This document shows positions 1 through 64,000 of a stretch of 64,000 nt of DNA, piece by piece. The stretch is from NCBI GenBank assembly GCA_903813345.2, contig CAIIXF020000011.1:29380166-29444165 (forward strand), written 5' to 3'. The position numbers and the translations under genes were made by a program. This stretch comes from Owenia fusiformis (taxonomy: Eukaryota; Annelida; Polychaeta; Sabellida; Oweniidae). Each line of letters opens with the position of its first letter. The stretch's first letter is position 1. The notes beneath the pieces are model-generated. The model did no database searches, was not told the origin of the DNA, and saw nothing but the letters and a program-made list of their open reading frames with translations.

Positions 1-163
1 TTTTAATTATTTAATAATACTAGATGAAAATAAGGCATACAAAATAATCTAAGCCATGAATGCACATTATTCGACCAATTCAACATCCCACATGCCATGC
101 TCATCCAGTATTATAAGTGTTTATAGAACACACGTACTATACTATTTGCGTTTATTATGCTCT

Positions 164-177
164 GTTACTATGGCAAC
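164..177. promoter_or_regulatory. X-box-like motif
   Basis: GTTACTATGGCAAC matches the RFX-factor X-box half-site arrangement (GTNRCC, AT, RGYAAC) except for one base. RFX sites are typical of ciliary gene promoters. It lies about 3.4 kb before the start codon of the plus-strand gene, far for a promoter element, so a role is speculative. Confidence 0.25.
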
Positions 178-529
178 CAATCATGTTCAGACTCATTACA
201 TTAAAGAATTACATCAGCATCCATGACCTCTATAAATATAACTGTGACTGATCCTGTAAAATGACATTTCTAGGAAATAATCACCAAAAAGTGCCACGCC
301 CACTTTTGAGTGGATAGAGTGATGGTCACCTAATAAAATATAGTCCAGAGTCAAAGATATCATATAATTCATCAAATTAATCATGTTATCTTATTAAACA
401 CTCCCCATATATGTTTTAAGGGTAACTTTATGTTCATTTCTAAATGATTGGAAGAGAAATGGCAACATCAGTTAGTATAGGAAGCTTCAAATTTACTGAA
501 ATATTAAAGATTTTGAGCATTTAAGTTGT

Positions 530-543
530 GTTGCTATGGTAAC
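530..543. promoter_or_regulatory. X-box-like motif
   Basis: GTTGCTATGGTAAC is a near-perfect X-box palindrome, 3 kb upstream of the EF-hand-type gene. It is the same motif class as the site at 164-177. The role is inferred only. Confidence 0.3.
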
Positions 544-1530
544 CAATTGACCAATTTATATCAAACTTGCTGTGACAACTGAACTATATTTAGGTGCATG
601 ATCCCTGAAAATTTTATTGTGATTGCAGTTACATAACAGAAATTATTAATGTTTATCATAGTACCCCTTCATAAAATTACCCCAGGGGGTATAAATGGTG
701 ATTTAAAGGTTTTCCACCTCTTAGATTTTTCTAGATTTTTGATATGTCATTTTACTTACCAATGGATATTGATTACACTAGGTTTACATTTTGTTGCAAT
801 TTTTTCATTTATTTGTGAATATTTACAACGGTTTTACTGGGCTCTTGACAAACTAACACTGCAACCATTCATATTTTACATGTAATTAGCAAAATTTCAA
901 ATAGCTAACTAAATTTGGGACCTTGGCAGAATAAATTCTGTTTTTTGAAGTAAAGTCAGCTCAAAAGCTTTGATAAAAATATTTTGCATGCAGAAATGAT
1001 AAAAAAATGATAGACGCACAACTATCAGAAGAAAAAACAACATGTACAAAGCAATTGATACCACAGACTTTTCTTCAGGTCCGTATTAATACATAGAATT
1101 ATTTTGAGGATACCCAAAATAAGGAAACATCCAAGAGCCTGTTAAGATTAAACACCATCTTCTCACACTCGGTTTTCCCTGTGTTTGACCGATGGGAGCC
1201 GAGTGAATGATGATGATTATACATGGACTTTCAAGAGAGATTTAGTAGTTAGTCTAATCTAGGACCCTTTCTTCATTCTGGGTCTAATAAATTCCAAATT
1301 CTTCAGAACAATGCATATTTTATCCTCTCATTAGTGTTTACATAGTATCCATTTTTTCTAAAACCTTTATAAAGTTCAAATTTCCTGGCATCTTTTCACT
1401 ATAAGTAGTATTTCCCACAAACTTAAGACTGGATATTTCTATGTACCTTAAGAAAAATGATTGTATTTTATCATAAATTGTGCAGGACTGTAAACCTGAT
1501 ATTGCCAAGCAAATAATTCATTAATTGAGA

Positions 1531-2026
1531 CAGGGCTGTCAACTTGGGACCACCTAATATGAGTGACTTCAAAATGTTGGACACCTAAGTCCAAATCTGA
1601 ACACTTTTGTCCAAATTTTGAACACCTTTGGCCAACTTTTAAACACCTTTGGCCAAAGTTTGAGCACCTTTGCCAAACTTTGAACACCTCAAATTTTTTG
1701 CGCCCGCTACGCTCGCGTTATTGTCAACGGGGGGGGGGGGGGGGGGGGGTAGGTACGAAAAATTTCCAATGAACATGCGTGACACATACGGGATTCGCGT
1801 GACAAATCCGAACAAATTGCGTTCGGTTTTTTCCGACGTTCGTATTTTTACCGTATCGTCAACATATTTTGAAAAATTTTCTACAGAAATATTTTTGCGT
1901 GACAATTACCAGGTAAAATGCGTATTTGCGTGACATTTTCTGTCACGCAAAAAAAACTGGCGTGACTTCAAATTCTTCAGCAAATGTGTGACAAATACGC
2001 AAATTGCGGGACAGTTGACAGGCCTG
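1531..2026. mobile_element. MITE, CAGGCCTG family, 6-bp target duplication
   Basis: The ends are inverted: CAGGGCTGTCAACTTGGG on the left, and the complement of CAGGCCTGTCAACTGTCC on the right. TTGAGA stands immediately outside both ends, which reads as a 6-bp target-site duplication. The left half has short repeats of the form 'aacacctttggcc', then a GC-rich block and a run of about 20 G at 1730-1749; the right half is rich in 'gcgtgac'. No transposase is encoded. Other copies are at 43122, 44386-44908 and 63974 onward. The superfamily is not assigned. Confidence 0.75.
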
Positions 2027-3582
2027 TTGAGATTATTGACAATCTTAATTAATCTGAATTTCACTGGAATCACTTAGTCACCTGTTCATGAAACATCAAC
2101 CATATTAAATATATTCTCAAAATGTTGATATTAAAGTACATATTTTTGTATTCCCCTTCATTGCTTACATGTTTCTGTGCTAAGTATTTCATGTTGATTC
2201 CACTTGAATTTTTCGTGTCAGTCTTTTCTTTATGATAATAGGCATTCGTGAAATCTTATTTTTTGGCATGTAATGAGTACTACTTCAAAGGGGTAAATTC
2301 TTGAGGTAGACTTTCACTATGGACTGGTCATGTTTGGTCCTCGTCATTTATCCCCACAGTCTAAATTTTTTACAATATTGAGTAAAAGTGTAGACTTTCT
2401 TGCTTATTTAACTCTTCTATTCTATTTAACGTATTTTACTGTTTAAATATAATTATGAGTGTCAGTTGAAAATTCCCCATGCAAACCACATGCAAATATT
2501 CTTATATATACAAGATATTTATAAAGTGAAAAGAAGGAGAATACATTTACTATTATAGTCTATATGGTTAGATATCATCAAAGGTTTATCCCAAAGACCC
2601 ATTAAAATGCCCAAATATAGCCTGGTATGTTAATTTTAACAGAAAAGAATACGAGAGTAACCTCTTTTGGAAGGGTATCAGACCTCCTCATGTCATAAGC
2701 TTACTTAGTTAATTTTCTGAGTAACGACTTAGTAGTTTAGTGTTTCCCATGCTATTTATCCTAGCACGGAAAATTATTTGATTTTTGATATCTCTTTGTA
2801 TAACAGCAATTTACTGATTGCATAAGACTGTTCAGTCAATGAGAGAAATTCTGTTTTATTGAACGATGATAAGAGAACATCAATAACCCCGTGAAGTACA
2901 CGGAAACTGGATTCATAACTTTGAGAGATTTAATAGCTACTTACAATAGGTGTATATATAAGCTATGGAAACGAATGGATTCACCTTAATTTAATTATGC
3001 GTCACCCGTGGATAGAATTGTCTATTGTCATGCAAAATACATTGGATTTTATAAGGGCGAATCTGACAAAATCAACAAACTTGGATAAATCTTCACTGGA
3101 AGTACTATATAAAGGAATTTAAGAAAAACAGGAATTTTTAAGGTTTAAGATGAGATATACCTGATTAAGATTTGCCAGAGAAACAGTATGCATGTATACT
3201 AGAGACAAACAAATTTGATTCAATAGTCAATTAGCTGAAATGTGCAGGATATAACACTTTTTAAAAGGAAGTTAACTCTGAAACATTTTACATAGTAAAT
3301 TCAAGACTTTTACTAAAAATATATATTTGATATGATCTAAAGAAAAAAACATTTTCTACAAGAGAAATAAAATAGTTGATTTTGATTTTTGATTGGTTTG
3401 AGCTTTCAAGTGCATATACTTTAGCTCTCCAGATATGAAATTAGTTCAAGAATCATTGACATTGTTTATCAGTTACCAATCATGTGAAGTACATATAATA
3501 TAAAAGAAAAATGATCATACCTTTGAATTTTATTTAAATCAAGAAGCAGCTTGGTGATGAAAATAGATAATAGTACAGAAGG
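2027..3582. other. Spacer before the plus-strand gene
   Basis: No exon or known repeat was recognised. The sequence just before the start codon ends in 'tagtacag' at 3572-3579, so a 5' untranslated exon may splice in just before the ATG. No TATA box or initiator could be singled out. Confidence 0.4.
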
Positions 3583-4155
3583 ATGGAAATGCAAAATATT
3601 GAAGGGACAGTTGTACCTTATAAAGGATTTAATGTTCGACACAGAAGAGTAAGGTCTAACCCAGAAAAAAGCAGCTTTTTGCCACCGATAACAAGTAGTT
3701 ATCATAACAATTACCATAGCAACAAGTATAGTAACAGTAACTATATCAATAGTGGACAGAACAGCATTATTGAAGACCATAGACTCCATAGCAACCATGG
3801 ACAACACAATAGTAACAGCTTAAACCATCAGAACAATCAAGGAAATATTCTAGATCCAATGATAAGCCAACCAGAACAAAAATATTTTCAGTTCCAGTTT
3901 TGTACTGAATGTAAAGTCACCTACATTCATAAAAGGAAGCAACCTGAAAATGTTTTTCCATCAAGTCATTCCTCAGTTGATCTGCTAGATGTCTTGCTAC
4001 AGTGTCGTTGCTCACAATTACGGTGTACCGGAGCACGTCATGCATGCAAAACCCCAGTGCCCCCTATGGTGGAATATGAAGATAATAAAATGAGCATCAC
4101 TGGACCATCAAAGGAATTTGTATATAGGAAATTTCCACGCATGTCTAAACTCGTG
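3583..4155 (+). CDS. First coding exon of the EF-hand-type gene
   Basis: It codes for 191 residues. The middle is an Asn/His/Ser-rich tract that looks disordered. After it comes a region with C-x2-C and C-x-C spacing (about residues 107-160) that might bind metal, although no known finger is matched. The frame stays open to 4185, but a phase-0 donor at 4156 joins cleanly to the next exon. The alternative is read-through to the stop at 4183-4185. The ATG is the first in this frame, with a stop upstream. Confidence 0.7.
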
Positions 4156-7100
4156 GTATATGACATATTTGAACACTATTTCTAAACTTCAACATACAAT
4201 TAGAAAGCTTATTATATGTGTGAATCGGGTCAGAGGTTTAGGTTAGATTTATATAAAAATGCATGATAAAACATGAAGATTTACATTTCTTATATCCTTC
4301 TACCTAATGTAATGTAATCTAAGTAATGGGAATTTTCCTTTGGTCACTTTTAGGGATTTGGAAGTCATTTAAAAAGAGTAGATAAAAGTAACACAAGATT
4401 CAAGTATTTGTTTATATTTCCGCAATGACATCTTCACTTTATTTGCAGCTTGAGAATCCTGTACCATACCTCAGTTTTATCAACTCAGCAAACTTACATG
4501 ACCGAGGCATAATCCAGTTTCATGTAAGTACTGATTTTTATTTATCTTTCTCCATATTTGTGTTTTGCATTCGGTGTCTGTAACAAATAGCAGGGGGTGA
4601 CATTTTTCTTGTAAATGCCTTGTTCTTTATTGTATTTTGTTTTTTTATTTCATTAGATTTGGGCAGTATTGTCAATTGTAAATTAGAATCAAAATGAATA
4701 ATACTTTTGAATTTTATACTGAATACATATACACACATGTACAATAATTGAATGTACATGTCAATCTGTTTTGTGGATTTTAAAAAGAATTTGCACATTA
4801 TGAATAGAGGGTTGTTTTTAGGGAACATATGAGCAAATCTCCAACTTATTTCCATATTTGTAGGATGAGCGTGATGGCGATGATGTCATACCATGCTCTA
4901 GATTCCTGGAACATATGCAGATGCACACTGCAGCCGAATTGGCTCAAAAACTCAAGGTATTTTTCGAATTAATTTTATATTGAATAGCTGCATCAATATA
5001 ATAGTACTATGTATCTGATATGGACTAATTAGTGTCTCACACCAAAATCCAAATATGACCCATTTTTACTGACCATTTATGTACTTTTGTCAAATTCGAT
5101 GACAATAAGGATCACTTAGATTAGCCAAATCTTCAAATGATTTCAACTTCTCTGATATTTAAGCCATACTCGTATGTAATTGTTGAAATATAAAATGTTT
5201 TGAGCTTCTTAGTTTCTCTAAGATTAGAAACCAATATGTGTATAAGATGTTTGCTGACAAATGTAATGTCTTAAAATGAACATACCCATTAGGGTTTAAC
5301 TGTTTAATGTTTTGAGGGTTACTGATGAACATGATTTATATTACTCTGATATTCAGAATCTGTCTTACACCATATCAGTGCAGACTGCGTAGGCAAATTA
5401 TATGTCATAATATTGGGATAAAAAGGAAGTTTTATATAAATATCATATTTTTTGTAGGAAAAAAGAAGATTAGCTGAACAAAAGCGAAGAGACAATGTAA
5501 AACAGTTTGATCTACGCAAAGCTCTCAGAAAGAGGATGAATTTAAATCCAGCCAACACTCCTCCCAGTACAAGACGTATGTTATCTTATAACTCTCTCCA
5601 ACAATGCAAGTTCAGAATTTTGATGTTAACTGTATTTAAGTCTCAACGGCCAATCTTGAAACTTGGTGATAGCTCTGGTAAAAGGGATAAAAAGCACTTT
5701 AATCCAAGTATTTCTGTAATAAATTAAAGATCTGATATGATGTTACATTGGGCTGGTATTATTTCACTAGAAACTTCTCTTGGGCCAACATAGTATACAT
5801 TTCCAAAAAGTTTTTTGCAAGTTAACCTTATTGACCAAAACAATCTTCAAGGTTGCTCTGCTACAGCCTCAGCTGAATATAGATAAGATTCACATTAGTA
5901 TTTTTCTCTTTGTGCCTTGAAAGAATATGCTTTAAATATATAAAAATGTATTTTTCCATTTGTTGATTTGAAAGAATATACTGTAAATGAAAAATTTGTC
6001 TGCTATTGTGAGTTAAAATAATATAAATGTACAAAGATGCACGAAGATGACTGAAGAGATATGATATTATAGGGGCAAGACGGAAAAAAGTCCAGCCACC
6101 AAAATCAGACACAATGACAAGGTCTCCTGTACCCACAAACCTTAGCCCTTGGACCAATGTAACTGATGAATCATCTGGTATTCGTGGAGATGGAGATGGC
6201 GACAGGAAATCGGATGATGGAAGTATGCTTAGTGAGAGCCTGAAGGAGATCGAAATCACCCCTAAGGCATCTACACCACCCCCTTGTAAGTATTGAGGTT
6301 ATCCCTTGTAAGTACTAAAATCCCCCCTAAGGCATCTACACCACCCCCTTGTAAGTATTGAGGTTATCCCTTGTAAGTACTATAATCCCCCTAAGGCATC
6401 TACACCACCCCCTTGTAAGTATTGAGGTTATCCCTTGTAAGTACTATAATCCCCCTAAGGCATCTATGCCATTGTAAGTATATCAATACCCTTAAGCACC
6501 ACCCCTTGTAGATACTTGTAGATCACACATTCCTAGAAATCCTCTTGTATATAAGACACAGCTCTTCTGAGTGGAAAAACTTAATTTTCTCGTAAAAGTG
6601 GTTAGAAGGCCTTAACTAAATATTTTGCATGTTTAAATATAAAAAAGCTTTGCTCGTATGACTTTAAAAGATGCCTGCTAGACCTAGTCAAAGAAATTTG
6701 GCAATTGTTTTTAGGTTATTTATTTTCTTAGCTTATATAAATTAATGCTTTACATCTCATGGATAGCAAAAGACACATTCAAAAATGAAGTATAGGTGTG
6801 TAAGCCTTCATGTAACTTTATTTAATGAAGTGTGGAATACACCATCGCTAAATATTTGAATATGTCTGACCTTTGTGTATTCCAGTTATACCAATGCTAT
6901 ACAGTAAAACCTGCTCAAAATGAACACTAGTTCTGAAACCAGTGAACCAGTGTAAAGAGGTTCATAATCATGAACCATAGGAGTCCACTGAGACTTCTGA
7001 AGTGTTCACATTACAAAATGCTTACTTTCATATAAACAGGTGTTCATATAAACAGGTTTTTCTGTATTTTTATAGACGATGCTTATACTTTGTTATATAA

Positions 7101-10100
7101 GTCATTGTATGTGTGATACATTTCGTATTGGCTGTGGGTTCCTATTATGGAACAAAAAAATCTGAATGGTTCAGTTCTATTTGGCTTCGAAACGTAACAA
7201 TATCCGAGCGGTTCAGAACAGAGTGAACTCTTCAATGAGAAGGAGCGATAAAATTCTTTCGGTGCAAAAAATTGAAAAGAAAAATGCTGTTTTGTGGCGA
7301 TTTTAGAGCTAAAAGCTCTGAAAATGTAAGATTTTCTTGTCAAAGAGCTAAACTAACATATTGAATTTTGTTCGGTGTTCTGGCCCGAAAGCCTAATTCC
7401 GCAGGATGGAACAAAATCAGGTATTCGTGACACCTCTAGTTCCTATTGATTATTATGCCAATATAACAATGAATAAAACTTTTTGTGATTGAAAATACAT
7501 AAAGCAAATTATTGTATTGTCTTCAATACTTGTATTTCATGAGTACATCACTGTATATGAAACAAAGATCATTCACAGCCATAACTGCACCTTTATAGTT
7601 ACACTGGGCCATATTCTTCAGTCCTTCATTAACTGATCAAAATACAGTATCTTACTACATTGATAAATATTACTTCACTAAATACCCAATCTTCAAGGTA
7701 CCATCTCCAAATAGCTGAAAGGGGGGCGAGTTGTTTGTAGAATGAATCGGGGGATTTTTTTCATGAATTTCGCTTATGTTTTTCATCCAATAAACATCAA
7801 TACACTTTAAAACATTTTGTTTACTTTAAGAATACAACATGTAATCCAAAAATATATTTCTCGTTTTCAAAGATAATCCATGGATTAACACCCAGGTATT
7901 TTTATTTTTCAAACTTCAGAGGGCTGGGAATCATTGATGCTCAACGCTTTTGAATACGATAAATGCTGTTTTAAATAGGTTTTAGTATGTCTCAAATCTT
8001 AAAGTAAACAAAATGTTTTAAAGTGTATTGATGTTTTTTGGATGAAAAACATAAGCGAAATTCATGAAAAAAATCCCCCGATTCATTCTACAAACAACTC
8101 GCCCCCCTTTCTTTAATATTTGAGCTAGAATAAAATAAATCCAATTTGTGAAGCCATTGCCTTCCAATTATGATGTCTATCATGTTACTTTAAAGCTTCT
8201 ATTGATATTTCTGATAGTCAATCAAGGGTAGAGGTTGAATTTCATATCACCCATGGTGCATCAAAAGGATATTTGACAAGCTGATCTTAACTGAAATATG
8301 CACCAATTCAATGTTATTTTCCACACTAAAAGATACAACTGGTCAGCTTAACATGATTTGGGCCTCTTGGGTGATACTTATGTCAGACATTGTCACCGAT
8401 GTTAGACTAGGAGAGGTTTTGCACATCTGTATAGATATAAACCCTTTAGGCATTTGATTCTATGGCATTTATTTCCTCTCAAATTCCTTTCTATATTGCA
8501 TGTTGTATAAAAGCATTACTGCATTTTTGTTTCATTCCTAACTATGCTTAACTATCCATTTTCAGTATTGCCACCTTTAGTTTTAAAAGCAGTTTCAAGT
8601 GTAGCACTTTTAACCGACCAATTTCGGGCTGAGTTAATACGTCGTCATAATTTACGAAAAAAGAAGAAAAATCTTGCCAAAAGTAAAGAGAGTCTGAATT
8701 CGCGTGGGAGTAAAAAATCTCAGAATTCCAGAAGGAGTAAACATTCAGAAAAGCCAAAGAGTCAGAGCAGTCACAGAATCTCACAAGAAAACATTAACGA
8801 AGTAGAGGAGCAAGAGATAAAAAAGGAAGATGAGAAGATCAAAGAGGAAATAAAGGAAGAGGAGGTGGTTAAGAAGGAAGAGGTAATTGCAGAAGATCAG
8901 GAAGAATGGGAAGATGCATCTGTGCTCAGTGATGAGTCTGATCCATTCCAGTTTGAACGTGAAGAGACGCTGGTTCTCCCGGATATTAACGTCTACTCTC
9001 CTATCTACCCCTACTACATATTTGAACGACCCAGGGCAAAGCTAGGTACATTTGGAACCCCTTTGACCTTGACACCCAAACACATGATATAAAATGGAAT
9101 GTGTCACAAACACTGAACTAATACAGGTTTTAGTGTTGTAATTTGAAGTGGACACTTGTGTGGCGTTAGAAGCACATTTCTGTGGCATTAGAAGCACATT
9201 TCTCTGGCATTAGAAGCACAACTGTGTGGCGTTAAAAGCATATTTGTTATTGTTAGACACATCTTTTTGTGTTGACATTGATAAAGTTTTTGGTTGTTTT
9301 TTATAGCGGATTTAGAACATTGCATAGTATTCTTATAGATCTCTTTAGTTCATATTTTTATTTTATTTATTACAAGTTAGTGTAGCGTAGCAATTTCTAC
9401 TAGGCTTTTCCCTCCCTGACACCCCATCTCAATGATAACAAACCTATTGTTGCTAGAAGAAATTGTGAGGCTATACCTTTCTAGTGAAAATGCATAGAAA
9501 TTACTCATTCCAGTAGTTATAGTTAGCATTTTTGGAAATTAGCGAGTTATAATTAGCGAGTTATTTTCATGTTTATTTTTAGAATTTGTGATGTGCGTTA
9601 CATTATTTTGTGTGTTGAATATTTAATTCACTCATGTGATTCTCTGAATGAGGTTTTGTTGTAATCCTTCATTTTCTCATTTCTAAGATATTGTGTGATA
9701 TGTGTGAAGTGATATAGATGTAAAAATACTATTTCACCTCAATATGATTTACATACATCTATCCATTGTGTTACATATTTTAGTCACTGTTATACGAGAA
9801 GTATTTTTTCATGCTCATCAAACAAATACATAATCTCATGATTTCATTGAAACTTTGACAAAATAATTGATATTCGATTTTGTTCTCTCCAGAGTAATTA
9901 CAAGTAATTGATGTTGTATTGTAGTTTGAAAAAACTTTCTTTGATCTTTTTTATGTGAAATCACAATGTATAAAATCAGTTCTTTCATTTTTTGTTTTAT
10001 TACTTATTTCAGCTCAGCTGGAAGTTCACGAAGGACCACTTTTAGCCAAAACAGCAAGTAAGAAAGTATTTTATGTAAAAGAACCAATCAATCAATCAAT

Positions 10101-13100
10101 CAATTCTAGATATATTGACTACCTTCTCCCTGTATTGTAGTTATTCTCATCACATTTGTGCATATTAATATGATTAATATTTTTACCTCCTACTTTCTCA
10201 CATCTTACCCTGGTAACCAAGGAAACATTTTGATTTCCAATTGTGTGAATTGAATTAATAAAATACTACATATAATAGCACTACTCTTTCAAATAACTTC
10301 CTTCTATTTAGAATAACTCCATCTCTTAAACACCTCCCTTGTAATATTACTATTTTATTAACACGGCGTATCATTATGTGCATGTAACACTGCTTTTTGA
10401 CTTGTAAACTTATTCCTTGTGCAAAATAACAGTACCTTTTTGATCACTAAGGTTTGAGTTAGAAGGCCACAGTTGCCATGGTACATCAAACAGGTTGCCA
10501 TGATGATGAGATGTTATCATGGTACCATAGTAATTGTAATCACTATTGTGACCACAAAGGTTGCCATGGTAATTACAAACATTTTCCTCATGACTGTAAG
10601 GATAATTATGTAACCTTGGTGATCATATATGCTGTTATTATGGATACCTTGTCATGGTGAGCTTGGTGATTCCCTTACCCGACGTGATTGTGCAAAATTA
10701 ATATGTTTGATATCACAGGTTACAAAGTGGATAATAAAGGTGATGGGAAATGTTGTCAGGGTGATGATTGCCCTTGCTGCCAGGGTGTTTGCTCAGGTTG
10801 CCAGGGTGATTGTACATATTACCAAGGCGATGGCACATTTCCTTGTCTAACAGACATGACACAGACGACTAATTCTCATTCTATGCAACAACTCAACTGG
10901 ACTAACCCTCCTTCCCTTGGTAACACCTTAACTACACAACTAGATAATAACACTATTACCATGGTTACTGATCAACCATTCTTGCCTGATTCTGAGTGTT
11001 CCTTCAATGAATCACAGGATGACACAACAGGTGATTTATTTACCTTTACTTAGCCTAATGCTTATCCGAACCTTAAGTTCTATTCCCTTGTTAAATTTCT
11101 AGTAGTGAGCCATGATCAAATACAAAGTTGCTTAATTAATTTATTGTAAATATTTTGATATATTTATAGATATTAATTATGTTAGATGTTAGTTCTGTTT
11201 CATTAGTTTAGAATAAGGGATAGAAAATAAAACTAGAGAAAATTTATAGATGTTATTTCAAATGAAATCCCCTTTTGTCAGATGAAATAATGAATAGAAA
11301 TGATAATACCAAATTATCGTTGGTATTTAATTGTTGTTGAACTTGATTTTCACAATGATTGGATATATGTAACATTTGCTACTGGGAACTTAAGTATCAA
11401 TTAAGGAAAGCCAGGAACAGGATTACTTGAGGTTTATATCTGGAAATACTCTTAAATCAGATTGTGAAATTAACTGTGACCATGAAAAAGTGGGATGCGA
11501 TTGAAGAATTTCTAAAAAGATTGTTCAGTGACATGTTCCCCTGACTGATTAATTTGGAACTTTATTGGTAGACATTACGTTTGTCCTCATACACAAACAT
11601 TACAAAATTCATTCTACAAGGCTTACCTTAATGTATAACAAGATTCCCGTGGCATATTAGGTGAGAGTGACATCTTTAGGTTTCAATAACTAATATTTAT
11701 TCTATTATTTATTACTTTATTTGAACTCTTATACAAGGATATAGGATACAAGGATAATATATACATACATTTCTTTTAAATATATCCTTTCTCAGAAAAA
11801 GTTAGCATTTCATATTGATTTAGTATGCGATTAATAACACAGATGTTTGCATTCTTTTGTTTCAAATGTTGCTCTTTGTGGTTACTGGAAACCATTGTCA
11901 AAAAATATTTTTCATTTTATGTAAAGATGGCATATGGGATTCAGAACTATAATATTTAGCATAATGAATGATAATATTGGAAACATACATAAAGATGTCA
12001 CACCAAACCTATATAAAATGATTTCTAAAGGTCTGTTCAGAATTTGTCATTATGATCTTCATGATATAATGCTCTTCTATTCTTTTCTATTATCAAATAT
12101 CAAGATATATTATTTAAAATCTTGAGAAAAAATACTATAGTCTTGTTTCAAGCCCTTGTGACCCCCCCCCCCATATATCCCATACCTCTAGAAGGTTAAA
12201 GTGAGTCGATAGGATGGGGTCTAGAGACTTGATGCAAGACTAGAAAAGAGGAATTATCAGATATTTCAACTAGCATGAATTGTACATTAAAACTTATGCA
12301 GTTGAAAAACAGAAAAGGAGACACCTCAATTATAATTAAGAGAAATGAATTCCTATTATAGTCTTGACCAGAATGACATTTTCTGACAGATTCTTCCCCA
12401 AATTATAATACTAATTATTATTTTTTAAGATTATTGCACCTGAATATGCATATATTGTTGCACTTCCTCTTTATTATATGTACTTATCATACTTTTATTC
12501 AGAATAGATGTGTTCATTTTGCCTGACATAGTATAAGTTATACCCTGTAAAATGTCTTGCCTTTCTCTGCAGAGATTAAGACATGTTTTTTCATTGCCTG
12601 TTGTTTTCCTGTAAATTGACAGCATAAGCTACAGGGTGTTGAAAAAAAAATGCAACCCAAAGAAATCGCTATATTTTGGAAAATACTAGTCCAATTGTGT
12701 TCATTTTTTCAGGAAAGAAAGAAGAGACTGTGTATGTATAGCTCATGTTGTTAGTTAGTTGTAAAACATGATGCCTTGGACAAATGCTCAAAAGACATTA
12801 GTATTGGAAAGATACGAAAAACGCAGTCAGAGACTACTGCCGCAGCAATAAAACCAAATAACTTTCTAACCATAGTGTTTTGGCTATTCAAATTTGGCAC
12901 AAATCATCTTCATTCAATTTATGATAAATCTGTAGAGTGAAATCAAAATCACTCCAGGGACTTTACAGTTTTGGTCGAAATGCTTTCAAAACCCAGTCAA
13001 ACACCCTGGTTCAGCCAGACTTAAGAAGGCATTCTGACCATGACTGTAAAGTCCCTGGAGTGATTTTAATGAAACTCCCCCAATTCACTACACATTATAT

Positions 13101-16100
13101 GAAGATAATTTGTGGTGAATCTGAAGTGCCAAAACACCATGGTTAGAAAGTTATTAGGGTTTATTGCTCTGGCAGTCACCTCTGGTTGCGTTTTTCGTAT
13201 CTTTCCAATACTAATGTCTTTTGAGAAGGTGTCCAAAACATCATGTTTTACAACTAACTAACAGCAGGAGCTATACACACATAGTCTCTTCTATCTTTCC
13301 TGAAAAAATGAACACAATTGGATAAGTATTTTCCAAGATATGGCGATTTCTTTGGGTTGCGTTTTTTTTGAACACCCTGTACTTATTTTACCTTCTGCCG
13401 TTTTCTTTGGGGATGACTTCCTGTCACCTCCCCTTTACGAATACTTCTTACCTTGGGCTGTGTGTGTGTGAGGGGGGAGGGAGGGGGGTTCTACTGTTCT
13501 ACTTACCCCTCTTTATCTCTTTCTAAGAGAAAAGGCAAGACATCTTTGATAAATGATTTGCATGCCCCTGCTTATTTGTAACACTGCATATTTGCATTGC
13601 TTTCCTCCCTGCAGACTCTCCCCTGCACTGGACTGACCGAACTGAGAATGATGAAAATATCAAAATGTCGTCTTTTCTTGCCAATATACCACCTTCAAGA
13701 CCCTCTACACGGTCATCAGGTAAATTCCATATTCAGTCTCCTGCATTGCCCAAAGATATTTGGCTCCTTATCCTGAATAGAGTATCCGTTTAGGCCATTT
13801 TTAGGGCTTTGCAATAGACTGTGTTGAATAAGTTCATGTCTTTACTAGCAACCTTACAGTACCAGTCCCATGTTTGGATTGAATTATGAATGAAAAAGAA
13901 ACCAAAATTAATCCATTGGACTTGATGTTAATTGAACAGAGCTCATCTCCAGTCTTAATCACCAGTGTAATTCACTAACGACAGTATCATTCACTTGTAT
14001 TATTGAGCTTGAGACCAATTATCAGGGAAAAAGATTGTATTACCAAATTCCATCACATAATGAAGGAAATACAGTGAAACCTTTGTCACCTCTAAAAAGT
14101 GTTCCACTTGGGAGGTGTTCCACTTAAACAGGTTCATTTAACATTAAGTCAGTTGGTCTTGGGACTCTGAAAAGTGTTCCACTTACACAGGTGCTCCACT
14201 TTTAGAGGTGTTCCTTTTACAGATATTCTCTCTGAATTTCCTCGATAACTATTTATTTATGAGATCAGATTACCTATATATGGGACTGAGTACATAGAAT
14301 ATACATTTTGTATCTTAGATGGTTATTTTTTGTATACTGAATATTGATTATGGGCTAACAGATAAATTCTCTTTGTTACTAATATAAACAAAGTATTGTA
14401 TTTTCGCTTCATTATATTTCCTCACCTTAGGCATATTACATATATATGATCTCAAATTCTGATAATTATATAAATGAACCTACATAACATCTTTTCATTC
14501 AGTCTTGCTGATATTTCTGTTTCTTAAATATGTCTATACGGAGAATCAATTTTCAAACGTAACGTCTTTACAGTTCATCAATTTATTTTTCTGGATTTCA
14601 CAAGAAGCATGGAAAATTTACATTAATAGTATGTATACTGTAAAGTGGGTGTTTATATATATTGTTTGTGGTTGATTCAAGAAGTGCTTACAGAGTGAAA
14701 AACTGATCACAATATAACTACCGGAGGATGCTATAAAAACACAGTACTTATGATAGCTAAAATGTATAGGATTTTATTTATTATAGAATTATTGAGTTAC
14801 ATGTTTCATTTCCAGCCAAAATAGAGTCTAGAAAATCTACACCTCTTATAGAGAGGTTAGGTTATTACAAAGGTATTTCATATGTGTCATTTTATTTTAT
14901 GTGTTACATGTTGTTGTGTGTCATGTGATACTGTGTGTCATTAGTGTTGAGTGTCATAAGGTATTTTGTGTCATGTGGTGTTGTGTGTCATGAAAAATTG
15001 TGTGTCATGATTGGTGTATATGTGTACATAAATAAAATGTCTTACATGATATATGTAGGGTGTTATAGAATTTTGTAGTGGTGTTCAATTTATGCTCGGT
15101 TTTATTTTATTTAGTGTTGGTAGGTTTAATTTAGTGTTTAGTTTATTTTGAGTTTTAATAGCAACTATTGAAGTAAAATATAATTTTAACATCTTTTGGT
15201 GATGCATTATTTAATATGCTGTTCCAGTGTTGAAAAATGTACTTTTGCTGTCAATATCAATGCTGTTCAGTTCTGTGAAGTACTTTGTAAAATCTAGCTA
15301 TTTCACGAGCAGATGCTATTTTTCAACACTGGTTGTGCTATTTTCATTAAATATATCGATTACTTAGCCATTAGCACAGTTTTTCATTCTGTGTTTAACC
15401 AGAAAATTAGCATTTAATGCAATAGAAGTATGATAGTGAACAAATATTTCATTCTAGTTAGTTGAATACCTGTTTATTAGATAATGATAATTTCATATGG
15501 GTTATGTAATGGGACATTTTTGGATACAGGGTTTAGTACTGTGGTCCCCTTGTATTGGAGATGCACACATTTTGGAAGTGAAACGGATATTCAACCAACA
15601 AAAATAAAATGAAATGTTTGTTTATATTATTATTCATTATTGTATTTTCTTCAAGTATTATAGAAGAAACACAATAATGATAATAATTCACAATGTATTG
15701 GTAGATTTTGGGATTATTTGATTTGACATATTTTGTAATCTAACATCATCAAGTTAAAGTTTGTTATTAGTGACTAAAGGTTCTAACAGGAAATGAAGTT
15801 AATCATTTCATAGATATTACATTGTATTGTCATTATGACCTAAACCCTATAATGACAATTGTTTCTATTTGGTTTTTATTAATGCTAACAGAGGATTCTT
15901 TTGAATCTTCATCTGGGGGATCATACAGTGGTAAGTTCAAAATGACATCTTTCTAATAGGCTACAAAATAAGAGTAACTAGAAGAATGGAGATGAGTTGC
16001 AAGCTATTTTTTTAGAAAAATTCCAAGATTTCTTTGAAGAAGATTACTAAATTGATGGTGGTAATGGGACTATAGTATCTAAAATCAAATAAATTGTTAA

Positions 16101-19100
16101 TAATTGGTTGGATGGAATTGTTTGATATTTGCAAATGTGGTGTACCAATCCTTCTTTCATTCAAATATGTACATTGTTATTACATCTCTCTCAGTCAGTT
16201 TCACTTAATTTACCAATTTATTTGAGAAAAGAGAGCTTGAATTACAAAAAGTACCATTTTTATTATATCAATTGTTGCATTTAATCTATCGATCCAATAT
16301 TAGAATTTGGAAATTTTTGATTCAATTGTTATTTGATTGTCTAGATGCTAAAAGATTGAAGTCAAGAGTCCTTAACATGTGCGATAGGTCGAATTCTGAA
16401 ATTCTGACTTGTTACTCAAAGAATATTGAATTCAGTATGAAATCTGTTGAGTAAAATAATTTTGATAAATGTGGAAGCTATCAGACGCAATGTATTTAAC
16501 TATGATGGAGTAGACTCTAAATGAACTCATTAATTCACAAGTGACATGTCTCTAAACAGTGTTTTGACATAAATTGGGATGAATCACTGAGAGGATTAAT
16601 GCATCTTCTGAGAATAAACTGTAAGAGAAGATTAAAATGGTTCTGTATTCATGAAATAAGATATAACTTCCACTTAGCTCGCAGTCCATTGGAATTCCCC
16701 CATTTGGAATCAGCCCATGTAAAGGAAGTGAGCATCACTATTTACTTTGTCATAGAACTGAAAGTATATGATACAAAATGTTCGCAAACTTGAGGGATGG
16801 TTCTAAATCTTCAATAACCGATTACTCAGATGCGAGTAGGTAGTTAACGGTTTCAACACCATGTGGCTAATTCGGGGGGAAATAACATGGCAGGGTATTG
16901 CAAAGTCCCCTTAAACTTGAATGTCCATCAGTTTTAGTGGTTCACTTTTCATTTTACTCTTATGTATCTGATAGTTATACAAATTAAAATATGTTCAGTA
17001 AAAGAAATGTTATCTGTCAAATACAAGAAAAGATATCTCACTTTTTGTGATTTTACAACATGGCCTACTGGTCTGTGGGAAATCTCCCTGACCTAGAAGT
17101 CACATTTTCAAAGAAAATTAAAGTTTCAAAGTTGATATACTCTCTTTAAAAACCACATCTCTAGATCCAATTTTACATTTAGATTTGAAATATGACATCA
17201 GTTTGACTGAATTTTTAATGACGTAAATCAAGATTATTTCTACTCTCATTTACTCTATTCCTCAATTGGAAAGATTAGAAAGGAACGTTTGATTATTAGT
17301 TTCAGTTCATCCAAAATACTTCACATCTTGTAATTGGAAAAGGTTTTTCATGTATAAATGTCAAGAGTAAGTAGAAAACTTATTTCATTTTGTTTTTCTA
17401 GAATATTAAAGCAGAGGGAAATAATGAACGAGAAATTGTTGATTGACATAAAGTGTTCCCGTTCATCTGAAATGTAATCAATAAGAAACCCTAGAGTTGT
17501 TTTATTTTGGCAAAGTGAAATATTACCCTTTAAGGATGGATATGACTTGATTAATTCTAGTATATCTACGTATCTGACTTCTTCGCTATTCATTCTATCA
17601 ATTAATATTTCTAACAGGTATACATCTCTACGGAAATTGGAGAAGGGATTATCCTTCCCATATAACTTCAAAATAGAAAGATATCTTGTCTAAGCCTCAC
17701 ATACCTGCCCTGAACTAGTGAAACATTTATATTGTTAAAGATGAAGTTTAAAATCGTGAATCTTGACTTAGTTTTTCAGTTTTATAATTTGAAGTAATTT
17801 TGTATATTATAACTAGAATTAGTTTGTCATTTTTCTATGGGGCCTTTATTTACCTTATATCCAATAAAGTCAACTTGTATTATGTCAATATCACAGATTC
17901 TCATTCAAATATAACGAATCACTTCAGATTATCGCTAATCTTTTCAGCTGAAGCAATCACAGTAAAATGGATATAAACTTAGAATATATGACGGAGATAA
18001 CACTTTTGGGAGGTAAATGATATCAGCGTGTGGGAAGATTAATTCGATCATAATATCAACAACTTTTCATGTATTAAAAAGACATATATTTACCTAGATT
18101 CCGGGGGGAAGTGCAGTGAAGTAGAATTATGCAACTAATTAATCAGCTGAAATATCTGGAGTATATTGTAGTCGAGTTGTTGATGATGGATCGAGCATAG
18201 AAAATAGCAGATTTGAAAAAATACACTAATAAAGTAGAAAAGTAATAGTGAAGTATAGTCTATATAAGTGACACCTGGAAGTGACACTTCTATTTAAAAT
18301 GGATAATTGCGAAAAAAATGTGGAACTGTAAAGCAGAATATATTATTTAATGATTAGTGTTGCTTTATAAGAAGGATCTGGAAAGATATATTCTTGATAT
18401 TTTATTTGATGATTTTAGAAACTCGCCCCATTAAGAGTGCCTCGACCAGTCTACCAACTGTACAGCCATCAGAGTCTGTTAAGTTAAAGCTTGATGTAAG
18501 CACAAAGAATAATAAAAAGGTAAGCCTCATATTTTGTATATTTATTAAAAAACAGATATATAACATGATAATGGAAGTTTGAAAAGTGCATGTACCGTAC
18601 CTGGTATGTTGAATTACTCTGATTTGGAGTTTATTAAAGAGGCAACGAAGGATAGACAAGGATTGGTGTAACCTTTTGTTGCAATATGTTTTGCTCACAT
18701 TGTCATGCTTATTTTCTAAAAGGTTGTGACTCGACTTCATGAAAATGTCTTGATATTTTAAGGTGATATTCTGAAAAAAACTTTACATCCACTTTATGAA
18801 TTTTTCACTCAGGATTGGCATCTATAAAATGCTTATACTTATACATGTATTTGCAACCAGGTACATGTATTAACACTTTGTCAATTTAAGGACTTGTCAT
18901 ATTTTTCCTTTGTACCTCCAGATAAAAAGTGACCCCTCATTCGTACCCAGACCCCCCAGGGAGGAGCGTATTCGGTGGCGGGAAACCCCCAAGAAGAAAC
19001 AAACTCCCCCCGAACAGATTAAGCGGCGCCCATCTCATATCATCAAGAAGAAAAAATCAGCAATTTTAGATGATTATGAATTTGTACGAGCAGAGGATAC

Positions 19101-22100
19101 TCCAGTTCCTGAGCCCATTCAAGGTATTGTGTAACACGGGAAAGGCTGAGATATGATTTATATTCACTGAAGGATAGGAATTATGGACCCTCTTGCTTAT
19201 ATTATATTATCTGCCTGGCAACTAGAAACAGAAAAACTGTCACTGATCAAACAGCATTTATCAGATACTTCATTCTGCTTATTATTTCTGCATGCTAGTT
19301 TTGCATGTTTTCTAGATTTGCATCTGTACTATTCAATCCTGCATGATAAACACAAATTTCTAGAATACACATTTACCATGATTTCAGTACAGTAGATGAG
19401 TGCATGTTGCAGCTAACACCCACACTAATTCATTTATTGTAGAAGAGGTTGTTCTAGAGACCCCAAAGTTACCATCTCCTCCGAAGACCCCTACCCCTCC
19501 TCCCAAAACCCCTGCAGAGTCTCCAGCATTACCAAAGATTGTTATTTCTCTAAAAAATCTATGGGGTCCTAAACAGAAGGATCGGTCATATTGGGATGAG
19601 TTACGTCGCATGAGAGAGGCAGAGGAAAGACGTAAACAGTTGTTAATACGTCAACGGTTAAATCGACGTCGTCCAGGTGATGTGATGGACCTATCGGGTG
19701 GTCCTGAAATACAAGAAGGTATGTGATGTCATAAAGTCTGATGTCATGAGATTTAATGTAATGACTTCAGATTTTTCATAACAGTCCTCAAAGTTTTTAG
19801 GAAATATCTAGTTTTCTCATAGAAACTATATTTTAGATACATGATATACAGTGTTGCAAATTCTTATATGATAAATGACATCAAAATGAAATGAACAATT
19901 GGAACTGGAGGTTATATTAGAGTATGTGTCTCTATTGGATGACAGACCTCCAAATCAAAATAATTGTTTTTTTATTCATTCATCATATTTGAATCATATA
20001 AAAGACTGATTCTATCATTTAATAGCAAAGGCATGACCTCATAGAATACTGGTCTTTATCCCTGAAGACACATCACAATTTAGAATTCATTAGATGTAGA
20101 AATATAGAAATAGTTCAGAAGTATGCACCAAAACCATATTTCGTTAATTGAGTTATATAATGACAAAATAAATTATGAGTCTAGTAGAGTCATAACATAT
20201 ACAAGCACGTCCAGTTCATCATAGACTGCTTTTACATTTAGTGCACTGGTCGTGTGTAGTTCACATATATGTTAAATGTTACTGTATAGACATTTGACAG
20301 GAATACTGAGATGTTCAATTGTCCATGCATGGAATATTCAAATTTAGAATTATGCTACTTGATTGGCTTTTTGCAGATGAAATTAAATCAAATTAATGTA
20401 AACTCTAAATCTTGGACTTTTGCTACATTCATTGTATTTTGTCACATGTCTTTATTTGTGTGTACTGTTCGTTGAATTGTTGACGTGTGTTTAACAGAGC
20501 TTGAAATGCCGGAGGATCCAGGTAACAATAGTAACCAATTAAATAATCAATAAATGAAATATCATTGCATTTTCTGCATGAAACTTGGAACTCCATTTGG
20601 ATAAAGTTAAGTCTCAAGTCTAATATAAATTGAAATTCCTTTAAGTAAATCTCAATCATTCGAATAATGCTCAAAATCTGTCAATTGACATTCTGAATCA
20701 AATGCCATGATATTTTGTTTACTTTATTTAACAATAAAGGTCATTCTTTAATGAGTGACTGTCACACCCTGTGCACAAAGCATGCTGGGATATGATACAC
20801 AAGGCATGCTGGTATAGATTTCTCTCCCTTTTGGATATTATTTTTTTCAATATTTTTTTGTTTATTGCTACTTCATAATTGTTGTTTCTGATATTATATT
20901 GTAGAGGAAGGTATCCAATATCCATTGTACTATATAAGTATTTAATAGATGTTGCTTTTTATTTTTACTTTCATTTAAAGTTATTCAAGTAGATGTTGTT
21001 TTTTATTATTACCTTTGTTAAAGGTTTTCTGTTATAAATATTTAGTTGTCTCCTTTGTATATTTGTTACATAAATGAATAACATTTTTTTTGTTATTTAA
21101 TTTCTTTGAAAACTTGTGATTTTGTTGAAATTATAGGTTTATACTAAACTTTGTATTTATCATCTGAAACATATTTGGAAAATGTTGAATTGTTAAACTG
21201 TCTTAATTCTTGTACATGTAGTTTGTGAATGTTATGGTAATGGAATCTTAAAACTTGTGAATTACAATTGTGAATCGTGAATTACATATTCATTAAAAAT
21301 CTTGATGTATGAGCTATTGCACTTGAAGGGTCTTTGTTGATACAGTCTGATGCACAGCCCTATGAATTATAAACTGATGCTTAATTCAGTTAAATAAATG
21401 AGTTATTGATCATTCTGTGGGTTGTGTGTTAGATTGTATTCGACATCCTTGCACATTGCACTCATTCATGGATTGATGTTTTCACCCTTCACTGTCTGGT
21501 TTGTGTTTCTATTGTTTTGTATTTTTCACTCACCACATGCACTTTGAAAAATTTAACCTCATGATATTTTGTTATGGATGTCACCTTTGTTATGGGATGT
21601 TAACTTTGTCATGGGTTGTTAACTTGTATGGGATGTTAATTTTGTTATGGGATGTGAAATTTGTTATGGGATATTAACTTTGTTAGGGATGTTAACTTTG
21701 TAATGGGATATGAACTTTGTTATAGGATGTTAACTTTATAATGGGATGTTAACTTTGTTATGGGATGAGACTTTGTTATGAGATGAGACCATTGTTATGG
21801 GATGTTAACTTTGTTATGGGATAAGATTTTATAATGGGATGTTAACTTTGTTATGGGATGAGACCTTTGTTATGAGATGTGACCTTTTATGCATAATTAT
21901 TATTATTTTAAGAGGAAGCTAATGGCTAATAAACAATAACTTTATAATACATGTAATACAGCTTAATGCAAGCTCTCAAGAACTTACTCAGATTTAACTT
22001 TTTTGGACTTTGCTCAGAAGCACTAGAAAAAGATTTCATAATTTGAAAATGCAATGGGTGGAAGGACATAATCATTTGTAAACTACTTTTAATCCTATAA

Positions 22101-25100
22101 TCTTCTTTTTTTGTGTTCATCACTCTTATACACAGGTTTGAAATAATTTTAATTCCTAAGTTAAGCTTCCAATGTTAGCACACAAGTCTCATTTTAGAAT
22201 AGCACAATATTAAAAACTAGGTTGAGGTGAACAGTTTGCTTAAACCACATTAGCACACATTTTGAGTTAAGTAGATTTTTAATAGATTTGATTTTAGAAT
22301 TGCTTCCATCATGTACATGTGAAAATATTATGTTAGTCTTGCATACTGCTCAGAAACAGTTTTGAAATCTGGTGAGGCTACTGAATGGGGGTTACTATTA
22401 CAGGAGCCAGTTTCTGGAGCTGTGTGTAAGACTGTCTCCAATGTTTGGGACTGTGATTGTACCTTTTCATTTTATTTTTTCCAGATGGATGGCTTGCAAA
22501 GTATTGCATCTTTAACAGGGATGATCTGGAAATGTTTAAATGTGCATTTGAAGCGGTAAGTAACATTAAAAATCAAAATCACAATTTTCTGAAAATATTT
22601 CTGTGGTCTGCTCTTTAAAAGACATTTAAAATAAATTCTAAGCCAATTTGATGACCAAGACATTTAGGCTAATTGGCTAGGAATCAGCAGCAGCAATATT
22701 TGTAAATGAAATTAAAAGAAGCTTTGAAAGCTAGCAATAAGTCATTCCTTTTTCTGCGCTGAAAGAAGGTTGTCCTAGGTGAAACTATATTGCGTAATAT
22801 TTAATGAGTTTCCCCAGGCATGGGTGTGCTTGACAAGGCTGACACAGCGATATTTTGCATTGTAAGTGCACTTGGATGAGCTAATTTTGTTTCGCAGCCC
22901 AAGAATGACATCATGCCCAATAGGTGACGTGATTCATTGGAGTAATCTATTTCTTTGTGACATTCCTATCTAAGAATTACATATAATGTTAGTTTTTATG
23001 TCACCACCAAAAGTGGTGACATATTGTTATGGTCTCCGTTTTTTTTGTGACGGCGGTTGGTGGTTGGAGGTTGGCGTCCGGCGTCCGGCGTCTGTAACAA
23101 TTTCTTACAACTTCCTATAACTTTACAAATACTGTTTAGACTGACTTCAATTTTTTTCTAAATCATCTACATGTTCTCAGAAGTTCAAATCTGACTTTAG
23201 ATTTGACATTTGACCTTCAATGACCTTCTCAAGGTCAAAAAGGTCTTTTTTCAACTTGCTTCACATTGACTAAATTTTTTTCAAAATCATCTACATGTTC
23301 TCAGAAATTCAAATCTGACTTTAGATTTGACTTTAGATTTGACATTTGACCTTCAAATCTGACTTTAGATTTGACATTTGACCTTCAATGACCTTTTCAA
23401 GGTCAAAAAAGGTCAAAAAGGTCTGTTTTCAACTTGCTTCAAATTGACTAAATTTTTTTTTCAAAATCATCTACGTGTTCTCAGAAATTCAAATCTGACT
23501 TAAGATTTGACTTAGGATTTGACATTTGACCTTCAATGACCTTCTCAAGGTCAAAAAAGGTCAAAAAGGTCTGTTTTCAACTTGCTTCAAATTGACTAAA
23601 TTTTTTTTTCAAAATCATCTACGTGTTCTCAGAAATTCAAATCTGACTTTAGATTTGACTTAAGATTTGACATTTGACCTTCAATGACCTTCTCAAAGTC
23701 AAAAAAGGTCAAAAAGGTCTTTTTTCAACTTGCTTCAAATTGACTAAATTTCTTTTTCAAAATCATCTACATGTTCTCAGAAATTCAAATCTGACTTTAG
23801 ATTTGACATTTGACCTTCAATGACCTTCTCAATGTCAAAAAAGGTCAAAAAGGTATTTTTTCATCTTGCTTCAAATTGACTAAATTTTTTTTTCAAAATC
23901 ATCTACATGTTCTCAGAAATTCAAATATGACTTTAGATTTGACATTTTACCTTCAATGACCTTCTCAAGGTCAAAAAGGTCTTTTTTCAACTTGCTTCAA
24001 ATTGACTAATTTTTTTTTTCTAAATCATCTACATGTTCTCAGAAGTTCAAATCTGACTTTAGATTTGACATTTGACCTTCAATGACCTTCTCAAGGTCAA
24101 AAAGGTCTTTTTTCAACTTGCTTCACATTGACTAAATTTTTTTCAAAATCATCTACATGTTCTCAGAAATTCAAATCTGACTTTAGATTTGACTTTAGAT
24201 TTGACATTTGACCTTCAAATCTGACTTTAGATTTGACATTTGACCTTCAATGACCTTTTCAAGGTCAAAAAAGGTCAAAAAGGTCTGTTTTCAACTTGCT
24301 TCAAATTGACTAAATTTTTTTTTCAAAATCATCTACGTGTTCTCAGAAATTCAAATCTGACTTAAGATTTGACTTAAGATTTGACATTTGACCTTCAATG
24401 ACCTTCTCAAGGTCAAAAAAGGTCAAAAAGGTCTGTTTTCAACTTGCTTCAAATTGACTAAATTTTTTTTTCAAAATCATCTACGTGTTCTCAGAAATTC
24501 AAATCTGACTTTAGATTTGACTTAAGATTTGACATTTGACCTTCAATGACCTTCTCAAAGTCAAAAAAGGTCAAAAAGGTCTTTTTTCAACTTGCTTCAA
24601 ATTGACTAAATTTTTTTTTCAAAATCATCTACATGTTCTCAGAAATTCAAATCTGACTTTAGATTTGACATTTGACCTTCAATGACCTTCTCAATGTCAA
24701 AAAAGGTCAAAAAGGTATTTTTTCATCTTGCTTCAAATTGACTAAATTTTTTTTTCAAAATCATCTACATGTTCTCAGAAATTCAAATATGACTTTAGAT
24801 TTGACATTTTACCTTCAATGACCTTCTCAAGGTCAAAAAGGTCTTTTTTCAACTTGCTTCAAATTGACTAATTTTTTTTTTCAAAATCATCTACATGTTC
24901 TCAGAAATTCAAATCTGACTCTAGATTTGACATTTCACCTTTAATGACCTTCTCAAGGTCAAAAAAGGTCAAAAAGGTCTGTTTTCAACTTGCTTCAAAT
25001 TGACCTTTAGGTGGTGACATTTTGTCATGTTAATGCCTTGTTTGTCATGCAACAGTATAATACTCTTCAGTTTAAAGGCCAAAGAAAATCACTTCACTTG

Positions 25101-26119
25101 AACGCTATGAACTATATTCTAGATGGATGAACACAATATTAAATATGCTGGAACTATATTTTAGGTGGATGAAAATAATACTGGCTACTTAGATGGCTTC
25201 GACATATCAATAGCAATCAGGGGTGTGAACCCCAAACTGACAGGGTTTGAGGAAGAATATATCTATCGTATCTTGGAGATGGTCGGCTATAATATAGAAA
25301 TGGGGTCAGGTGCTGATTTCAAGTTATTTGCTGTAATGGCTGCGATGTCTCAGAGAATAGCGGCGCTTGAGTAAGTTTTGAATTTTTTAAAATCTGTTAA
25401 ATATAACATAATTTCATGTACATTAATCATCATACTTTATCATTATATGACTTTATTACTCAAATTAATGAGTACAATGTTGAAAGTACTAATTAATATA
25501 TGAACATGTATTTAAAAAAAGGGAATGTGTTAATCTTAGAGGTCTAATTTTATGAATTCCTGTTGTGTGTGTGACAAGTAGAACAAGTATATCTTGCATT
25601 TTCAGTGACTGGATGCGGGGACTGATTGGCAAAATCAACTTTAAATCACTGGAACATAAGATGTACATGTGCAAGGTTAGTAATTATAAATGCCTCATTT
25701 GGAAGACATTTTTCCATCAAATGATATTCACAATTACGTATTAAGATGAGTTATTAACTGGACTTCATACTTTATAGACTTCATACTTAATCTGACATTA
25801 TCTTAAAATTGCTTTATTTGTTATTTGAAAGAATAGAATTTGATTTTATTATATTTATCTGTAAATGCAAATACAATTTAACTTCCAGACCTTATGGGAA
25901 TGCAACGTAGACCATGATACAAACAGAATCTCCATAGACCAACTTTGTGTCGAACTAAGAGCTGGAGGGGTCAGTCTAAAACACGAGCACGAAGTGAGGG
26001 AAAAATTAGGACATTTAAAATCATTAGATTTAATGGACTTTTTAACTTACATGCCACTGTTTTTAATGATACATAAATCAGTGACAGCAAACCCTTTAGA
26101 CGACAGCAGAATTAAATGA
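3583..26119 (+). CDS. 19-exon gene, 1096-aa protein with C-terminal EF-hand-like module, function unknown
   Basis: Exons: 3583-4155, 4449-4523, 4864-4956, 5458-5575, 6073-6285, 8566-9045, 10013-10057, 10719-11030, 13615-13719, 14816-14872, 15892-15930, 18419-18519, 18922-19123, 19443-19718, 20498-20521, 22485-22555, 25165-25370, 25606-25675, 25889-26119. They sum to 3291 nt and stay in frame at every GT-AG junction, which is strong support. The N-terminus is Asn/Ser-rich (about residues 40-85), then a Cys-containing segment. The middle is low complexity: basic (384-425), Glu/Lys-rich (435-475), Cys-Gln-Gly repeats (540-570) and Pro-Thr-rich (805-830), with an Arg-rich helix near 858-882. The C-terminal 170 residues look folded: an EF loop at 930-941 (D-x-N-x-T-G-x-L-D, Asp at position 12) and a second degenerate loop near 1028. 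I do not recognise the family. The exon 1 donor (gtatat at 4156) and the 5' end are the least certain parts. Confidence 0.82.
6258..6485 (+). repeat. Tandem repeat of an exon end and its splice donor
   Basis: About 3.5 copies of a roughly 65-bp unit begin inside exon 5 (Pro-rich end of the exon) and run into the intron. Each unit carries the exon tail 'ggcatctacaccaccccctt' followed by gtaagtattgagg, and a second internal 'ccctt|gtaagtact'. The true donor at 6286 is therefore followed by several equally good gtaagt donors. Using a downstream donor would add Cys-Lys-Tyr and then TGA. Confidence 0.85.
6902..7064. mobile_element. TA-flanked MITE (CAGTAAAACC ends)
   Basis: The left end is CAGTAAAACCTG and the right end is the complement of CAGAAAAACCTG. 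TA stands on both outsides (6900-6901, 7065-7066), as expected for Tc1/mariner-type targets. Both arms continue with 'atgaacac'. It lies in intron 5 of the EF-hand-type gene. Confidence 0.65.
7718..8110. mobile_element. Foldback MITE with about 113-bp arms
   Basis: The arms 7718-7830 and 7998-8110 are nearly perfect inverted repeats, starting AAAGGGGGGCGAGTTG and ending at 'gtttactttaaga'. The central 170 bp is unrelated. No target duplication is obvious. It sits in intron 5 of the EF-hand-type gene, about 450 bp before exon 6. Confidence 0.85.
8566..9045 (+). CDS. Exon 6: basic then acidic low-complexity segment
   Basis: This 480-nt exon (phase 1 to phase 1) codes for residues 358-518. A Lys/Arg/Ser-rich tract is followed by a Glu/Lys tract with the look of a charged single helix or coiled coil, and then a more conventional stretch with many Tyr and Pro (YSPIYPYY). 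The frame runs on to a stop at 9090-9092, so an isoform ending there is possible. The donor at 9046 (gtacat) joins in frame to the 45-nt exon at 10013. Confidence 0.8.
9140..9245. repeat. Short minisatellite, unit about 24 bp
   Basis: Three to four copies of 'gtggcattagaagcacattt' lie in intron 6, right after the possible alternative stop. Confidence 0.6.
10455..10860. repeat. Degenerate 'ttgccatggtaa' repeat running across an exon start
   Basis: Loose copies of ttgccatggt and tgccagggtgat, about 15 bp apart, cover the end of intron 7 and the first 110 bp of exon 8. One copy, 10560-10573, is almost a perfect X-box palindrome. In the exon the repeat is read as Cys-Gln-Gly-Asp motifs. Confidence 0.55.
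10719..11030 (+). CDS. Exon 8: Cys-Gln-Gly repeat segment
   Basis: This 312-nt exon (phase 1-1) codes for residues 533-637. The first third repeats C-C-Q-G-D, C-C-Q-G, C-Q-G-D and Y-Q-G-D, translated from a DNA minisatellite that begins in the intron. The rest is Thr/Asn-rich and looks disordered. The acceptor is 'gatatcacag' and the donor is ACAG|gtgatt. Confidence 0.78.
12632..13379. mobile_element. Mariner-type foldback element, almost fully palindromic
   Basis: The ends are CAGGGTGTTGAAAAAA and its complement, with TA on each outside (12630-12631, 13380-13381). The two halves are inverted copies for most of their length, with the centre near 13000 (for example 'aatcactccagggacttta' near 12945 and its complement near 13045). 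No transposase is present. It lies in intron 8 of the EF-hand-type gene. Confidence 0.85.
14072..14222. mobile_element. Degenerate MITE, CAGTGAAACC family
   Basis: The left end CAGTGAAACCTTTGTC follows TA, and the right end is a diverged complement. The interior repeats 'gtgttccactt'. It resembles the element at 6902-7064 and similar sequence at 30823 and 38352. Confidence 0.45.
14885..15020. repeat. 'gtgtcat' simple-repeat tract
   Basis: Irregular copies of gtgtcat(g/a) lie just inside intron 10, starting about 12 bp after the donor. Confidence 0.5.
18419..19718 (+). CDS. Exons 12-14: Pro/Arg-rich linker before the C-terminal module
   Basis: Exons 18419-18519, 18922-19123 and 19443-19718 join in phases 0 and 1. 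The product has Arg/Lys/Pro-rich stretches (residues 738-780), a Thr-Pro repeat with several TP sites that proline-directed kinases could use, then W-G-P-K and a helix of E-L-R-R-M-R-E-A-E-E type. The same frame is clean in all three, with strong pyrimidine-tract acceptors. Confidence 0.82.
20498..20521 (+). CDS. 24-nt micro-exon (exon 15)
   Basis: The acceptor 'tgtttaacag' and donor CCAG|gtaaca enclose 24 nt in phase 1-1, coding for E-L-E-M-P-E-D-P. It fits the frame of both neighbours. Skipping it would also keep frame, so it may be alternatively spliced. Confidence 0.65.
21575..21885. repeat. Minisatellite, unit about 20 bp ('gggatgttaactttgttat')
   Basis: About 14 imperfect tandem copies lie in intron 15. 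Confidence 0.85.
22485..26119 (+). CDS. Exons 16-19: EF-hand-like C-terminal module
   Basis: Exons 22485-22555, 25165-25370, 25606-25675 and 25889-26119 (phases 0, 2, 0). The first ends with helix 'MFKCAFEA' and the second opens with the loop V-D-E-N-N-T-G-Y-L-D. The intron, which carries the 2-kb repeat element, therefore cuts the EF-hand between its E-helix and its loop. Loop positions 1, 3, 5 and 9 have oxygen ligands and position 6 is Gly, but position 12 is Asp, not Glu. A second loop (DHDTNRISID) is one residue short for calcium binding. The strict conservation pattern here suggests this is the functional core. Confidence 0.78.
22998..25035 (+). mobile_element. Repeat-cored mobile element ('pearl'/Helentron-like), in intron 16
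   Basis: The left end is a hairpin, gtcaccac-caaaa-gtggtgac, followed by 'atattgttatggtctcc' and a GC-richer block. The core is a tandem array of roughly 110-170-bp units (tcaaattgactaaat...ttcaaatctgactttaga...aaggtcaaaaaggtc). The right end is 'ggtggtgacattttgtcatg'. Reduced or partial copies with the same ends occur at 4562, 27500, 35020, 37525, 53686 and 61868. The architecture, conserved flanks around a variable satellite core, is that of bivalve pearl elements and other non-autonomous Helentrons; that assignment is inference. Confidence 0.7.
23130..24995 (+). repeat. Satellite core with an 862-bp higher-order period
   Basis: The block starting near 23161 recurs 862 bp later near 24023, nearly base for base, including its irregular members such as the doubled 'gatttgactttagatttgac'. 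The monomers themselves differ much more, so a multi-monomer block was duplicated recently. Confidence 0.8.
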
Positions 26120-29100
26120 ATTTCCATGAACTATCAAGATTTCATGGTTTACTTACATGTTAGTGTGAAATAATGAATAAGCAGTGCTTGAAGTTACCCT
26201 GATATCAGGAAAGTATTAGAACATTAACAAAGTCAACATTTGGTTGCAATCTGGATGCTTGAGTTTATAAGGTAGGCAAGCATGGAATGAAATCTTTTTA
26301 AATTGAGCATTTTCCAAGTAGGTTTGCATACTTACTGTCATCTCTGTACAAATGGGTGCAAAAGTTGTCCCACCTTAAAATATGAAAGCATAATTTTATG
26401 ACATAGAGATCGAGTAATCCATGTCAGTGTACAGCTTTATACCTATACATTTCAGCAGGGATTTTAAGCTACTATATTAGTTGCCTTTATTATCAGCTAT
26501 CTTGGTAAAATGTTGTAAATGACAAGATGACAGCATAATTTTATCAGATTGAGAAGACTATCGAAAGAGAGTTTGTGCCAACCACAATATTATATTCTAA
26601 ATATACAAAAGGTAAAAATATTTATACATTACATAGCGTTGAATTGACGAGTGCAAAATAAGATAGACATAACAGGCTTTAAAAAAGATTTTGTTTTTAT
26701 TTATATATGGTGAAGGTTAGGTTAGAATTTGAGATAAATGTAGAAATTCACATCAGACTTGATCTCCTCCTGAAAATCTTTGTAGGAACCCTGAATTCAA
26801 AGGGGCCATGATGACTAATTACATGACTAGAAATTTAGAGAGGGAGATTAAACTTGTACTCCATATCCTATGTTTTGTCACCTGACATTCCATACATGGT
26901 TGGTAACGCACAAACTAATAGTGCACTCATTTTTTCACCTACCTCGATGCATGCTGGTTCATGTACGTAGGGTGATCAATTTGTAATGTTTTAGAGATAT
27001 TTATTTATATTCAGACAATCTTAGTCTTTATCACAAATGATGTATTGTTACAATCTTTTCATTATATGACAAGTCAGAAGTGATCCAGCATTCATTTATC
27101 TATCAAGATATCGATAGATTACACATTTTAGTTGTCATAACTTAAATTACAAGTATTAAATAAATGAAATATGGTGTGTCATTACTTTTAATTACTTACA
27201 AGTATTAAATAAATGAAATATGGTGTGACTGTCAGCACCAAGCATGATGTGTCATTATCGCAGTTGTGAGTATTTTAACTGGTGAATAAAAAATTATTAT
27301 TTTATTATAATTTCATCATGTTTAGTTCTCTTGTAAATCATCCATTTTCATATATATAATCTATATAATGTTGGACACCATATCAGAGCCCTATGAATCA
27401 AAATAAATATGTTTTTATCCATTTATACTTCATTAACTTGAGGAATAAAGACTTTGATTCTATGATTCATAAATCAATGATTTCTTTTATTTTCCCACAA
27501 TAAGTGGTGACATTGTTATGGTCTCTAAATTTTTGTGTTCGAGGTTTGGTGTTTGGCCTTCAATGTCTGTAACAAATGGCAGGTGGTGACATTTTAATAA
27601 TTTGTCTGATCATCGTTAAAAGACTAAAATTGCAGATCTCAAGCGATTGAGGTCTTTTGCAATAGAGAGAACAAAATCTGAGGTCATATCTGTATATTTG
27701 CCATAAATCATAGAATTAAGGTCTTTGGAAGGATAACGATAAACAATCCAGAAAAACTTTTTAAATTCAGTAGTGATCATACCCCTCCCTATACTTCATA
27801 AAGTTTAACTTCTGAATCAATTCATATGTTTATAATGAAGTCTTAGAAAGAGAACAGTGGACCTAGCTGAGCCCAAAACATTATAGATCATTATTTGTGA
27901 AATAAAAGAGGTTCTCAAACAAATGAAATATGTTCAGAGGAATAACTATACAATCCATTTAATAGTCTTACTTAAATCTGGCAATGGGTTGGTCCATATG
28001 GAGTCATGGGCACTTAGATCTTGTGAAACTCCCAAAATCTTGAACCAGGATAAAAGTTCCCCTGAGCATAAAGAATTGGTACCTTAAATACAAGTCTGCT
28101 TGGTTTATGTTTATTGTTCACATTCCCCGTGTTAGTGCAAATCACCATATACATAAAACTTACAACATGCTCATTGCTAAACACTGAAGTTTTTTAAAAT
28201 CTGTTTTATTTCTTCATTTTATTCTATAATTCATGAGTTAAAATGGTGACATATAGCTCATTTTTTGCAGTACATGTAAAACCACTTTCAGATAAAAGTA
28301 ATGAAAAGACTTGAAGTGCGCTGAAAATACCCATAGGCCTACCCTCTACAGACCTTCTCATATACTAGACTATTTAAAAACTTCTGTAGTATACATAACT
28401 TGAAATTAGAAAAAAACAGCTTCTTCCCGGAGTAGCAAATTCCAAATATTTTGTCAACAAATCATAATTTTGAATTCAGCAATTCTTCTTGACCAGAGTC
28501 CTTTACCGATAAGACATCGGCACACAAGACAACAACAAATGGTATTTGAGAAATCAAGAAATAAAATCTTTTTATGAAACAAGATGCCCTATTTGATTTC
28601 GGATGGATGGCTTCTCTATATCCCAACATTTGTTCCGTGGGATAATAACAAACGTGGGATTACATTATTCTGAATAGATAGAGAATATTTCTGTATAACA
28701 TACCTAACGAAATATTCGTATTGGAGTCAATGAAAATGGAATTCTGAAGTTTTTGTTCAACCCCCTAATGAGTTTAATAAATGCTTTGTCTCAATTGAAT
28801 AATTAAACAATGAAAAATGATTCTTTTACACATTATATTACATTTTCTCCCAGTTAAATTCTTAGTTTGTCTGATTACATAACACAATTCTGAGATCAAC
28901 CCATGATTACATAAAATACAAAAATTAGTTTGTACACTATTTACATTTAATTTAAAATTTTACAAATGCCAAATTCTCCATCATTTTGCACATAAATATA
29001 TCTTGCCACCTGAACTATACATTTCCCATAAATAAATAAAATATGAAACAAAACTTAACATTTACAAGTCAAAGTTGCGACAAGCTGAAAGTATCTTTCA

Positions 29101-29465
29101 AAATGATGTCATAATTTTCAATATTCTATTCTTGAAAAGACATTTTTCTTAAAGGTCCAACAGTTCTGATTTTTATTTCACTATAAAAATTTGATTTTAA
29201 GGTTATTTGGCAATTATTGTGCATGCCCCTTTTTCAATTTTAAGGACTTTCCAGGACTACATCTTCAATCCTAGGAAAACTTCCATATTGATCTGATTTC
29301 CTTTTCCCTGTAATAAAATTAGGGTTGTAAGCCCGGAGCAACTGGCATGGATTTTGAGAAGATTGATTCCAACATTTTACACTCTATTCGCTTTAATATA
29401 AATGTTAATGGTATATTTAATATTAATTCAATGACCATACATATATTAATATATAGCTTAGTTAT
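26120..29465. other. 3' spacer between convergent genes
   Basis: The 3' untranslated region of the EF-hand-type gene should start here; AATAAA-type signals occur near 27162, 27285 and 27402, and I cannot choose among them. A shrunken copy of the gtggtgacat-ended element lies at about 27500-27600. Nothing else was recognised. Confidence 0.45.
27500..27602 (+). mobile_element. Reduced copy of the gtggtgacat-ended element
   Basis: 'agtggtgacattgttatggtctc' type left end, a short middle and 'tgtctgtaacaaatggcaggtggtgacatttt' type right end, without any satellite core. A similar right-end fragment lies in intron 2 of the EF-hand-type gene at about 4562-4620. Confidence 0.6.
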
Positions 29466-29617
29466 CAAGCCTGTAGCCACTTTTTGTCAAGGGGGTTCAC
29501 ATTTGACAACTTTTGGCCAAAATCACTTGAAAAGTGCTTAGAATGGTGAAAAACTGCATGATTTTGAAAGAATGTTTGGCCAAGTGGGGAACCCTTTGGC
29601 TACTGGCTTCAGGCTTG
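29466..29617. mobile_element. Small MITE-like element
   Basis: Inverted ends CAAGCCTGTAGCCA and the complement of CAAGCCTGAAGCCA frame about 150 bp, with 'ttggcca' on both arms. No target duplication is clear. Confidence 0.4.
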
Positions 29618-29954
29618 GATGTTCTTTCCATATTGCACCTTTTTTGTTGAGTAAAGATGTAAGTTCACTTATTTACTCAAATATCGGCAGCCTATTATGA
29701 TTTAACCGCTCTGCATCGATTTAAATTTAACATATCATCTAATTTTTTGGAAATATACACAAATCTTTTTGTCACCACTCATTGTATATTCGTACATTGT
29801 AATGATCTTTATGAAAAAATCAAACTGAATTGAATTGAATAATTCAGCATTTTGTAAGTATGATTAAGTTTCAAAACTGAGCAACTGTAATGATATCTAA
29901 TTTCATGAATGAGTAATACTTTAAGTATTTCAGAATTTTGTTACAGCTGTGGCT

Positions 29955-30229
29955 CTTGAACAGCATGACACCAGCATGACAATACTATGACATCATAACA
30001 GCATGACAATACAATGACATCATTACAGCATGACACCAGCATGACAATACAATGACATCATTACAGCATGACACCATCTCTATGACAATATAGGGAGCAC
30101 TTGCTTTATCACAGAATGACACCAGCCTTAAACCAGCATCACACCAGCTTAATAACAGCATGACATCAGCTCTACATTGTTATGACAGCATATAACAGCA
30201 TGACATCATATCTTATAACATAGTATCTT
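29955..30229 (-). repeat. Minisatellite beside the receptor stop codon
   Basis: Copies of 'ataacagcatgacatc', read on the minus strand as gatgtcatgctgttat, fill the start of the receptor 3' untranslated region. The last codons of the gene (gacatgctgttatag) are nearly the same sequence, so the repeat looks as if it spread from, or captured, the coding end. Confidence 0.7.
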
Positions 30230-30502
30230 CTATAACAGCATGTCATCATCACTATCGTCATGGTATGTTTTAATGTTCACATTTCCTTTATTTTTGACTC
30301 CACGCACTTTTCTAAAAGGTTCAGACTTTTTAGCCACCTCTGGTGAGTCCTTCAATTCTTCATAACGTTTAGAGTTCCTTTGCTCTGTGATGTCATCAAT
30401 GATTTCATCAGCACCAGTGTCTTGTAGCTCATCTTCATGAAGGGTACCATAACTTGTACTGGCAGCTAATAAGGAATTTTCATCATCTTCCAGTGATGTT
30501 AA
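30230..30502 (-). CDS. IGF2R: Receptor last exon: cytoplasmic sorting tail
   Basis: This 273-nt exon codes for 90 residues and TAG. It ends H-D-D-S-D-D-D-M-L-L-stop, an acidic cluster plus dileucine with a casein-kinase-2-type serine. This is the GGA-adaptor signal (DxxLL) at the end of the CI-MPR tail. The two leucines are the very last residues, whereas vertebrate receptors have two more. A second possible acidic-leucine patch (S-L-E-D-D-E-N-S-L-L) lies at the exon start. Confidence 0.9.
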   Translation of the reverse strand, partial: LTSLEDDENSLLAASTSYGTLHEDELQDTGADEIIDDITEQRNSKRYEELKDSPEVAKKSEPFRKVRGVKNKGNVNIKTYHDDSDDDMLL

Positions 30503-33500
30503 CTGAAAACATGTGCTTGTTGTTAATATGTTTTAAATAAAATATGGCAAATCAACATCCTCTACACTAAGCTTAATTAATATAGATTGAAAATAAGTGT
30601 TCAAATATACTAAAAAATCAAATCTCTGGCATCTTATCTCTTATTGTTTGAATAACATGATTCAAGCCTTCCTTACATTTCACACATATATGTTGAAGGA
30701 AAATATTGACTAAGATAATACTCATCTAGTATGCAGCTAACTTACATTGGAATACCTATAGGATGGTACAGCACTGCGTCTGAATATAAACCTGGCACAG
30801 GCAACCCTAAAAATAAAAATAACAGTAAAACCTGTATATCTGAACACATTCCTTATACAAATACCTCTCAATGTGAACATCTTTTCTTTGTTCCAACTTT
30901 GTTATCTCCAACTGATTTGAATATTAAGAAACCTTGAAATGGCTAATTGCACATGGCTAATTGTAAATTGACATTTAATCTATAATGGAATATATGTCTT
31001 TCAAAATATGTCTCTGAAAAGGTGTTCTAGAATGTGAATAAATCCAATGTTAATCTCAGTTTGTTTGAATTACAACTAAGCCACAAAATGACATACCATT
31101 CTCATTTTACAAAACAACCTAAAACATCTGTACATTTCAATGTCTCACCTTCGGTCTTTTTTATGGAATATTAAAGCTAGAAGACAAAGGAACACAACAC
31201 TCCCAAATACTGCAACTATGGCAACGATTGTGCTTGTTTTTGGGGACCCTGAAGCTGGGTTGTTGACAGCGCCACCTTGTGGCAACCCACCTGTACCACC
31301 CCCTGATATTGGCTTTGGATTCTTACTGAAAAGTGAATATCATACATAAATATGTTGATCTCAAAAAGATTTGATATTCAATTTATTCCCATGTACAATA
31401 TCATTGATTCAAAATTGATATTTATAAGAGTTTGAGACAAAAGTGACGGCTCTTGCAAAGGGTGTAATTTATAAGGTAAATAAGGTAGCTGACCAATCCA
31501 TAATGATACCACCATCAGATCTGATGGCACTTCAAATTGAAATAAATTAACTGATCACATGTTAAAAAAAATTGAAAAGTTAGAGATCTTGAATAAATTG
31601 TAGTTTAAGTCAAGTCCAGTGGTTCCCTAAAGGATTAGGGAAAGGAAACATATAGTTTTACATTGATATTTGATGCAAAACTAGAAGAAGGAATCCTTGG
31701 GGAAATTTTCTAAAATTAGTGATATCAAATGAAGCCTGGAGTATACTGTACACATACTGTGTACTGCTTCAGCAAAATGAGATTGGGTGATGGTTTAATA
31801 ATAATTTGAATCTACTCACACATCAGGGACAACACATGCCATGGGTGTGTACCAGTCAAACATGTATTCACACTCCCTTACAGACATGTAGTTAAAACTA
31901 GGCTGACTCTGAAAACAAGATTTATATCAATATATAGCCATGATGCAATGGTTTAAGAGACATACATGTATGTGGTACATCAACATTGATCATTTTTGAT
32001 GTTAATCTAATTTTCATGAAGTTGACATATTTACAAATAGATAGAAATGATAAAGTTCAGTTTGATATGGTTTAGTAATTATTTGCTGTTCTTTTAAAAA
32101 TCAACATTTTTCAGTAAATTTCTCCCACTTAATGAAATCAACTTTATTAGCACACAACTGTAAACAATTAACATCATTCCTAATAATATAATATAATATA
32201 ATATAATATAATATAATATAAGGTGTCGTTATTTACATGTAGAACATCAGCATTTTGGGAGCAGTGGAACTGTATGATTGTTTTCACTCTAGAGTCCTCT
32301 GTTCCACATGTTGCCTCTGATGTATAGACCCCTTCCAGTATGCCAGCTTAAATACAGAAATTGAAAAACATTACACATTTATGATCAGTGTTTTCAATGT
32401 TAAAAATGATAAATTAAATATTAAAAATTCTATACATCTATTTATTTTTATTTTTTTGTGTAATACTATATTTATTGGATTACATAAATAGCTATCAGCT
32501 AATACAAAATGTTTTCCATGCACACTATTTAATGTCATAACTGGTAAAAGGGGGGGGGGGGTGCAGCATTGGGAGACATAAGATCATTTTTAAAATCTTG
32601 GTGAATTAATGAAATATCTATTTATTATTGAGTCAATTCATTCAAATCACAGGAATCAAATGCCTTGCATTATAGATGCCAGTTTGAGTTACTACATGAA
32701 ATATCCATTGCAAAATGCTATAATTTAAGAATATGGACTTATGTATACTAATGACACTACATAGTACATTTTACCCTCCTGCATATTTGTTATTTGTGTT
32801 CAAGAAACGTAGCAGAGCATAAGGCAGGCAAGGCAACTCCATCACCAAGGCTTTTATAGAAATGTATTTTCCAGGCATTTTAAACTAAATCTGAAGAAAT
32901 AATGTCCTATTGTAGTAGTATTGCCTCTATTCGCTTCACACCTCGATTATTCATTTTAAGCTTGAATTTTAATTTTTGCCTCATCTCACACAGATAATGA
33001 CACACCATAATAATTCTGTATAAACTGAAATCCTCTGAAAATCTTACCTTCCATATAGAATTTTCTGGTAACATAATCTCCTAAGCTTCTGTAGAACGTT
33101 TTATCATCAATTTTAGTTTGACAAATGACAGCATTCTTGCATCTAGCAGAATCTGGGTAGCTAGAATCTAGTTTTGGTGACCCATTTATGTTGAAAATGT
33201 ATCTAAAGTGATCTCCGTTACCCCTGTGTTCATCCGCAAAAAAATGACTGAAATAAAACATGAATACATTGGAGATTAATTGAAGTCACTTTAGAATGGA
33301 AATTTAGACATTAAGAGCATCAACTAGTAGCTTTAAAGAATTATATTTCACTTATTGATTCTGATTTTCCATTTTGATTTGTATTATTTTTATTCAGTAG
33401 ACTGATATGATTTACATCTAGACAACCAAGAGTGCCGGAATTCCTCGTCACCTCAGAAATGACCTTGAAACCCAGAGTGACAAGAAAATCTTTCAAAACA

Positions 33501-36500
33501 TTTTTCAATAAAATTCTCTTATTTGAACAATTTTCATCCAATTTACATAAAAATTGTTTTAAAATCTGTAGAAATGATCTCTGCCATCTATTTTACTAAA
33601 ATGAGCATCCCTTGATGTAAATGTATGAAGTGAAATGTCAAAAGCTGGCAAAAATAGAAATATTCTCTGGTTTCAAACGATTTTAGAGCCTGGGATTCAA
33701 GAGGCTAAAGTGATCCTCTGAGACAGATAAATTAAATATTGCAGATATTTATCAAGGGTACTAACTTTGTTGATGTGACCAGTTGTCCAAGGTCAATTAC
33801 ACCCCCAGTCCTCTTATCTTGTATGACTCCCTCTCTGTTCTCTTCCAATGTCTCCCTTTGAAAACAGCATGTATACAAATAGTTAACTCTAACATTAAAT
33901 AATTGCATAGATATTTGTAAATCATGTAAATGCATGAACTTTATGTTGTATCAATGTATTGTTTAACATATTTTCTCATATTTTGGAAAATCAAGTAAGC
34001 TTAAAATTGATTTTCTTTTTTTGATTTTTAAGACAAAGAGATAGTAGTGATTTTTATTGGGCCTATTATTATATCCTATTCAGCACTGAGGAAAATTGCC
34101 TTATGGATTCCCAAATTATGCTGTATGCCATTTCTTTATCATGATGGTATCTGGGATCATCCAAAAAGAGACAAACCTTTCAACTTGACAGGCCAGAGAT
34201 GTCTTCCAAGTAAATACAAACTGACAGGCCTCTCCTCCAGAGCTGGAAAAAAGAAGGAAATATTGGTCAGCTGTGCATAAATCTATAACAATGCAAGACA
34301 GAAATTAATCTTGCATGGGTCCTCAAGAACTTGCTACATCATGTCGATTAATGAAAAGCATTAGATTCGCATGTAGTTAAATCAGTCCCATCTATAATAT
34401 GATGCCTGCCGAGAGGAATAAAATAAGTTAGTAATTGAGCCTGTCCAGAACTTAGGCATACAATTGAATATGTCTTACAGGGGCGGATCCAGGATTTTCT
34501 GTTAGGGGGGGTGGGGCTTTTGATAATAACTCTGAGCGAAGTGAACCGTGTGAGTGAGCGCAGCGAACAATCATGAAAATAGGGGATCTGGGGGGTTCTT
34601 GCACTGCGTGCGCCCCCCACGCCCCCTCTAGATCCATTAATGTCTTAAATCTGTATGATACGTGAACTGAACTTAGTGTTCATTCTCAATATATTTCAGT
34701 AATACTAACCTTGGTTCAAATAATGGTCCTCCGACACTATTTGCACATGTGAACTTAATGGTAGTTTTCGCAGGCATATTGTCACTGCGACGTTTCTTGT
34801 GAGAACAGGCATTTGTTCCACCAGAATAACTAAGTAATATTGTCTTCCCATCATCTAGAAAAGAAGAATTTTTGAGTTTCTGTTATATATATATTCAATA
34901 TTTTACTCATGTGTTGCCCTATATTCAATTCAATAAAATTCTAAAATATTTAAGTATCATGCTGCAGTTGGTCATTAATCCAAATGCAATATGTCAGCAT
35001 CTGCCAGTTGTTACGAATGCTCAGCGCTGAACTCTTAATGAACACTTAACACCAATCGCCACTGTCCACAAAAAAATTTGGAGACTATAACAACATGTCA
35101 CCACTTGTGATGGTGACATAATGAAAAACCAAAAGCTCAATTACATGTACACTACATGTAGTATGTATTACACAGAAAGCAATGTTATTAGCACATAAAA
35201 TCATTCATCAATCAAGACCTTAGTTCCTTACCATCCATGCTGATTTTTTGAGTCGTCACTTTTCCAAGAGAATCTACAGTTTTCCCATCTGCTAATTTTC
35301 TACAAATGGCGGAGTCTGTTGAACAATCGCTGGAGCCTGGGCCCTTATGTACCCCTTCACATATGTTCAACCAGTACCTATACACACAAAAAAACATTAT
35401 TTATTTCTGATTAACTTAAAGCAAATAAATCTATCAAAGGTCTGTCTGGATACACTACATGTATATAGTAAGACTACACATTTCCCTGATATAATCAATG
35501 GAATGAAATAAAGAAATATTTTTATTACTTTATTTCATATTTTTCAATCAGCCATTCATCATGGGTAAAGTATTACAGTAGCACTCAAGATAAGGAACAA
35601 CCTGACAAACATCTAAATGAATAGAATGGAAAACCTTTAATAAGTCTTACAGTTTTAAATAGCAATACTGAAATTGCAATGGTATGAAACTCAAAAACCA
35701 GTGATTTCTTTTTGTACTATTTTCAATTATGTTAAAGGGAAGGTTTTAACAGAAGCAACATTTAGGGCAAAACATCCCATGAAGCGCCCTTTTGAAAATA
35801 ATTGTTTCTATTGATTAATATACACCCAACTAGAATAAACTCCTACTTGTTGTTATTCACATCTGTTAACTCCCAGCTACTTGTTGCCCTTGAGAGCAGA
35901 CTGAGATCAAATGTGTGTCCATTGTGACTGAACACACATTCAGCAGTTGCCGTTGGACACACAAGTGCGGTCTTCCATCTGAACACAACATGGCAAGCAG
36001 ATCTCTATAAATGTAAATATATCATTCATGAAATACTGTAAAATGTCCATTGTGTCTGAACACACACTCAGCAGTTGCCGTTGGACACACAAGTGCGGTC
36101 TTCCATCTGAACACAACATGGCAAGCAGATCTCTATAAATGTAAATATATCATTCATGAAATACTATCAAATGTGTGTCCATTGTGACTGAACACACATT
36201 CAGCAGTTGCCGTTGGACACACAAGTGCAGTCTTCCATCTGAACACAACATGGCAAGCAGATCTCTATAAATGTAAATATATCATTCATAAAATACTATC
36301 AAATGTGAGTCCATTGTGACTGAACACACACTCAGCAGTTACCGTTGGACACACAATTGCGGTCTTCCATCTGAACACAACATGGCAAGCAGATCTCTAT
36401 AAATTTAAATATATATCATTCATAAAATACTGTCAAAATGTGTGTCCATTGTGACTGATGACACACTCAGCAGTTGCCGTTGGACACACAAGTGCGGTCT

Positions 36501-39500
36501 TCCATCTGAACACAACATGGCAAGCAGATCTCTATAAATGTAAATATATCATTCATAAAATACTGTCAAATGTGTGTCCATTGTGACTGATCACACACTC
36601 AGCAGTTGCCGTTGGACACACAAGTGCGGTCTTCCATCTGAACACAACATGGCAAGCAGATCTCTATAAATGTAAATATATCATTCATAAAATACTGTCA
36701 AATGTGTGTCCATTGTGACTGATCACACACTCAGCAGTTGCCGTTGGACACACAAGTGCGGTCTTCCATCTGAACACAACATGGCAAGCAGATCTCTATA
36801 AATGTAAATATATCATTCATAAAATACTGTCAAATGTGTGTCCATTGTGACTGATCACACACTCAGCAGTTGCCGTTGGACACACAAGTGCGGTCTTCCA
36901 TCTGAACACAACATGGCAAGCAGATCTCTATAAATGTAAATATATCATTCATAAAATACTGTCAAATGTGTGTCCATTGTGACTGATCACACACTCAGCA
37001 GTTGCCGTTGGACACACAAGTGCGGTCTTCCATCTGAACACAACATGGCAAGCAGATCTCTATAAATGTAAATATATCATTCATAAAATACTGTCAAATG
37101 TGTGTCCATTGTGACTGATCACACACTCAGCAGTTGCCGTTGGACACACAAGTGCGGTCTTCCATCTGAACACAACATGGCAAGCAGATCTCTATAAATG
37201 TAAATATATCATTCATAAAATACTGTCAAATGTGATTCTGAAGACTACTTAAAAAGTACTTCCTTTTTAACACCAAGAATATAAACATGCATCAAAATGA
37301 TAAAACAAAAATTATGTGCAAACATGATTTCATCTTGAATTCTTGATCTTTCCTAGATAGACCAGATGAAGTTATCTGGTTATACAACTTAGACATTTAA
37401 CATAGAGTTTACTTTATTAAAGGCTTACATGCGGAGATTCAGTTCAACATGCCAAAAAAGTCACACCACCATAGTTTGCATTCAAAAGCATGGAGTTTTA
37501 CTCCTCAGATTAATTGTATCACTAATAAGGCATTAACATGAAAAATGTAACCACCTGACATTTGTTACAGATGCCAAACATCGAACACCAACTACCGACT
37601 GTTGCCACAAAAAGTTGGAGACTATAACAATATGTCACCATTTGTGGTGGTGACATCAAAATGTTGAATCTGACATTGATTTGCATCACTTACTAGAAAT
37701 ACTTCTGGTTTTCCTTTGCCTCCATTTTCTGCATTGTGGTTGCATTCAAATTTGATCTGGGAGGAAGCCTTACCATCTCCTAAAAATATCGAACATCAAT
37801 AAACATCACATCTTTATTTTTTGAATTACAGTGGCGCAACTAATGATAGAGTCCTAACAAACATTCTACATTTACAGCAAATGATGACGAACACATTAGA
37901 TTTAAGTTCAATATGCAAAACAGTTTTTGCATATCAGAAAGAGAACCAAAATGTTTATTACAGTATAATTAAACTTTTCTTTATTAATGTTGATTAATTC
38001 TAATTTTATTATGCACAATCCACATGTATCTACAGAGTGCAGTGTTCTCCCCAGGATTTTTTCGAGAGTAAAGGAGCAAAATTCTCATTTTCACAATTCA
38101 GACCGAAATTGGTCAAAACATGCCCATTTTTATTGATTTTTCTCATTTTCAAGTGGGTGCGAAATGTTTTGAATTTTTAGGTGGGTGCAAGCCTGTTTTT
38201 AAAAACTCAGGTGGATACTGCACCCACTTGCTTTAATGCTGGGGAGATCAATGGAGTGACTCTTAGAATCCATGTAAACTGAACATTTTCCTCTTCGACC
38301 AAAAGTAGTCAATTATGTTTGTAGGCTTATGTAGGTTTCAAAACTGATATGCAGTAAATCTGTCTAATCGGAACACAACGGGGACTGGCCAAAAATGTTC
38401 CGATTAGCAGGTGTTCACATTTAAATTTTTCAACATATTAGTCAATGGGAGAATACAGAACTGGGACATGAAAAAAGAGTTCACATATTTTTAACATAGA
38501 TAGTAAATGTGGGAATACGAAACTGGAAGATGAAAAACTGTTCACGCTGAAAGGTGTTCAGATTGGAAAGGTGTTCTTATATACATGTTCAAATATATAT
38601 TGATAAATTCTGTCCCTAAAAATATAATGACACATTTATCATAACTTACCACTGCTTGTACAAGGTGCACCATTTTTGTAGGTCAAGGTCAAAATCTCAT
38701 CACTAAGGTCAAAGGTCGCCGCAGAGGATTCACCAAATGATGTTTCCTGATCAAGTTTGTTCGAATGACAGACTCCAGCTGTTTTACATTCTTTACTTTT
38801 AGATTGGGTGACGGCTGCACAAACGTTGATGTAGAATTTATTGTCATTATCAGGATACTGAAAAACAATGTTTGCATTGAAACAACAAATACATTCCATG
38901 GATAAATTGTCATCTCATTTTACAGATCATTTGGAAGTACAGATATTTTTTGATTTGACTTCACAAAATCGCTTGAAGAATATAAGATTAAAAGAATAAA
39001 TACCTGTTTATCTTCCTGACACAATACTTGGTGAGAAAAATATATTGAAATTTCTGAAAATCAACATATAGCAATTCACAAATTCATAATAAAAATATTC
39101 CTTTAAAACTAAATGTCCATACCTGATAACCTGCTGAAGATTTCAAAGATGAGAGATCATATGTATGTTTTGTACGACTATCATAGAATTTACAATCATT
39201 TGTCACTTCAGTTGGCTTGGTCTCTGTACAGACAACATTTGTCTTCCATTGGAATCTATATTCACAGTTCTCAGAGATCAACTCCAGCACTGGATCACCC
39301 TGTAAAACACAGTACAACTCATGTATACTAGATAAGTAGATCACCCTGTATTAGAACAGAAAGATAACCACTCATGAAAATATACTACAGAACTGGATCA
39401 CCCTGTATTAAAACAAAAATAGTACCATTCATAGAAGTATACTACAGAACTGGATCACATGAATTAAAACAGAAATAGTACCCCTCATGGAAGCATACGA

Positions 39501-41945
39501 CAGAAGTGGATCACCCTATGTTAAAACAGAAACAGTACCACTCATTAAAGTATACTACAGAAGTGGATCACCCTGTATTAAAACAGAAACAGTACCCCTC
39601 ATGGAAGCATACGACAGAAGTGGATCACCCTGTATTAAAATAGAAATAGTACCATTAATAGAAGTATACCATAGAAGTGGATCACAATGTATTAAAACAG
39701 AAACAGTACCACTCATTAAAGTATACTACAGAAGTGGATCACAATTTATTAAAACAGAAACAGTACCACCCATTAAAGTATACTACAGAAGTGGATCACA
39801 ATGTATTAAAACAGAAACAGTACCACCCATTAAAGTATACTACAGAAGTGGATCACCCTGTATTAAAACAGAAACAGTACCACTCATTAAGGTATACTAC
39901 AGAAGTGGATCACCCTGTATTAAAATAGAAATAGTACCATTAATAGAAGTATACCATAGAAGTGGATCACCCTGTATTAAAACAGAAACAGAACCACTCA
40001 TTACGGTATACTGCAGAAGTGGATCACCCTGTATTAAAACAGAAACAGTATCACTCAATAAAGTATACTACAGAACTGGATCACATGTATTAAAACAGAA
40101 ACAGTACCACTCATTAAAGTATACTACAGAACTGGATCACATATATTAAAACAGAAACAGTACCACTCATTAAAGTATACTACAGAAGTGGATCACCCTG
40201 TATTAAAATAGAAACAGTACCATTAATAGAAGTATACCATAGAAGTGGATCACCCTGTATTAAAACAGAAACAGTACCACTCATTAAAGTATACTACAGA
40301 ACTGGATCACATGTATTAAAACAGAAACAGTACCACTCATTAAAGTATACTACAGAAGTGGATCACCCTGTATTAAAATAGAAACAGTACCATTAATAGA
40401 AGTATACCATAGAAGTGGATCACCCTGTATTAAAACAGAAACAGAACCACTCATTACGGTATACTACAGAAGTGGATCACCCTGTATTAAAACAGAAACA
40501 GTATCACTCAATAAAGTATACTACAGAAGTGGATCACCCTGTATTAAAACAGAAACAGTACCACTCATTTAAGTATACTACAGAAGTGGATCACCCTGTA
40601 TTAAAATAGAAACAGTACCATTAATAGAAGTATACCATAGAAGTGGATCACAATGTATTAAAACAGAAACAGTACCACTCATTAAAGTATACTACATAAG
40701 TGGATCACCCTGTAAAATCATGGTAAAATTGTACTTGTATTTGATAAAGATTGATTGCTGGCCATAAACACACTCTAAAAATATGAAAATCAGGGAATCT
40801 ACAAAATGTGAAACTTCACTCGTACATCTTCAATCACTACAACCAAATTTGATTTCTTCTATTGAATTTCTACTCACCAATTGTGGTCCTGGATCACAAA
40901 CAAACACAATCTTTGATGTCGCATTGACCTCTGGGTGCTTCTCACATTTAGTTCCGTGATCATACACCAAGGTCACTCTCCCTGTGGATTTATCAATGTA
41001 AGGAGCATTGTGCACATGGCCAAGACTCTGAAAAGTAAAAATATGTAAATTCTAGTTAAAACTCCATGGGAAAAAAAGTGGATCAGTAGAGTAGTTAAAA
41101 TCATTCAAAACAAGATTCTAAAATATAAAAAAAATATGAAAACCATACATTATTGCTTTAATCAAAAAAATTACAGCTGCGACGACTTTATTGATTTGGA
41201 GGGAATTTTAAAGTGCATGGCCAATATATGCCTTTGATTAAATTAAATTTGAATTTTTTCTTTATTGATCATTGTATTTGTTCTGATTAAATATCTATAG
41301 CAATACCATCTTCAAAACATCAATATAATGTGAATGAAACATATAGTACTTTTTAACCTACCTTAGGGAGCTCCCCTTGTGTAACTTTACATGCTGATGC
41401 TTGAGGTGGGCAGAGAGTACCTTCTATAGGGTTAAGAGGTCTAAAACACAAACAAATACATATGTTCAACAAAAAACGAATATCAAACTGTCTAAGATTT
41501 AATTTGTACAGCAATGCACTTTAATCTATTATTCAGCTATTCAAAATTCAATAAAAATGTCTGTGTAGCAGTTGCTAATTAAATGACAGATTTGATGGGA
41601 ATTAGATACAATCAAGGTATTCTATGGTGTTCCAGGGTCAAAATATCAATAGTTTTAATTGGCATTTACTTTATTAAAGCAGGGATAAATGCCACCTTCA
41701 CTGGGCAACAAACACTGTTTCGGCAATATTCTCCTGAGACGGAGAACACTTATTCTTCTTTAAAATACTTTCATGAGATTTTTTTTCAAACTACCAAATG
41801 AACAGTACCTGCATATGTTAATGTAGTATGCCGCATTATCATTGGTGCCTGAAGTCAAAGATTGCAGTGCAGTGTGGTAACCAGTTGATTTAATTAGTGG
41901 CGAGAGATCAATTGTGGACGTTCCATTCTCTACAACACATCTCAC
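30230..41945 (-). CDS. IGF2R: Cation-independent mannose-6-phosphate receptor homologue, C-terminal 17 exons (partial)
   Basis: Exons from 5': 41945-41809, 41440-41362, 41027-40878, 39299-39123, 38857-38650, 37779-37694, 36004-35847, 35377-35232, 34854-34710, 34242-34177, 33855-33766, 33247-33048, 32346-32237, 31908-31820, 31325-31149, 30806-30746, 30502-30230. They sum to 2352 nt (783 residues plus stop) with matching phases throughout. Four MRH repeats follow one another, each ending in a C-x-(Y/F/V)-x-F-x-W-x-T-x-x-x-C-type strand (NCEYRFQW, ACHVVFRW, ACQFVFTW, ECEYMFDW). They correspond in position to domains 12-15 of the vertebrate receptor. A Gly/Pro linker, a membrane span (about fragment residues 646-667) and a 116-residue tail follow. 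The protein would carry lysosomal enzymes from Golgi to endosome. The IGF2-binding domain 11 and the N-terminus are outside the window. Confidence 0.92.
30746..30806 (-). CDS. IGF2R: Receptor tail exon with YxxPhi signal at its junction
   Basis: This 61-nt exon (phase 2 to 0) is Arg-rich and ends Y-R-Y-S-N. With the leucine opening the next exon it makes Y-S-N-L, a tyrosine sorting signal placed like Y-K-Y-S-K-V in the vertebrate tail. The acceptor is atttttag and the donor is AAT|gtaagt. Confidence 0.85.
31149..31325 (-). CDS. IGF2R: Receptor transmembrane exon
   Basis: A Gly/Pro/Asn-rich stalk is followed by a span of about 22 apolar residues (STIVAIVAVFGSVVFLCLLA and two more) and a basic stop-transfer H-K-K-D-R. 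This gives type I topology: MRH repeats in the lumen, tail in the cytoplasm. Phase is 2 in and 2 out. Confidence 0.9.
31820..33855 (-). CDS. IGF2R: Receptor MRH repeat 4 (last luminal domain)
   Basis: Exons 33855-33766, 33247-33048, 32346-32237 and 31908-31820. Residues at the places used for mannose-6-phosphate binding in active MRH domains are all present: Gln after the cysteine in V-I-C-Q, Arg in D-S-R-V-K-T, and Glu and Tyr in E-C-E-Y. The other three repeats in the window each lack at least two. This repeat corresponds to vertebrate domain 15. Confidence 0.8.
32187..32221. repeat. (AATAT)n microsatellite
   Basis: Seven copies of a 5-bp unit stand in a receptor intron, 16 bp beyond the donor side of exon 32237-32346. 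Confidence 0.9.
34177..34242 (-). CDS. IGF2R: Receptor 66-nt exon, MRH repeat 3 end
   Basis: This exon is hidden in no long open frame. It was found because repeat 3 lacked its tryptophan strand. The acceptor is 'ctttttttccag', the donor GAAAG|gtttgt (a weaker gtttgt donor), and the phase is 2-2. It codes for S-S-G-G-E-A-C-Q-F-V-F-T-W-K-T-S-L-A-C. Skipping keeps frame but would remove two cysteines and the core strand of the repeat. Confidence 0.85.
34478..34639. mobile_element. hAT-type MITE, 8-bp target duplication
   Basis: The left end CAGGGGCGGATCCAG and a diverged right end (ctagatccatta) are flanked by ATGTCTTA on both sides (34470-34477 and 34640-34647). The 162-bp element is GC-rich against its AT-rich surroundings and lies in a receptor intron between 34242 and 34710. 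Confidence 0.75.
35020..35116 (-). mobile_element. Reduced gtggtgacat-ended element, minus orientation
   Basis: 'ggagactataacaacatgtcaccacttgtgatggtgacat' is the complement of the left-end hairpin block of the 23-kb element. The core is missing. Confidence 0.55.
35847..36004 (-). CDS. IGF2R: Receptor exon, MRH repeats 2-3 junction (seed of a tandem array)
   Basis: 158 nt, phase 0 to 2. It codes for R-S-A-C-H-V-V-F-R-W-K-T-A-L-V-C, the last strand of repeat 2, and the start of repeat 3 (F-D-L-S-L-L). Its acceptor and first 98 nt are reproduced nine times in the intron upstream of it. Confidence 0.9.
35907..37233 (-). repeat. Ten-copy array of a receptor exon fragment with its splice acceptor
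   Basis: The unit is about 132 bp (35907 to about 37233). The first copy is the real exon's acceptor half; nine more follow. Every unit keeps 'ttatag|AGATCTGCTTG' and about 100 nt of exon sequence, then breaks off before the exon's end and donor. The units are over 95% alike by eye, most differing at single bases, so the expansion is recent. Confidence 0.92.
37525..37660 (-). mobile_element. Coreless copy of the gtggtgacat-ended element, minus orientation
   Basis: It runs from 'aaggcattaacatg' (complement of the 23-kb element's right edge) through 'gtaaccacctgacat' to the hairpin 'gtcaccatttgtggtggtgac'. It is about 135 bp, consistent with complete loss of the satellite core. Confidence 0.65.
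38040..38250. mobile_element. MITE-like element with CAGTGTTCTCCCC ends
   Basis: CAGTGTTCTCCCCAGG and the complement of TGATCTCCCCAGC stand about 210 bp apart. The flanks ACAGAGTG and ATGGAGTG match at 6 of 8 bases, suggesting a decayed 8-bp hAT duplication. Confidence 0.4.
38650..39299 (-). CDS. IGF2R: Receptor exons of MRH repeat 2
   Basis: Exons 39299-39123 (phase 0-0) and 38857-38650 (0-1) give the end of repeat 1 (N-C-E-Y-R-F-Q-W) and the N-terminal and middle strands of repeat 2 (Y-D-L-S-S-L; F-Y-I-N-V-C; A-G-V-C-H). A His follows the cysteine where sugar-binding domains have Gln, so this repeat probably does not bind mannose-6-phosphate. Confidence 0.88.
39299..40711 (-). repeat. Minisatellite of a receptor splice acceptor, about 24 copies
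   Basis: The unit is about 57 bp. It begins at the acceptor edge of exon 39123-39299. On the minus strand each unit reads a pyrimidine-rich 'ctgttttaatacag|GGTGATCCA', matching the true acceptor and the first nine exon bases, then continues CTTCTGTAG. Because the unit is a multiple of three with no stop on the plus strand, a spurious 220-codon plus-strand frame (39487-40149) runs through it. Confidence 0.93.
40878..41945 (-). CDS. IGF2R: Receptor exons of MRH repeat 1 (partial)
   Basis: Exons 41945-41809 (phase 0-2), 41440-41362 (2-0) and 41027-40878 (0-0). They carry the I-D-L-S-P-L, Y-Y-I-N-I-C, A-C-K and L-V-Y-D-H-G-x-x-C strands of an MRH repeat. Lys after the cysteine and no matching Arg argue against a sugar site. 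The first of these exons has a second copy at 63228-63364. Confidence 0.88.
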
Positions 41946-42660
41946 CTATAGCAGAGAAATACATATTTAGAATTTCAGACCATCTATCTCCTAATGGTCA
42001 TGTACACTTCCTTACTACATTTTGATAGAAAATCCTCTCTTTCCAGGTCCAAGCTGAAACAGAATGGGTTAGTCTTGGACTGAAGATGTTTTTTGTGTTC
42101 CCAAAGCTGTCATAATGTCAATATCACATTTGTTATTCAAGGTACGGTAAATACTATCACAATGGTTCAGCTTGGTATTGGAGACCAGCTTATTTGTAGG
42201 TTGTACACAGAAAATAAGAGTGATCCCTCAGTCATGCAAAGTAAACATTAAAGTTTGAGGTCTGTCATGGAAGATTACACCTCAGTCACATTTGCTTTGT
42301 GCCCTTTGTGGCCATGTGCCCTAACATTTCTATGGCCAACAGCAATTGTAGCAGTCACAAATGCTAGAGTGACTACATAGTGACCACAAATAGTAATCTC
42401 TGTCTTTTCCTTGTTGATTTTCAATCCTGATATCTAACTAAATGTATTTGAATTTGTGGACACTGCCAAAAAACACATGGTTGCTGTAAGGCCTTAATTA
42501 AATAATAAAAATCTAATACAGTTACTATGTGTAATAATTCCGTGGCGACCATACAGGTCAGAAAAATAGGCATATGCTGTAGGGTGACCTTGAGTTAAAT
42601 GCAGATTTCTGTGGTTGTAGCAGGTATTTTCTCAATTGTAGGAAACTTCAGCCGGAATAG

Positions 42661-44385
42661 ACCAACCATTGAGCAAAGCACTGAAGCATTAACAATCTTA
42701 CAATGTCAACAATGAAGGTTAAGTTCAATCATGCAAAGTGAATATTAAAGGTCAGTCAATGAAGGTTAACATTACAGGTCAAGGTCATTCATGCCTGTGC
42801 ATGAGACAAGCCCATGTTTATTCACAGCCTGTCAATGGAAGATGAGATAAAATTATGGCAACAAAACACACAACTTTACAAAATAGTTTTTCAATGTACC
42901 ACTGTATTTCAAGTTTAAGTTTATTTCAAATCAGTTTAAATGTACAGTACTCTGTAATACAATTCCAACATGTTCTATGAATTATATTAGGGATTGGTTG
43001 TGTCATATATGACTGTGCAATGACAGCTAGTCTGAGTATTTAACCTATTGTGTGTCACAAAGATTCCAAACCTAAAGATCACAACTGATTTGCAGACCAG
43101 TTACCATGTTAAGACATTCAGGCCTGTCAACTGTCCCGCAATTTGCGTATTTGTCACGCATTTGCTGAAGAATTTGAAGTCACGCCAGTTATTTTTGCGT
43201 GACAGAAAATGTCACGCAAATACGCATTTTACCTGGTAATTGTCAAGCAAAAATATTTCTGTAGAATTTATAAAAAAGATCGTCTGCACAGCAAAAATAC
43301 GAACGGCGGAAAAAAAATGTACGCATTTCGTTCGGACTTTTCACGCGAATTACGTACTGTAGATTGGGTTAATTTGGCGCCCGCTTTAATTTGGCGAATT
43401 TGGCGAAATTGAAATATTCGCCAATATAAATCTTCGCCAAAATTTAGAATGAATCCCCGGGAATTATCTAGAGTATTTCGTCCAGTGTATTTAGGTCACT
43501 TCCGGTTTAGTTTTTTCCAAAAATATGAAAAAATGTCTCTCATAAATTGGCTCAGAACTGGTCAGTCACTCATTAATACTCAGGGAAAACTAGAAAGGAA
43601 AAGCGAGGTATATTAGCAGCATCAATCGAGGTGCAAAATGTAAAGGATGATCTCACAAAAATGTACAAACGTGGTGAATATCGCCAGTGGTCCTCAAAAG
43701 AAAAAACGAACATACAGCCAAACATGCCCATTTACATGGTAATTCGCAAACAGCACGTAAGTTTAACATTGCATTAACATTTTTTGCATATCCGCCAAAT
43801 TAAATAGCCGCCAATATGCCAAAAATGGCAAAATCGCCAAATTAAGTAGCGCCAAATTAACCCAATCTACAGTATATGTCACGCATTCTGTTCGAAATTT
43901 TTCGTACCTACCCCCCCCCCCCCCAAGACCAACCATTGAGCAAAGCACTGAAGCATTAACAATCTTACAATGTCAACAATGAAGGTTAAGTTCAATCATG
44001 CAAAGTGAATATTAAAGGTCAGTCAATGAAGGTTAACATTACAGGTCAAGGTCATTCATGCCTGTGCATGAGACAAGCCCATGTTTATTCACAGCCTGTC
44101 AATGGAAGATGAGATAAAATTATGGCAACAAAACACACAACTTTACAAAATAGTTTTTCAATGTACCACTGTATTTCAAGTTTAAGTTTATTTCAAATCA
44201 GTTTAAATGTACAGTACTCTGTAATACAATTCCAACATGTTCTATGAATTATATTAGGGATTGGTTGTGTCATATATGACTGTGCAATGACAGCTAGTCT
44301 GAGTATTTAACCTATTGTGTGTCACAAAGATTCCAAACCTAAAGATCACAACTGATTTGCAGACCAGTTACCATGTTAAGACATA
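42661..44385. repeat. 1267-bp tandem duplication
   Basis: The segment starting 'accaaccattgagcaaagc' at 42661 is repeated from 43928, including the left part of a CAGGCCTG MITE in each copy. The first copy ends in the MITE's C run at 43911-43924. A third, untandemised homologue lies at 63434-63910. Confidence 0.9.
43357..43872. mobile_element. TA-flanked MITE nested in another MITE
   Basis: The ends are CTGTAGATTGGGTTAATT and its complement, with TA at 43355-43356 and 43873-43874. The arms go on with several 'ttggcgaa' blocks. The tandem sister copy reads straight through the site (acgtatatgtc at 44624-44634), giving the exact empty site. This is a mariner-type target. A related but distinct element is at 51408-51808. 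Confidence 0.92.
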
Positions 44386-44658
44386 CAGGCCTGTCAACTG
44401 TCCCGCAATTTGCGTATTTGTCACGCATTTGCTGAAGAATTTGAAGTCACGCCAGTTATTTTTGCGTGACAGAAAATGTCACGCAAATACGCATTTTACC
44501 TGGTAATTGTCAAGCAAAAATATTTCTGTAGAATTTATAAAAAAGATCGTCTGCACAGCAAAAATACGAACGGCGGAAAAAAAATGTACGCATTTCGTTC
44601 GGACTTTTCACGCGAATTACGTATATGTCACGCATTCTGTTCGAAATTTTTCGTACCT

Positions 44659-44699
<41 letters not shown>

Positions 44700-44908
44700 T
44701 TGACGGATGTTAGAAACGCGAGCGTAGCGAGCGCGAAAAATTTGAGGTGTTCAAAATTTGGCAAGATGTAATAAAATTTAAACCAAGGTGTTCAAAATTT
44801 GGATCAAGGTGTCCAGATTTGGACCAAGGTGTCCACATTTTGAGGGGAGGTGTTCAACATTTCCAAGTCACTCATGTTAGGTGTTCCCAAGTTGACAGGC
44901 CTGGACAT
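44386..44908. mobile_element. MITE, CAGGCCTG family, with empty site known
   Basis: CAGGCCTGTCAACTGTCC at the left and the complement of CAGGCCTGTCAACTTGGG at the right. The flanks repeat GACATA. The paralogous region at 63901-63915 has 'aagacatatgacc' with one GACATA and no insert. A C run of about 38 bases lies at 44660-44698, followed by an inverted 'gcgagcgtagcgagcgc' palindrome. No transposase is encoded. Confidence 0.9.
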
Positions 44909-45013
44909 ATGACCAGATGAAATCAAACTAGATACAGGTGAGTGAGTTTTTATGTAACACTGATTGTACAGTAGATGCAGCCCTTATAGCACTCTCATGG
45001 CTGAGAGTGTTAT

Positions 45014-46354
45014 TTACTGTTTTCCTGATACTTGTGGTAGATTATTCAAGTAATGCCAGTTTAATGTGATGACAGGATCAGAATGGTCATTCTTGAGCTT
45101 GAGCCATTCATCCAAACACTTCATTATAGCACTGTCTTGGAAAACATCTATTTTATTTGCGAAAATATTTGGTTGACTTGCTAACCATGAGAAATCCTGG
45201 ATTCCATACACACATACTGTTCTAACAAATTTGCCATGACATTTTTGAGGATCCGCCGCCCAAATAACTGCCCTTGACAGCTGGTGATTTTGATTGTGTC
45301 TAACAGTTACGTTCAAACGGCCTGGACCACTGTGGTGACGAATTAAAGTTGACCAAACAGTCTCTTCTGGGGCAGATGTATCATTTAACCAATCAATGAA
45401 TTCCCCTGCTTCTTTGTCATTGAGAATATAATTCACGAATGATCGAGCGAAAACCCCGTATGCACTACCTTTGTACATTTCCCATTTCAAGTAAAATGGG
45501 TCTTTTTTCTCAGAGGTTGGTATCAAAGCATTTCCTTTATCATTTAATTTAAATTTTGAGGCAAACCGCCATACGTGAGTGTGTGGGTATGATTCTATAC
45601 TGCTCTTTCCATTAAGACGTCTTAGAATGTGTACAATTTCACGATTTGTCTTTAGAGGATACTCTTGCCCGACAACATTGAGATAATATTTCCAATCTAC
45701 TGTTGAATTAACTAATTGTTTCATACATTGTAGATCAGACCTTACATGAGTGATACTTGCATAAACCACATGTTCCAGATTTGATGCAATAAAAACGTTA
45801 TCGAAACATCTCACAACACTTTTAACTGCATTATGGAAGCTTTCCGGTGAATTCATGTCAATGTAAATGCAGTAGATATTTTGACGAGCATAAACCTGTC
45901 GAAATAGCTTTTCAAACTGTAAGACTGATCTGTGTATTTTAAGTGCATAAGCGATTGGAAACTTGATTTCATCCTTGTGTGAATAAGAGTTAGAATATAA
46001 AACATCTTTGTAGGCTTTACAATCTTTTGTCATATTAAGAACCATACTGTTAAAGTCAGTTTCCTCAATATTTCCAAGATCAGCATTTGCAGTTTTCACA
46101 ATTTTATCAGCTATATCAATAGCTGTTTTATTACCCTGCAGTATTCCCATACAGTTCAATCCATCTGTTCTGGACTTAACAATATTGCCATATGTCCTTA
46201 CTGCCACTAATTCTAATTTGTCATCATTTTCATCGATGAGATTTTTTGTGAGAAACATCCAACTGTCACCTTCAAGATTGGTTAAAACACAAAGACCTAG
46301 TATGCATAGAATCAACGCCAATATTTTCCATTTTTTCTTCATGATGATTTGCAT
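45014..46354 (-). CDS. Core-2/I-branching-type beta-1,6-N-acetylglucosaminyltransferase (GT14)
   Basis: An intronless ORF of 446 residues, the usual length of GCNT enzymes. It is a type II Golgi membrane protein: basic M-K-K-K-W-K, then an apolar anchor at residues 9-25, a stem, and the Branch domain from about 132 to 420. Family landmarks are FPIAYALKIHRSVLQFEKL (132-150), Y-Y-L-N-V-V-G-Q-E-Y-P-L (223-234), GSAYGVFARSFVNYI (296-310), A-P-E-E-T-V-W-S-T-L (328-337, one of the glutamates fitting the catalytic base position) and R-x-V-C-V-Y-G (378-384). Five N-glycosylation sequons are visible. It should transfer GlcNAc from UDP-GlcNAc in beta-1,6 linkage to O-glycan or polylactosamine acceptors. 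The exact acceptor cannot be read. It lies between the two copies of a receptor exon. Confidence 0.93.
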   Translation of the reverse strand: MQIIMKKKWKILALILCILGLCVLTNLEGDSWMFLTKNLIDENDDKLELVAVRTYGNIVKSRTDGLNCMGILQGNKTAIDIADKIVKTANADLGNIEETDFNSMVLNMTKDCKAYKDVLYSNSYSHKDEIKFPIAYALKIHRSVLQFEKLFRQVYARQNIYCIYIDMNSPESFHNAVKSVVRCFDNVFIASNLEHVVYASITHVRSDLQCMKQLVNSTVDWKYYLNVVGQEYPLKTNREIVHILRRLNGKSSIESYPHTHVWRFASKFKLNDKGNALIPTSEKKDPFYLKWEMYKGSAYGVFARSFVNYILNDKEAGEFIDWLNDTSAPEETVWSTLIRHHSGPGRLNVTVRHNQNHQLSRAVIWAADPQKCHGKFVRTVCVYGIQDFSWLASQPNIFANKIDVFQDSAIMKCLDEWLKLKNDHSDPVITLNWHYLNNLPQVSGKQ

Positions 46355-46760
46355 TAAGTTTTACAATTGTGCTAAAAATCATCTGCAATAACTCATGTGA
46401 ATAAGCCTTTACATACAATAGTATACTTAACTAAATATAGTGATACAAACAAATGCAACGGCTGGTTGCTTAGCGACGAAACGATGAGAACAGAAAAATA
46501 CTAGGAGGTCAGTTATGACCAAATAAAGTAGGACAAAAGATGCTATCGACTATATAAACTGGATAAAACAACGCATAGACAGCTATAGAAGACTTTTAAA
46601 CAAAATTCAGACGAAATCTAAACAGCAAACGAACGAAATAAGACGGTAAAGTGACCCGGGAGAAAATGACAATCAAACCGGAAGTAGTCGATTGTTTGTA
46701 AACATCCGGTTACTGGAAAAATCCAAACAAACAATCTATCCCAGAAACTGCGTGCAACAA
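46355..46760. promoter_or_regulatory. Putative bidirectional promoter
   Basis: About 400 bp separates the divergent start codons at 46354 (minus) and 46761 (plus). It contains ACCGGAAGT at 46677-46685, a consensus ETS/GABP site common in bidirectional promoters, and 'catccggtt' at 46704-46712. No TATA box was seen. Confidence 0.4.
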
Positions 46761-49700
46761 ATGGAAGAAACAAAACAAACAAGCTTGGATAATTACATAA
46801 AACGAAAAAGAAATCAGATTGAAGACGAGGAGTACACAGACGCAATTCAAGAACTGAAACCCAAGGAAAAACGAGAGAAAAAAGAAACGAAGTGTCTGGA
46901 GTACCTTAAAATTTAAGGCTCTTTAGCCAAAATGCTAAAGAGCCTTAAAATTTAAGGCTATTTAGCTGTGAACATAGTGTTTTGGCTAGAGAGCCTTTGT
47001 GTTTATAATCCGTGTTCATATTGTTTTTATTGAAGTTTTCGTCATCTAAACAATAAAACAACACTCTCGAAAGTTTTTCAACCCAGAATGCCACTTAAAA
47101 AGTTCACACATGTATATCACTATTGAGTTGAAAAAATATATCACAATCACGGAAAAACACTCTGGTATAGTGGTTAGAGTGCTCGCTAACCACTTCTGCG
47201 GCGTGGGTTCGATTCCCGGTCGGAGGATTTTTTATTTTGAATAACAAGCCGGAAGTTTGTTCTCTGAGGTCCGAAAATTATGTACACAATTTTTTTTAGA
47301 ATTCTTGGGCTTGCTCCATCGCTCAATCATCAATGTTTAATGAAATTAATCACTTGTATTGGCTTTGCTATAGTCACGAGAATACCAGAATACAGGGAAT
47401 CCCATTTTAAGATGGCAAAAAGTATGATGAAGACCTGGGCATGAAAAAGGATCTTGTTTCTTCTAGATCAGCACATCTTGACGCAGTTTATCGTGAATGC
47501 AACGACATCAGCCCAGGGACATCACAGAATTCACTTCCAAATCTTAATCTATTGCCCATTAGATTTCAATGCTGATTTTAGAATTTTTCACGTGACGAGA
47601 TATTTTTGCATAATATTTTCCTCACAAGTGAAAATTTAAGCACATCAATGAGAGAGCACAAAGAAAATTTACAGTACAAGAGGTGAACTGTCGAGGAAAC
47701 ACCGGGAGGAAACATTGGCTTATGCAACACAACAACAACATTTTTATCCTAGCCTCCAATCCATCAATAAATGTCTATACATCAAAATCTTTACTAAACG
47801 GACGTTGCGATTTATAGTGGATAAAATGGTAAAAATAACATTTTTCTGGCTATATACGTGATTTCCTGTTCTAACACCTTCTCTGGTGAATACATTTTCG
47901 ATATACTAGTATGCATGAACGGTCCATTCAAAATCGATGTTTGAACTTTTAAAAAGCCAAATTTAGACTGAGGATTGAAAAGGTTCTTTTATTTGGGTGT
48001 TACTAAATACCACCTAGGTGTCCCACACCTAGGTGCCCCTTTCCAGGTGTCCCATTTCAGGTGGCGGCGTGGGGCTTGGATATTGGTTGATTAGACTTTG
48101 ATATAAGTCAAATAATAGTACTAGAGTATGAATGGAGTTGTACTTTACTTGATGAGGTAAGAATAAAAGTAGTTTTGTGACATTTTAGAGAGAAAAAAGT
48201 ATTTTTTTCGAGATTTTTTTCTGACGCCATGTTGCTTTCGGAAAATAAAAATTTCTCAACTTTTTATCAGCATTTCCAACACTGGTCTTTGTAATAACAA
48301 AACCAAAAGTTGTTGTATGTGTTCATCGTTATATCATTTATATGAGATGTTTACAACAAGTCTAAAGATTCAACTGTCTTGTCAAAGATGACCCAGGACC
48401 CTATCCTACAGATTTTCTCTATCAAAAGCCAGATATCAGTTCCTGGTCTAGGTCAGTTAGACTAATACTGTATCCTCTAGTCTGATATTGGATATAGACT
48501 AGGCAGCCAGTGTATGTAAGTCAGAGATCCTGCTGTCAAGTCAGTTCAACGTTACCCTGCGCGCAGAGTGTAGTTATAATATAAACTACACTCTGCCTAG
48601 TATCTGAGACTAACATAAATGTTAGTCTCAGCTAGTATAGACTACATGTATACTTCAGTTTAGCAACCCCGCCCCGAAGATTGGTGCCTGTGACAGCCCG
48701 GGTAATAAATAATTTCGGGTTTACGAAAAACACTGACCGCCGACCACCGACCAGTCACTCTCCACAGTTGGGTACATGTGGTCGGTGGTCGGCTGACGGT
48801 CTTTTTCATAAAGATGAAAAAATGCAAAATTACATTTAGAAGTAAAACTAAAACTGGGAATCCAATGACTATAGTACCTTTACTAGGTCGTGATTAGTTA
48901 GAAGACCAATTTCATCCTGTTTAGTCACTTTGGAAAAAAACGCACGTAACATTGCATTAAGTTCATTCATATGAAACGCAATAACAAAAACACACAAACA
49001 TCGTCGATGTTGACGTCGTAATGTTATGTTTGATTTCTCAGTTGTCAAACGTCAACTGGTAAAAACTACATTTGATATGACAAAAAAAGCTTTCTAATGG
49101 TGTACTGAAATGGCAAGTCACTTTTAATCCCGATAAGAGAACGCATGTAATATCGTGTTCAGTATTCAGTAGGCTATGACGATAACAAATCATTTTTGTT
49201 TCGAAATTGTTAAATTTCAGTAAAAAATTAGGATAGATTCCCGTAGAAACGAAAGGTTGGTTAATGATAGGTTAGGACCTAAGGCAGGACAATTAATTGA
49301 GAGGAGACGGTCATGCCCAATTTGTTTGCTTGCCATTCGTTGCAAGGTACAAAATCGGTAAAAACCGTTGCCTAGTCCCAACGATTGACATTCAAAATCA
49401 AATTATTAATATTTTAAGGCTACAAATATGTTCGGTCTTTTACATGATATGGTCGGTCTTTTACACATTTTCTTCAAACCCTGTTTTGAGGCTACCAGTG
49501 GGAAACATCGACCGGTCGGTGGTCGGTGGGGTCGGTCTTTTTCGTAAACCCAATAATTTCAAATCTACCATGCTGATCCTTTCTCAACCAATCAGCAAAG
49601 TGGAAGGAACATACGCAAAATACGTGCTCATTAACTGTGCGGGGATGTCAGAGGAAATGACCATATAGAAAGTCGTCCGTATTTCGACAATGAACTCTGA

Positions 49701-52700
49701 TTGGCTCGGTGAGATTTATTGTAAAATGAAAGAGTGAAGATGAAGCTCTCTTTTCAGATGTGAAGTCAAACGAATGCAAAGGGTAGTTCAACGTAATACA
49801 CATGTGTGTCACCTGCGATCTCAACATCTCAGTTATGAGAGTGCTTTAAAGCTCAAATATTGTTATATATCATTTTGCTACTGTACCAAGATACGACCAC
49901 TTCCAAGTCAAGATTGTCCATTCATGAGTGCCTTGATAAGATCTACATTCTCTAAGTCATCATTTTTTTTAATAATTCAGTATTTGTGTATCCTTATCAT
50001 TCAATGTTCACTTTCAGCATTACAACTCGCCATCAAAGTGCTGTACAAAGTCCGATCCAAATGATGCTGAAATAGTAAAAGGCTTGTGAAAGTGTTAGCT
50101 TGCCTCCATCCACCCAAGTTTTCCCCAAGACTAGAATCGTCATCAGGTTTGATATTAATGTTCAAATAATTATTGTTACTAGTTCCAGGTATAACCTAAA
50201 AGAAGAAATTTCTAGTATCTATGTAAATTGTTCTAATACTGGATTTCATTTGATTGAACAGATTGCTCAATATTTCATTAAGTTTATAGTCTGATTGGAT
50301 TTTGCTCTTGTAAATCCTGATATATGCCTCATGGTGTCATTGTGTATAACATGTAGCTATTTTGTAATAATATAACATAATATGTATATTATAATGATAA
50401 TTTGTGAGAATGCACTTAAAAGTATCATTACTATAATTGTCAAAGTATAACCCAGTGGTCGAAACCCTTTCAAACAGATATGATGATTTTTCTGTTATTT
50501 CAGCCAGAAGAGCAATTCAATGTTTTGGACACCACAACACAAAACAAGAAAGATGAACAGTGGTTTGTGCTGACTCATTTAAACCAGGCAACAATAGTCT
50601 CAAAAATAACTAGAGGTAGGATATAATATAATATTGTGATGTCATCAAGCTTAAGCAAGTTAACAAAAACAAAGAAAATCATTTTTCAACTTTAATTTCT
50701 TTTTTTCCTGGTAAAGAAAGGTAATATAAAAAGAATTTCAAAAACAATATTCAATTTGAAAGATGTAACTTAAATAAAATCAATTTTACAGATCGGTCCT
50801 ACTGAACTCAATGTAAAATGTTCAAAACAGAAAAAATGCCTCTTACCCAAAATCATTCACTGGCTTTATTTTGGACATTCTAATGTTCTTTCCTTGTAAT
50901 ATACAAGGTGACCCACTCTTTAGGAAAAAATCACTAAATTATTTCATGATTTCAACATTTTATGGTTATTTGCGTTTGATGGTTTGGTGAGCCTCTATAG
51001 CCTATAGAATGCTTTAGTGCAGTTGGAGTGAAATATAACAAAAATAAAAAATTCATTTTTCAACTTTGATTTTCCATTTTCCTGGTAAAGAAATGTATTA
51101 TAAAGATAATTTCAAAAACAATATTCAATTTGGAAGATGTAACTAAGAGAAAATCAATTTTAGGGATCGGTCCTACGGAACTCAATGTAAAATAATCAAA
51201 ACTGAAAAAACGGCTCTTAGCCAAAATCATTGACTGGCTTTATTTTTGACTTTCTAATGTTCTTTTCTTGTAATATACAACATGGCGCACTCTTTTGAAA
51301 AAAATCACTAAATTATTTCATGATTTCAACATTTTATGGTTATTTGCATTTGATGGTTTGGTGAGCCTCTGTAGCCTATAGAATGCTAATGCAGTTGGAG
51401 TGAAATACTGTACGCCCGGTATTATTCGCGAGCTTTAATTTCGCGAATTTTGCGAAAACACGGTTTCGTGGCTATTAAATTTCGCGAATACTGTATTTTA
51501 TCGTATTCGGGGATTCCCCAGTATATGATGTCCAATCAAATTGCAGGCTACGATCACGTGAACAATCGTGCGCACGTGCTCTTTCATTGCCGCGCATGCG
51601 CATAGTAAAGTCATGGAGTTGCACAGTACTATTGAAGTACTATAACTCGATCCAAACTAGTAGACAAAACGAAATGCATCAGAGCCCCGGGTAAAAACAA
51701 ATTCCCGGGGATTTAATTGGCAATTTCGCGACGATAATTTTTCGCGATTTTAACACCCTCGCGAAAAGCGCGAAAGTTAATCGCACGCGAATAATACCGG
51801 GCGTACAGTATAACAAAAATAAAAAATTCATTTTTAATTCAACTTATATATTCCCTTTTCTTGGTTAAGAAATGTATTATAAAGATAATTTCAAAAATAA
51901 TATTCAATTTGGAAGATGTAACTAAGAGAAAAGCAATTTTAGGGATTGGTCCTACTGAACTCTTAATGTAAAATATTCAAAACTGAAAAAATGGCCTTTA
52001 CCCAAAATCATTCACTGGCTTTATTTTTGACTTTCTAATGTTCTTTCCTTGTAATATACAACATGGCGCACTCATTTGAAAAAAATCACTAAATTATTTC
52101 ATGATTTCAACATTTTACGGTTATTTGCATTTGATGGTTTGGTGAGTCTTTGTAGCCTATAGAATGCTAATGCAGTTGGAGTGAAATATAACAAAAATAA
52201 AAAATTCATTTTCAACTTTGATTTTCCTTTTCCTAGTAAAGAAAAGTATTATAAAAAGAATTTCAAAAACAATATTCAATTTAGAAGATCTATGTAACTT
52301 AGAAAAAATCAATTTTAGGGATCTGATCTCAATGTAAAATGTTCAAAACTGAAAAAACGGCTCTAACCCAAAACCATTCGCTGGCTTTATTTTTGACATT
52401 CTAATGTTCTTTCCTTGTAATACAACAACATTTTTCAACTTTGATTTTCCTTTTTCCCAGTAAAGAATCCAATCAAAGCAAAATCTATTTCATCTTGACA
52501 AAAAGAAAGAGATTAAAATTTTCAAAGAACTTATGATTATACAATACATTCTTACATTATAGCATTTATAAACAATGCTTTGACTTAATTGTTTGCATTA
52601 ACATGTTGCATATTACCCTTTAAATATCTCAAAGGACTAAGGATTATAAAATATTTTCTTCAATGATAGTTCTCAAAACAATGCCTTGACTTGTTTACAA

Positions 52701-53068
52701 ATGCTGTCAGTATAATGCCTCTGTTATCAAATTCTAATCTTCTTCAACTAGAGAAAGAGATTAACTATTTTAAAGAAGTATACATTTTACAATATCAATA
52801 TATACCATTGGGCATATGAATTTTTAGATGACTACAATAATTAAAACTTTAACTTTATAAGTCATACATAAGATTTCTAATAGGGGATTATTTTCAAATG
52901 ACAGTAAAAAATGAACTTTCTTAGTAATCATTGCATAGGGAGATAAAAGGGTATCCCATGTAAAAAAAACTTGATATGTTTGGAATAACACATAATTTGT
53001 GTCTTGATACTGTAATTGCAGGATACAGAGTTATGAGAAGGTCGCAGGTAAACTGTTCTCCACTTTAA
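46761..53068 (+). CDS. Tentative small multi-exon gene with N-terminal PIP-box-like peptide
   Basis: Proposed exons: 46761-46899, 47467-47492, 48095-48156, 50018-50074, 50504-50615 and 53022-53068, chosen so that every junction keeps frame (phases 2, 1, 0, 0, 1). The last three are the best supported: strong acceptors and one open frame reading P-E-E-Q-F-N-V-L-D then G-Y-R-V-M-R-R-S-Q. The first exon opens M-E-E-T-K-Q-T-S-L-D-N-Y-I-K-R-K-R; Q-T-S-L-D-N-Y-I followed by basic residues resembles a PCNA-interacting PIP box with Ile at the last aromatic position. It is very Lys/Glu-rich. Exons 2 and 3 are weak guesses. I do not recognise the family. Introns carry repeats and a MITE. Confidence 0.45.
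46913..46948. other. 15-bp-stem hairpin
   Basis: ttaaggctctttagc and its exact complement are separated by 6 bp. It lies directly after the proposed first donor of the small gene; 'aaaatttaaggct' follows as a direct repeat. Confidence 0.7.
47161..47232 (+). repeat. tRNA-like sequence (SINE head or tRNA pseudogene)
   Basis: 'ggtatagtggttagagtgct' fits a polymerase III A box and 'gggttcgattcc' a B box, 45 bp apart. The acceptor stem does not pair and the T stem has mismatches, so it is not a working tRNA gene. No SINE body or tail could be delimited. Confidence 0.5.
47990..48062. repeat. 'cacctaggtgtccc' repeat, copy 1
   Basis: 'gttactaaataccacctagg' then tandem short palindromes built on cacctaggtg. 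An inverted copy lies at 56385-56465. Confidence 0.6.
48563..48631. other. Two adjacent perfect hairpins
   Basis: A 13-bp stem at 48563-48596 (gcagagtgtagtt, 8-nt loop) is followed 7 bp later by a 13-bp stem at 48604-48631 (ctgagactaacat, 2-nt loop). Weaker palindromes on 'tagactag' lie just before, at 48440-48510. Confidence 0.75.
48717..49551. mobile_element. Mutator-like non-autonomous element, 9-bp target duplication
   Basis: Inverted ends GGGTTTACGAAAAACACT and the complement of GGGTTTACGAAAAAGACC, each followed by 'ccgaccaccgacc'. AATAATTTC stands outside both ends (48708-48716, 49552-49560). A 9-bp duplication and GGG-starting ends fit MULEs. The interior shows no transposase; the open frame 49297-49668 crosses the right end and is not taken as a gene. 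Confidence 0.75.
50655..52445 (+). repeat. Tandem repeat, period about 375 bp, 4-5 copies
   Basis: Blocks with 'ttcaaaaacaatattcaatt', 'tcattgactggctttatttt' and 'catgatttcaacattttatg' recur near 50745, 51118, 51898 and 52270. The wider third spacing is caused by a 401-bp MITE plus TA. It fills the intron between exons 50504-50615 and 53022-53068. Confidence 0.88.
51408..51808. mobile_element. TA-flanked MITE inside the 375-bp repeat
   Basis: The ends are CTGTACGCCCGGTATTATTC and its complement, with TA at 51406-51407 and 51809-51810. Sister repeat units (near 51030 and 52190) show the unbroken site 'gtgaaatataacaaa'. The GC-rich interior has 'ttcgcgaattttgcg', similar in layout to the 43357 element. 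Confidence 0.92.
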
Positions 53069-53685
53069 TGCTGCCGTAACATCTTGCTCCATCTGGCCTT
53101 GGCACAGGGTGTATGAGATATATACAACCAACTATGACTACCACCAGCAATACCCTGTTGCCATCTCTCATAGTCCTTATTCCAGGTGTGGACGGTCTGA
53201 TGTAGAAACAGTTGTACCTTGATCTGCAGATAAAACTTAGTGAGAATCTAGCTGCATCTGATCAACCATAACCACTCGGATTGTTAATATATGAAGTGAA
53301 CTACTTTATCAATAATGAGTTAAAGTCTGGATTACAACAGAGATTATTATGAATGTACTACGTCATGGATTGTATTCTGCATTGAGGATTACATGTATGT
53401 AGTTCAAACTACATCCTGAGTTATATACTGCATTATGGATCATATACTTCAAGCTGACTGTATCGGCAATTATGACTGACTCTGTCTGACTACCTCCTCC
53501 TCCTCCAACATATAGATTAGGGAGAATGACAATCATTAGTCCCTGTAATGAACTGTAGAGCTAAGCTTGAAGTTTGCATAATTTCAAACTTGAACTACTA
53601 TGGTATCTATAGTTATAAAAAGAGGATCTACTGCTATTGATGCATCATGTTGTTACTTTGTGAAATAATTGACTTGTAGCTTTGT

Positions 53686-54040
53686 TATGTCACCACCAAA
53701 AAGTGGTGACATACTCCATTTTTTGACAGGGGTTGGTGGCTGACGGTTGGAAATCAGCATCTGTAACAAATTCTTACAACTTCCAATAACTTAACAAATA
53801 CTGTTTAGACCGACTTCAATTTTTTTCAAAATCATCTAAAAGTTTTCAGAAGTTCAAATCTGACTTTACATTTATGTTTGACCTTGACTGACCCTCTCAA
53901 GTCAAAAAAGATCAAAAAGGGTATTTTTTCAACTTGCTTCAAATTGGCCAATTTCTTTTTTCAAAATCATCTATAAGTTCTCAAATGTTCAAATCTGACC
54001 ATAGATTTGACCTTCAATTACAATTACTAAGCCTGGTTTA
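53686..54040 (+). mobile_element. 5' part of a gtggtgacat-ended element
   Basis: Left hairpin gtcaccac-caaaaa-gtggtgac, the GC-richer block, then about one and a half satellite units ('aagttcaaatctgac'). The right end is missing. Confidence 0.7.
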
Positions 54041-54082
54041 ATCTTTAACATCTAATTATTATGTACATGAAACTATGTTGTT

Positions 54083-54687
54083 TAACCTTACTCACTTCGA
54101 GAGCCATGTTAGATTTTGAAACTTATGGCTCTCAAACGGAGAAGTGAACAGCTGATCAATAGTGACCTTTGAAATTGAATTAAGTCGATCCGCGGCTTAC
54201 TTTTGGTCTCTAACTGTGTCTTACATCAGTATCATCAATCCGTGTAAGTATTGGAGCGCTGGAGTACTTCTTTTTCGATCAAGACTTGTAAATTGTTCAT
54301 CGAGTTAAGGTTTTACAGACCTATTTCCAATATGGCGGTTTGCTAGGTGCGAGATACGCAACGAACGAAATGAATTTTGAGAATTAGTTAGGTTCGGACA
54401 ACCTCCGGAGATTTACGAAAATGTCCGAGCAGAAACCGCCATATTGGAATTTGGCAGTAAAACGATTCACTCGACTAACAATTACAAGTCTTGATCGAAA
54501 AAGAAGTACTCAAGCGCTCCAATACTTACACGGATTGATGATACTGATGTAAGACACAGTTAGAGACCAAAAGTAAGCCGCGGATCGACTTAATTCGATT
54601 TCAAAGGTCACGATCATTGAGCTGTCCAAATGCTCCGTGGGAAAGCTATTATATCAAAATCCAAATAGCTTTCGCAGGAAGTAAGTT
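54083..54687. mobile_element. Long foldback element
   Basis: The arms are roughly 190-210 bp. The inner 150 bp ('gaattaagtcgatccgcggc' to 'cttgtaa') is almost perfectly inverted at 54470-54610. The outer parts (gagagccatgttagattttg against gaaagctatttggattttg) are more diverged. No duplication was identified at the edges. Confidence 0.75.
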
Positions 54688-55504
54688 TAAATATTAAATA
54701 TTCATTGTTTTATTTCATTATTTTTTATCATTTAAAAATACACGTGGAATGTAGAAAACAAGTTGTCCTAATAAAGTTCATTTATACACACAAAAAGATT
54801 TTGAGTCAATATCGTTTTTAGGAAGGAGTAATGGTGGTTTCGGCCAACAAACCACTGCATGCCACTTAAAATTTTGTTGAATCCCTCCCTGTGAATTTCA
54901 TCTTATAGTGCACTTGATCAGTTTTTAACATCCAGGGTGTCCTAAAATATATGCACTCTGTTTATGTTGTTCTGATTTGTTTTCCAATATTTATAATATT
55001 TTGTCCATTCTCCATACTTAATACATGATGAACAATAGACTAGATGCGAGTAGAAATACTTTGATTTATGTCATTAAATATTCATAATTCAGTCAAAATT
55101 CAGTCTTAAAATCTACATGTTAAAACACTTTTAGAAATATGGTTTTTAAAATTGCTTATCAACTTTGAGGATTTAATCTATGGGAAAAATGTGATTTCTA
55201 GTTCAGGGAGATTCCCCATAGGCCCCATGTTATAAAACCACAAAAGTCTCACAACCTCTGATTTTTCAATTTCAATCTAACAGATGTTTTTTTTAATATT
55301 TGAAGTGAGTAAAAGATGTGGCATTGTCCAATTTTGAGAACTCTATAATATAGGCCTAGTATCTAATATAATATAATAGCAAGGACTTTATTTAGATAAA
55401 TGTACTATGCTGTGTAAGGTGAGGCAATATTGCCTCATCTCTGGCCTCACCTATGATATAGATGATACTAGCAACACTTATGTTGACATAATTCAAACAG
55501 GGTA

Positions 55505-55690
55505 GGTCTGAAATTAGTCTGAATCCCAATGGTCTGAATCCCATTGGTCTGAATCCCAGTCGTCCGAATCGCAATTGCTGAATCCCAATCATCCAAATCC
55601 AAATTGTCTGAAACCCATATCCAATCCGAATCATCCGAGGCCAAATTCCATCGGTCCAAATCTGAATCCAGTGGGATTTAGTCGATTGCG
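55505..55690. repeat. 'ggtctgaatccca' short tandem repeat
   Basis: About 12 imperfect 12-15-bp copies. The minus-strand frames through them are repeat artefacts. Confidence 0.7.
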
Positions 55691-55699
55691 ATTTGGACA

Positions 55700-57121
55700 A
55701 ATGGTGTGTAGTCTTTCTAACAGTATATATATATATTTTGAACTATGATTATTATAGTCACCATTCAGGCCTCATTATCTGATTATTCATGTCATGTGGA
55801 TATACATGTATTGGTATCCATTGGCAAAATGCAATTTGGTGCTATGGGTCTTGGCTGAGACGATCATAAAATTGGTAAGCTTGTGTTACTGTGTTATAAT
55901 GAACAATCGCAACACAAATGTGCTATTTCTATACAGAATAAGAGTGTAATATACACAGTGACTGACATAATCGAATCGGAAATGACTCTAGTCTACAGTA
56001 TGTGACTACAAATTTATAAATCAGAAGTTGATATATTATGAGTCTTTATGACCGTCGATTGACCTCATTATGCGACATAATTTCGCAAAAAGTACATGAC
56101 TTTTGTGGATAATATTTCGGTATTTTGAGCAAATTTATTAGCATATCGTCGTTAAACATTAGGCCGTAAACATTATGTATTTCGACCATACACGACCACT
56201 CGTAAACCCAAGTGGCGGCCATTTTTTGTCGAAGCCCACTTCTTTAACACTTTTTTCATGCTATACAATGTCAGAGTCGTATTTTATCAACCAACGGAAT
56301 ATTTACAAAGCCATTTAAGTTACTGTAAAGTTTCAAAGATTATCCTTCACTAAAACATCGTTAATCAGTAGTCTAAAAATCCAGGTGCCCTAGGGGACAC
56401 CTAGGTGTCCCCAGGTGGGGGCACCTAGGTGCGGGACACCTAGGTGGTATTTAGTATTACCCCAAAGCTGGGCCTATAGCTAGTCTACCATGTCAGGGAC
56501 CCTTTTTCGATTCACAATGCTATATTTTCCGTATTTTTTCTAATCAACTTTCGAACATACCAAGTTATGCTTACATCGCCACTCGCCAGCCCATGCTCAA
56601 TAATTCTAATCTTTCACGTAATTTAACTCAGACCAAACGTACTTTTCCGATCACAGTTAGAGTTTTTCAAAGAAATCCATTTCCAAGAATCTAGCGTGCG
56701 ATGGTAACAATCTCGACTTTAAAAAAAACAACTCCAAAGCGCTTTTAGATGGGATACCCGGCATGGACTTGCACGTGGCGATAATATGACGATAATATGA
56801 CGTCTATGATAATGAAACTAAAAATAATATCTTAGTAGTAAAACAAAATATGAGGTCCACATATATCTAAAGTTGATCTAAGCCTAGAAAACGCCGGAGT
56901 ACACAAACGCGAACTTTAAAAAATAATTAATTAAGAACTACTATCCTTAAATAGACGTCCGAAATATTTGGGTCAAACGGTCTATCTAGTATCATTTTCA
57001 GCATTCTCATGCATTTTTTCTATACTTTTTTAGAAACCATTAAGGTTTCAATGTTTCACAAAAAACAAAAAACAGATCAATATATTATGTTAAAAGGGGG
57101 CCAAAAGCATTTGAAAAATAA
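55700..57121. other. Spacer before the retrotransposon
   Basis: No gene seen. The inverted partner of the 'cacctaggtgtccc' repeat lies at 56385-56465. The retrotransposon's 5' untranslated region, and any ORF1, should lie in the last part, but no boundary, target duplication or ORF1 could be found. Confidence 0.4.
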
Positions 57122-60100
57122 GCCAGCGCATCAATTAGGATAGGCACAATAAATGTGAGAGGTCTTCAGAATGATATCAAAAGGAAAAAACTATTTTTAT
57201 ATGCAAAAGAAAATTATGATGTAGCTTTCTTGCAAGAGACACACAGTGGGAAAGACCATATACTCAGATGGAAAGACGAAGCTGACATGGAAGCTTTCTT
57301 CTCAGACTACTCTACAACGTCAGCTGGCGTTGGCATCCTCATCTCACCAAGAGCGGAAATAAAGATTGAAAACTCAGAAATAGACAAAGAGGGAAGGTTC
57401 ATCATCTTACAATGCAAAATACAAGACATCCCTATAACACTTGTAAACATATATGGACATAACAACGACACTGCGAATAACGCACTTTTTGAGAAACTTC
57501 ACAAAAAACTAATGGAACAACCAAATTACAAACTAATACTCGGTGGCGATTTTAATGTAACAATAAACCCAATATTAGACAAGATTGGAGGCCAAGAGCG
57601 AGAGACTCAAATAAAAACAAGGAAGAGAATTAAGGACATCGCAGAAGAACAAGACTTGTGTGACATATGGAGACAACGAAACAAGGACAAAAAAGAATTT
57701 ACATGGGAAAACCCAGCAGAAACTATAAAATCAAGACTTGATTACTTTCTAATCTCAAACCACTTAAACTCGGCGGTTGAAAAAATTAAAATTGACAAAT
57801 GTCCACCAATCAAGATAACAGATCACCACATTGTCGAAATGAATATACGTCTCTCAGACAATAAAAGAGGCCCGGGACTGTGGAAATTCAACAACCGTAT
57901 GCTATCTGACAAAGACTATTTAACACATATCAAAACTATAATAAGACAAACATCAGAGGAAAACAAAGCCATGGACCCGCAACAATTATGGGAATACATA
58001 AAGTACATTATAAAAACAGAAACAATGAAATTCTCAAGAGAGAAGAAAAAAAGAACAGACGCCTACATAATAAAAAAAATCAAAAACCTGCAAGAATTGC
58101 AAAGAAAGATAGATGATAGCCCACAAAACTTAAAACAAGAGCTGACAAGAGAAAGAAACACAATCCAAGAAGAATTGGACCAGATAAAAGAAGAGAAGGC
58201 AAAAGGAGCCATACTGAGGTCAAAAGTAAGATGGAACGAAGAAGGAGAACGACACAGTAGCTACTTCCTAAAATTAGAGAAAAGAAACTATGCTAATAAA
58301 ACCATGACAAAGTTAATGACAGAAGAGAACAAAACAATAACAAGCCAAAAGGATATAGCTACGGAGCAAGTGAAATTTTATAAAAAACTATATACTTCAC
58401 AAAAACCTAACTTCACTGAGGACGCCAGAAATAAGTTCTTTCCCAAGGAAAAATCAATAAAATCTCTAGATATAGACATGAAAAACAAATGTGAAGGGAA
58501 AATAACAGAAACAGAGATAAAGGACCAAATCAAAAATCTCAAAAGAAATAAGTCACCGGGGTCAGATGGCCTCACAAATGAATTTTACAAAGCCCTGGTA
58601 GATGAAGTAATAACCTTACTTGTAAACAGCTTAAATACAGCATATCAAAACGGGGAATTATCAAACGAACAAAGAAGAGGTATCATAACCCTCCTTCCAA
58701 AGAAGGACAGAGATCATAAACAGCTAAAAAATTGGAGGCCAATCTCCTTACTAAACTCCGACTACAAAATAGCCACAAAATGTATAGCAGAAAGGATCAA
58801 GCAAACTTTAAAACACATCATACAAGAAGACCAAACTGGGTTTATAAAAGGACGATACATAGGGGAAAACATCCGCTTAATCATAGACACAATGGAACAT
58901 CTAAAGAAGACAAACCAACCTGGGATACTAGCTTTCATTGACTTTGAAAAAGCCTTCGATACTCTAGAATGGTCTTTTATAGAAAAAACACTTTCATACT
59001 TTGGATTTGGCCCCTCAATAATAAAATGGATTCAAACTTTTTACAAATCAATAGAAAGTTGCATCATGAACAATGGCTACTCATCAAACTACTTTTCTCT
59101 AGAAAGAGGAGTGAGGCAAGGGTGCCCACTTAGCCCTTACCTTTTCATAATTTGTGTTGAAATTCTAGGAACAAATATTCGCGTTAACAAGGACATAGAA
59201 GGAGTGAACATACCAGGAGAACAAGCAAAGATATCGCAATATGCGGATGACACATGCCTCTTGCTAAAAAACACCCAATCACTAAAAAAAGCACTAGATA
59301 TCTTTAAAACTTTCGGAGCTTGTTCCGGACTTAACATCAATGTCACCAAAACAGAAATAGCAACAATTGGAAGCAACGTAGATCAAGACAAAACGGAAGA
59401 AGACTGTCACACCTTGAATCTTGCCATCAAGAGAGATGAAATAAATGTTCTGGGAATTACTATACCGCTGGACGGGAGAGATATTAACGATCTGAATTTT
59501 CCAAAAGCCATTCTGAGAATAAATAACATTATAAAAAGTTGGACCCCAAGGAACATAACCATTATAGGAAAGATAGCTGTTACAAAGGCCCTGCTTATTG
59601 CACAGATTACATACATGTCCTCCATACTCAACCCACCAGAAAACACTATCAAGGAAATTGAAGATATCCTCTTTAAATTCATTTGGAGCAATAAACCAGA
59701 CAAAATTAAAAGAAGGGTCCTTATGAACTCATATGAAGAGGGAGGCCTCGAAATGATTCATATTAAAACATATATACGCAACTTAAACCTTAAATGGATC
59801 AAGAAACTAATGGATGAAAACTGTAAAGGGAAATGGAAAAACATATGGAAAAATTATATCAAGAACTTAAATGAAGAAAAAATATGGGAGTATAATCTCA
59901 AAGAAGACAACAAAGAGATAAATAGGCTCCAACTGAATTCCTTAATGCACTGCTACAAAAACTGGTGTAACCTAAAGTTTGAATCAACAAGACAAATAAA
60001 ATGCCCCAAAGAATCCAACATTAACAATGACTGTATAAAATCAGGTGGACAGGTGATGAATTTCAAAACATGGCAAGAACATGGTATTCACACCATTCAA

Positions 60101-60880
60101 GATATATTCGATAAAGATAAACCAATGTCAAGAGAACAGATCATCAGAAAGTACAACTTTCAAACCATATGTTTTCTGGATGTCATAAAAGTGACATCAG
60201 CAATACCAAAAGAATGGAAAGATCGAATGAAGGACAAAAGTACACAAGACTCGGAGCCAAGCATTAAGGAATGGTTCACAAAGTCACCAAACAAGATGAC
60301 ATACAAATACCTACTAAAAAAGAACAATATACTAAACCCAGCAATAACGACACAGGAGAAGTGGGAAGAAAAGCTACAAAACCGGAATATAACCTGGAAA
60401 AAAATATACCTAAACACAAGGAAACTAACAGTTAACATCAGACATATTTGTTTCCAATACAAGCTCATATCGAGAATCATATACTTCAACAAAGGCTTAT
60501 TTGAAATGAAGATACCCAACGTATCTTCCCCAATCTGCGATCTGTGTAAGGAGGAACTGGACACGATAGAACATGGATTATATGACTGCGTAGTTGTAAA
60601 AGAATTCCTAAAACAATGCAGCAGTATATTGAAAGAAGATATCCCGAAACGAGATAGTTTTCTTCTTGGAACAAACAGCCAACCTGAAGACATCTTACTG
60701 CACCTGAAACAAAAAACATATATCTACAAGTGTAAAATGAAAAAGAACCGCCCCAACATGACAGAATGGAGAAACTATGCAACAAATGATGAACTTATAG
60801 AAAGTACATGCGCAAAAAATAAAACACATGACATTCTATGGACAAAACTCAGGATGTATACAAAAAATGAAGAAAACTGA
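57122..60880 (+). CDS. Non-LTR retrotransposon ORF2: endonuclease plus reverse transcriptase (L1/Tx1 type)
   Basis: The frame opens after a stop at 57119 and runs without a break to TGA at 60878-60880; numbering here is from GTG 57155 (1241 codons). The APE-type endonuclease (about 1-240) has F-L-Q-E-T-H, G-G-D-F-N-V, S-R-L-D-Y-F and T-D-H-H. The reverse transcriptase (about 440-760) has K-S-P-G-S-D-G, N-W-R-P-I-S-L-L, F-I-D-F-E-K-A-F-D (near 594), G-V-R-Q-G-C-P-L-S-P and the catalytic Y-A-D-D (near 695). A C-x2-C-x8-H-x5-C zinc knuckle lies near 1127. No in-frame ATG occurs before the endonuclease; the first is well inside it. Either the start lies in a lost 5' part or translation uses another mechanism. 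Intactness suggests a young copy. Confidence 0.93.
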   Translation, partial: ASASIRIGTINVRGLQNDIKRKKLFLYAKENYDVAFLQETHSGKDHILRWKDEADMEAFFSDYSTTSAGVGILISPRAEIKIENSEIDKEGRFIILQCKIQDIPITLVNIYGHNNDTANNALFEKLHKKLMEQPNYKLILGGDFNVTINPILDKIGGQERETQIKTRKRIKDIAEEQDLCDIWRQRNKDKKEFTWENPAETIKSRLDYFLISNHLNSAVEKIKIDKCPPIKITDHHIVEMNIRLSDNKRGPGLWKFNNRMLSDKDYLTHIKTIIRQTSEENKAMDPQQLWEYIKYIIKTETMKFSREKKKRTDAYIIKKIKNLQELQRKIDDSPQNLKQELTRERNTIQEELDQIKEEKAKGAILRSKVRWNEEGERHSSYFLKLEKRNYANKTMTKLMTEENKTITSQKDIATEQVKFYKKLYTSQKPNFTEDARNKFFPKEKSIKSLDIDMKNKCEGKITETEIKDQIKNLKRNKSPGSDGLTNEFYKALVDEVITLLVNSLNTAYQNGELSNEQRRGIITLLPKKDRDHKQLKNWRPISLLNSDYKIATKCIAERIKQTLKHIIQEDQTGFIKGRYIGENIRLIIDTMEHLKKTNQPGILAFIDFEKAFDTLEWSFIEKTLSYFGFGPSIIKWIQTFYKSIESCIMNNGYSSNYFSLERGVRQGCPLSPYLFIICVEILGTNIRVNKDIEGVNIPGEQAKISQYADDTCLLLKNTQSLKKALDIFKTFGACSGLNINVTKTEIATIGSNVDQDKTEEDCHTLNLAIKRDEINVLGITIPLDGRDINDLNFPKAILRINNIIKSWTPRNITIIGKIAVTKALLIAQITYMSSILNPPENTIKEIEDILFKFIWSNKPDKIKRRVLMNSYEEGGLEMIHIKTYIRNLNLKWIKKLMDENCKGKWKNIWKNYIKNLNEEKIWEYNLKEDNKEINRLQLNSLMHCYKNWCNLKFESTRQIKCPKESNINNDCIKSGGQVMNFKTWQEHGIHTIQDIFDKDKPMSREQIIRKYNFQTICFLDVIKVTSAIPKEWKDRMKDKSTQDSEPSIKEWFTKSPNKMTYKYLLKKNNILNPAITTQEKWEEKLQNRNITWKKIYLNTRKLTVNIRHICFQYKLISRIIYFNKGLFEMKIPNVSSPICDLCKEELDTIEHGLYDCVVVKEFLKQCSSILKEDIPKRDSFLLGTNSQPEDILLHLKQKTYIYKCKMKKNRPNMTEWRNYATNDELIESTCAKNKTHDILWTKLRMYTKNEEN

Positions 60881-61026
60881 AGACCACTCACATTTTAAGC
60901 TATTTTTATTTTTCATATAATACTGGTGCCCCCGTACCATTCATAATCAATAAGTATTATGTATTTATATAAGTGACTAAGAAATCAAATATACTGTAAA
61001 CAAAATGTTTTACTGTGAATAAATAA

Positions 61027-61064
<38 letters not shown>
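60881..61064 (+). mobile_element. Retrotransposon 3' end and poly(A) tail
   Basis: About 150 bp of 3' untranslated sequence ends 'aataaataaatatatt' (polyadenylation-like) and then 31 A residues at 61034-61064. The flank beginning 'tgcaaccgtctg' was not found as a duplicate upstream. Confidence 0.9.
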
Positions 61065-61066
<2 letters not shown>

Positions 61067-61867
61067 CAACCGTCTGATTTTAGAATAAGTTTTTAATTAT
61101 GGTGGAATCTTTATGAATTCTTGTTAATAGCAACAAACCCCTCATCCTTAAGAACAATTTTTTGAATAGGTCGATAGAATGCACTAAAATTAATCAATTT
61201 ATGTTTACATTATCAATGGCATTTAAAAAGTCCCGAAACATATTATATTTTATGTAAAATATTGATTGGCCAGTGTTACTTATTACTGTAATGGCCAATT
61301 ACTTAACTGAATGTACAGTGTTTCTTATTCATGAATATTTAATTCATAAATGTATATCCAGCTTTAAATAATGGAACCCATGTGTTTTAATGGACTGTTA
61401 ATTCAACAATTTTACATACAAAAACAAGATAGTTTTGCATTTGCAGAAATAATTTTTCAATTTCAATGAAAAGAAAATTTTTTAGGTCACAACTCTTTTT
61501 GGTGTATGACTGACCCAATCAAATAAGAAAGTATAAAATAAAAAATTTATAATTTTTCCATTTTCCAAAGGTATATCACATTTTTGGGAAAATAAAAGAA
61601 TAAGTAGTACAAATTAGTTACTCATATTGATTCATATCGATACATTTTTATTGCCAGCTAACAGGGTGACCACACAAAATTGAAAAATAAGAATTCAGAG
61701 ATTCCAGAAAATCTACAGAGTCTAACAAAAGAAAAAAATAACTCTTCAATCAAATTTTCATCAATCTGAAAGATGTCAAAATGTTGCAATATATGAAGGC
61801 GATATGTCCAATATCATTTTAGTTTTAGTAAAAAAGCTCTAATACAAGGCATATGTCTTGCAACTTG
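61065..61867. other. Spacer, nothing recognised
   Basis: AT-rich sequence with no exon or repeat boundary that I can support. Confidence 0.5.
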
Positions 61868-62690
61868 TATACAAGGCATTAACATGCTAAATGTCACCAC
61901 CTAGTTGCGCACAATATTTTTAGTTCAATCTTAGTCAGATCTGAATTTCGGAGAGCTCTGTAGATGATTTTGAAAAAATGGTCAATTTGAAACAACTTGA
62001 AATAAAGACCTTTTTTACCCTGAGAATGTCATTGAAGGTGAAATCTCAAATCTAAAGTCAGATTTGAACTTCTGAAAAGTTGTAGATGATTTTGAAAAAA
62101 AGTGGTCAATTTGGAGCAAGTCGCAAAAAGGCCTTTTTGACCTTGAGAAGTTCATTGAAGGTCAATTGTTTTTGACCTTGAGAATGTCATTGAAGGTCAA
62201 ATCTATAGTCAGATTTGAACTTTTGAGAACTTGAAGATGATTTTGAAAAAATGGTCAATTTGAAGCAAGTTGGAAAAAAACCTTTTTTTACCACAAGAAG
62301 GTCATTGAAGGTTGAATCTTTAATCTAAAAGTCAGATTTGAACTTCTCATAACTTGCAGATGATTTTGAAAAAAGAATTTGGTCATTTTGAAGCAAGTTG
62401 AAAAAGACCTTTTTGACCTTTAATAACCTTTTTTACCTTAAAAAGGTCATTGAAGGTCAAATCCTAATTGTCAAGTCAGATTTGAACTCTGAAAACTTGT
62501 AGATGATTTTGAAAGAAACTGAAGTCAGTCTAAACAGTATTTGTTAAGTTATTGGAAGTTTTAAGAAATTGTTACAGATGCCAACCACCAATCGCCGATT
62601 GCCAACCGCCGATCACCGCTTTTTGGTGGTGACATAAGAAAATGGAGACCATAAAAATATGTCACCACTTTGTGACATAATAAAAACCCA
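61868..62690 (-). mobile_element. Full gtggtgacat-ended repeat-cored element, minus orientation
   Basis: It starts 'aaggcattaacatg...gtcaccacct', runs through about five diverged satellite units ('aagtcagatttgaac', 'gaaggtcaaatc') and ends with the GC-richer block and hairpin 'gtcaccac-tt-tgtgac'. The units are more diverged than in the 23-kb copy, so it is older or not homogenised. Confidence 0.75.
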
Positions 62691-63227
62691 AAATGCGTTA
62701 CATTACATGAAATCAATAGTCAATTAGCTATTTAACCCTACTATCACACCAAACTAGTTCTCACTACGTTCTCGAAAACGGGCTTCAACTGTGTAAGAAC
62801 GGACTGGACCTACTAAGAACCGTTTAGGATCTATTTACAAACTTCATTGAACGTACTCGAACAGGTAGGTCCTCTAGAACTTAGACAATGCTCAAAATGT
62901 CAAAATATCAAACTGTCTAAGATTTAATTTGTACAGCAACTTTAATCTATTATTCAGCTATTCAAAATTCAGTAAAAATGTCTGTGTAGCAGTTGCTAAT
63001 TAAATGACAGATTTGATGGGAATTAGATACAATCAAGGTCTTCTAGGGTGTTCCAGGGTCAAAATATCAATAGTTTTAATTGGCATTTACTTTATTAAAG
63101 CAGGGATAAATGCCACCTTCACTGGGCAACAAACACTGTTTCGGCAATATTCTCCTGAGACGGAGAACACTTATTCTTCTTTAAAATACTTTCATGAGAT
63201 TTTTTCCATCTAACAAACAAACAGTAC

Positions 63228-63364
63228 CTGCATATATTAATGTAATATGCAGCATTATCATTGGTGCCTGAAGTCAAAGATTGCAGTGCAGTGTGGTAAC
63301 CAGTTGATTTTATCAGTGGCGAGAGATCAATTGTGGACGTTCCATTCTCTACGACACATCTTAC
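63228..63364 (-). CDS. IGF2R: Duplicate receptor exon, same protein as 41809-41945
   Basis: 137 nt, phase 0 to 2, with intact acceptor (gctatag) and donor (gtactg). It differs from the 41.8-kb copy at seven bases, all third codon positions and all silent. The two cannot be spliced one after the other: the phase-2 end joined to the other copy's phase-0 start reads AGG TGA. They must be alternatives, alleles, or one is unused. Confidence 0.85.
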
Positions 63365-63973
63365 CTATAGCAGAGAAATTCATATTGTTGTTCCACTAAA
63401 TTTGGTAGCAGTTTTAATTTAGCTGCTGGGGACTAACCATTGAGCAAAGCACTGAAGCATTAACATTAGAGGTTAGGGACAATCTTACAATGTCAACAAT
63501 AAAGGTTAAGTTCACCCATGCAAAGTGAATATTAGGTCAATAAAGGTCAGCTATTGAAGGTTACAGGTCAAGGTCATTCATGCCTGTGCATGAGGCAAGC
63601 CCATGTTTATTCACAGCCTGTCAATGGAAGATGAGATAAAATTATGGCAACAAAACACACAACTTTACAAAATAGTTTTTAAATGGTACCACTGTATTTC
63701 AAGTTTAAGTTTATTTCAAATCAGTTTAAATGTACAGTACTCTGTAATACAATTCCTACGTGTTCTATGAATTATATTAGGGATTGGTTGTGTCATATAT
63801 GACTGTGCAATGACAGCTACTCTGAGTATTTAACCCATTGTGTCTCACAAAGATTCCAAACCTACTGATCACACTGATTTGCAAACCAGTTACCATGTTA
63901 AATTAAGACATATGACCAGATGAAATCAAACTAGATGCAGGTCTATGGGTGAGTTTTTATGTAACACTGATTC

Positions 63974-64000
63974 AGGCCTGTCAACTTGGGAACACCTAAC
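63974..64000 (-). mobile_element. Start of another CAGGCCTG-family MITE
   Basis: CAGGCCTGTCAACTTGGG and 'aacacctaac' at the window edge match the right end of the 44386-44908 element in the opposite orientation. It is inserted after 'cactgatt', where the other copy at 44970 has no insert. Confidence 0.8.

Follow-up and report, generated by a model that had tools for sequence, protein, structure and literature searches.

The window analyzed in this study is a 64,000-nucleotide stretch of the Owenia fusiformis assembly GCA_903813345.2 (positions 29380166-29444165 of contig CAIIXF020000011.1, hereafter C11), and it carries part of a gene which, judged by its sequence, is an invertebrate homologue of the lysosomal-sorting receptor CI-MPR/IGF2R. 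Two of its exons, A and D, together match the Pfam CIMR repeat (PF00878, E 2.2e-8), and further CIMR repeats are located at 32-39 kb of the window. A search of the 498-Mb genome for CIMR yielded 18 matches, 14 of them above the cut-off; nearly all of the 18 lay in this window or on C140, an unplaced contig whose length is exactly 25,000 bp, and the same search found no second allelic set of CIMR-family exons elsewhere in the genome. The three tested segments were colinear with bovine CI-MPR (6um1), the first exons on C140 matching positions 129-221, the region of exons A and B matching 1582-1832, around repeats 11/12, and the window exons further 3' matching 1992-2137. These colinear matches indicate that a single receptor gene is divided, with its 5' part on C140 and its 3' part on C11.

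The upstream receptor exon U lies on C140, where it ends at base 23922 with ...ACEKR in phase 0. Exon D (41362-41440, minus strand), located 39 bp outside the duplicated unit described below, provides the acceptor shared by either copy of the duplicated exon, and it is followed by exon E (40878-41027, minus, phase 0). The 3' end of the receptor (30233-31339, minus) comprises an ORF with a predicted transmembrane segment (31148-31339) and a tail ORF (30233-30532) that ends in YHDDSDDDMLL; the hydrophobic stretch and the C-terminal DDSDDDMLL were spotted by eye, and the exon joins are putative. The Owenia gene resembles CI-MPR/IGF2R in the order of its CIMR repeats, and may also do so in its putative transmembrane ORF and acidic-dileucine-type tail, whereas it differs in that one exon near repeats 11/12 is doubled and a glycosyltransferase gene is nested beside each copy.

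The initial annotation had reported a duplicated exon in this region. The exon duplication itself stood, but it proved to be part of a larger event, in which a whole unit of approximately 6.7 kb was duplicated and the second copy runs beyond the window. Copy A of the unit spans 41479-62735 (21.3 kb, or about 6.7 kb without a LINE), and copy B spans 62904-64000 inside the window and continues to window coordinate 67500 and then to C140:25000-24787 (reverse complement). In a self-comparison extended beyond the window end, A 41479-46459 matched B 62904-65996, including the exon, the intron, and the glycosyltransferase, and, with the LINE removed, A 61058-62735 paralleled the right flank of B. As the match of this right part of A runs unbroken across window coordinate 67500 of C11 into C140:25000-24787, C140 belongs at the 500-N gap to the right of B, a placement for which the sequence provides strong evidence. 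The interpretation of C140 as the second allele of the receptor was rejected, since C140 carries a different, 5' exon set and joins C11 at 67500 unbroken. In practical terms, the assembly has divided the receptor gene, leaving one part on chromosome C11 and the other on the unplaced 25-kb contig; the rejoining point is given here. That most of the receptor gene lies on C140 had been overlooked in the initial annotation, as had the glycosyltransferase gene in the unit and the LINE behind the 21-kb spacing.

The nested gene is similar to the Core-2/I-branching GlcNAc-transferases. Its copy in A (45014-46354, minus) is an intact, single-exon gene of 446 aa within a receptor intron, and its copy in B (window coordinates 64561-65901) is also intact. 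The ORF matches the whole Pfam domain PF02485 (E 6.9e-43), as do members of the Core-2/I-branching beta-1,6-GlcNAc-transferase family; unlike in that family, the gene here is nested in an intron of the receptor and was duplicated together with it. The two copies differ at 12 amino acids, with a dN of 0.012 and a dS of 0.054 (dN/dS ~0.23).

The LINE in copy A (about 46460-61061, plus) has a poly-A tail and the target-site repeat AAATGCAAC. It is interrupted by nested elements at 46888-56462, an interruption made evident by a second LINE copy elsewhere that is 99.6-100% identical. The LINE with its nested elements, about 14.6 kb in all, occurs in copy A only, the empty site being kept in copy B, and therefore accounts for most of the 21-kb distance between the exons. 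It would be wrong to regard the 21-kb gap as a unique intron, since it consists mostly of transposable elements with many genomic copies. The possibility that B is an independent distant insertion was rejected, because the units become adjacent once the LINE is removed.

Exon copy A (41809-41945, minus, 137 nt; VRCVVENGTSTIDLSPLIKSTGYHTALQSLTSGTNDNAAYYINIC) begins with GTGAGA, entering in phase 0 and leaving in phase 2, and copy B (63228-63364, minus, 137 nt) begins with GTAAGA. Direct comparison confirmed the previous description of two exons that share 45 residues and differ only silently: seven bases differ, all seven at third codon positions, the translations are identical, and both copies are flanked by AG/GT. 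The probability that seven of seven changes would be synonymous under neutral substitution is ~2e-4 (about 1-3e-4). The introns had also been described as having gained and lost hundreds of bases, which agrees with the 691 bp directly upstream of the exons that are unlike between the copies and with the LINE insertion in A. However, the 300 bp of intron adjoining the exons are nearly the same in both copies (~3 substitutions), which means that A and B share far more than the exon. Upstream of the exon, 22 bp are common to both copies, and the branch-point region beyond is wholly different.

The consequences for the reading frame were evaluated by in silico splicing of four combinations of U, A, B, D, and E. 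U-A-D-E and U-B-D-E gave the same open protein. With both copies spliced in, the product ended as ...YINICR* (AGG TGA) at codon 135 of the tested stretch, in agreement with the phase exclusion proposed earlier, and with neither copy it ended as ...ACEKRTS* at codon 91, two codons after U; in silico, both or none thus gave an early stop and a product predicted to be non-functional. As the exon is 137 nt long, not a multiple of three, and passes from phase 0 to phase 2, the receptor mRNA needs exactly one copy. In transcript order, U is followed by B 5.2 kb later, if C140 is rejoined, and then by A 21 kb further. If each exon were spliced to its neighbour by default, B would be joined to A; for the gene to work on this chromosome, such a product would have to be prevented or eliminated.

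A and B are homologous neighbouring exons with compatible phases, and, as in tandem exon duplications with mutually exclusive splicing (PMC9013439, PMC9741552), the copies lie head to tail and their double use breaks the frame. In the known mutually exclusive pairs, the two exons usually encode different residues, whereas the products of A and B are identical and the duplicated unit is several kb long with a second gene inside. Their exclusive use is, unlike that of the known pairs, a prediction from sequence alone. In the papers searched, we found no close precedent for duplicated exons that combine identical products with exclusion by frame.

The junction between the two copies (62736-62900) is made up of the initial 165 bp of a dispersed repeat, abundant and with its intact end CCCTACTATCACACC after TAA/TTA. 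This repeat and CAA make up the 168 bp between the end of A (62735) and the start of B (62904). The repeat is truncated at the fusion, as 10 other genomic copies run past position 165. The outer flanks of the two units are unlike: exon D, close to the left end of A, is absent to the left of B, and the sequence to the right of B is an intron on C140 in which the junction repeat is absent and the site is empty. Apart from the repeat, the flanks at 41479/62904 and at 62735/C140:24787 do not match, and no N was found between A and B, both of which lie in gap-free sequence. Adjacent head-to-tail copies, a junction without homology, the lack of N, and unlike outer flanks together look like a real tandem duplication. 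Therefore, of the two alternatives left by the initial annotation, the sequence favours a real tandem duplication over alleles stacked by the assembly.

In the latter case, A and B would be alternative alleles of a single locus that the assembler or a chimeric read had placed one after the other; the silent-only differences would then represent ordinary heterozygosity, and the splicing problem would vanish. The divergence of 2-7% between A and B is within the range seen in heterozygous marine invertebrates, the LINE and the repeat are present or absent as between haplotypes, and scaffolding has visibly damaged the locus, from which 25,000 bp adjacent to B were removed. Such an artefact nevertheless seems improbable to us, because the A-B join falls inside a repeat without homology between its two sides, no N intervenes, neither the right flank of A nor the left flank of B (where exon D is missing) continues as an allele should, and a repeat of 165 bp would not be long enough to cause an overlap of long reads. 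For the same reasons, the failure of either flank to continue as an allele and the join within the repeat, a simple allelic duplication was rejected as the first choice.

The origin of the junction is less simple. The right end of B is without the repeat that is carried at the right end of A, which a simple duplication on one chromosome does not predict, so that an extra event must be added. This suggests that the copies came from two haplotypes by unequal exchange, or that the repeat was excised, or that a deletion took place later. Recombination within one chromosome between two junction repeats is unsupported, since the outer flanks are without the repeat. Mixed haplotypes are also the expected content of a misassembly, and this counts against a real duplication.

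On balance, we consider it probable, from the sequence, that a real head-to-tail duplication of ~6.7 kb occurred within a CI-MPR/IGF2R-type gene, taking in a nested gene and one exon, exactly one copy of which would be required per mRNA by the frame. The phases, the junction, the empty LINE site, and the intactness of both glycosyltransferase copies are seen directly in the sequence. The duplication would have copied the nested Core-2 GlcNAc-transferase gene with the adjoining receptor coding exon, and the LINE with its nested elements would have entered copy A afterwards. Both exon copies are presumably able to be spliced, and transcripts with two copies or none would be removed by nonsense-mediated decay. 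The all-silent divergence may reflect constraint on both lineages, having partly accrued between alleles before the duplication. If real, A and B would represent a young, still-identical exon pair whose exclusion is achieved by the reading frame only, and thus capture a possible beginning of mutually exclusive exons, at a stage when the copies have yet to diverge.

The silent differences had previously been taken as a sign of selection on both copies. The constraint on both exon lineages is supported by the all-silent pattern, but part of the divergence may be allelic and older than the duplication: given the possible two-haplotype origin, some of the silent differences may predate it, which weakens the argument for selection. 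This bears on another possibility, namely a real duplication in which the important gene is the glycosyltransferase and one exon copy is a passenger, spliced seldom or not at all, while the other makes all the receptor mRNA. Most of the coding sequence of the unit belongs to the nested gene, which is intact and constrained, and the differing branch-point regions may give the two acceptors different strengths. We consider a passenger exon possible but rather doubtful, as the open frame and the splice sites are kept in both copies, none of the seven changes is a replacement, and the probability of this pattern would be ~0.01-0.03 if half of the seven changes had fallen on a dead copy, although this last argument fails if the divergence predates the duplication.

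The divergence between the copies is unevenly distributed. In tests with small counts that treat sites as independent, the silent divergence of the exon (7/~40 sites) was higher than in the glycosyltransferase (15/358; p 0.003) or in the adjoining 300 bp of intron (p 2e-5), and the divergence of the unit was patchy, with noncoding blocks at 1-7% (p 5e-6). This patchiness and the excess in the exon could be due to conversion between the copies or to mixed haplotype ancestry, and we count them against a real duplication with exclusive exon use.

The first bases of the exons raise a further possibility concerning how the copies might be sorted. The start motifs are AG|GTAAGA in B and AG|GTGAGA in A, and each copy's initial 5' splice motif would re-create a strong donor once it is fused to the preceding exon. 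With re-splicing at U|B, B would be lost and A kept; with re-splicing at B|A, A would be lost and B kept; and either would repair a transcript that includes both copies. With a simple, generic donor matrix, the donor re-created at U|B scored 4.8 bits, that at U|A 5.3, and that at B|A 7.6, and the exons' own donor, CAG|GTACTG, scored 1.75 bits; by this matrix, the site re-created at the exon start is competitive with the own donor. This anatomy is that of recursively spliced exons (RS-exons), where the exon's own donor faces competition from the re-created one, which the exon junction complex represses (PMC6224609). As in RS-exons (PMC6224609, PMC8605326), the start motif is reconstituted where the two exons are joined and exceeds the own donor in strength; unlike in those cases, the site is predicted from sequence only, and the exon is doubled, so that re-splicing would choose between equivalent copies. 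We regard sorting by recursive splicing as unlikely, because the prediction comes only from a generic matrix, the start motif also encodes V-R and may be incidental, the same motif could equally lead to the skipping of both copies and a stop, and such sites are normally repressed by the exon junction complex. It is also, in our opinion, quite improbable that recursive splicing acts as a proofreader of copy number, by which double-inclusion transcripts are re-spliced at B-A or U-B down to one copy and the frame-breaking duplication is able to persist. If the duplication is real, the locus also provides a natural setting in which to test whether an exon duplication that breaks the frame can be rescued by recursive splicing.

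An unplaced contig of 25,000 bp (C140:1-25000) carries the 5' portion of the receptor gene, which is a minus-strand homologue of CI-MPR/IGF2R. The alignment of the end of this contig runs on to window coordinate 67500 of the chromosome-size contig C11 without interruption, at the border of a chromosome gap (67501-68000; coordinates above 64000 lie past the window end). C140 appears to be a piece excised from the chromosome beside the window and then left unplaced. To the right of the gap, the minus strand (L021:4001-4100, window coordinate 68001 onward) resembles a thrombospondin type-1 repeat, and this stretch probably belongs to a separate gene.

One dispersed element (23151-25004, 61927-62518, and 66949-67500, the last past the window end) contains a tandem array; it was found in several introns and on C140, and it flanks copy B of the head-to-tail duplication on either side. 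The LINE in copy A carries a nested element of approximately 8.5 kb (47994-56462), several copies of which, 90-98% identical, were observed at sites that include C1 and C11.

Terminal inverted repeats of 14 bp (CAGGCCTGTCAACT) bound a 520-bp element whose orientation in copy A (44386-44903) is opposite to that in copy B (64492-63973), which represents an in-place flip. The silent and intronic divergence between the two copies was higher in the duplicated exon and its immediate borders (41785-41960 versus 63206-63380) than in the adjoining 300 bp of intron. Within copy A, the two units of a 698-bp repeat (42659-43356 and 43926-44623) differ by one mismatch; this repeat is far younger than the divergence of copies A and B.
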